NCBI GenBank assembly: GCA_017430145.1
Contig: JAFRNP010000114.1
Location: 1-32,059, forward strand
Length of the DNA: 32,059 nt
Reading direction: 5' to 3'
DNA from: Clostridia bacterium
Lineage (GTDB): Bacteria; Bacillota; Clostridia; Oscillospirales; Acutalibacteraceae
The translations under genes were made by a program, and so were the position numbers. Shown in pieces: positions 1-32,059 of this stretch. The notes under the pieces are model-generated. The model worked only from the letters and a program-made list of their open reading frames with translations. It was not told where the DNA came from and did no database searches. The stretch's first letter is position 1, and each line of letters opens with the position of its first letter.

Positions 1-141
1 GAATCAGGGAAGGCGTTTCAGGGCGTTACCCCATCATTCCACCTTTCGGATTATCAGTTCTCCAAGTACATTTTTGGACTCCTTTCAATTCCTTTTTATT
101 TGTGCTTGTGCCTAACCTTTTCAGTTAGGAACGTATCGCAC
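1..141 (-). mobile_element. 5' end of a group II intron, continuing past the left edge
   Basis: Read on the minus strand, the tadA reading frame runs normally to GEMRD and is then followed by GTGCGATACG, which fits the GUGYG 5' boundary of bacterial group II introns. Directly after comes a 6-bp hairpin (CCTAAC/GTTAGG), A-rich non-coding sequence and GATGGGGTAACGCC, which resembles intron domain I. The frame closes three codons into the insert. The 3' part, any reverse transcriptase/maturase and the 3' exon lie outside the window. The call rests on the boundary motif, the RNA-like sequence and the interruption of a conserved gene. A plain frameshift or another insertion is possible but does not explain the structured sequence. 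Confidence 0.6.
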
Positions 142-1015
142 TGTCGCGCATTTCGCCAATCACAACGACGTCCGGGTTAAAACGGAGGGAGGCAACGACA
201 AGGTCTTCCTGAGAGATATCATAGGCGGGGTTGTCGCTTGGGCGGGACAGGGTGTGAACGACGTTGTTCGTCACGATCCCATCCCTGCTCCTGACGAGAG
301 AAAGCTCACGGGAACCGGATTCGATCGTGAAAATACGCTTGTTGTCGGGGATACTTGTCAGCAGGGCGTTCAGCAGTGTGGTTTTGCCGCTGGACGTCGC
401 GCCGGCCACCACAAAGGAAACGCCGTACCGCAGGCACATGCATAGAAAATCGATCATCTTCTGCGTGGCGTTCCCGCCCCAGATCAGCTGTTCCCGGTTG
501 ACGCGGGAGGGATGCAGCAGTCGGATAGAGACGGAGATGCCCCGGTCCTCATCCACGATCGGTTCCTTGAGCGCCGTGATACGGGTGTTGCCGGGCAGAT
601 GTCCCTGCGCGGTGGGCGTGGCGTTGTCGATGATCATGCCGGAATGGTGCAGCAGACGTTTGACCACGTCAATGGCGTGCTGCGGCGCGTAGAAATGGTC
701 GGGCGATTTTTCGATCCGTCCGTCCGTATACGTGATGGCGATATCGTCCCAGCCGTTGATGTTGATCTCTTCGATCTCATCCCGTCCGAGGAATTTCGTC
801 AGCACGGAGTATTCCGCCATCTCGGTATACAGCGCGTCCGACAGTTCCTTGAAGGTCATGCCCTCGACCTGCGAATTGCTGTCGTACAGGTACTTGTCGA
901 TATACGTCCGAAGCTGTTCGTATTTGTCTTCTTCCGCAAGGGAAGCGGCGTATCGTTCCGAGATATATTTCTGCGCGGACTGCAGCACATAGATAAAGGC
1001 GGAGGAGTAAGCCAT
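125..1015 (-). pseudogene. tadA: TadA/CpaF-type secretion ATPase, 5' exon (interrupted)
   Basis: This is the hexameric ATPase that powers Tad/Flp pilus assembly at the inner face of the membrane. An N-terminal domain is followed by the RecA-like core: Walker A GATSSGKTT at residues 205-213 and Walker B PDVVVIGEMRD at 281-291. The true exon ends at about base 142, after the codon for D291. The last few residues (SAIRS) are intron-encoded. Family members continue for roughly 80-100 residues past Walker B with a His box and C-terminal helices, all missing here. The start ATG overlaps the stop of the upstream tadZ-like gene as ATGA, indicating translational coupling. If the insert is a splicing group II intron the gene may be functional; otherwise it is a truncated ATPase. 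The family call is firm, the state of the gene is inference. Confidence 0.85.
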
Positions 1016-1734
1016 CAGATCACCGCCTTTGCTATCTCATTCAGAAGCCCTCTGTACTTTTTGTCCGGCAGCGGTTCCGAAAGGGTACCGCAGTACGCCT
1101 GTTTTTTGAGTTCCGCGCAGTACGGAAGCACAAAGCGGACGTCGCCGAAATGGGCTTTGACTTCCTCAACCGGAAGAAAGACGTCCCTGTCTCTGGCATT
1201 TAACAGCGTGATGCGCGTCGCGGTCTGCTCGCCGGGGTTGTCGTTGGAGGCAAAATACGCCATGCTTTTGACGTCCGGCGTCACAAAACGCAGCGTTGCG
1301 TTCGCGTCGGAGCGAAGGACGGCGGAGATGAGCTCCGCGGGATCGCTGTCGCAGTCTGCGATCACATATTCCGCGATCTGCAAAAGCACCGATATCAGCT
1401 GCAGCACCTTGTCCTCCGTAGGACGCGGATAGGTGTACTTGTTCTCACCCGCCTTAAAGCCGAGATAGCCGAAGTCCGTCATGGATTTGACGGTAACGAT
1501 CCGGCGCAGCACGTCTTCCTTGTAGATATCCGTATGGTCCAGCGCCATGCCGAGAGACTGCAGGTCGTCATCCTTACAGTGCGGAAAAAGATAACCCATC
1601 ACAGGGACAGTCAGGTCCGGGCAGAGAAAAATGACGCGGCGTTTCGTCAGATCGTAGATCTCCTGCGCCAGCTTGATCCCGTTGACCGTTTTGCCGGAAT
1701 CGGGAGAGCCGATCACGGCGATGAGCTTAGCCAT
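1015..1734 (-). CDS. tadZ: TadZ/CpaE-like P-loop protein of the Tad pilus system
   Basis: This 239-residue protein begins MAKLIAVIGSPDSGKT, a P-loop at residues 9-16 in the position used by the MinD/ParA/CpaE superfamily. TadZ/CpaE proteins place the pilus machine in the cell. The central region reads like a nucleotide-binding Rossmann core (a strand ending YVIADCDSD), but no receiver domain precedes it. A longer open frame exists upstream, but its extra residues are an Arg/Pro-rich shadow of cpaB. The ATG at 1734 overlaps the cpaB stop by 8 bases, which fits a coupled start. Downstream it overlaps tadA as ATGA. Family assignment relies mainly on the P-loop and on its place between cpaB and tadA; the sequence is divergent. 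Confidence 0.7.
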   Translation of the reverse strand: MAKLIAVIGSPDSGKTVNGIKLAQEIYDLTKRRVIFLCPDLTVPVMGYLFPHCKDDDLQSLGMALDHTDIYKEDVLRRIVTVKSMTDFGYLGFKAGENKYTYPRPTEDKVLQLISVLLQIAEYVIADCDSDPAELISAVLRSDANATLRFVTPDVKSMAYFASNDNPGEQTATRITLLNARDRDVFLPVEEVKAHFGDVRFVLPYCAELKKQAYCGTLSEPLPDKKYRGLLNEIAKAVI

Positions 1735-2479
1735 TGTTCTCACCCCCGGCGTTCTCCGGCTGCGAGGGAGCGGGAGCGGCAAACACCGCGTCCTGTTTCG
1801 CAAGGAATTCGTCGGCTTTTTCTTTCTCCCCGCGGAACACCAGCGCCGCCTGAATGGAACCTTCCGCTTCATACTTTGCAAGCAGCAACGCCTGCTGTGC
1901 ATTGGCAAGCACCGTAACGGTGGACGGGATCTCAAAGCTGCCGTCCTCGTTCTTGATGATATCTTCTTTATCGATACCGCCTGCGGTCGTGGCGGTGATC
2001 ACCTTGACGTACTGCAATTCGGGCGGGATGACCGATTCATTGCCGTCTTTGTCCACAAAGATGAGGCTGATGATATCGCCGTTCTGCAGCTTGCCGGAAA
2101 GTCCCGCCGCAAAAGTCGGGATCGGCACGCTCACGGCGACCTTATTCCCGTCCAGGCTGGCGAAGATATCTTCGGCGGAATCGGCGTTGTCGGAGATCTT
2201 ATCCTCCGTCAGGCAGTCCCCGGCGTACAGGTTGGAAACAGCATATTTGCCGACGATCTGTTCTTTCTGTGTCAGGACGCCGGGGGAAAGCGCCGCCGTA
2301 TTGATCTTGATTTCTTCCAGATGGTCCTCGGTGAGCTGCGCTCCCTGATTGACGTTTTCCTTCAGGCGCAAAACGGCGGTCGTGTCAGAAGTCATGCGGT
2401 TGACGAGAGGTCCGGCCGCAAAGGTGATCGCGACGGCGGCGATCATGCAGATGATTCCGATAATCGTTCTGTTCTTCAT
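1727..2479 (-). CDS. cpaB: CpaB/RcpC-family Flp pilus assembly protein (SAF domain)
   Basis: A 250-residue membrane-anchored protein. An N-terminal hydrophobic segment (about residues 5-23) is followed by a SAF-type domain (about 40-100: GAQLTEDHLEEIKIN, then a VGKYAVSNLYAGDCLTEDKI segment), a second beta-rich domain (about 108-185: VAVSVPIPTFAAGLSGKLQNGD) and a Pro/Ala/Glu-rich tail. This is the usual CpaB/RcpC layout. In Gram-negative Tad systems the protein supports the secretin; in Firmicutes, which lack an outer membrane, its role is less clear. A good SD (GGGAGGATTCCA) precedes the ATG. It lies between the prepilin peptidase and the tadZ-like gene in one minus-strand operon. Confidence 0.85.
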   Translation of the reverse strand: MKNRTIIGIICMIAAVAITFAAGPLVNRMTSDTTAVLRLKENVNQGAQLTEDHLEEIKINTAALSPGVLTQKEQIVGKYAVSNLYAGDCLTEDKISDNADSAEDIFASLDGNKVAVSVPIPTFAAGLSGKLQNGDIISLIFVDKDGNESVIPPELQYVKVITATTAGGIDKEDIIKNEDGSFEIPSTVTVLANAQQALLLAKYEAEGSIQAALVFRGEKEKADEFLAKQDAVFAAPAPSQPENAGGENNG

Positions 2480-2491
2480 TGGAATCCTCCC

Positions 2492-3130
2492 TTAAATGAA
2501 ATATGCCGCGAGAAAACCCGCGGCCAGATACGGAAGCATGGGAAATCCATACTTCTTATTATTTCTGTGTTTCACAGCGCCGATCACCGCGTTGACGGCG
2601 ATTGCCAGAATCAGGCCGATCATCATGCCGCAGAGACCTTTTGTCATTCCAAGTAAAAAACCGCATGCGGCGGAGAACTTGATATCCGCGCCGCCGATCC
2701 GTCCCCGAAAGATGACGGAGGTGCATATCATAATAACGAATACAAAAGTCCCGGCGGCCAGCATATCAGGAAGCTCATTCAGCTGCACGCCGACCAACGC
2801 GGTGATCAGGATAAAAACATGAAGGAGATCGCCGCATTTCCGGGTGCGTATGTCGCTGTGGGAGGCGTAGAGGAACAGAAACGTCAGGAGCAGTCCCTTA
2901 AAGGCCAGCAGACTTTCTCCAAATCGGAGTACAAGAAGAACGGCGGAAACGATGGGAATCGAAATATATGCGGCAAGCGCCATGTTCCGTCTTCCGCCGA
3001 ACCTTTCATAGCTTTTATCCGCGAGAATACAGCCTGCGATCACACCGAGAAACAGACAGCAGACGATCCCGGCGTGCGGCACGTCTTTCATCAGAGGGAT
3101 ATATGCCCCATGGGGCAGGATCAGATTCAT
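2492..3130 (-). CDS. A24-family prepilin peptidase (TadV/CpaA-like)
   Basis: A polytopic membrane aspartyl protease that would cleave prepilins of the Tad system. The two catalytic aspartates are visible: D93 in HSDIRTRK and D149 in GGADIK. There are about six hydrophobic segments over 212 residues and a C-terminal FPMLPYLAAG, typical of short CpaA/TadV enzymes without the N-methyltransferase domain. An in-frame GTG lies two codons upstream, but the ATG at 3130 has the better spacing (8 bases) from GGAG, so it was chosen. The SD sits in the loop of a small hairpin (3134-3150). The gene follows two pilin-like genes and precedes cpaB. Confidence 0.88.
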   Translation of the reverse strand: MNLILPHGAYIPLMKDVPHAGIVCCLFLGVIAGCILADKSYERFGGRRNMALAAYISIPIVSAVLLVLRFGESLLAFKGLLLTFLFLYASHSDIRTRKCGDLLHVFILITALVGVQLNELPDMLAAGTFVFVIMICTSVIFRGRIGGADIKFSAACGFLLGMTKGLCGMMIGLILAIAVNAVIGAVKHRNNKKYGFPMLPYLAAGFLAAYFI

Positions 3131-3133
3131 AGA

Positions 3134-3150
3134 CACATCTCCTTCATGTG
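3134..3150 (-). promoter_or_regulatory. SD of the prepilin peptidase displayed in a hairpin loop
   Basis: On the minus strand CACAT-GAAGGAG-ATGTG forms a 5-bp stem with the whole SD as loop, just before the peptidase ATG. It may modulate initiation, though the stem is short. Confidence 0.35.
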
Positions 3151-3155
3151 AAATG

Positions 3156-3180
3156 GCGGCGGGAGAAAAACTCCCGCCGC
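3156..3180 (-). other. strong intercistronic hairpin between pilin and peptidase genes
   Basis: A perfect 10-bp GC-rich stem (GCGGCGGGAG / CTCCCGCCGC) with a 5-base T loop on the minus strand. It lacks a following U-run, so it is better read as an mRNA processing or stability hairpin, or a weak attenuator, than as an intrinsic terminator. It would allow pilin mRNA to exceed peptidase mRNA. Confidence 0.6.
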
Positions 3181-3199
3181 AGGTCAGGGGTCGGCTTTA

Positions 3200-3481
3200 T
3201 CAGCCGTTATAGTTAAACAGTCCCTGAACTTTCTGGGTGACCGTGGGCATGATAGTGGTATTGAACAAGGCGTACAAGCCGGCCAGCAATAAGGCACCGA
3301 TGACGACGGCAATCAGGATTTTGACTCCGGAATCCACATAACCTTCGGCGGTGGGAGCGGCGAGCAGGGTTCTTGCCTCGAAATACTTACGGACAACTTT
3401 GTCGACGATGTTCGCGGTGGCGTTCACGATGCGGTTTTTGACGGAACGGACAACGTTTTTGATTTTCTTAAACATATTCAT
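3200..3481 (-). CDS. small pilin-like single-span membrane protein (copy 1)
   Basis: A 93-residue protein. A basic amphipathic N-terminal half is followed by one hydrophobic span (VKILIAVVIGALLLAGLYALF) and a short tail ending VQGLFNYNG. An ATG two codons further in (3475) has the better SD spacing (AGAGG plus 9 bases), so the start could be either. The family is probably the small Firmicutes proteins annotated as DUF6133, which accompany prepilin peptidase/Tad genes in mobile elements. No classical prepilin site (G followed by E at +5) is present; AEGYVDSG precedes the span. Its position ahead of the A24 peptidase suggests a major pilin, which is inference. The last ~50 residues are nearly identical to the next gene. 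Confidence 0.75.
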   Translation of the reverse strand: MNMFKKIKNVVRSVKNRIVNATANIVDKVVRKYFEARTLLAAPTAEGYVDSGVKILIAVVIGALLLAGLYALFNTTIMPTVTQKVQGLFNYNG

Positions 3482-3500
3482 GTACCTCTCTTTCTTATTT

Positions 3501-3764
3501 TTAACCGTTGTAATTAAACAGCCCCTGTACGCGCTGCGTGACGGTGGGCATGATCGTGTTGTTAAAGAGCGCATAGAGGCCCGCGAGGAGCAGGGCGCCC
3601 AGTACTACGGCAATCAGGATTTTGACACCGCTGTCGACATAGCCCTCGGCGACGGGGTTCTCGATAACGACTTTCGCGGTGATAACGGCGGCGTTGAACT
3701 TTTCGACCACGTTCTCGGCCGTCTTTCTGATCTTGTTGACAGCGTTCTTGAAAAACTTCAGCAT
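3501..3764 (-). CDS. small pilin-like single-span membrane protein (copy 2)
   Basis: An 87-residue paralogue of the neighbouring copy. The first ~38 residues (lysine-rich helix MLKFFKNAVNKIRK...) are unrelated to copy 1, while the segment from AEGYVDSG to the end differs at only three residues (I/L, T/N, K/R). One membrane span (VKILIAVVLGALLLAGLYALF) is followed by a short polar tail. It lies 20 bases upstream of copy 1 in the same operon and just downstream of the terminator-like hairpin at the end of the SpoVG-like gene. A pilin or pseudopilin role is inferred from the adjacent peptidase and Tad genes; it is not proven by a processing site. Confidence 0.75.
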   Translation of the reverse strand: MLKFFKNAVNKIRKTAENVVEKFNAAVITAKVVIENPVAEGYVDSGVKILIAVVLGALLLAGLYALFNNTIMPTVTQRVQGLFNYNG

Positions 3765-3803
3765 GTTGGATTTACCTTACCTTTCTGTTTGTATTGTTCT
3801 GCT

Positions 3804-3845
3804 GAAAAAAAGGAAGCCCGCTCACATCTGCTGAGAGAGGGCTTC
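3804..3845 (-). terminator. intrinsic terminator overlapping the end of the SpoVG-like gene
   Basis: On the minus strand GAAGCCC ... GGGCTTC closes a 19-base loop and is followed by CTTTTTTT. The left arm lies in the last codons of the SpoVG-like gene. The next gene starts only 40 bases further on, leaving no clear room for a new promoter, so partial read-through is likely. Confidence 0.65.
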
Positions 3846-4187
3846 GGATTCGACCGGGCTTTCGGTCTGGGACATTTTCTGCTCATAAGCGTTAAGCACC
3901 GCGTCCTGGATCGCGGTCCTGCCATCCGCGGTGACGGCGTGGAAAATGTCAGAGTATTCTTTTTTGCCGTCTTTTTCGTAGGACTGCTGGGGCATCTGCA
4001 CCCACGGACCTTTGTCCGAATCGTAGACACGCAGGCCGTGAACGGCGAAGGTACCGCCGACGGTGACGCTGGCTCTGGCGAGCAGCTTGCTGTCCGGGAT
4101 ATCATAGGTATGCTCGATCCGCGCAGAGATCGACGGCATGGCGCGTTCCTTTTCAGGCGCGGCTTTTCCGGCTTTTCCGTTTGCCAT
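3822..4187 (-). CDS. SpoVG-like (septation protein family) DNA/RNA-binding protein
   Basis: Residues ~20-105 match the SpoVG fold: ARASVTVGGTFAVHGLRVYD, then WVQMPQQSYEKDGKKEYSDIFHAV and IQDAVLNAYEQ, which correspond to the conserved beta-strand/helix motifs of SpoVG (the 'FVVHDIRV' and 'EYRDI' regions). SpoVG proteins are small nucleic-acid-binding regulators; copies of this type are common in Clostridia mobile elements. The N-terminal ~15 residues are Lys/Ala rich, and the tail (about 107-121) is acidic and ends SQQM. A strong SD (GGAGGTGAATCATC) precedes the ATG. It sits directly upstream of the pilin-like genes and may regulate them, which is inference. Confidence 0.8.
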   Translation of the reverse strand: MANGKAGKAAPEKERAMPSISARIEHTYDIPDSKLLARASVTVGGTFAVHGLRVYDSDKGPWVQMPQQSYEKDGKKEYSDIFHAVTADGRTAIQDAVLNAYEQKMSQTESPVESEALSQQM

Positions 4188-4212
4188 GATGATTCACCTC
4201 CTATTCTGTCTG

Positions 4213-4896
4213 TCACATCATGAATCCGAATATGGCAAAGCCCATATCGGCTTCCACTTCCTCCGGAGAAATATCCTCCGGCTCACGGAACTGATCCATA
4301 TATTTCACCACCTCCTCGTCCGTTAATGACCGAAATTCCTCACCGGCGTCGCCGCAGATAAAAAAGGGACCCGCCATGATGGTCCCGTTCTCCAGCCTGC
4401 GGTTCCCGTCCAGACCTTCCAGCTTTGCCTCTTCGTTCCCGACGATCACAGCGTTATCGTCCAGATAGACGGGTTCGATCAGGCCGCCGACGGCCTGCTG
4501 CATGCCTTTGAGATCATGTGGAATTTCGGTTTCATATGGAGACCTGTGCGGTTCCACGTAGAGGACCCGCATCAGGTTATCCGGCTTGTGCGTCTGCGAT
4601 TCGTCGAAGTCGATCTGTTGGAACCCAAACGAGTCGCAGAAAAAAGCTCCGTTTTCATTCACGACCACGTCGGAGACGGAAAGCGAATGTCCGCGGAGCA
4701 AGGGGTGTCTGCCCGTATTCAGTTGTGCGAAGACGTCCTCCAGATTGGCGGCGTCCATTTCGGCGTTCAGGACCTCATCGTAGATGGAGGCGTCTATACC
4801 GTCTTTCCCCTGAATGCTTTTTGTTTCCTCCAGAGAAAAGAATTTCCGACGGAGAGGATCCCGTCCGGAATCGATCTGATAAACCTTTACGCGCAT
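4213..4896 (-). CDS. YodL-domain plus DUF3846 protein
   Basis: A two-domain cytosolic protein of 227 residues. Residues ~1-98 form a YodL-type domain (KVYQIDSGRDPLRRKF ... GHSLSVSDVVV ... CDSFGFQQIDF). Residues ~108-205 form a DUF3846 domain (MRVLYVEP ... MQQAVGGLIEPVY ... IMAGPFFICGD). Both are of unknown function and are typical cargo of Clostridia integrative elements, often beside antirestriction genes. The tail ends GFAIFGFMM. The upstream neighbour's last codons encode the SD (GGGAGG) for this start, 2 bases after its stop, so translation should be coupled. Domain calls are from memory of the families, without a profile search. Confidence 0.8.
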   Translation of the reverse strand: MRVKVYQIDSGRDPLRRKFFSLEETKSIQGKDGIDASIYDEVLNAEMDAANLEDVFAQLNTGRHPLLRGHSLSVSDVVVNENGAFFCDSFGFQQIDFDESQTHKPDNLMRVLYVEPHRSPYETEIPHDLKGMQQAVGGLIEPVYLDDNAVIVGNEEAKLEGLDGNRRLENGTIMAGPFFICGDAGEEFRSLTDEEVVKYMDQFREPEDISPEEVEADMGFAIFGFMM

Positions 4897-4898
4897 AT

Positions 4899-5756
4899 TT
4901 ACATTCCTCCCATCACGGGACCGTGGGCTTGCGAAATACGGTCTTCAAACTCTTCCGCGTCGCAGACCCAGGAATCGGAGCCGCTATACATGGAGACGTA
5001 CAGATCGCCGTCTTCGGTTTTAATCGGGCGCTGTTCAAAGCCCTCGCCGAGCCCGTCGCTGTTCTGTCCGGTGACCCAGTCTGTCAGGCTTTCTTTTTCC
5101 TCCGGTGTGAGCGGCGCGGTCAGATACAGATCGACCTTTCCATACAGCTGACCGCCGTGTTCCTCAACGTCCCAGTATGCCGAGACCAGCTTTGCTTTGG
5201 CAGAGGGGATCTCGTCGTAATAGTCTGCCATATCGCCGTATTCGGGCGCCTGTTCCAGCTGGAGGGCTTCCCGGATCTCATACGCGTGAGCAGACAGCAG
5301 CCACGGATTCGCGTCGTACAATTCGCCGTCCTCATCGTCATGGAGATCGATCTGCGCGGACAGGGGAAAGTACAGCGTTTCGCGCACGCTGCCGTAGCTG
5401 TGCAGCTTTTCTGTACGGTCTCTCAGCAAATCCGAATATGTTTCATATTTCTGATCCATGATCGCGGATTCCAGCTCCGCTTTCACGGCAGGATGCGTTT
5501 TCTCCAATGTGGCGGCGATTGAGTTGGCTGTGAGCAGCGTATCGTTCTCATGGAACAACAGACTCAGCTTCCCGCCGATGTCGTTACCTGAGATCAGTTT
5601 GATGTGCAGATCTTCGTCTTCTTCGTCCCGCAGATACAGCGGCTGCCGGAGCGGACAGCCGAGTTCTTTCAGCGTTCTACCCAGAACGTATTTGTTGTCG
5701 GGTAACTCAACGATAGCCTGCTCTCCCTTGTATTCGATCAGTGCCTGGTATACCAT
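4899..5756 (-). CDS. element cargo protein of unknown function, tail GPVMGGM
   Basis: A 285-residue acidic soluble protein that I do not recognise with certainty. The N-terminal ~110 residues (IVELPDNKYVLGRTLKELGC ... IGGKLSLLFHENDTLL) resemble an ArdA-neighbourhood domain seen in Clostridia elements. The middle (~140-200) is rich in Asp, Glu and Tyr. No membrane span, signal peptide or catalytic motif is evident. It ends SQAHGPVMGGM, the same last seven residues as the next upstream gene product although the proteins are otherwise unrelated. The GGM codons also supply GGGAGG, the SD of the following YodL gene. It is the second of three tightly coupled genes. Confidence 0.7.
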   Translation of the reverse strand: MVYQALIEYKGEQAIVELPDNKYVLGRTLKELGCPLRQPLYLRDEEDEDLHIKLISGNDIGGKLSLLFHENDTLLTANSIAATLEKTHPAVKAELESAIMDQKYETYSDLLRDRTEKLHSYGSVRETLYFPLSAQIDLHDDEDGELYDANPWLLSAHAYEIREALQLEQAPEYGDMADYYDEIPSAKAKLVSAYWDVEEHGGQLYGKVDLYLTAPLTPEEKESLTDWVTGQNSDGLGEGFEQRPIKTEDGDLYVSMYSGSDSWVCDAEEFEDRISQAHGPVMGGM

Positions 5757-5758
5757 GG

Positions 5759-6499
5759 TTACATTCCTCCCATCACCGGACCGCTGTCCGGTTCTGTCTG
5801 TTCTTCGGTTTGTGGGGCATCGTTCGGCGCAGTCAGCGCCTGCAGCTTCTCACGCGCCCAATCGGGGATATGCTCATCCGCGATAACGCCGAGAAAATCC
5901 TGACGGTAGAAGCTGGTCTTCTCGCCGTCGGAAAGAAATATGCCGAACACCCGTCTCCCGGACGGTTTCGGCCGGCAGCCGAAGCCTCCAGTCGCAAAGA
6001 AAAGCTGATTCTCCGGCGTTCGGAATTCCTCTTTCAGCGTTTCCGGTTTCATCACCAGCAGCTTCCCGGTGTAGTCCTGTTCTTCCAAACAATGGGTTTT
6101 GTCGAAAAAATGCAGGTTTTTCCAGTAATCCCGTGCCATATCCACCAGCCCGTCCACAAGGCAGGGATGGGATCTGACGCAGAAGTAGCAGTTGTTATCG
6201 TCAGCAGGGATGTAAAAGCTTTTAGCCCACGCTTTGTTGTCCCGCGAATATCTGCCGTCATAGTCTGCCTGCTGGATCGTATTGGCAAGCACCCAGTTCA
6301 CACGGTCGATGCCGAACCGCTCCACAACGGGCGTGAGACAGTCGCCGAGACGGTTGTCATGATAATTCGCAGTAATCGCTTCTCCGATTGCGAAGGCGCA
6401 ATTGCAGTTTTCATGGTAGCTGTCCCGCCATTCCCTGATCACGTCATGGGCGCGTGCTTCTTCGCGGGAAAACCTGTACAGCGGCATATGTTCAGCCAT
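5759..6499 (-). CDS. DUF3849-family protein, tail GPVMGGM
   Basis: A 246-residue soluble protein. The first ~140 residues match DUF3849: MPLYRFSREEARAHD, NCNCAFAIGEAITANY, then RVNWVLANTIQQADYDGRYS. This unknown-function domain is found in Clostridia mobile elements. A longer open frame continues upstream through the AbrB-like gene in another frame, but the ATG at 6499 begins the recognisable domain and overlaps the AbrB-like stop by 8 bases. The C-terminal ~20 residues are acidic and end SGPVMGGM, matching the tail of the neighbouring unknown protein. The tail codons carry the SD for that neighbour. Confidence 0.8.
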   Translation of the reverse strand: MAEHMPLYRFSREEARAHDVIREWRDSYHENCNCAFAIGEAITANYHDNRLGDCLTPVVERFGIDRVNWVLANTIQQADYDGRYSRDNKAWAKSFYIPADDNNCYFCVRSHPCLVDGLVDMARDYWKNLHFFDKTHCLEEQDYTGKLLVMKPETLKEEFRTPENQLFFATGGFGCRPKPSGRRVFGIFLSDGEKTSFYRQDFLGVIADEHIPDWAREKLQALTAPNDAPQTEEQTEPDSGPVMGGM

Positions 6500-6803
6500 G
6501 TCTCTTTTTCCCTTTCTGCGCCGCCCATTTAAGCGACAGATGCATGAGCGCCGCCTGCTGCTGTTCCGGTGAGAGCCCGTCCAGAAAGCTCTTGAGCGTA
6601 ACGGTCCCTTCCGTATCGCGTTCGGAACGGTCCTTATCGGGGCAACGTTCGTCGCAGAGGATCTCACGGGTAACGAGCACGGATCGTCCGTCCTCGCTTT
6701 CGGTAAAAGAAAGCACGTCGTTCTGCTGGAAGCCGACGCGCTGACGCATATCATAGGGAATGGTGATTCGGCCGCGTTTGCCGAGAATACGGTACATTTT
6801 CAT
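6492..6803 (-). CDS. AbrB/MazE-type small DNA-binding regulator
   Basis: A 103-residue protein whose N-terminal ~50 residues carry a SpoVT/AbrB swapped-hairpin domain: RILGKRGRITIPYDMRQRVGFQQNDVL. The remainder is charged and includes a short helix (LSPEQQQAALMHLSLKWAAQ). Such proteins dimerise and bind AT-rich operators, either as transition-state regulators or as antitoxins. No toxin gene is adjacent, so an element-internal regulator is more likely. The start at 6803 was chosen over an ATG six codons upstream because GGAGG lies 7 bases before it. It follows a hidden 33-residue membrane peptide and overlaps the DUF3849 gene. Confidence 0.82.
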   Translation of the reverse strand: MKMYRILGKRGRITIPYDMRQRVGFQQNDVLSFTESEDGRSVLVTREILCDERCPDKDRSERDTEGTVTLKSFLDGLSPEQQQAALMHLSLKWAAQKGKKRHG

Positions 6804-6817
6804 AGTGTTTCCTCCAT

Positions 6818-6919
6818 TCATACAGGTAAATATTGAGATATTTTTCCGGCCGCCAGCGCCATGGCGATCAGCAGGGCGATGGCGGCGATGATAAGAAGCA
6901 GGGGCTGGGTTGCTCTCAC
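6818..6919 (-). CDS. 33-residue single-span membrane peptide (GTG start)
   Basis: On the minus strand a GTG overlaps the stop of the upstream gene (GTGA) and opens a 33-codon frame: VRATQPLLLIIAAIALL, then IAMALAAGKISQYLPV and TGA. Residues ~6-24 form one hydrophobic helix, with Arg at the N-terminus and Lys after the span. It fills the only gap between two operon genes, and the next SD (GGAGG) begins right after its stop. No SD of its own is well placed, so it would depend on coupling to the upstream gene. The function is unknown. Overlap phasing and the clean membrane profile favour a real gene, but it may be chance. Confidence 0.5.
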   Translation of the reverse strand: MRATQPLLLIIAAIALLIAMALAAGKISQYLPV

Positions 6920-7257
6920 GACAGGACCATCCCTTCCTCCGGTTCCTCGGGCAGCCACGCCATATCTACGGCGTCCTGTCCGAGTGATTCCAGAAGGCGG
7001 TTGTAGGCGCTGACGTCGGGACAGTCCCGGATACCGAAATCTGCGCAGCCCTGCCGCGCGTAGGTCAGGTCAGTACCGTCTTCGGCAAGCATCTCATTAG
7101 GCTCCAGCCACGCTTTGTCCTGATCCCAGAGAACACAAAGAGAGACCGGATACCCGCCCGTCTGATCGCATTGAAAGTCCGGCGATACGTCAACGTCCAG
7201 CGAGCTTCTGCCGTTCAGCAGTTTTTCAACTTGTTCAGTTAGTTCTTCGTAGGTCAT
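6916..7257 (-). CDS. small acidic protein of unknown function
   Basis: A 113-residue soluble protein, unrecognised. It has an N-terminal helix (MTYEELTEQVEKLLNG), a central segment with Cys and Trp (FQCDQTGGYPVSLCVLW) and an acidic end, EEPEEGMVLS, which fits the element's shared tail pattern. The ATG at 7257 was preferred to one five codons upstream because AAAGGAAA is spaced well before it. It starts 16 bases after the adenine methyltransferase stop, in the same operon, and its own stop overlaps the start of the 33-residue peptide. Confidence 0.65.
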   Translation of the reverse strand: MTYEELTEQVEKLLNGRSSLDVDVSPDFQCDQTGGYPVSLCVLWDQDKAWLEPNEMLAEDGTDLTYARQGCADFGIRDCPDVSAYNRLLESLGQDAVDMAWLPEEPEEGMVLS

Positions 7258-7272
7258 ACGCTTTCCTTTCAT

Positions 7273-8238
7273 CTACATTTTGCAGTGGATAATGGATTCC
7301 TTCAGAATCTTCTCATAGTCCTCAAACATGGGCGTGAAGAAGGTCATCTGCCGGGGCTTGGCCGCCTCTCGCTCGTAGAAATCGTAATTGGCGATGATCA
7401 GCTCAGGGAATTCCTTCCCGGCTTCGTACCGCTGCGCCATGGAGTGTACCCGTGTAAAATCGAACATCGGGTATCCCTCGTACAGCCCGCGGATCTCCGG
7501 GCAGTCGTTGTAGGACAGCAGAAATTTACCCTTGATCTGTCCCAGCGTATCCCGCAGGCGGACGTGATCGTCCCAACCGAAGCCCACCTCGTACATCCCC
7601 TCGGATTGGAAATACGGGGGATCGAGGTAAAAAAACGTATCCGGGCGGTCGTAATGACGGATCAGCGTTTCAAAGTCCTGATTCTCCACAACCACGTTCG
7701 CCATTCGCCGCTGTGTTTCCTGAATCAGAGAAAACAGGCGGGAGATGTCAAACGGCTGGGCGGCAAAGGATTTTCCGCCGCTGGAATAGCTGTAGCGCAG
7801 AAGCTTGAGAAACATGGCGGCGGAGCGCACGTCGTAATCGCGGGTAATGCGCTCCCGGAGCCGGACGATCTCTTCTGCCGGAATCGGCGGCAGAGAGATC
7901 TGCGTCAGCTCCAGTTCTTCCCGGAAGTATGAATCGTCAAATTCCTCGGCCAAAAAGAACTTCTTGATCGCGTTGAAATCGTCGCGCGAGTTTAAGTTGC
8001 AGAAACCGAGCTCCCGGATCACCGCCATGGGCCGCTCCTTCATGCAGCGGAAGAGGTTGACGAGATTATGATCGAAATCGTTGTAAACCTCAAAGCCGTC
8101 AATCGTGGGCTTCCCGAGCAAAACGGAGCCGCTCCCCCCGAAGACGTCCACAAACCGGTCGTACTCCCGCGGGAAAAGGGCGTATAAAATATGGAGGATC
8201 GGCGTTTTATTGCCGACCCTCGAAACAGGGGTTTTCAA
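7273..8238 (-). CDS. D12-class DNA N6-adenine methyltransferase (orphan)
   Basis: This enzyme transfers a methyl group from S-adenosylmethionine to adenine in DNA. The SAM-binding motif VFGGSGSVLLG (residues ~32-42) and the catalytic DPPY (206-209) are in the order expected of Dam/D12 enzymes, and the length (321) is normal. No cognate restriction nuclease is nearby, so it probably protects the element from host restriction or marks its DNA. The SD AGAGGTG overlaps an in-frame GTG (8247), so the TTG at 8238, six bases after the SD, is the likelier start; use of GTG would add three residues. A terminator-like hairpin lies just upstream, with only 24 bases in between. Confidence 0.92.
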   Translation of the reverse strand: MKTPVSRVGNKTPILHILYALFPREYDRFVDVFGGSGSVLLGKPTIDGFEVYNDFDHNLVNLFRCMKERPMAVIRELGFCNLNSRDDFNAIKKFFLAEEFDDSYFREELELTQISLPPIPAEEIVRLRERITRDYDVRSAAMFLKLLRYSYSSGGKSFAAQPFDISRLFSLIQETQRRMANVVVENQDFETLIRHYDRPDTFFYLDPPYFQSEGMYEVGFGWDDHVRLRDTLGQIKGKFLLSYNDCPEIRGLYEGYPMFDFTRVHSMAQRYEAGKEFPELIIANYDFYEREAAKPRQMTFFTPMFEDYEKILKESIIHCKM

Positions 8239-8261
8239 TTGTTTCACCTCTTTCAGGTTGG

Positions 8262-8293
8262 AAAAAGCGGCGGTCCAATCAGCGCCGCCGCTT
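8262..8293 (-). terminator. intrinsic terminator-like hairpin ahead of the adenine methyltransferase
   Basis: On the minus strand a 9-bp GC-rich stem (AAGCGGCGG / CCGCCGCTT) with an 11-base loop ends in a run of five T. It lies between the upstream acidic protein gene and the methyltransferase, with no space for a promoter afterwards, so it should attenuate rather than end transcription. Confidence 0.6.
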
Positions 8294-8296
8294 CAG

Positions 8297-9316
8297 CTAC
8301 GATAACGATGGCTCAAATCCTTCGTCCTCGTCTTCGTCCTCGTCACAGTCGATATCCAGATCGGAATCGTCGTCAAAGTCTTCCGAATCATCAGGATCAT
8401 CCACCGACGTGATGTTGACATATTCGCCGATAATGCCGAGCGCCTCGTAATATGACCCGCAGGCGTACACACGTTTTTGCATCTCGGACGCCTGATCGCG
8501 GAGTCCGTTCTGACGCAGCGTGCGCGCGGCAAGCCCGATCAGGTTGAATACGTTCCCGTCCTGACCGATCAGGGGACAGTTTGGCTTTTTGTTCTGCGCC
8601 TGCTCTTTCTGCGGTTCCTCGAAGCCGCCGAGCCGGTTCGGGACGTAATCCGACAGCCACGTGCCGCCGAAATCGCCGTGCGTCTGTAAGCGCCACATTG
8701 CAAGCCGCCCCATATCCAGCTTCACGTCTTCTCTGAAGGGGAACAGGATATTCGTATGCCCTTCATGCTCAAACACGGCGCATTCGGAGAAACGGGTCCC
8801 GTCCAAAAGGATGTCCTCCCGCGTGAGCATGTCGTTGATCCCGTCCAGCCAGTCCTGCGGATCGCCGCCGCAGCCCTGAAGCACAAGGCCTTCGGTATCC
8901 TGCATCCGGCGCAGGTTCTCCGCGGGAATATGGGAAATGACAGATTTCTTTTCGCTTTCGTTCATCGTCTGTGTCTGCTCCTTTTCGTATAGTTCGATTT
9001 CGCACAGCGGCCGGTTGCCTCTCCGTCGGTCCAGGATCTGGATCGTTGACCCGTTGAAACGGTAAAAGGACGCGGGTTCATAGTCCTGACGGATCCCTTT
9101 GCCGTAATTGCAGGTCGACCATTTGTTGTTCGGCTGTCCTTTGATCACTGAGTAAAAGCCGTTGGTCTGTACCCTTGTAACTACGCGAGTCAGCCCTTCA
9201 AGATCGGGATGGACGCTGTGAGAGTGCACATAGATCTCCGTCCCCGGTTTTATGTGCCGCTTGAAATCGGCAAGGTTTTTGACGGCAATCGGCTGCCGGT
9301 TGTTTCCCGTATTCAC
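8297..9316 (-). CDS. multidomain mobile-element protein with long acidic tail
   Basis: A 339-residue soluble protein with three visible parts. Residues ~1-115 are a basic/beta-rich region (FKRHIKPGTEIYVHSH ... VVTRVQTNGFYSVIKG). Residues ~125-235 are a domain found in many Clostridia element proteins (QDTEGLVLQGCGGDP, WLDGINDMLTREDIL, GDFGGTWLSDYVPNRL). Residues ~248-305 are a small module (CPLIGQDGNVFNLIGLAART ... YEALGIIGEYV) that recurs as a stand-alone unit in such elements. The final ~35 residues are almost all Asp/Glu and end EDEGFEPSLS. Its start overlaps the stop of the ArdA-like gene upstream (ATGTGA). The function is unknown; an antirestriction or DNA-mimic role is speculative and rests on acidity and neighbours. 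Confidence 0.7.
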   Translation of the reverse strand: MNTGNNRQPIAVKNLADFKRHIKPGTEIYVHSHSVHPDLEGLTRVVTRVQTNGFYSVIKGQPNNKWSTCNYGKGIRQDYEPASFYRFNGSTIQILDRRRGNRPLCEIELYEKEQTQTMNESEKKSVISHIPAENLRRMQDTEGLVLQGCGGDPQDWLDGINDMLTREDILLDGTRFSECAVFEHEGHTNILFPFREDVKLDMGRLAMWRLQTHGDFGGTWLSDYVPNRLGGFEEPQKEQAQNKKPNCPLIGQDGNVFNLIGLAARTLRQNGLRDQASEMQKRVYACGSYYEALGIIGEYVNITSVDDPDDSEDFDDDSDLDIDCDEDEDEDEGFEPSLS

Positions 9317-10620
9317 ATCCGCATCTCCATTCCTTCATCGGGTTCTTCGTCGGATGCAGTCTGGCCTGCTGATTCATCCTCCGTCTGATCCTCAAAGCGG
9401 GAGATGGGAGTGAAAAGCTGCCCGCCGTAAGCGGAAACGACGCCGTAATTGGTCTGCGTCGCGCCGAGCTTTCGGAGCAGTTCGGCCGCGGCTGCGGGTT
9501 CGGTGATCTCGTCAAGCCACCGCCCGTCAAAGCGGTTGTCGGTAAAATGAGAAACATAGTCCCGGAAGAACTCTTTTGGTGACAGCGAATAGTAAGACAA
9601 TTCGTAAGCGGGAAGCTCTTTTGCGAGCTGTAATGCCCGTTCCGCGTCCAGATTCGGTTCCGCCTCCAGCATAGCCTTGTATTTGACCTGTTCCATCGGC
9701 GACATGGCAAGATACCATCCGGCCAGCTCGTTCAGGTGCCGGAAGTCCATCATATCGTTGAATGTATTCAGATTAAGAGACGGGATCGCGGATTCCATAT
9801 CATAAAGCATGCAGTCCTCGATATGGCCCTCACCGTGGAGTCCGGCAATGCGATCCGCTTCCTTTGGGGAGATCGGCAGAGAGATCCATTCCGCAGAGTC
9901 CCGCGTTTCATCTGCGCTCGCATACGGCGCCTGTGAGATCAGGAGTCTGAAAACCACTTTTTTGTCTTCGTCCGTTTCCGGCAAATCGACGCCGTTGTAA
10001 ACGTCAGGCATCGTGAAATCCTGTGTCGCAACATACATACCGTCGATGATCACGCCATCGTCACAGTCGCGCTGCATTTCTCCGATCCTCTCCCGGTCAA
10101 GAAGATACCGGCAGTCCTTCGGGATCTCAGCGATATCCGGGTGAAGCTCGTTTTCTATGACGAATTCTCCGAGATCACGAAGTGAAAAGACGTCTGCAAC
10201 TACGGGCAGATCCTCTACGCCGTAGGTCATGTTGATCAAATCACGCAGGGAAACGGGTTCCATCTGTTCGTAAGGGACAATTCCATCGTTCTGCAGCAGC
10301 GCGTTCATTGCCGATATTTCAGTTTCCGGAAGCACCGCCAGACGTTTGGCAAGGAAGTTCAGTTCCTCCAGAGAAAACGTGTCCATCCGCATTTCGGCGA
10401 TCTCCTGGACGGGTGGGCAGCTCAGGATATGGAAAGAATAATCTTCCATTCTCGGATGGAACCGCGCCCGCTGCATGAAATCCTTGAGCTGCTGCTCGGT
10501 CGCGGGAAGCCAGCAGGTGGCATAGCTTACCTCCCGGCAGCCGGGAATCTCCACCTCTGCCTCCACATGGATCGTCCGGGAGCGCAGGTAGTTATTTCGA
10601 TTACATGGATAGTTGTTCAT
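9313..10620 (-). CDS. ArdA-like antirestriction protein (large form)
   Basis: A 435-residue acidic protein. Its N-terminal ~150 residues match ArdA-like proteins of Firmicutes elements: LNFLAKRLAVLPETEISAMN followed by SLRDLINMTY and a VVADVFSLRDLGEFVIE segment. ArdA proteins mimic B-DNA and block type I restriction enzymes during transfer. The C-terminal half adds a region (about 280-350: LNELAGWYLAMSPMEQVKYK, ALQLAKELPAYELSYYSLSP) also seen in this family's longer members. The tail DEEPDEGMEMRM fits the shared element pattern. It begins one base after the upstream gene's TAA, whose last codons encode the SD. The antirestriction role is inferred from the family. A second, shorter ArdA-like protein lies at 15549-16706. 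Confidence 0.72.
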   Translation of the reverse strand: MNNYPCNRNNYLRSRTIHVEAEVEIPGCREVSYATCWLPATEQQLKDFMQRARFHPRMEDYSFHILSCPPVQEIAEMRMDTFSLEELNFLAKRLAVLPETEISAMNALLQNDGIVPYEQMEPVSLRDLINMTYGVEDLPVVADVFSLRDLGEFVIENELHPDIAEIPKDCRYLLDRERIGEMQRDCDDGVIIDGMYVATQDFTMPDVYNGVDLPETDEDKKVVFRLLISQAPYASADETRDSAEWISLPISPKEADRIAGLHGEGHIEDCMLYDMESAIPSLNLNTFNDMMDFRHLNELAGWYLAMSPMEQVKYKAMLEAEPNLDAERALQLAKELPAYELSYYSLSPKEFFRDYVSHFTDNRFDGRWLDEITEPAAAAELLRKLGATQTNYGVVSAYGGQLFTPISRFEDQTEDESAGQTASDEEPDEGMEMRM

Positions 10621-11679
10621 TTACATACCTCCCATGCTCTGTTCTTCAGATAAATCGAACCGATCCGCCATGAAATCCTCAAGCGTTACAGTCTGCCCGA
10701 GGAAGTTCGGTTCCGATTCTTCCGACAGTTCAAGGCAACCGTCCTCACCGAGGTCAATCGGCTCTTTGGTGAAGACGGTACCACCGAAGTTGACTTTAAC
10801 ATATGGTTCCAACGCCGCAAGCCGGTCCTGCTCGTCGGACATCCGAAGGTGATAGCAGTATAACCCCTCCGGCGTCGTTTCGGAACCGTAGCGTTCATTC
10901 GCAAACAGCGCCGTTTGTCCGGCGATCTCAATCAACTCAAATTCTTCGCGATCCATGTAGAGATAGGCAGTCCCGTCCCGGTTCAATCGGTAACCGAGAT
11001 CTTCAGGGTCATATCCCCACACGTCAAGCGCAAAATCGATCCGATCCTTCTGACCGTCAGGATAGAATTCCTCTGTTCTTTCACCGGCGGCGTATTCGTG
11101 CATTCCGCAGTTGTGTCCGATGTCTTCGTCGGCCCAGCGATGGGTAAACTCCAGTTCGGGAAAACGCCGCGCCAGTTCCTCAATCACGGGAACAGGCGGC
11201 GACCAAGCTGTTTCAAACCAAAGCGCTTTACAGTTGGTTCCGTAATCCATACCGAGCTCATAGCCGCAGGCGCCCCATTTGGTTCCCCAGTTCTGAATGC
11301 ACCATTCATACCACGTGGGAGCTCCGTATTGAAGAAAATTATGGAATGCCGCACGTCCAAGCTCCCAATCCTTTTCGTCAATCTGAAGCTCAGGGAATTG
11401 CATCCGAACCTGCTGTTCAGCCGTTTCAGGAATATGGAGCAAATCAAGTCCAGTGATTCCGTTGGCTGCAGAATAGATTGCTGCAAAGTCTTTGTAGGCT
11501 TTTAAGCCTTTATCCGTGCTGCTGCCGGCCTCGATCTGAAGCGCTTCCGGCATGGGAATCAGCTTGTTGAAATCAATGGTTCCGAGTCCGTATTTTTCAT
11601 CTCTTATGGCAATCAGCATATTCTGTTCAGAGATGGGATCTCCGCTGAACTCAACAAGATTCGATACATAATTCGGCAT
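10621..11679 (-). CDS. Api92/DUF1281-like ferredoxin-fold protein, tail SMGGM
   Basis: A 352-residue protein. Its first ~190 residues match the DUF1281/Api92 type common on plasmids and phages: MPNYVSNLVEFSGDP, IDFNKLIPMPE, NWGTKWGACGYEL, then LWFETAWSPPVPVIEELARR. The family has a ferredoxin-like fold and unknown function. The C-terminal part (~240-340) contains a YodL/DUF-like segment and ends EEQSMGGM, the same terminal tetrapeptide as two other genes here. The start lies inside the last 29 bases of the cytosine methyltransferase gene and its SD is weak, so translation probably depends on that upstream gene. Confidence 0.78.
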   Translation of the reverse strand: MPNYVSNLVEFSGDPISEQNMLIAIRDEKYGLGTIDFNKLIPMPEALQIEAGSSTDKGLKAYKDFAAIYSAANGITGLDLLHIPETAEQQVRMQFPELQIDEKDWELGRAAFHNFLQYGAPTWYEWCIQNWGTKWGACGYELGMDYGTNCKALWFETAWSPPVPVIEELARRFPELEFTHRWADEDIGHNCGMHEYAAGERTEEFYPDGQKDRIDFALDVWGYDPEDLGYRLNRDGTAYLYMDREEFELIEIAGQTALFANERYGSETTPEGLYCYHLRMSDEQDRLAALEPYVKVNFGGTVFTKEPIDLGEDGCLELSEESEPNFLGQTVTLEDFMADRFDLSEEQSMGGM

Positions 11680-12958
11680 TTTCGTTTGTCTCGCTTTCTA
11701 TGGATAGAATAAACCGCCCCAGCGCGGTGATGACAGGTACACTGACTGCGTTCCCAGCAAACTTGTACAGCCGCGCGTCGGAGAAACCGGCGTCGACGAG
11801 CTTTTGGAATTGCTCATCGGTAAAGCCCTGCAGACGGAAACACTCCAAGGGCATGAGCTTACGGATGTATCCGTTATATACAATGCCGTGGATATCCATA
11901 GCTGTCAGCATATACATCGGCTCGTCCGGTTCCTTGATCCGCCGCCCCTGCTGGCGTATCGTTTCTCTGCCGGGATTGATAACAGGCCGCGGCGCGTCCT
12001 CAATCGGGAGCATCATACCGATGGCGGTATGTTCGCCGTTGTGTGTCCCGATTCCGGCATCCTGATGCGCGGTCAGACAACGTGCCAGTTCTGTGATCTT
12101 CGGATCGGCGTTCATGTCTACGCCGAAATATCCCTGTGTCGCTGAAGTGGTCAGGGTATGCGCGATATCGTGCCCGACTCTGCCGCGACGGGAATTTATA
12201 TCGGGATAGGCAATATCCACGCTGTCGCCCGGATAGGCTTTCTGGCAGCCGCTTTTTGTCTTGACCTTTACAGGCAGGAACACGTCCGTGAAATACATCC
12301 CGGTCATCCCGGCGAAACCGCCCGCCTGAGACGTCAGTGTGACAGAGAGCCCGTCTGCGCCGTAGACGCGGCTTCCTTCCGGGCCAGGTATGAGCTGCTT
12401 AAGAGTTTTCGGGTTGCAGTCGGTGAAAGATAATACTTTGCCGGCGCATTTTTCTCGATCACATCCGACAATGAACACGCGATTGCGGGATTGGGGGACG
12501 CCGAAATTCGCGCTGTTAAGCACCTGCCACGCGACATCATACCCCAGTTCATCCAGCGCGCCGAGGATGGCTGCAAACGTCCGGCCTTTGTCGTGAGATA
12601 ACAGGCCGGGAACGTTTTCAAGCAGCAGATATTTAGGTCTCTTAACGGCAGCGATCCGGGCAATTTCAAAGAAAAGGGTCCCGCGGGTGTCCTCAAAGCC
12701 GAGTCTTCTTCCAGCGACAGAAAAACTTTGGCAAGGGAATCCTCCGCAGATAAGGTCGAGATCCGGAAGCTCTTCGGGGTCAATGGCTCGTGCGTCAGCA
12801 AAGTACAGTTCTCCTTTCGTATCGTATAGGGTTTCATACGCTTTTTTTGCGTAGGGATCGATCTCACAGAAGCCGACGCATTCAAATCCGTCCAGCTTTG
12901 TCAGGCCGCTGCGGAATCCGCCGATCCCTGCAAACATATCGAAAAACCGGAGCGCCAT
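11651..12958 (-). CDS. C5-cytosine DNA methyltransferase (orphan)
   Basis: A full-length (435 residues) DNA (cytosine-5) methyltransferase. Motif I is FAGIGGF (9-15), motif IV GGFPCQSFS with catalytic Cys76, motif VI ENV (114-116), motif VIII QSRNRVFIVG (from ~156) and motif X GNAVSVPVI near the C-terminus. The target recognition domain lies at ~200-370. No cognate endonuclease is adjacent. With the adenine methyltransferase and two ArdA-like proteins it forms an anti-restriction set on the element. The 3' end overlaps the next gene by 29 bases. The SD (GGAAAGG) is about 10 bases upstream of the ATG. Confidence 0.95.
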   Translation of the reverse strand: MALRFFDMFAGIGGFRSGLTKLDGFECVGFCEIDPYAKKAYETLYDTKGELYFADARAIDPEELPDLDLICGGFPCQSFSVAGRRLGFEDTRGTLFFEIARIAAVKRPKYLLLENVPGLLSHDKGRTFAAILGALDELGYDVAWQVLNSANFGVPQSRNRVFIVGCDREKCAGKVLSFTDCNPKTLKQLIPGPEGSRVYGADGLSVTLTSQAGGFAGMTGMYFTDVFLPVKVKTKSGCQKAYPGDSVDIAYPDINSRRGRVGHDIAHTLTTSATQGYFGVDMNADPKITELARCLTAHQDAGIGTHNGEHTAIGMMLPIEDAPRPVINPGRETIRQQGRRIKEPDEPMYMLTAMDIHGIVYNGYIRKLMPLECFRLQGFTDEQFQKLVDAGFSDARLYKFAGNAVSVPVITALGRFILSIESETNENAELCIESC

Positions 12959-12987
12959 AGGGCGTCCGACCTTTCCTTATTCCTTCG

Positions 12988-13302
12988 TCACCTCTTTCTT
13001 CTCTTCTGATCCAGTTCGTAAAGATCAGATGCGTCGAGGATCTCGAATTCCTCGCCGGTGTGAGGATCGATATACAGCTCGTCGCCATCCTCCGCCGTCA
13101 GCCACCATTCCACAAGATCCGTATCATGGATGTAGCAGAACAGCAGGTGCATATTGAATTCAAACAGCGGATCGGCTTCGATGGCCTTACAGGTGATCCC
13201 CACGGCGTTAAAGATGGTTTCAATGGAATCCATCCACTGAACGCTGGCTCTGAGAGAATCCAGCAAATCGCAGACCAGCATCTTGTTCTCAATTTCAGTC
13301 AT
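12988..13302 (-). CDS. small acidic protein of unknown function
   Basis: A 104-residue soluble protein that I do not recognise. It has several predicted helices, with VCDLLDSLRASVQWMDSIET in the first third and a Trp/acidic patch (LVEWWLTAEDGDELYIDP) near residue 70. It ends in a basic QKRRKR and so lacks the element tail motif. A strong SD (GGAGG, 10 bases before the ATG) follows the stop of the DUF4314 gene, and the stop lies 29 bases before the cytosine methyltransferase start. It is element cargo by location. Confidence 0.65.
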   Translation of the reverse strand: MTEIENKMLVCDLLDSLRASVQWMDSIETIFNAVGITCKAIEADPLFEFNMHLLFCYIHDTDLVEWWLTAEDGDELYIDPHTGEEFEILDASDLYELDQKRRKR

Positions 13303-13316
13303 TTTCTTTTTTCCTC

Positions 13317-13631
13317 CTACATGGAAAGAACGGGGCCTTCGTCTTCATCGAAACCGTCCCCGTTCATTTCATTTTGATTCTGTTCTTCCGCGAGTTCCTT
13401 ATCGGTCAATTTGCGGAAGCTGTCTTCTCCCGGCACAAGGGAGAGAGTACGTCCGTTGTCCCACTTCATTCCGATCTGGCCGATATCGTCAACATAAGCG
13501 ACGGTGCCGCGCGTACCGGGCGGAACGGGAGCCCACGGGTCTTCCATGTGATCCAGCTGGATCCTTGTGCCGGGCGGGTATTCCTGTTTCATGCGTTCGG
13601 CTGTCCGGCGCAGCCGTTCAAATTCGTTCAT
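13317..13631 (-). CDS. DUF4314-family protein with acidic GPVLSM tail
   Basis: A 104-residue protein. Residues ~15-75 match DUF4314 (PPGTRIQLDHMEDPWAPVPP, GTRGTVAYVDDIGQIGMKWD, LSLVPGEDSF), a small SH3-like beta domain of unknown function that is frequent in Clostridia integrative elements. The C-terminal ~25 residues are Asp/Glu/Asn rich and end DEDEGPVLSM, matching the shared tail. Here the next SD lies after the stop, so the tail is not explained by an SD requirement. The ATG at 13631 (GGAGG plus 10 bases) was preferred to one five codons upstream. Confidence 0.82.
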   Translation of the reverse strand: MNEFERLRRTAERMKQEYPPGTRIQLDHMEDPWAPVPPGTRGTVAYVDDIGQIGMKWDNGRTLSLVPGEDSFRKLTDKELAEEQNQNEMNGDGFDEDEGPVLSM

Positions 13632-13655
13632 AAGGTCTACCTCCAAAATGGTTGT

Positions 13656-14438
13656 TTAATTGCGATCCCATTGGGCATACAGCGTGCTGCTGCTTTCCAT
13701 GGCGTAATGAAATCCCGGCAAATATGCTTCGCCGGAGCCGTCTCTTTGCGTGTTCCATTCCAGAAACGTATATCCCGGACGGCGCGGCGCCGTTTTCGGG
13801 ATCCTGATTGTCGCGCCGATCTTTACAAAATGGACGCCTGTTTTTGAAAAGGTCCCGCCGTTGGGATCGAAACGGTACCAAACCTTTACAGGCTGCCAGA
13901 CGGCATAGAGGATCGCGCTGTCGCGGGCGTCATAGTTCTGTCCGGGATAGTAGTCTGTCCCTGTGCCGTCGATCTTTGTGTTCCAGCAGATGAAGGTATA
14001 TCCTGTTCTGCTTGGGATCTCTGCGGTCAGCGTAACGGTTTCCCACGGCTCTTTGACCTGATTTTTCGGGGCATTTTTCCCTTCGTTTGCATAGAACACA
14101 ACAACGCAGGTCTTCGGTTTCCACTGGGCGTACAGCTTCAGGTCCCGGTCGGTACGGTACTCGGAACCGGGATAATACAGCGTCCCGCCGCCGCTTTTGA
14201 CTGTATCCCAGCTTACGAAGGTATATCCCTCGCGGGTCGGTCTTGCGGCGGTGATTTGAAGAGGTTCATCTTTCTTTTTGATCTGCCTTGTTGGGGCGTA
14301 TTCACCGCCGTTCGAGTCATAGCGGACGTACCATTTTGCCGGCGCCGCGTATGCCGTCGATTCCATAACGGACAGAATGCTGAGCATTAAGAGCAACGCC
14401 GCAAGAAAAGCGGAAAGAGATTTGCCGGTCTTCGCCAT
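13656..14438 (-). CDS. secreted protein with three Listeria-Bacteroides repeats
   Basis: A 260-residue exported protein. It has a signal peptide (residues ~1-31, LSAFLAALLLMLSILSV ... AYA) and three ~70-residue Listeria-Bacteroides (InlB B / Flg_new) repeats at ~37-107, 110-180 and 183-257, each built as NGG ... REGYTFVSWDT ... YYPGSEY ... LYAQW. The repeats are beta-grasp-like modules of surface proteins. No LPXTG motif or membrane anchor is visible, so the protein is released or held by other contacts. It may act in cell-cell contact beside the pilus and sortase-like genes, which is inference. The SD AAGGAA lies upstream of the ATG. Confidence 0.88.
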   Translation of the reverse strand: MAKTGKSLSAFLAALLLMLSILSVMESTAYAAPAKWYVRYDSNGGEYAPTRQIKKKDEPLQITAARPTREGYTFVSWDTVKSGGGTLYYPGSEYRTDRDLKLYAQWKPKTCVVVFYANEGKNAPKNQVKEPWETVTLTAEIPSRTGYTFICWNTKIDGTGTDYYPGQNYDARDSAILYAVWQPVKVWYRFDPNGGTFSKTGVHFVKIGATIRIPKTAPRRPGYTFLEWNTQRDGSGEAYLPGFHYAMESSSTLYAQWDRN

Positions 14439-14460
14439 AAGTCAATTCCTTCTTTCTTTT

Positions 14461-14802
14461 TCAGATGAGATTTTGGAAACCGAACGCAGGGCTGTCCGTT
14501 TGGAAATCAAATTCCGAACTGCCGATATTGTGGCAGTGCTCGGATAAAAAGCGGTAGTCCCTGGCGCAGCGCATCGTCATATATGCCACTTCTTCCGGCG
14601 TCGCTTCCACGATTTCCTCCCCGCCGTAGAGATAGGTGTCGACATCCGCGTGAACGTCCGTGCCGTCGGGGAGCTGAGAAACGAAATCCTCATAAGCGGT
14701 CCAGCCCTCCAGATCTTCACTGTCGGCCGGTTCTCCGCAGACGAGAAAGTCCTTCATTTTCCCGTTCGCGGACAGTGTCATGTTTGAAAACTGAATTGCC
14801 AT
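14461..14802 (-). CDS. small acidic protein of unknown function
   Basis: A 113-residue protein, unrecognised. It has an N-terminal beta-rich part (MAIQFSNMTLSANGKMKDFL), then an acidic helical part (YEDFVSQLPDGTDVHADVD, EEVAYMTMRCARDYRFLSEH). The end is FGFQNLI. The ATG at 14802 has AAAGGAG 9 bases before it, while the longer frame (start 14832) runs into the preceding lipoprotein gene. It lies between the sortase-like and repeat-protein genes and has no signal peptide of its own. Confidence 0.65.
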   Translation of the reverse strand: MAIQFSNMTLSANGKMKDFLVCGEPADSEDLEGWTAYEDFVSQLPDGTDVHADVDTYLYGGEEIVEATPEEVAYMTMRCARDYRFLSEHCHNIGSSEFDFQTDSPAFGFQNLI

Positions 14803-14816
14803 TCTGCAGGCTCCTT

Positions 14817-15533
14817 TCAGATCGCTTTCCAATAGGTGAGCAGTACGTTCTGCCAGTTATCGCAGCAGGTGTACATGATCAGACTCGCGGTAACGGTATC
14901 CGCAATACTGAAGCCCTCGTTATCAAGGAGATCCGTTCCCGTATTGGTTCCGTAGCACACGCAGTTGCAAACGTATTTGCCGACGCCGCCGTCCGCGTTG
15001 GCAACGAAGGCGACGTCGCCCTTCTTCACACGGTGCAGGGTGGAAAAGCTCTGATCGTTATGATCCGCGATCACAGGCATCACGTCCTTGAACCAGAAAT
15101 ACGCCGCGCTATCCGGCGCGTCTACGACCTTCTGCACGTCGTCAATTGCCAACCGCACGAAATTGATGGGGACGCTGATTTCAACGGAAGGGATATGGAG
15201 CCGTCCGGCCGTTCCATATACCGATTCTGTCAGTTGAGCGGCAGATTCCGATATTGGCAAATTAGTCGATAATTCCGCTTCCTTAGTCTGAGGCTCCGTC
15301 TGTAATTCTGTGGGTGATTCAGCAGTAACGGGATATTCCGTCGAAGTTTCTTCTACTGCTGTTTCAGGGGGAACAAACGGAAGATCCGCAACGGAGTAAT
15401 CTTTTGTCGCCGCTTCTTCGGAAACGGTAGGGGCTGTCTCTGTTTGGGCGATCAGATCCGGGGCATACCGCAGGCAGCCGCAGAGCAGGACTGCAGAGAG
15501 TGTGGTAGCGATCACGGGATAAACTGTTTTCAT
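14817..15533 (-). CDS. sortase-like lipoprotein, catalytic arginine not seen
   Basis: A 238-residue exported protein. A lipobox (AVLLCGC, lipidated Cys ~19) is followed by a Thr/Glu/Pro-rich stalk (~25-105) and a sortase-like domain (~108-238). Sortase landmarks are GRLHIPSVEISVPI at the domain start, His in VIADHNDQSFSTL, a KKGD turn and the Cys motif IMYTCCDNW. In sortases an Arg follows the Cys by about 8-12 residues; here that stretch reads QNVLLTYW and contains none. It may be a divergent or inactive transpeptidase. A good SD (GGAGG) precedes the ATG. No LPXTG substrate is encoded in the window. Confidence 0.72.
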   Translation of the reverse strand: MKTVYPVIATTLSAVLLCGCLRYAPDLIAQTETAPTVSEEAATKDYSVADLPFVPPETAVEETSTEYPVTAESPTELQTEPQTKEAELSTNLPISESAAQLTESVYGTAGRLHIPSVEISVPINFVRLAIDDVQKVVDAPDSAAYFWFKDVMPVIADHNDQSFSTLHRVKKGDVAFVANADGGVGKYVCNCVCYGTNTGTDLLDNEGFSIADTVTASLIMYTCCDNWQNVLLTYWKAI

Positions 15534-15548
15534 TTGCTTTTGACCTCC

Positions 15549-16706
15549 TTACTGCTGTAAATACATTCCGGGTTCCGGCTCCAGCTGATCGAGCACGGTC
15601 TTAACGTCTTGACCGGTGGAGGAGCAGAGCAGGCCGCCATCTATGAACATGCCGCCTTTTTGCTCGGCGTAGTATTCACCGAAAGCGTCCATATCGATAA
15701 AGTCCCACAGCTCCGAATCGGCGTGGAACTCATCTCCTTCGTCGAGCACGTATTCGGCAACGTCACTTGGGGTATGTGCCGGGATAAGGTAGAGATCGTC
15801 TATATGGTCGGCGAGAATAGAGATGTTTTCCGCAGACGACACACCGGTGTGACGGGCCAGCAGGAGAAGGAAGTCCGTATCCTGATAATCCATGCCGTCC
15901 AGCCGCTTTATGACTTCATTCATGGCAAACAGCCCTTCTGACCGGTAGATCGATTCATACAGCTGTCCGATCAAACCGGCGGAGCCCTGTTCAAGCGTGA
16001 CGTCGCAGTCTGAAAGCTCTCCGGCGCCGAGCCTGCGGACCGCCTTATTGATCGCGGACTCTTCCTCCGGCAGAAAAAGAAGTTCCTCTTTCCCGTTGAA
16101 AGACAGCGTCGCGGCCATTTTACTGTCCGGGCAGTCATAATACGGAGGAAAAGACGTTCCGTCGTATTCGGCGACAAATTCCGTTCCCCGGTCCACAAAC
16201 AGCAGACCGTGTTCGGTAAAGCGTCCCGTGCCGGCTGCAATGAGATCTCTGCCGAGCTGTTCATATTGCGAGACTATCTCCGGCGTTTCATTTTCTTTCG
16301 CCGGGATCGCCCCTTTGGTGCTCAGCGAGTATGCGCGTCCGATCTCTGCAAAACTGCCAACGTTCGTAATCAGGGCATACCGGTTGAGATTATATGTGAG
16401 ATTGATCAGATCCTTCAGATCGGACATACCCTCTGCCTTGATTCCTTCATAAAAGGTGTTGGCTTCTTCAAAGTCAAAACCATCCATCCTCCGCGCAAGG
16501 TAATTCAGCGCGTCAAGGTCAAGCATCTGACCGGTCAACGCATCAAGCTCCTTCGGAAACGTTACCTGCGCCACTTCGATCACCGCGTGGCTTGGAGGCG
16601 TGCCGTAGAGTGCCGTCAGGTTTTCTTTCAGTTCTCTTTCTCTGCAGGGCAAGCTGAATGCGACGATTTTTCCCATCCTCGCCGCTTTGATTTCAATAGA
16701 GGCCAT
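15549..16706 (-). CDS. ArdA-like antirestriction protein
   Basis: A 385-residue acidic protein. The N-terminal ~140 residues resemble ArdA-like proteins: LDALNYLARRMDGFDFEEAN followed by LKDLINLTYNLNRYALITNV. The same two motifs occur in the 435-residue protein at 9313-10620, so the two are distant paralogues. The C-terminal part (~270-380) has further ArdA-neighbourhood segments (YQDTDFLLLLARHTGVSSAE, DVAEYVLDEGDEFHADSEL). The tail is EPEPGMYLQQ. Family knowledge suggests it mimics DNA to inhibit type I restriction in a new host. The SD AAAGGAG is well placed, but a terminator-like hairpin lies immediately upstream. Confidence 0.75.
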   Translation of the reverse strand: MASIEIKAARMGKIVAFSLPCRERELKENLTALYGTPPSHAVIEVAQVTFPKELDALTGQMLDLDALNYLARRMDGFDFEEANTFYEGIKAEGMSDLKDLINLTYNLNRYALITNVGSFAEIGRAYSLSTKGAIPAKENETPEIVSQYEQLGRDLIAAGTGRFTEHGLLFVDRGTEFVAEYDGTSFPPYYDCPDSKMAATLSFNGKEELLFLPEEESAINKAVRRLGAGELSDCDVTLEQGSAGLIGQLYESIYRSEGLFAMNEVIKRLDGMDYQDTDFLLLLARHTGVSSAENISILADHIDDLYLIPAHTPSDVAEYVLDEGDEFHADSELWDFIDMDAFGEYYAEQKGGMFIDGGLLCSSTGQDVKTVLDQLEPEPGMYLQQ

Positions 16707-16730
16707 ATTGTATCACTCCTTTTCGGTCCA

Positions 16731-16773
16731 AAGAAAAAAGCCCGGTACTGCGGATGAGAAAGCAATACCGGGC
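16731..16773 (-). terminator. intrinsic terminator between AIM24 and ArdA-like genes
   Basis: On the minus strand GCCCGGTA ... TACCGGGC with an 18-base loop is followed by TTTTTTC. Only 25 bases separate it from the next ATG, and that space is filled by the SD, so the ArdA-like gene appears to need read-through. The stem nearly repeats that of the terminator at 18265-18308. Confidence 0.8.
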
Positions 16774-16795
16774 AGGAAACAGGTATTCATTTGTA

Positions 16796-17584
16796 TCAGA
16801 GGGGGAAGGAAGCGGACAGCGGCGTTTTATCCACAGGCGCCAGCAGCACTTTTCCGGTCCCGCGGTAGACGTTGACGAGCCCTTCGCCGGAGGCCGCCGA
16901 GCCGATCAGCGTTTTTCCGCTGCGCTCCACGGTGAATTCCAGCGAGCCTGACCACGCGATGGCAAAGTTGCCGTCCACCTTTAGTACGTCATTGTCCAAA
17001 GTGATCTCAATCAGTTCTTCACGGGGACATGCGGATTCGATTGCCAGAATCCCGTCGCCGCTGATACCGAGATTGAACAGGCCTTCGCCGCCCGCGACCG
17101 CCGAGCTGAGATTGGAACGCATGACCGCCTTATGCGTCAGGCGGGATTCGCAGGCGAGGAACAGCCCATCGTCCAGAACGACCGTGCCGTTCCAATCAGA
17201 CGTATCCAGCAGAATGATGTGCTTGTACGTCGGTTCCAGCACCAGCGTGCCGTCCCCGGTATATTCGGGTTTGATGGCGCTCTCGCCGGTGACCTTGCCG
17301 CGAAATGTTTTTCCGATCAGGTCCCCGACGCCCTTGACGCCGGTTGTGGAGAAAACGTTGCCGGCCATCCACTGCATCGCCCCAGCCTGACAGGTAATAC
17401 CGGATTTCCCCACGTCGCAGACAAGCTGTCTCTTTCGGACGTTCATCTCGTTGCAGAAGAAGGCGGTCTGCGCGGTCGCCGGCGTTACGCTGAGATCGCG
17501 CTTGTACTCGACGATCTGAAAGGCGCCTTTCGCATCCACGATACGAACGTCGTCATTGTTGGTGAAATTATCGATCTGAAACAT
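16796..17584 (-). CDS. AIM24-family protein
   Basis: A 262-residue soluble beta-rich protein of the AIM24 (tryptophan RNA-binding attenuator-like fold) family. Landmarks are SGITCQAGAMQWMAGNV (~60-78), GEGLFNLGISGDGILAIES (~165-185) and a final FTVERSGKTLIGSAASGEGL followed by VNVYRGTGKVLLAP. Bacterial members have no settled function; some occur in stress and membrane contexts. It starts 23 bases after the tandem RHH gene with SD AGAGG and ends shortly before a terminator. There is no acidic tail of the kind seen in its neighbours. The family call is firm, the role in the element unknown. Confidence 0.88.
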   Translation of the reverse strand: MFQIDNFTNNDDVRIVDAKGAFQIVEYKRDLSVTPATAQTAFFCNEMNVRKRQLVCDVGKSGITCQAGAMQWMAGNVFSTTGVKGVGDLIGKTFRGKVTGESAIKPEYTGDGTLVLEPTYKHIILLDTSDWNGTVVLDDGLFLACESRLTHKAVMRSNLSSAVAGGEGLFNLGISGDGILAIESACPREELIEITLDNDVLKVDGNFAIAWSGSLEFTVERSGKTLIGSAASGEGLVNVYRGTGKVLLAPVDKTPLSASFPL

Positions 17585-17607
17585 TTTTTATACCTCTTTC
17601 CTTTAAA

Positions 17608-18081
17608 TTACATCGTCATCCCGAAGCCCTGGTCTTCGTCTTCGGTTTCATCCTCATCACAGGCGCCGGACGCGTCCTCAAAACCGCCCGAAATATCGGT
17701 TTCTTCCTCTTCTGCGGTATCTTCGTCCTCATCCTCAGCCTCTCCCGAAACAGCCTCAGACTGGGCTTCCAGCTCGTCCTGTTCCCGCTGAAGCTCGTCT
17801 TCGATCAGCCCGATCACGAACTGCCGCTGCGTCATGTTGTTTCTCTGGAGGTAATCTTTGATCCGCAGATACAGTTCTTCCGGGATCTGAAATGCAAGGG
17901 TTCTCGTCTTTTCCATTGTGGTTCCTTCTTTCATCATGTTTTTTGGGTGGAGCTCATCCTTCAGCGCCATGGTCACAAATTCCGCCATGGTCATTTCATG
18001 CACATCCAGATACTTTCGGACCTCCGCATGCAGATCGGCGTCGATCTTCACGGTCAGTCCTTTCTTTTCGGCTTCAGCCAT
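17608..18081 (-). CDS. tandem ribbon-helix-helix protein with acidic tail
   Basis: A 157-residue protein with two RHH (Arc/MetJ-like) domains: residues ~8-45 (GLTVKIDADLHAEVRKYLDV ... AEFVTMALKDEL) and ~58-95 (TRTLAFQIPEELYLRIKDYL ... RQFVIGLIEDEL). RHH domains normally pair between chains to bind DNA; here one chain could form the pair. A very acidic tail of ~60 residues ends EDEDQGFGMTM, the shared element motif. An internal ATG (MEKTRT) has its own SD (GAAGGA plus 7 bases), so a short second-domain product is possible. The start at 18081 overlaps the preceding small gene by 8 bases. It is a likely regulator or relaxosome-type DNA-binding protein. Confidence 0.78.
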   Translation of the reverse strand: MAEAEKKGLTVKIDADLHAEVRKYLDVHEMTMAEFVTMALKDELHPKNMMKEGTTMEKTRTLAFQIPEELYLRIKDYLQRNNMTQRQFVIGLIEDELQREQDELEAQSEAVSGEAEDEDEDTAEEEETDISGGFEDASGACDEDETEDEDQGFGMTM

Positions 18082-18205
18082 TGTCTTCATTCCTTTCCAA
18101 GTATGATTTGATTGCCCTCTCCACGATTTCTTCAACCGGGAGCCCTGTTTCGGCTGCGCAGCGCAAAAGCGCCTCCGTTAGCCAAACCGGGATCTCAATT
18201 TCCAT
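18074..18205 (-). CDS. 43-residue RHH-like protein
   Basis: A short open frame, MEIEIPVWLTEALLRCAAET followed by GLPVEEIVERAIKSYLERNE, has the strand-helix-helix spacing of a minimal ribbon-helix-helix domain. It is the first gene of the leftward element operon and overlaps the tandem RHH gene by 8 bases. SD-like AGGTGA lies 4 bases before the ATG. The upstream extension to 18316 runs through a terminator hairpin and is not credible. A perfect 13-base palindrome lies just upstream and could be its operator. It is probably a small transcription regulator or antitoxin-like protein. Confidence 0.6.
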   Translation of the reverse strand: MEIEIPVWLTEALLRCAAETGLPVEEIVERAIKSYLERNEDNG

Positions 18206-18220
18206 TGCGTCACCTGTGAA

Positions 18221-18233
18221 CCCAGGACCTGGG
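18221..18233. promoter_or_regulatory. 13-base perfect palindrome, candidate operator
   Basis: CCCAGGACCTGGG is an inverted repeat with one central base, located 16 bases upstream of the first RHH gene and downstream of the terminator-like hairpin. RHH proteins often autoregulate through short palindromes near their own start. Confidence 0.35.
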
Positions 18234-18257
18234 ACTCCTTTCTGTATTATTTGGCAA

Positions 18258-18308
18258 CAAAAAAAGCCCGGTGCCGCGAATCGTTGAGTCGATCCGTAAC
18301 ACCGGGCT
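18258..18308 (-). terminator. intrinsic terminator/attenuator ahead of the element operon
   Basis: On the minus strand AGCCCGGTG ... CACCGGGCT encloses a 26-base loop and is followed by a long T-run. It lies in the leader of the leftward element operon and no gene ends just upstream of it, so it is either an attenuator of this operon or insulation from the tRNA region. Confidence 0.75.
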
Positions 18309-18456
18309 GATTGCAAATATTTAGTTGTTAAATTGCGATTTAATGGGCTTTTCAGTCAGACATAAAGAATTATCAGACAGAACATAAATATTTCACAGAA
18401 AAAGGGGGGAGAACTTCTGCCGAAAAGCGGTTTTTGAACCCTTGAACCGCTGCTGC

Positions 18457-18473
18457 GGTGGTTCGAATCCACC
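18457..18473 (+). repeat. inverted copy of the tRNA-Tyr T-arm
   Basis: GGTGGTTCGAATCCACC is identical to the T-arm of the nearby tRNA-Tyr but lies on the opposite strand. The flanking bases do not form a complete tRNA. It could be a tRNA remnant or part of an attachment region. Confidence 0.5.
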
Positions 18474-18529
18474 TTGTTTGTGATTTACATCGATTGTTTT
18501 GCACTGTTTTTTTGACCCCCTAAAATGCT

Positions 18530-18558
18530 CGAAAACCCTTGCACAGCAAGGGTTTTCG
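18530..18558. repeat. 13-bp perfect hairpin next to tRNA-Tyr
   Basis: CGAAAACCCTTGC and GCAAGGGTTTTCG are separated by only three bases. On the minus strand it lies 30 bases after the tRNA-Tyr 3' end and could terminate tRNA transcription, although no long U-run follows; it could also be a recombinase site. Confidence 0.6.
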
Positions 18559-18587
18559 GGGCGCACATCGAATTAGGACATGCAACT

Positions 18588-18672
18588 TGGTGGGAGAGGG
18601 TGGATTCGAACCACCGAAGTCGTCGACAACAGATTTACAGTCTGCCCCCTTTGGCCGCTCGGGAACTCTCCC
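18588..18672 (-). tRNA. tRNA-Tyr (anticodon GTA), CCA encoded
   Basis: On the minus strand the acceptor stem pairs GGGAGAG with CTCTCCC, and the 3' CCA is encoded at 18590-18588. The anticodon arm reads CAGACTGTAAATCTG with GTA, a long variable arm follows (typical of bacterial tRNA-Tyr), and the T-arm is GGTGGTTCGAATCCACC. The 3' end points toward the mobile region. Confidence 0.95.
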
Positions 18673-18695
18673 ATATTTACTTGTCGTCTTTAAAA

Positions 18696-18771
18696 TGGAG
18701 CTGGTGGACGGACTCGAACCCCCGACCTGCTGATTACAAATCAGCTGCTCTACCAACTGAGCTACACCAGC
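18696..18771 (-). tRNA. tRNA-Thr (anticodon TGT), CCA encoded
   Basis: On the minus strand the acceptor pairs GCTGGTG with CACCAGC followed by T and CCA. The D-arm is AGCTCAGTTGGTAGAGC, the anticodon stem GCTGA/TCAGC holds loop TTTGTAA (anticodon TGT), and the T-arm is GGGGGTTCGAGTCC. It is 23 bases upstream of tRNA-Tyr and probably cotranscribed with it. Confidence 0.95.
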
Positions 18772-18801
18772 AAGCAACACCCCATGTCAAAGGCAAGAAA
18801 A

Positions 18802-18830
18802 AATATATCACAATTTCAAAGAGAAGTCAA
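18802..18830 (-). promoter_or_regulatory. sigma-A type promoter of the tRNA-Thr/Tyr operon
   Basis: On the minus strand TTGACT, a 17-base spacer and TATATT lie about 30 bases upstream of tRNA-Thr. Confidence 0.75.
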
Positions 18831-18910
18831 GCTTTTTTACAAAATTTGAAGATATTTTTTTGCTGTTGTAAATTCCTTACATGCATAGTTCAATATTTTC
18901 AACAAAACTA

Positions 18911-18939
18911 TTGACAAATAATGGTAAACGGTGTATGAT
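18911..18939 (+). promoter_or_regulatory. sigma-A type promoter of the small protein gene at 18975
   Basis: TTGACA (18911-18916), a 17-base spacer and TATGAT (18934-18939) make a near-consensus promoter 35 bases before the start codon. Confidence 0.85.
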
Positions 18940-18974
18940 GGAGTCAAATCAGATAGAAAAGAGGTTGATTTTTT

Positions 18975-19202
18975 ATGAATGAAGCAACTTTCAGTGTTAC
19001 AGAATACCGCAGGAGCGAGGACCGGCCGTATTACGGTCTGAAGATCGAGCGGCCGGACAATGAAACGTGGATATTCTGCGCCGTCTCCGCGTATCGGGAA
19101 GACGTGGAAAGGCTGTGCCGCCGCATGCAGGGCGCGGACATTTCCTCCTGCCACTATGAAGACATCGTTTACGACTATATGGTGGAAATGATGCTGATCT
19201 GA
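18975..19202 (+). CDS. 75-residue conserved-type small protein of unknown function
   Basis: A small soluble protein with a beta-rich first half (FSVTEYRRSEDRPYYGLKIE) and an acidic helical second half (YREDVERLCRRMQGADIS, then EDIVYDYMVEMML). It resembles the short DUF6514-like proteins of Clostridia, but I am unsure of that name. It is a single-gene transcription unit: a near-consensus promoter lies 35 bases upstream, an SD (AGAGG) 10 bases before the ATG, and an intrinsic terminator 36 bases after the stop. Such tidy expression signals support a real gene. The function is not known. Confidence 0.8.
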   Translation: MNEATFSVTEYRRSEDRPYYGLKIERPDNETWIFCAVSAYREDVERLCRRMQGADISSCHYEDIVYDYMVEMMLI

Positions 19203-19237
19203 CCAAACAGCCGCCGACAAAGGTCGGATATATTATA

Positions 19238-19276
19238 GGGAGTCGGAACCGAACCGGTCCGACTCCCCTCTTTTTT
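19238..19276 (+). terminator. intrinsic terminator after the small protein gene
   Basis: GGGAGTCGGA / TCCGACTCCC (10 bp) with a 10-base loop is followed by CTCTTTTTT. It lies between two convergent genes and its T-run overlaps the end of the patatin gene. Confidence 0.85.
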
Positions 19277-20525
19277 ATATCTCCGCCCGCTGCAGGGCGC
19301 GGATCAGCGCTGCGGCGATCAGCAGATAACGGTTGTCATCGAGCTTTTTTGCATCCTCGTTTTTCTTTCCGGAATGGGCGGCAACGAACTTTTTCACGTT
19401 TGCAAACGCCGTATCGTAATCGTATTCCAACAGCGGATACATCCCGTCCACCTGCGCCTTCAGGCTGTACAACAGATCCCCCGGACGCAGGATCACGTCC
19501 GGATCGTATTCCAGCAGCCGCAGGAAAAACTCCGTCGCCTCCAAAAACAGCTGCGTTTCGGTGGGGCGTTCTTTTTTGATCGCGTCGGCAAGCAGCGTCG
19601 TGCAGCCGTCAAATTTGTTGATCCGCTGGATCTTTACGGCGTATGAAAAGTCGAACCGCGCCTCCATTTCGGTGAGAAGGTCCAAAAACAGCCCTGCCAC
19701 GCGCGAAAGCAGCTCTTCGTCCTCCGGTTTCGGGATAAAGGTATATACTCTGCCCAGGTATTTGCCGTAGACCTTCATGGTATCGTTGTACCCCAGAGAA
19801 ATGGAGAACCGGATCGCCTCCTTTTCAAAATTGAGGAACGTCCCGAGATCCCGGGAGGGCTTGATATAGGTCACACGCGGATGGTGCAGATATCCCTCGT
19901 GGTTGTTCTCCTGCTTCAGATCGATCACGACCGCGCTTTTTGCGCCGAGGCGGAAAGCGGGCGCCACCGGGATATTGTCGTAGTAGCCGCCGTCCACGTA
20001 CTCCTCCTCCCCGATGCGCATCACCGGGAACACCGGGAAGCAGGCGCCGGACGCCGCCATCCACTGCCACATGTTTTCGCGGTCCTGAACGTCTTTTTTG
20101 GTGATGACCACCGGATCGAAGGAGGGATACCGGCAGGTGACAAGGGCGTAATCGATATCGGAGGAAAAGAAACGGTCTGCGTCAAAATACTGTTTCAAAG
20201 CGTTATGGAAGGGCCTGACGTCCGCGCCCTTGGCGCTGATATACTTTTTGATGAAGGGGACCAGGTTTTCCCGCTGCGAAAAGATACTTTCAAAGCTTTT
20301 GTCAAAATTGATCCCGTTTTTCATGATGGACTCCACCTTCAGGTGGGTCCACATTTCATACGCCGCGTCAAAATCGTGCTGGACGTACAGCCCGGCGTTG
20401 ATGGAACCGATGGACGTGCCGGTGGCGATCTGAAAGGTCTCGCCAAGCTCGTTGAGCGCCTTCCATGCACCGACCTGATATGCGCCCTTGGAGCCGCCGC
20501 CCGCAAAAACGATCGCTTTTTTCAT
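19275..20525 (-). CDS. patatin-like phospholipase
   Basis: A 416-residue acyl hydrolase of the patatin/RssA family acting on phospholipid or other acyl esters. The oxyanion loop GGGSKGAYQ lies at 9-17, the nucleophile Ser38 in GTSIG (36-40), and the dyad Asp in EEYVDGGYYDNIP near residue 175. The patatin domain covers ~1-290; the helical C-terminal ~120 residues (FLRLLEYDPDVILRPGDLLY) are an extension of unknown role. No signal peptide is present, so it should be cytosolic. It is the last gene of the operon driven from the promoter at 23045-23073, 9 bases after the DUF2344 stop, with SD AGGAGG. Confidence 0.92.
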   Translation of the reverse strand: MKKAIVFAGGGSKGAYQVGAWKALNELGETFQIATGTSIGSINAGLYVQHDFDAAYEMWTHLKVESIMKNGINFDKSFESIFSQRENLVPFIKKYISAKGADVRPFHNALKQYFDADRFFSSDIDYALVTCRYPSFDPVVITKKDVQDRENMWQWMAASGACFPVFPVMRIGEEEYVDGGYYDNIPVAPAFRLGAKSAVVIDLKQENNHEGYLHHPRVTYIKPSRDLGTFLNFEKEAIRFSISLGYNDTMKVYGKYLGRVYTFIPKPEDEELLSRVAGLFLDLLTEMEARFDFSYAVKIQRINKFDGCTTLLADAIKKERPTETQLFLEATEFFLRLLEYDPDVILRPGDLLYSLKAQVDGMYPLLEYDYDTAFANVKKFVAAHSGKKNEDAKKLDDNRYLLIAAALIRALQRAEI

Positions 20526-20534
20526 ATTGCCTCC

Positions 20535-21194
20535 TTATCGGAACTCTTTTCCGTCCGCTTTGAGCAGCGCCGTGCGTACGGCGCTGCAGGCATAGACCGG
20601 CGCGCCGCGCTTTTCGCTTACCGCCTCCAGCAATTGCAGGGGATTCAGGTTCACCGTGCTGCCCGCGGGTAAAACGACGTGCAGAAGTAGGGATCCGTCC
20701 TTTTCTTCGATCTGCCATTCTCTGAGCTGCGCCGATACGTCCACAGTTTTCATGATCTTTTTATGGCCGGATTTTCCGCTCTTCTGACAGGTCAGCCCCC
20801 CGCCAGCAAGCACGTCCTGCAGCTCTGCCCCGCTGATCTGCGCAGGATCAAGATATACGTCGTATCTGCCGAAAGCGATCGCTGCCGGCTTATCCTGCGG
20901 CGGCGCCGCGGCAACGACCGAAAGCCCCCGGGGCAAAACGGCGTTGAGCCGCTCCCGCACCTCTTCGGGCGTCATTTCGCCGACGATGCGCAGATCCACC
21001 GGCTCCCCTTCTCCCTCGATCCCGAGGGAAAGCGCCAGCAGGAACGAGATATACGGGTGGGGGTTAAAGCCCTCCGTATACCACAGCGGGATCCCCGCCC
21101 GGCGCACAGCGCGCTGCATCAGACGGAACATATCCAGATGGGATACGTATTTCAGGCTGCCTTTTTTGGACAGCCACAAACGCAGGTCATACAT
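20535..21194 (-). CDS. TIGR03936/DUF2344 radical-SAM-associated protein
   Basis: A 219-residue protein beginning MYDLRLWLSKKGSLKYVSHL, then DMFRLMQRAVRRAGIPLWYT and EGFNPHPYISF, the signature of the DUF2344 family. It pairs with TIGR03960 radical SAM enzymes and in other species is fused to them. Its biochemical role is not established. The start overlaps the radical SAM stop by 8 bases, indicating a coupled two-component unit. A C-terminal region of ~70 residues is less conserved. No metal-binding motif is seen. Confidence 0.9.
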   Translation of the reverse strand: MYDLRLWLSKKGSLKYVSHLDMFRLMQRAVRRAGIPLWYTEGFNPHPYISFLLALSLGIEGEGEPVDLRIVGEMTPEEVRERLNAVLPRGLSVVAAAPPQDKPAAIAFGRYDVYLDPAQISGAELQDVLAGGGLTCQKSGKSGHKKIMKTVDVSAQLREWQIEEKDGSLLLHVVLPAGSTVNLNPLQLLEAVSEKRGAPVYACSAVRTALLKADGKEFR

Positions 21195-23022
21195 CGCAGT
21201 GCCCTCCGTTCAGCTTATTGGCGCCGCAGCCCGCGCACCCCTGCTTGCAGTTGGGCGTGGTTTCGGCGCGCATCGCCTTTTGGGCCTCACGTTCCAGATA
21301 CCGCCGGGAGACGCCGTAGTTCAGATGGTCCCAGGGCAGGACCTCGCTGAACGCCCGCCGACGGTTGGCGTAGAACGCCGGGTCCAGCCCCGCGTCGGCA
21401 AAGCAGCGCATCCAGACGTCGTACTTAAAAAAGTCGCCCCAGCTGTCAAAGGTACAGCCCTGTTTCCAGGCGCGGTAGATGACGTCGGCAAGCCGGCGGT
21501 CGCCCCGGGCAAACACGCCCTCAAGACAGCTGGTCTCGATATCGTGGAAGCTGACGCTGATCTTGCGGGAGGGCAGCGTCTCTTTGAGATGCTGCTGCTT
21601 TTCCTGCAATTCTTCCGCCGTCGCCTGCGGCTCCCACTGGAAAGGCGTAAAGGGCTTCGGCACAAAGGACGACGCGCTGATGCTCACCTGTACGCCGCGT
21701 CCGGCGGGACGGTCGGGATTGGTATAGAAAGCGTCGACGACTTTTTTGGCAAGCAGCCCGATGCCTTCCACGTCTTCGTCGGTCTCTGTGGGCAGCCCCA
21801 GCATAAAGTAGAGCTTCACGGCACAATACCCGCCTGAGAACGCGATATTGGCGGTTTTGAGCATCTCTTCTTCCGTCACATTTTTGTTGATCACGTCCCT
21901 GAGACGCTGGGTCCCCGCCTCCGGCGCAAAGGTCAGCCCCGAACGGCGGACCTTTTTGAGCTTCTGCAAAAGCTCGTCGGAAAAATTGTCCACCCTGAGG
22001 CTCGGCAGCGCCACGTTGATCTTTTCCTGCGGGGTCCAGTCCAGCAGCAGGTTCAAAAGCTCTTCGATCCGGGAATAATCGGAGCTTGAAAGAGAGCAAA
22101 GGGAGATCTCGTCATACCCCGTGTTGCGGCAGAGGACCTTGCACTGTTCGTTGATCGTCTCGGGGGATTTTTCACGGATCGGGCGGTTTAAAAAGCAAGC
22201 CTGACAGAACCGGCAGCCGCGGATGCAGCCCCGGAAGATCTCATGCGTCACCCGGTCGTGCACCACGTCGATAAAAGGGACGACGAAGGATTCGGGATAG
22301 GCGACCTTGTCCAGATCCCGCACGACGCGCTTTGTAACGGTCTCCGGCGCGCCGCCGGCAGGCGTGACCGCCCCGACGGTCCCGTCCGCATGGTAGGAGA
22401 CGTTATAGAGAGAAGGGACGTAAACGCCCGGGATCTTTGCGGCGTCAGCCAGAAACGCCTGTTTGTCGGAACCGCGCTTTTTATGTTCCAGATACAGGTC
22501 CATCAGCTCGTTGTTGACCTCTTCCCCGTCGCCGAGGCTGAACAGATCGAAAAACGGCGCGATGGGCTCGGGATTGCACACACAGGGCCCGCCCCCCATC
22601 ACGATCGGCGAAAGCGCCGTGCGGTCCTTTGCAAAAACAGGAAGCCCCGCCAGATCCAGCATGTTCAGCACGTTTGTATAACAGAGCTCATACTGCAGCG
22701 TAAAACCGATCATATCAAAATCACGGATCGGGTCGCCGCTTTCAAGCCCGTACAGCAAGATGCCGTTTTGCCGCATCTGTTCCTCCATATCGGGCCAGGG
22801 GGCAAACACGCGCTCGCACCAGGTATCCTCCCGGCTGTTTGCGATCGCATACAGGATCTTGATACCGAGATGCGACATGCCGATCTCATAGGAATCGGGA
22901 AAACAGAACGCATAACGCAGGCCGATCTTTTCCTTATCCTTGACGACGCTGTTCAGCTCCCCGCCGATATACCGTGCGGGCTTCTGCACACGCGGCAGGA
23001 TCCTCTCCAGTTTTTTATCCAT
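21187..23022 (-). CDS. TIGR03960-family radical SAM protein
   Basis: A 611-residue radical SAM enzyme. The N-terminal region (~20-200) has a B12-binding-like Rossmann layout (IGLRYAFCFPDSYEIGMSHL, GGGPCVCNPEPIAPFFD, LGDGEEVNNELMDLY). The radical SAM core follows with the iron-sulphur motif C266-x3-C270-x2-C273 in RGCIRGCRFCQAC, and then TFAPEAGTQRLRDVINK. The C-terminus is Cys-rich (CKQGCAGCGANK), possibly a second cluster. It works with the DUF2344 protein encoded next; the reaction is not known. The ATG at 23022 (AAGGA plus 9 bases) fits the family start, and a longer frame starting at 23073 overlaps the promoter. Confidence 0.92.
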   Translation of the reverse strand: MDKKLERILPRVQKPARYIGGELNSVVKDKEKIGLRYAFCFPDSYEIGMSHLGIKILYAIANSREDTWCERVFAPWPDMEEQMRQNGILLYGLESGDPIRDFDMIGFTLQYELCYTNVLNMLDLAGLPVFAKDRTALSPIVMGGGPCVCNPEPIAPFFDLFSLGDGEEVNNELMDLYLEHKKRGSDKQAFLADAAKIPGVYVPSLYNVSYHADGTVGAVTPAGGAPETVTKRVVRDLDKVAYPESFVVPFIDVVHDRVTHEIFRGCIRGCRFCQACFLNRPIREKSPETINEQCKVLCRNTGYDEISLCSLSSSDYSRIEELLNLLLDWTPQEKINVALPSLRVDNFSDELLQKLKKVRRSGLTFAPEAGTQRLRDVINKNVTEEEMLKTANIAFSGGYCAVKLYFMLGLPTETDEDVEGIGLLAKKVVDAFYTNPDRPAGRGVQVSISASSFVPKPFTPFQWEPQATAEELQEKQQHLKETLPSRKISVSFHDIETSCLEGVFARGDRRLADVIYRAWKQGCTFDSWGDFFKYDVWMRCFADAGLDPAFYANRRRAFSEVLPWDHLNYGVSRRYLEREAQKAMRAETTPNCKQGCAGCGANKLNGGHCDV

Positions 23023-23044
23023 AGTCTCACATCCTTGCAAAAGT

Positions 23045-23073
23045 ATTCTATCATCTTTTGAAAGAATAATCAA
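23045..23073 (-). promoter_or_regulatory. sigma-A type promoter of the TIGR03960 operon
   Basis: On the minus strand TTGATT, a 17-base spacer and TAGAAT lie 23 bases upstream of the start codon. Confidence 0.75.
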
Positions 23074-23238
23074 GCGGCAATCGCACAGCGCTTTGCCAAA
23101 ATCGCGGTGCCGGCGCGCCGTTTCATCCGCCCTCGGGAAATACAGCGGAACGGGAACCGAAAAAAATGAAAAAACGTCTTTCTTTTTACGAAAGAAAATG
23201 GTATGATGCTGTTAGTTTATCGCAAAGGAGAACTGAAC

Positions 23239-24162
23239 ATGGGTAAAATGCGCCCCCTTGCCCCCGACGTACGCCTCACCATTGCGGCGGTCAGCGACAC
23301 ACATCTGGATATCAAACACCCGGCGCCGATCGTGCCCCAGTGGCTGATGTACCGCGCTGTCAGCGACGCGGCAAAAAGCGCCCGGCAGCCGGACGCTTTC
23401 GTGATCCCGGGAGATATCGTCTCCGAGGGAGAGACCGTCAACTGGGAGATGGCGGTAAAGACGTTCAAAAAAGCCGGAAAGCCCGCCCCCGTTACGGTTC
23501 TGCAGATCGGGAACCACGACACCTGGTCCGAAGACGGCACCGAGGCGGCGGTACAGCGCTACTTTGACTACACGGAAAAGATCACGGGCGAAAGGTATGC
23601 GCACACCTATTTTACGAAGATCGTAAACGGGTACCATCTGATTTTCCTGAGCAACGAACACGAGGGAGAACCAGGCGCCCTGATCACCGACGAGCAGATG
23701 GCGTGGTTCCGGGAGGCGCTTTCCGAAGCCGCCGGAAGCGGGAAACCGGTTTTTGTGTTCTGCCACCATCCGCTCAACGGCACCCACGGGCTGCCCATGA
23801 CCGCCTCAGCCGACGGAAAACCGGACGACGACCCCATGGAGGGCGGCATCGGCAGGCGCTCCGAAGAGGTCGCCGCGCTGCTCAGAGAGGTCCCGAACGT
23901 CTGGTATATCACCGGCCACTCCCACATGGGGTTTTCCGGCGCCGCATACAAAAAGGCGCACGGCTACGCCTCCTTTGAAGAGGCACACGGCGTGCACCTT
24001 GTCAACCTGCCGAGCCTTGCCTGCGGCAACCACCACGGCGAATGCAAAAAGCTCGGCTGCGGGCTGATGATCGAAGTCTACGACGACCGCGTTGTGATCC
24101 GGGGCAGGGAGTATAAGGCGAGACGGTGGCTGAAAGATATCCGGGAAGAATACCGTTTATAA
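23239..24162 (+). CDS. calcineurin-like metallophosphoesterase
   Basis: A 307-residue phosphoesterase with the full dinuclear metal set: D20 and H22 in VSDTHLD, D59 in PGDIVSEGE, N92-H93 in GNHDTW, H176-H177 in FCHHPLNG and TGHSH (225-229). There is no signal peptide, so it is cytosolic; the substrate cannot be read from sequence. The start at 23239 was chosen because AAGGAG lies 8 bases upstream; an in-frame ATG at 23203 has none. A TATGAT at about 23200-23205 could be a -10 box, but its -35 is poor. It converges with the methionine sulfoxide reductase gene, 20 bases apart. Confidence 0.92.
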   Translation: MGKMRPLAPDVRLTIAAVSDTHLDIKHPAPIVPQWLMYRAVSDAAKSARQPDAFVIPGDIVSEGETVNWEMAVKTFKKAGKPAPVTVLQIGNHDTWSEDGTEAAVQRYFDYTEKITGERYAHTYFTKIVNGYHLIFLSNEHEGEPGALITDEQMAWFREALSEAAGSGKPVFVFCHHPLNGTHGLPMTASADGKPDDDPMEGGIGRRSEEVAALLREVPNVWYITGHSHMGFSGAAYKKAHGYASFEEAHGVHLVNLPSLACGNHHGECKKLGCGLMIEVYDDRVVIRGREYKARRWLKDIREEYRL

Positions 24163-24181
24163 AAGATACAAAGTTGAAAAA

Positions 24182-24655
24182 TTACTTTTTTACTTTAATA
24201 CTTTTATCCTTCTCCACCGCCGCACACAGGATCCGGGCAAATGCTTCCAGCTTTTCCCGGTCGAATTCGGTGAAGCGGCCAATCAAGGGGCTGTCGATAT
24301 CCAGAACACCGTACAGCGCGCCGTTCACGAACAGCGGGACCACGATCTCCGAATTGGAAGCACAGTCGCAGGCGATGTGCCCCGGGAACGCGTGCACGTC
24401 TGTGACCGTCACCGTGCGCCCTTCGGCGGCGGCGGTCCCGCACACGCCTTTGCCGAGCGGGATCTCCACACAGGCGGGTTTTCCCATGAAGGGGCCCAGC
24501 GTCAGCTTTTTGCCCTGCAGCAGATAGAACCCCGCCCAGTTGATACCCGGCAGCGTCTGGTACAAAAGAGACGCAGCGTTCGCAAGGTTCGCGATCGGGT
24601 ACGGCACGTTTTCGGTCAGCGCCGCAAGCTGTTCGTTCATCAGGTCGTAATCCAT
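24182..24655 (-). CDS. msrC: free methionine-(R)-sulfoxide reductase (GAF domain)
   Basis: A 157-residue single GAF-domain enzyme that reduces free methionine-(R)-sulfoxide, repairing oxidative damage. The three family cysteines are present with the expected spacing: C62 (PACVEI), C72 (GKGVCGTA) and C96 (HIACDCASNSEIVVP), matching the 10 and 24 residue gaps of known fRMsr proteins. The typical N-terminus (NLANAASLLYQTLPGINW, AGFYLL) and LDIDSP are also there. SD AGGAGA precedes the ATG. No clear promoter of its own was found; the upstream radical SAM gene is separated by a terminator. Confidence 0.93.
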   Translation of the reverse strand: MDYDLMNEQLAALTENVPYPIANLANAASLLYQTLPGINWAGFYLLQGKKLTLGPFMGKPACVEIPLGKGVCGTAAAEGRTVTVTDVHAFPGHIACDCASNSEIVVPLFVNGALYGVLDIDSPLIGRFTEFDREKLEAFARILCAAVEKDKSIKVKK

Positions 24656-24687
24656 TTTTTTCTTCTCCTGTTATCCGGAATAAAACA

Positions 24688-24724
24688 GACCCCGCAAAGG
24701 CGGATCTGCGCCGCTGCAGGGGTC
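24688..24724 (-). terminator. intrinsic terminator after the SPASM radical SAM gene
   Basis: On the minus strand GACCCC ... GGGGTC (extended by weaker inner pairs such as GCGGC/GCC) is followed by TGTTTTATT. Confidence 0.6.
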
Positions 24725-24764
24725 GTTATTTTATCTGGCACCGCGCCGAAAATCGGGCGTCTGC

Positions 24765-26180
24765 TTATTGCCGGAGCCCCTTTTCGCCGTCGCGGTAGTA
24801 ACTGGTATAGGTTTTCGGGTGTTTGGTGGTGCGCCAGATCTCATCGGCGACGCCCGCCCATTCGTAGGCGAAATCATCGCAGCGCCCGCACAGCGTATCC
24901 ACGTCCTCGGCGGTGATGAGATTGGTGGACTTTGCGCCGGTCTCATGCACCATTTTGCGCAGCGCGTCCGGGTTTTCCAGCATGGGGCAGGGGCGCAGAT
25001 GGTTATCGTTGAAGGGCTGGCCGCGGTGGTATGCCATAAACAGCGGGTTCTGCAGCGCCTGCAGGAGCGTGTGCGTGCGGATATTGGCGTCCGAATAATG
25101 GATGAACACGCAGGGCTCGATATCGCCCGCGGAATTGATATGGAAATAGTTGCGCCCGCCGGCGATGCAGCCGCCCACATATTCGCCGTCATCCTGGAAG
25201 TCGATGACCATAATGGGTTTGCCGGTGGCGGAATTGCGCATCTTCCGCAGCCAGAAATACATGGCCTTCCGCTGGGCAGGCGTCGGGATCAGCGCCTTGT
25301 CCGCCGTATGGCCGACCGGCATGTAGTTGAAATACCATGCGTATTTGACGCCGGCGTCGATCATAGCGTCAAGAAATGCGTCGGAAGTCACATAACTGAA
25401 GTTTTTGGAGGTATAGCACACTGAGATCCCGTACAGGCACTTATGTTTTTTCAGCAGTCCCAGCGCCCGCATGGTATCCCGATAAGCGCCGGCGCCGCGC
25501 CGGAAATCGTTGCTCTCCTCGGTCCCTTCTATACTCAGCGCAAAGGCAAGGTTGCCGACCTTTTTGACCTCCTCACAAAAAGCGTCGTCGATCAGCGTAC
25601 CGTTGGTATAGGACATAAAAGCGCAGTCCGGATGCGCCGCGCACAGCAGGAGGATATCGTTTTTGCGGATCAGCGGCTCGCCGCCGGTGAGCATATAAAA
25701 GTGCGTGCCCAGCGCCTTGCCCTGCGTGACGATGGAGTCCATTTCATCGTAGCTCAGGCTCTGCCGGTGGCCGTACTCCGCTGCCCAGCAGCCCTTGCAT
25801 TTCAGGTTGCAGGCGCTGGTGGGATCGAACAGGATGATCCAGGGGATATTGCACTTATACTTTTCACGGTTTGCGCGGACCTGCTTTGTACCGAAATAGC
25901 CGCCCTCGATCCCCAGGGTGATCAGGAAATGATGCACGATATCCCGATCGATGTCGCGCAGGATCCCCTTGCCGAGCTGCGTATAGATATTGGAGGGATC
26001 CATTGCAGCCTTTTTCATCTTCTCAATGTTTTCAATGGGATACAGCCCGTTGCCGATGATTTTCTCTGCGTAATCCAGAATCTTCACAAAATTCTTTTCG
26101 GGATCCTTATCCGCATATTTCAGAATCCGATCCAATGCGATCGACGCAGCTTTTACGACCGCTTTCTGTTTGAGCGCCAT
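24765..26180 (-). CDS. radical SAM/SPASM-type protein
   Basis: A 471-residue protein. An N-terminal helical region (~1-108) precedes the radical SAM core, with the cluster motif C124-x3-C128-x2-C131 (SACNLKCKGCW) and the SAM-binding LTGGEPL. The C-terminal part (~330-450) has further cysteines (GGCIAGG ... GDIEPCVFIHYSD ... RPCPML ... CGRCDDF), as in SPASM/twitch domains that hold extra [4Fe-4S] clusters. Such enzymes modify peptides or other substrates; none is encoded nearby, so the function is open. It is a single-gene unit with a promoter at 26227-26255, SD AAAGGA and a terminator downstream. Confidence 0.88.
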   Translation of the reverse strand: MALKQKAVVKAASIALDRILKYADKDPEKNFVKILDYAEKIIGNGLYPIENIEKMKKAAMDPSNIYTQLGKGILRDIDRDIVHHFLITLGIEGGYFGTKQVRANREKYKCNIPWIILFDPTSACNLKCKGCWAAEYGHRQSLSYDEMDSIVTQGKALGTHFYMLTGGEPLIRKNDILLLCAAHPDCAFMSYTNGTLIDDAFCEEVKKVGNLAFALSIEGTEESNDFRRGAGAYRDTMRALGLLKKHKCLYGISVCYTSKNFSYVTSDAFLDAMIDAGVKYAWYFNYMPVGHTADKALIPTPAQRKAMYFWLRKMRNSATGKPIMVIDFQDDGEYVGGCIAGGRNYFHINSAGDIEPCVFIHYSDANIRTHTLLQALQNPLFMAYHRGQPFNDNHLRPCPMLENPDALRKMVHETGAKSTNLITAEDVDTLCGRCDDFAYEWAGVADEIWRTTKHPKTYTSYYRDGEKGLRQ

Positions 26181-26226
26181 AGCACGAATCCTTTCCGCCC
26201 CAACGGCAATATCACTCTATTATGAT

Positions 26227-26255
26227 ATGATACCACGATTTCTTAAAAATGTAAA
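26227..26255 (-). promoter_or_regulatory. sigma-A type promoter of the radical SAM gene
   Basis: On the minus strand TTTACA, a 17-base spacer and TATCAT lie 46 bases before the start codon. Confidence 0.7.
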
Positions 26256-26333
26256 TATCTTTTTCTCTGTTTATGTTCGTGAAAAATTTTATCATCCATG
26301 TAAAAAAAAGAAAAGAGAATGTAAAAAATAGAC

Positions 26334-26362
26334 TTGTTTCTGTAACTTTTGTGTGGTACTAT
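26334..26362 (+). promoter_or_regulatory. probable promoter of the GDPD-like gene
   Basis: TTGTTT, a 17-base spacer and TACTAT. The leader to the proposed ATG is about 100 bases. Confidence 0.5.
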
Positions 26363-26465
26363 AAATGAGTATTCATCTGCCTGTTTTTACGCAAAAAATG
26401 CGTATATATTCTTAATGAAGGGACAACCGGACCGCCGGCATTTCGGACCGGCGGCGACAACAGCC

Positions 26466-27749
26466 ATGAAAAAACGCTTAATGATGATCACGCTTCTGCT
26501 GGCGGCGCTTTTGCTGCCGCTGTTTGCAGCCGGCGCCGACGCGGCGGGAACCGAAGAAGGAAGAAGGAGCGCAAAGGAAACGATCTCCCTTTTGCGGGAC
26601 CCGGCAGGACCTGTCCTCGGCGCAGCGTTGTGCGGGCTGCCCGCAGACTACCCCGAAAACGCGTTGGAGGGGATCCTTGCCGCAGGCGGGACGGGGATCG
26701 ACCTGGTCCTTGCCGACGTGAGCTCAACGGCCGACGGCGGTTTCGTTTTAATGAAAACCGACGCGCCCGGGCGCATGCTTGCCGACGCGGCCCCCGCAAA
26801 ACCGCTGGTCTCCGACTATACGACCGCCGAGCTGACCGCAGTGTACCTGCTTGAGGGGTACGGCGGAAAAGGAAACGACAAAAGCGAATACCGCCCGGCG
26901 ACCCTTGAGGCCGCTCTCAAAGCCGTAAAGGAGAAGGACCTGCCGCTGATCTTACGGTGCGACGCCGCCGACGCGAAGGGGATCGCGGACATGATCAAGG
27001 CAAACGGCGCGGCGGATATCTGCGCATTGCTGGTCACCGGAAACAAAAAGGCCGCCAAACACGCGCTGACTTCTTCGGACACCGGGGGCGTGTGTACGCT
27101 GGGAGAGCTGCGCAGCAATATCTTTTTTGAAGTCACCTCCCGCATCAAAACTCTGACGGAAGCCGGCGCGGCGGGGCTGGTGCTAAAGACGACCAACCGT
27201 TACGGCGTCAATTTCCATCAGACGGTCCTTCGCCGTTTTACGGGCATGCGCGCCGCCATAGACCTCGGCGACGCCGAGACAGCCGGCGCAAGGGCGGACT
27301 GCGAAACATGGTGGGACGACCTGATCGCACGCGGGTACTCTCTGATCTTCACGGAAGAACCCGCCGCATTCGCCGATTATCTCGCACGCTGCAGGGAAAA
27401 CCGCGCAGCGCTGCAGGAGGCGTACGACCGTTACGTTACGAACGCCGCCGTGCCCGCCTTCAAACAAAACCTGCTAAACGATTACAAAAAGGCGTATACG
27501 GACGCCGTCCATACGGCGGAGCGTCTGCTGAATGACCCGCAGGCGGCAAACGCGGAGCTGACCGACGCGGTGACCGCCCTGCACACGGCGTATAAAAATA
27601 TCGCGCTGCACTATGACGAGCTGGAAAAAGGCACCGCCGGCGTCACGGTCACGCCGGTACGCATCTTTTTGTGCGTCGCCGCCGCTGCCGCCGTATTTTG
27701 GGTCGAACGCTATTTTTATAAAAAAAGAAAGCCTGTCAGGCCGTTCTGA
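26466..27749 (+). CDS. degenerate GDPD-like membrane protein
   Basis: A 427-residue exported protein. It has a signal peptide (~1-27), then a region that aligns with glycerophosphodiester phosphodiesterases: DYPENALEGILAAGGTGIDL matches the family's 'PENT...A...G.d.iE', VSSTADGGFVLM matches 'TkDG..V..H'. The catalytic residues are lost: the HRG His is replaced (AALCG), the second His is Lys (LMKTD) and the metal Glu is Leu. A FIVAR-like helical segment (~340-385, YTDAVHTAERLLND ... ALHTAYKN) and a C-terminal membrane span (~402-417) with a KKRK end follow. It is probably a non-catalytic surface protein. No strong SD is visible before the ATG at 26466; an upstream in-frame ATG (26415) is possible. 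Confidence 0.7.
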   Translation: MKKRLMMITLLLAALLLPLFAAGADAAGTEEGRRSAKETISLLRDPAGPVLGAALCGLPADYPENALEGILAAGGTGIDLVLADVSSTADGGFVLMKTDAPGRMLADAAPAKPLVSDYTTAELTAVYLLEGYGGKGNDKSEYRPATLEAALKAVKEKDLPLILRCDAADAKGIADMIKANGAADICALLVTGNKKAAKHALTSSDTGGVCTLGELRSNIFFEVTSRIKTLTEAGAAGLVLKTTNRYGVNFHQTVLRRFTGMRAAIDLGDAETAGARADCETWWDDLIARGYSLIFTEEPAAFADYLARCRENRAALQEAYDRYVTNAAVPAFKQNLLNDYKKAYTDAVHTAERLLNDPQAANAELTDAVTALHTAYKNIALHYDELEKGTAGVTVTPVRIFLCVAAAAAVFWVERYFYKKRKPVRPF

Positions 27750-27797
27750 CGCCGTAGAAAACGATAAAAACCGACCGCAGAAAGTGAGGTTTCCAAA

Positions 27798-28532
27798 ATG
27801 CTTCTAAAAATCCTGTACGGGATCGTGGCGCTTGCCGTGATCGTTTTGTCTCCCCTGTTCGTAAAGGCGCAGAGAAACGGCCCCACCTGGCGCTCGCTGA
27901 CGCTGAAAATGATCGCCGCCACCGGGTACATGGGCACCGGGCTCCTCGCCATGTGCATCAACAAAAACTTTTCGCAGTTTTCCTGGATCCTGTTCGGGGC
28001 GCTGATCATGAGCTGGATCGGCGACCTGTTCCTGCACCTGTGGCAGACGAAAGTCTTTCCCGCCATCGGCTTTCTGGGCTTTTTATCCGCGCATTTCTTC
28101 TTTATCGCGGCGTTTCTCACAAGCATCCGGAAAACGGATCCGGACCGGGGCTTTTTCTCCGTGCCGGAGGTCGCGGGCGTCGTTCTGTTCTGCGCGTTCT
28201 TCCTGATCTTCTCGCATCTAGTCGGGACTGAACTCAAGGGGCTTCTGAAGATCCCGATCGTCATCTACGGCGCGGTGATCACCACGATGTTCTGCAAAGC
28301 GACGGTGATGGGCGTCTCTTATGCAAAAACCGGCGCGCCCTATGGGGTCCTCGCCGCCGTCGTCGCGATCGCGGGCGCGGCGCTGTTCGTCTCGTCCGAC
28401 TTCACGATCGCCATGCTGATGTTCAACCCGAAGCACAAGAAAAATTACCCGCTGAAAATGTACAACATCGTCAGCTACTTTCTGGCGGAGCTGCTGCTGT
28501 CCTCCCTGCCGCTGTTTATCGGTTCGGATTGA
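27798..28532 (+). CDS. YhhN-family membrane protein (lysoplasmalogenase-like)
   Basis: A 244-residue polytopic membrane protein with about eight hydrophobic segments. YhhN/TMEM86 features are WIGDLFLHL in the third span region, FLGFLSAHFFFIAAF after it, and GAALFVSSDFTIAM near the C-terminus. Characterised relatives hydrolyse the vinyl-ether bond of lysoplasmalogens, which fits an anaerobic Clostridia host that makes plasmalogens; activity here is inferred. SD GTGAGG lies 8 bases before the ATG. It starts 48 bases after the GDPD-like gene, so the two may be cotranscribed, and ends at a strong terminator. Confidence 0.85.
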   Translation: MLLKILYGIVALAVIVLSPLFVKAQRNGPTWRSLTLKMIAATGYMGTGLLAMCINKNFSQFSWILFGALIMSWIGDLFLHLWQTKVFPAIGFLGFLSAHFFFIAAFLTSIRKTDPDRGFFSVPEVAGVVLFCAFFLIFSHLVGTELKGLLKIPIVIYGAVITTMFCKATVMGVSYAKTGAPYGVLAAVVAIAGAALFVSSDFTIAMLMFNPKHKKNYPLKMYNIVSYFLAELLLSSLPLFIGSD

Positions 28533-28554
28533 GGGATCTCAGATAAAAACAGAA

Positions 28555-28597
28555 TGCAGGATCAAAGATGGGAACATCCTGATCCTGCGTTTTTTTA
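28555..28597 (+). terminator. intrinsic terminator after the YhhN gene
   Basis: GCAGGATCA / TGATCCTGC (9 bp) with a 15-base loop is followed by GTTTTTTTA. It lies between convergent genes. Confidence 0.9.
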
Positions 28598-29791
28598 TCA
28601 TTGGGGCTCCAACCGTTTCAGGCGGCTGCAGAGGGCTTCGTAATAGGCGAAAAAGACCGCCGGGTCCTCGCCGATGCCGACCCAGGACATATGGTGTTTG
28701 TCCTCCACGGGCAGATTGTACCAGATCCCGGGGCGCAGCGCTTCATCCGCCGGATAGTCTTCAAACGGCTGGTCCAGCGGGGCGCTGAGGCCTCTGACGT
28801 TGACGATGCCGTCGCTGGGCAGCCAGCTTTCGTCAAACCCGAAGGGCAGAAGCTTTGCCGGGCGGTAGCGCCCCATCATAGTGCTCCAGACCTTTAAGAT
28901 CTTGCGCATATTGCGATTGGGCAGCTGGTTGCCGCGTTTGGTTTCGTGGGTGCGGCAGGCGCGGCAGGCGAAATAATAGGTTTCGGGGTCCAGCCGCATT
29001 TTGCTGTTCATGAGCGCCATGACCGGGAGCTGCATCTCGTGCCCGATATGGTCGACGCCGTTGCGGTTATAGTCGCGCACCCGCCGGAATTTCGCAGGCA
29101 GAGACAGCCGCTCCCCTTTTTTGGAAAAGGGATCCGACATGACGCCCCACTGGTCCGAGTCGAAATCATAGAGCCGCATCAGCGGCGTCTCCCCCGCCAG
29201 CGCGTTTGCGCCGTACACCGTGCCCGCGATCAGCCGCATACCCGTATTGCCCCAGAAATCGGCGAAGGTGGTGCCGTTGTTGACGCCCGAAAACGTGGTC
29301 ACGCTGAGTATCCGCCCGCCGTGCCCGCCGGCGAACAGAGGACTAAGGTCCCCTTCCGGGGTCGCGGCGCGTTCCGTTCCGTCCCCGTAAGCGGCAAGGG
29401 ACGAAAACAGCCTCGCAACCGCGCCGCCGAAGGAATGCGCCAGCAGATGGATCTTTTCATGTTTTCCGGGTTCTCCCCAGTCAGGCAGCAGCCCCGGATA
29501 GGTCCGCCCGAAACGGGCGTGGCCGTACCGCTTCGCATGGGCGGCACCGTAATCCACCGTGCCGCCGCAAAGGATCGCCCACAGCTCGCAGGCCCGGTCC
29601 CATGCGCCGGAGACGGGCCCGTTGGAGGGAGCGTACACCTCGCAGCCCGCCTCGCGCAGATGCGCGGCCAGGTCCCGGTCCGCGCCGCCGAAACCCCAGT
29701 AGTGATAGTTTTTTTCAAGGCCGCTGCCCTCGCCCCAGCCGAACAGGCCGTGGACGAAAACCAGCGGATAATACACACTTTCCATTGTCAT
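28598..29791 (-). CDS. family I.5-like lipase (alpha/beta hydrolase)
   Basis: A 397-residue hydrolase close in layout to the Geobacillus/Staphylococcus lipases: VFVHGLFGWG (oxyanion region), NYHYWGFG, GGTVDYGAAHAKRYGHARFG then RTYPGLLPDW, nucleophile Ser120 in LLAHSFGG, and a catalytic His in DKHHMSWVG near residue 371. The GHARFGRTYPGLLP block and the metal-site region are well kept. Classical members are secreted, but no signal peptide is seen here, so it is probably intracellular or released by another route. An ATG two codons in (29785) is an equally good start. It is the last gene of the CMD/SDR operon. Confidence 0.9.
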   Translation of the reverse strand: MTMESVYYPLVFVHGLFGWGEGSGLEKNYHYWGFGGADRDLAAHLREAGCEVYAPSNGPVSGAWDRACELWAILCGGTVDYGAAHAKRYGHARFGRTYPGLLPDWGEPGKHEKIHLLAHSFGGAVARLFSSLAAYGDGTERAATPEGDLSPLFAGGHGGRILSVTTFSGVNNGTTFADFWGNTGMRLIAGTVYGANALAGETPLMRLYDFDSDQWGVMSDPFSKKGERLSLPAKFRRVRDYNRNGVDHIGHEMQLPVMALMNSKMRLDPETYYFACRACRTHETKRGNQLPNRNMRKILKVWSTMMGRYRPAKLLPFGFDESWLPSDGIVNVRGLSAPLDQPFEDYPADEALRPGIWYNLPVEDKHHMSWVGIGEDPAVFFAYYEALCSRLKRLEPQ

Positions 29792-29818
29792 TCCGCAAAA
29801 AAACCGCGTTCGCTCCGA

Positions 29819-30310
29819 TCACTTTGTATCCGTTCCCGACGGATCGGACATGCGCGTCAGGCAGGCGGCCGCCAGCCTTTCCGCGGCGGCGGCAAACGCT
29901 GCGTCGTCCGCGGCTGCGTCCGCACAGAGACGGTCCAGCGCGTCGGCGAGGGCGAATTCGTTTTTGAAATACATTTGGTTTGCCCGGATCTGCGCCGCGG
30001 GCATTGCCGCCAACCTAAGCTTTGCCCTGCGCATCTGCGCCGAAAACGCTATGCAGAAATCCGCGCGGTTCAGCTTTCCCCGGAATAATCCCGTCAGAAG
30101 CGCCGGAACGAACCCGACGACGCTGCCGGAAAACGTCTCCGCCCCGGCAAGCGCCGATGTCAGCTTATCCGTCCTTTGCCTGCGGTACATGCCGAGCGCC
30201 CGCAGAAGGCTACGGTACAGCTCTCTTTTTTCATCTGAACCGGCGCGTTCCCTGCCGTCCGGGGCAAGCGGCGGCAGCAGTATATCCGGCCGGGCAGGCG
30301 TCTCTTCCAT
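29819..30310 (-). CDS. helical protein of unknown function
   Basis: A 163-residue, Ala/Arg-rich, mostly helical protein that I do not recognise. Visible parts are a Pro-rich N-terminus (~1-20), a helix (KRELYRSLLRALGMYRRQRT), a mildly hydrophobic stretch (SGSVVGFVPALLTGLF, ~62-77) and a long Ala-rich helix (ADDAAFAAAAERLAAACLTR). It starts 7 bases after the SDR stop and ends 28 bases before the lipase, within one operon, but its SD is weak. Base composition is similar to its neighbours. A long open frame on the opposite strand overlaps it and is a GC-driven shadow. Confidence 0.6.
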   Translation of the reverse strand: MEETPARPDILLPPLAPDGRERAGSDEKRELYRSLLRALGMYRRQRTDKLTSALAGAETFSGSVVGFVPALLTGLFRGKLNRADFCIAFSAQMRRAKLRLAAMPAAQIRANQMYFKNEFALADALDRLCADAAADDAAFAAAAERLAAACLTRMSDPSGTDTK

Positions 30311-30316
30311 GTGCGG

Positions 30317-31117
30317 TCAGACGCTCAGAAGCCCGGCGTCCAGCACGAACTGGGAGCCGGTGGCGTACCGCGCCTTGTCGCTTGTCAGATACAGAACTAA
30401 ATTCGCGGTGTCCTCGGGCTCGATCCACGGCACAGGCAAAAGGTTCCCGGCGCTGGCCTCTGCGATCTCCTCGGGTGTCTTGCCCTCCATGGCGGCAAGG
30501 CCGTCGTTCATGGGTGTGTTGACGCCGGTGGGATGGATGCTGACCACGCGGATGTTATAGGGCGCAAGCTCGATCGCCCACGCCTTTGTCAGCCCCGTGA
30601 GCCCCCATTTGGACGCGGTATAGTGCGACAGCCGCCTGCCGCCGCGCAGGCCCATGACCGAGGAATTGTTGATGATCACGCCGCCGGACTGCTTCATATA
30701 CTTCACTGCGGCGCGGGTCACGATCATCGGCCCTTTGAGGTTGATGTCGATCATCGCGTCCCAGGCTTCGTCGGTCATATCCTCCACCGTCGCATAGGCG
30801 CAGATACCGGCGTTGTTGAACAGGATATCGATCTTGCCAAACGCCTTGACTGTCCCTTCCACGGCGGCAACGACCGCGTCGTTGTCGCGCACGTCGCCTG
30901 CAAAGATCTCGCAGCGCCCGCCGAAGGCCTCGATCTCCGCCTTCAGGGTTTTCAGCTCCTCGCTGGTGCCGAACGCGTAGGCAGGGTATTCGATTTTTTT
31001 CGCCACGTCGAAGGCGGCGATCGCCGCGCCCTCTTTCGCAAGCGCCAGCGCGGTGGCGCGGCCTTGCCCGTGGGCGGCGCCGGTGATAAACGCGACTTTG
31101 TTGTCAAAATCAGCCAT
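30317..31117 (-). CDS. short-chain dehydrogenase/reductase (SDR)
   Basis: A 266-residue classical SDR that oxidises or reduces an alcohol/ketone with NAD(P). The cofactor loop TGAAHGQG lies at 12-19, NNAG at 101-104, the catalytic Ser near 152-153 (NNSSVMG), and Tyr166-x3-Lys170 in HYTASK. An insertion after the second strand (about 38-60, KKIEYPAYAFGTSEELKTLK) is like that of SDRs that use a tightly bound cofactor. The substrate is unknown. The ATG at 31117, with GGAGG upstream, overlaps the end of the CMD gene by 8 bases, so the two are coupled. The last residues (FVLDAGLLSV) are typical of the family. Confidence 0.93.
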   Translation of the reverse strand: MADFDNKVAFITGAAHGQGRATALALAKEGAAIAAFDVAKKIEYPAYAFGTSEELKTLKAEIEAFGGRCEIFAGDVRDNDAVVAAVEGTVKAFGKIDILFNNAGICAYATVEDMTDEAWDAMIDINLKGPMIVTRAAVKYMKQSGGVIINNSSVMGLRGGRRLSHYTASKWGLTGLTKAWAIELAPYNIRVVSIHPTGVNTPMNDGLAAMEGKTPEEIAEASAGNLLPVPWIEPEDTANLVLYLTSDKARYATGSQFVLDAGLLSV

Positions 31118-31658
31118 TGTCCTTTTCCTCCTTACCGTGGATGTGAAACGGCAGCAGCACCTCGTCCAGGTCCACCTTTGCCACCGTATTGAACAGGTTG
31201 GTGGCGTACATGATCCCCGCAAAGGCGATGATCGTCACGATTTGCTCGTCGGTGAAGCGCGCTTTGAGGCCGTCGTAGACGTAATCCGGCACGTCGTGCG
31301 GGTCAATGGAGATGCAGGTGCCCAGCGTATACAGCAGCTCCTCCGTCTCGTCCAGCTTCAGATCGTCGGTGTCGTCGCCGTTTTCGGTCAGGATCTTTTT
31401 GAAGAAGGAACCGCAGATCTCACAGTCGTTGCCGTTGGAGATCGCGTAAGATAGCAGGGACAGCGCCCGGTCGCCGAGTACGGGCTTTAATTCGTCGTAG
31501 AGCGTATACCACTCCATATACGCCTTGAAGGACGGCACGTTGTGCAGCAGCGTGCGTTTCATATTGGTGATGCGCCCGTGCTTCGCGATCTGGTCGTCGT
31601 ACTCGCGTCTGACTTCGGGCGAGGCGGAATCGTATTCCGTCATCGGGATATATGCCAT
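31110..31658 (-). CDS. carboxymuconolactone decarboxylase/AhpD-like protein
   Basis: A 182-residue all-helical protein of the CMD/AhpD fold. The redox-type motif C79-E-I-C82 lies in NDCEICGSFF, but the His that usually follows in peroxidase members (CxxCxxxH) is not seen. The usual 'E..l..vai...N.C..C' layout is present (LSLLSYAISNGNDCEICGSF). It may act in redox defence or as a decarboxylase partner for the SDR encoded next. It is the first gene of a four-gene operon, with a near-consensus promoter at 31692-31720 and SD AGGTGG. Confidence 0.88.
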   Translation of the reverse strand: MAYIPMTEYDSASPEVRREYDDQIAKHGRITNMKRTLLHNVPSFKAYMEWYTLYDELKPVLGDRALSLLSYAISNGNDCEICGSFFKKILTENGDDTDDLKLDETEELLYTLGTCISIDPHDVPDYVYDGLKARFTDEQIVTIIAFAGIMYATNLFNTVAKVDLDEVLLPFHIHGKEEKDNG

Positions 31659-31691
31659 AAGGCCACCTGACTTTCTGTTTGTTTTTTTATC

Positions 31692-31720
31692 ATCATACCA
31701 GCTTTTTGAACCGCCGTCAA
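31692..31720 (-). promoter_or_regulatory. sigma-A type promoter of the CMD/SDR/lipase operon
   Basis: On the minus strand TTGACG, a 17-base spacer and TATGAT lie 34 bases upstream of the start codon. Confidence 0.85.
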
Positions 31721-31816
31721 CAGAAAATTATCCGTCGGAGAGGGTAAAAAAGCAAAAAACAGCTCCGGGAAAAAGCCAGGACCAGATAAGGCAGTTTTTT
31801 TTGCATTGCAACAACA

Positions 31817-31863
31817 ATAACCCACTATGGCAGCTTCCACACGATGAAGTCATAGTGGGTTAT
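31817..31863. repeat. 13-bp perfect inverted repeat with 21-base loop
   Basis: ATAACCCACTATG and CATAGTGGGTTAT match perfectly. No T-run follows on either strand, so it is not a standard terminator. It lies in a gene-free stretch upstream of the CMD operon and could be a small RNA structure or the remnant of a mobile element. Confidence 0.6.
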
Positions 31864-31924
31864 ATTCTTTCAGAAATTATAAAAACTTCGTTAGTTATTT
31901 CGTATCCGGCACGTTACTGAGCTA

Positions 31925-32059
31925 AGGCAACACCGCATAATTCCGGTGTGCGGATTGCGCAGTAGATTTTTTCGTCAGATTGTACAGATTTGACGCCGTC
32001 AACCTGGCGGTTGGCAAGGAAAATCTGTGCAGGATGACGGAATAAAGATCAAGCAAGGC
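31925..32059. repeat. structured intergenic repeat or insertion-element end, cut by the window edge
   Basis: No coding frame is convincing. Two nested structures are seen: ACACCG (31930-31935) with CGGTGT (31944-31949), and an imperfect 19-base inverted repeat, 31973-31991 against 32021-32039 (13 of 19 positions pair). The compact palindromic layout recalls small non-autonomous elements or IS ends of gut Clostridia. Identity cannot be fixed without a search. Confidence 0.4.

What the first reader, a model, noticed from the sequence alone, without database searches (positions are those of the whole stretch)
3822..18081. A shared C-terminal tail on many unrelated element proteins
At least nine proteins of the leftward element operon that share no other similarity end in an acidic stretch followed by G, one to three hydrophobic or small residues and usually a terminal M: GPVMGGM (4899 and 5759 genes), SMGGM (10621), DEGMEMRM (9313), DEGPVLSM (13317), DEDQGFGMTM (17608), EEGMVLS (6916), DEGFEPSLS (8297) and EPGMYLQQ (15549). 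In three cases the codons also form the SD of the next gene, but in others (13317, 17608, 8297, 6916) the SD lies elsewhere or none is needed, so a purely translational cause does not cover all. One hypothesis is a C-terminal recognition signal, for example for co-transfer of anti-restriction proteins through the conjugation channel, or for binding a common partner. The chromosomal proteins to the right lack it.
Basis: partly seen in the sequence, partly recalled or inferred. Interest (0 to 1): 0.8.

Follow-up and report, generated by a model that had tools for sequence, protein, structure and literature searches.

The report
Shared tail on conjugation cargo proteins
Many otherwise unrelated proteins of a family of mobile DNA elements in bacteria end in the same short methionine-rich tail, and so do some of the proteins that pilot the DNA into a new cell, so the tail is probably an address label that sends helper proteins across with the DNA.

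Summary
Nine window proteins end as described, and a tenth (SpoVG-like, 3822) resembles them. In relatives the tail is a real short linear motif: an acidic/Gln/Pro-rich linker, then M-x-M or GGM at the extreme C-terminus. It occurs in 128 of 1055 proteins of all cargo and relaxase loci fetched and in 183 of 1216 of a set picked by a T4SS ATPase, against 5 of 299 background proteins. It marks cargo families (SpoVG 15/15, ArdA cluster 50/67, amidoligase 36/48) and was found on no T4SS-apparatus or methylase family member counted. It is not more common where the next gene is close; ribosome-binding sites explain only the GG codons of some tails. Key addition: some relaxases, the protein conjugation systems export, carry it (16 of 38 MobL; only 2 of 13), and three relaxases of another family share the whole C-terminal module. 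A second element type has basic tails. Best reading: a C-terminal translocation signal for the conjugative T4SS. Export is untested; relaxases of the elements nearest the window's lack the methionine end; locus L049 breaks the tail/coupling-protein match.

The parts
   Evidence: (PF04026)
4213..4239 (-). tail of YodL/DUF3846 protein (gene 4213-4896), ...GFAIFGFMM; weaker
4899..4925 (-). tail GPVMGGM (gene 4899-5756)
   Evidence: the GGAGG inside it lies just before the next start
5759..5785 (-). tail GPVMGGM (DUF3849 gene 5759-6499)
6916..6942 (-). tail EEGMVLS (gene 6916-7272)
8297..8323 (-). tail GFEPSLS (gene 8297-9316); an inverted repeat seen by eye follows the stop (its loop exceeds the limit of the scan, which does not list it)
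9313..9339 (-). tail DEGMEMRM (ArdA-like gene 9313-10620)
10621..10647 (-). tail QSMGGM (LPD28/DUF1281_C gene 10621-11679)
13317..13343 (-). tail EGPVLSM (DUF4314 gene 13317-13631); the next SD-like GGAGG lies at and after the stop
14461..14487 (-). tail AFGFQNLI (gene 14461-14802), weak; relatives end FGMEMK and FGQTMY
15549..15575 (-). tail EPGMYLQQ (ArdA gene 15549-16706)
17608..17634 (-). tail QGFGMTM (gene 17608-18081, only a sub-threshold RepB-type hit); the next gene has its own SD
7273..8247 (-). adenine methylase without the tail, inside the same block (control; family 0 of 19)
11651..12958 (-). cytosine methylase without the tail, inside the same block (control; family 0 of 8)
125..3764 (-). 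Tad-type pilus genes next to the cargo block, no tails (control); the T2SSE and CpaB genes are by Pfam, the rest by position

Best explanation
The tail is a short linear C-terminal translocation signal of a family of clostridial conjugative elements whose transfer set has a MobL relaxase, a VirD4-type coupling protein, a VirB4-like ATPase and TrbL. An acidic, probably flexible linker presents a hydrophobic M-x-M / GGM end. The coupling protein (or an adaptor bound to it) recognises the free end, and the protein is threaded through the type IV channel along with the relaxase-bound DNA strand. The cargo so labelled (ArdA, SpoVG-like, DUF3849, DUF4314, LPD28 proteins, amidoligase, primase-like, Fic, pentapeptide proteins) would protect and establish the incoming DNA in the recipient. 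Proteins needed only in the donor (pore, pilus, methylases) lack it. A second element type with another coupling-protein group uses a basic '...ER' end on cargo and on some relaxases. Shown: the tail, its distribution, its independence of downstream genes, its presence on some relaxases, the different ends in the other loci. Inferred: recognition by the coupling protein and delivery into recipients.
For: Leave-family-out profile: 137 of 676 proteins of the picked loci, 2 of 299 background, 0 of 133 in loci of the second type. By family: SpoVG 15/15, amidoligase 4/4, ArdA/DUF4314/LPD28 cluster 50/67; VirB4-like 0/14, TrbL 0/12, coupling protein 0/7, adenine methylase 0/19, cytosine methylase 0/8. 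In 80 loci picked by the ATPase: amidoligase 36/48, MobL relaxase 16/38, VirB4-like 0/38, TrbL 0/37, coupling protein 0/13, cytosine methylase 0/11. SpoVG: 18 of 19 at cargo loci, 0 of 8 elsewhere. 9 of 19 complete MobL rows end in M, two of them where no other protein of the locus is tailed (L195, L196). Three PF03432 relaxases share a C-terminal module with MobL relaxases (ten best pairs 51-75% identity over 24-56 aa, best E 5e-11); without the last 45 residues the best E is 0.001 (6 of 23 MobL and 4 of 25 PF03432 proteins given, picked for their tails). Coupling proteins fall into two groups. 12 of 25 PF03432 relaxases end in R, against 18 of 299 background proteins.
Against: No transfer or binding data. 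In the elements whose cargo is closest to the window's (L144, L145, L146, L159) 4 of 4 relaxases end '..KKQAHGLKQ/P' or '..KKQAIGLKF'. Of the MobL rows 6 of 23 pass and 2 of 13. Several families are mixed: YodL-type 5/13 and 1/19, 17608-type 3/8 and 1/11, fam52 11/25 and 38/84, fam61 (primase-like) 2/10 and 2/27. L049 has two GGM tails but its coupling-protein fragment is closer to the second group. No tail among 109 proteins whose next gene is on the other strand in the second set (5 of 57). A background protein with a GGM end exists (L167). The window's genome gave no hit for MobL, the VirB4-like ATPase or this coupling protein; it is 86.6% complete. Known signals also lie inside proteins or are positively charged (PMC11288057, passages).
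Confidence: 0.62

Rival explanations
1. Docking motif for another common partner (an element scaffold, adaptor or host protein) used inside the cell, not for export, as the acidic-hydrophobic end of SSB proteins is (SSB analogy recalled).
For: Acidic linker plus hydrophobic end; typical of docking motifs in general (recalled). Relaxases nearest the window's element lack it.
Against: Some relaxases carry it, two of them where no other protein of the locus does, and the split between cargo and apparatus or methylases fits export better.
Confidence: 0.18
2. C-terminal degron: the tail keeps cargo short-lived through ClpXP or a similar protease.
For: Hydrophobic C-terminal ends can be degrons (recalled); the position at the extreme C-terminus fits.
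Against: Does not predict sharing with relaxases, a relaxase module shared across two families, or a different end in the loci of the second type.
Confidence: 0.13
3. Translational coupling: the codons only supply the ribosome-binding site of the next gene.
For: GG pairs in tails are written GGAGG in 26 of 29 cases when the next start is within 12 nt, 5 of 12 otherwise.
Against: Tail frequency does not rise with proximity: 49/274 at <=12 nt, 22/117 at >100 nt; second set 30/390 and 37/263. Tailed genes without a close gene show SD-like pentamers in 9 of 70, like other genes (46 of 332).
Confidence: 0.03
4. Gene ends are recombination joints, so the tail spreads as DNA without protein function.
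For: 4899 and 5759 agree at 27 of the last 33 nt.
Against: The next best pair in the window agrees at 21 of 33; tails vary while keeping positions -1 and -3 in the amidoligase and SpoVG families; SpoVG outside cargo loci lacks it.
Confidence: 0.04

Closest known systems
BID domain signal shared by relaxases and interbacterial effectors (VbhT, Beps; Bartonella)
   Same: one C-terminal signal on both relaxase and delivered proteins, moved between proteins; a Fic protein is among the carriers here too (L288)
   Different: BID is a domain, with a positively charged tail; here only a short acidic-hydrophobic end, and no BID match among the Pfam hits. PMC5675462 and PMC10025392, passages
Agrobacterium VirB/D4 C-terminal arginine signal
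   Same: C-terminal, shared by several substrates; the basic tail of the second element type resembles it
   Different: the tail of the window's type is acidic before a hydrophobic end and poor in K and mostly R over its last 8 residues. PMC10025392, passages
Legionella Dot/Icm E-block C-terminal signal
   Same: glutamate-rich segment near the C-terminus of many substrates
   Different: methionine-rich end, clostridial conjugation; E-block spacing not tested. PMC10025392, passages
F plasmid protein co-transfer ('conjutome')
   Same: conjugation delivers plasmid and host proteins that help the incoming DNA
   Different: the passages read give no common motif; C-terminal or internal signals vary (PMC8406263, PMC11288057, passages)
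Polyvalent proteins of phages and conjugative elements
   Same: ArdA, YodL and LPD domains of the cargo belong to this set
   Different: the passages read report no shared tail (PMC5512222)

Membership tests
C-terminal T4SS translocation signal | short motif at the extreme C-terminus of non-homologous proteins | tested here: met
   119 tailed proteins in 29 sequence clusters; positions -1 and -3 most informative in the amidoligase and SpoVG families
C-terminal T4SS translocation signal | shared by the relaxase of the same transfer system | tested here: inconclusive
   MobL 16 of 38, 6 of 23, 2 of 13; absent from the 4 relaxases nearest the window's element
C-terminal T4SS translocation signal | absent from apparatus and donor-only proteins | tested here: met
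   VirB4-like 0/14 and 0/38, TrbL 0/12 and 0/37, coupling protein 0/7 and 0/13, adenine methylase 0/19
C-terminal T4SS translocation signal | tail class follows the coupling-protein clade | tested here: inconclusive
   two groups of coupling proteins by phmmer, but L049 combines GGM tails with a fragment of the other group; no tree was built
C-terminal T4SS translocation signal | needed and sufficient for delivery, through the coupling protein | not testable with these tools
   needs a Cre transfer assay
VirB/D4 arginine-type signal | net positive C-terminus | tested here: not met
   all 12 window tails examined are net negative over 25 residues; loci of the second type are basic
BID-type signal | BID domain | tested here: not met
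   no BID family among Pfam hits of the 60 proteins scanned
Dot/Icm E-block | glutamate block at its defined spacing from the end | not tested
   only a general enrichment of E upstream of the end was seen
Translational-coupling by-product | tail concentrated where the next start is close | tested here: not met

The most novel reading that the evidence does not exclude
Clostridial conjugative elements carry an element-wide C-terminal export code: a few tail classes, each matched to a type of coupling protein, stamped on the relaxase and on up to a dozen unrelated 'landing party' proteins, and copied by mobilizable elements onto their own relaxases to use the same channel. The exported protein set could then be read from sequence alone.
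Probability: 0.43. Interest if true: 0.88.

Novelty: new variant of a known kind. Interest (0 to 1): 0.76.

Why it matters
Which proteins Gram-positive conjugation systems send into recipients, and what marks them, seems largely open: the signal passages that I read concern Gram-negative systems, and a 2025 T4SS review does not use the words 'translocation signal' (PMC12857230, term count and passages). A motif that separates cargo from apparatus would give a candidate list of delivered proteins across Clostridia, suggest a role for many proteins of unknown function, and supply a direct assay. It may also help to predict which mobilizable elements ride on which conjugative element.

Tried and rejected
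Ribosome-binding site as the cause: rejected as the main cause, kept as the reason for GG codons in tails next to a start. Shared ancestry: mostly rejected; only p9313 and p15549 are similar, although single linkage through multi-domain relatives joins six window proteins into one cluster. Transfer genes of the window's own element: not found. Plasmid search: six partial hits, not followed. Search of a wider class with p17608: 3 of 291 genomes, little use. Promoter/terminator scan: nothing used.

Rows picked or dropped. The 39 sources of the first-type list and the 7 of the second-type list were chosen by me after seeing tails; left out were L031, L032, L036, L038, L046, L048, L049, L094 and L193-L196, L198, L200, L201 in part or whole where not named in the report's first-type counts. 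Figures for the second type (51 of 133) are descriptive only. One search lists many relaxase matches but gave 30 loci, of which I used 25. One search gave 28 loci: 26 were read, 7 of them cut by the locus end; one search used 18 of these (L140, a fragment, dropped) plus 5 from longer loci. One of the 23 (L187, 905 aa) is no plain relaxase: one search shows a coupling-protein match in the same frame. The background of 299 proteins holds some element genes, which makes the comparison conservative. In one search the profile had SpoVG proteins in its training set. Genes were called by a simple script of my own, so starts and distances are approximate.

Literature: nine searches; no listed title or abstract start describes such a tail; only passages of seven papers were read; preprints and most subscription journals are not held.
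Full report
What is in the window. The minus-strand gene block at 3822-18081 looks like the cargo block of a conjugative element. Pfam names some carriers: YodL/DUF3846 (4213), DUF3849 (5759), LPD28 with DUF1281_C (10621), DUF4314 (13317) and ArdA (15549); 4899, 6916 and 9313 match nothing, and 8297 and 17608 have only sub-threshold hits. A SpoVG-like protein (3822) ends ...SEALSQQM. The two DNA methylases (7273, 11651), a MazE-like protein (6492), an AIM24 protein (16796) and the Tad-type pilus genes (125-3764) lie within or beside the block and lack the tail. p9313 and p15549 are weakly similar, so the nine represent eight groups.

Relatives. Homologues from other genomes of the same order (regions) end in variants of one theme: GMTM, MGGM, PVMSM, PTMTM, PQMGGMNLG, GFGMSMGGM. 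At least two Met in the last 8 residues occur in 128 of 1055 distinct proteins of all 60 loci plus the window's element, in 119 of 676 of the 39 sources that I picked after seeing tails, and in 5 of 299 background proteins (regions). In tailed proteins of the picked sources Met is enriched 24-fold at -1, 14-fold at -3 and 17-fold at -4, and E, Q and P upstream (this profile is conditioned on the Met count). Information per position is highest at -1 and -3 in the amidoligase and SpoVG families; MobL shows no such contrast, and conserved apparatus ends (VirB4-like, TrbL) are also informative, with other letters. In DUF3849 the linker before the tail is hardly alignable while the domain is kept.

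Which proteins carry it. With a profile trained on all other families, 137 of 676 proteins pass a threshold that 2 of 299 background proteins pass; one of these two is a relaxase fragment, the other ends GGMGGMY. High: SpoVG 15/15, amidoligase 4/4 (Pfam), ArdA/DUF4314/LPD28 cluster 50/67, family of 8297 5/7, DUF3849 10/17. Mixed: fam52 11/25, YodL-type 5/13, 17608-type 3/8, fam94 3/7, fam61 2/10, MobL 2/13. None: VirB4-like ATPase 0/14, TrbL 0/12, coupling protein 0/7, pilin-like 0/10, adenine methylase 0/19, cytosine methylase 0/8. A second set of 80 loci, found by the VirB4-like ATPase, mostly with clostridial titles, gives 162 of 1216 new proteins over threshold: amidoligase 36/48, fam52 38/84, fam42 25/59, MobL relaxase 16/38, fam94 9/31; YodL-type 1/19, 17608-type 1/11, fam61 2/27; ATPase 0/38, TrbL 0/37, coupling protein 0/13. 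SpoVG, DUF3849 and ArdA families are too rare in that set to be tested. Other carriers are a DUF3991/Toprim primase-like and a pentapeptide protein, a Fic protein and a DUF7768 protein.

Element membership, not family. SpoVG was searched in 22 genomes: 28 copies. At cargo loci 18 of 19 copies pass; 0 of 8 elsewhere (one of them ends in M but does not pass); the one copy near a PF03432 relaxase ends in a basic tail (that profile had SpoVG in training, the leave-family-out figure is 15/15). 'Cargo locus' was assigned from the places; the eight others are presumed chromosomal.

Not a ribosome-binding by-product. Tail frequency is 49/274 where the next gene starts within 12 nt, 20/98 at 13-30, 22/112 at 31-100, 22/117 beyond 100 nt and 5/57 before a gene on the other strand; in the second set 30/390, 50/205, 45/229, 37/263 and 0/109. 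The low last figures may reflect element edges; this was not tested. Where a start is close, GG pairs are written GGAGG in 26 of 29 cases, otherwise 5 of 12. So the GG form of the tail doubles as a ribosome-binding site, but the tail as such has another cause.

Relaxases. These elements have MobL (PF18555) relaxases. Of 19 complete rows, 9 end in M (for example ...DDHEEQWPEMTM); two (L135, L137) are followed by an inverted repeat seen by eye. In L195 and L196 the relaxase is the only tailed protein of the 16-20 kb fetched; these may be mobilizable elements, which was not tested. Three PF03432 (MOBP, name recalled) relaxases end in the same module, for example ...DDHEEEQTWQQTM: the ten best BLAST pairs with MobL relaxases show 51-75% identity over 24-56 aa (best E 5e-11), and the best E is 0.001 once the last 45 residues are removed (proteins picked for their tails). 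Against this, the relaxases of the elements nearest the window's (L144-L146, L159) keep only the '..EKKQAxGLK' part and lack the methionine end.

A second tail class. In loci picked by eye (L033, L034, L047, L050, L098-L100) cargo ends in basic tails such as NREMER, NEHER, KDGPER, HEEVR. There 51 of 133 proteins end in R, against 18 of 299, and, not picked by tail, 12 of 25 PF03432 relaxases end in R. In L031 another ending, PRRGPHL, appears on two proteins. Coupling proteins fall into two groups: those of first-type loci match the L188 protein at E 2e-44 or better (full-length ones 5e-116 or better), those of L033, L034, L094 and L049 match the L033 protein at 3e-47 or better, and the groups match each other at only 7e-15 to 2e-32. 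L049 is an exception: two GGM tails with a coupling-protein fragment of the second group.

Mechanism. A motif on some relaxases and on recipient-acting cargo, absent from the pore and from donor-acting methylases, and differing between element types, is what a translocation signal read by the coupling protein would look like. Protein co-transfer during conjugation is established for F (PMC8406263, PMC11288057, passages), and relaxase-effector sharing of a signal for Bartonella BID (PMC5675462, passages). Delivery, coupling-protein binding and the role of the cargo in the recipient are inferred here.

Limits. Gene calls are from a simple script; proteins are not independent; the background is 299 proteins and not pure; the window's own transfer genes were not found in an 86.6%-complete assembly.

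Noticed in passing
window 125-3764: Tad-type pilus genes (T2SSE ATPase and CpaB/RcpC by Pfam; by position a peptidase and two pilin-like ORFs) border the cargo block; similar blocks lie beside the cargo in L035, L041/L042 and L091.
   Followed up: partly
window 18588-18771: tRNA-Tyr and tRNA-Thr genes lie just right of the element block; a possible insertion site, not tested for att repeats.
   Followed up: no
L187:11559-14276: One open frame of 905 aa holds a MobL relaxase match and a coupling-protein match: a possible relaxase-coupling protein fusion.
   Followed up: partly
L199:16846-19713: A short coupling-protein match is followed by a group II intron maturase, so the gene may be interrupted by an intron.
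   Followed up: no
L033, L034, L047, L050, L098-L100: Second element type with basic '...ER / ...AR' tails on cargo, giant polyvalent proteins and some relaxases.
   Followed up: partly
L049 5238-6800: Two proteins with GGM tails next to a coupling-protein fragment of the second group: an exception to the tail/coupling-protein match.
   Followed up: no
L031: Another possible tail class, PRRGPHL, on two proteins (849-1580 and 9042-10100), with other basic ends nearby.
   Followed up: no
L288:8876-9646: A Fic-domain protein in a conjugative element carries the methionine tail (...LDSGMGMQL).
   Followed up: no
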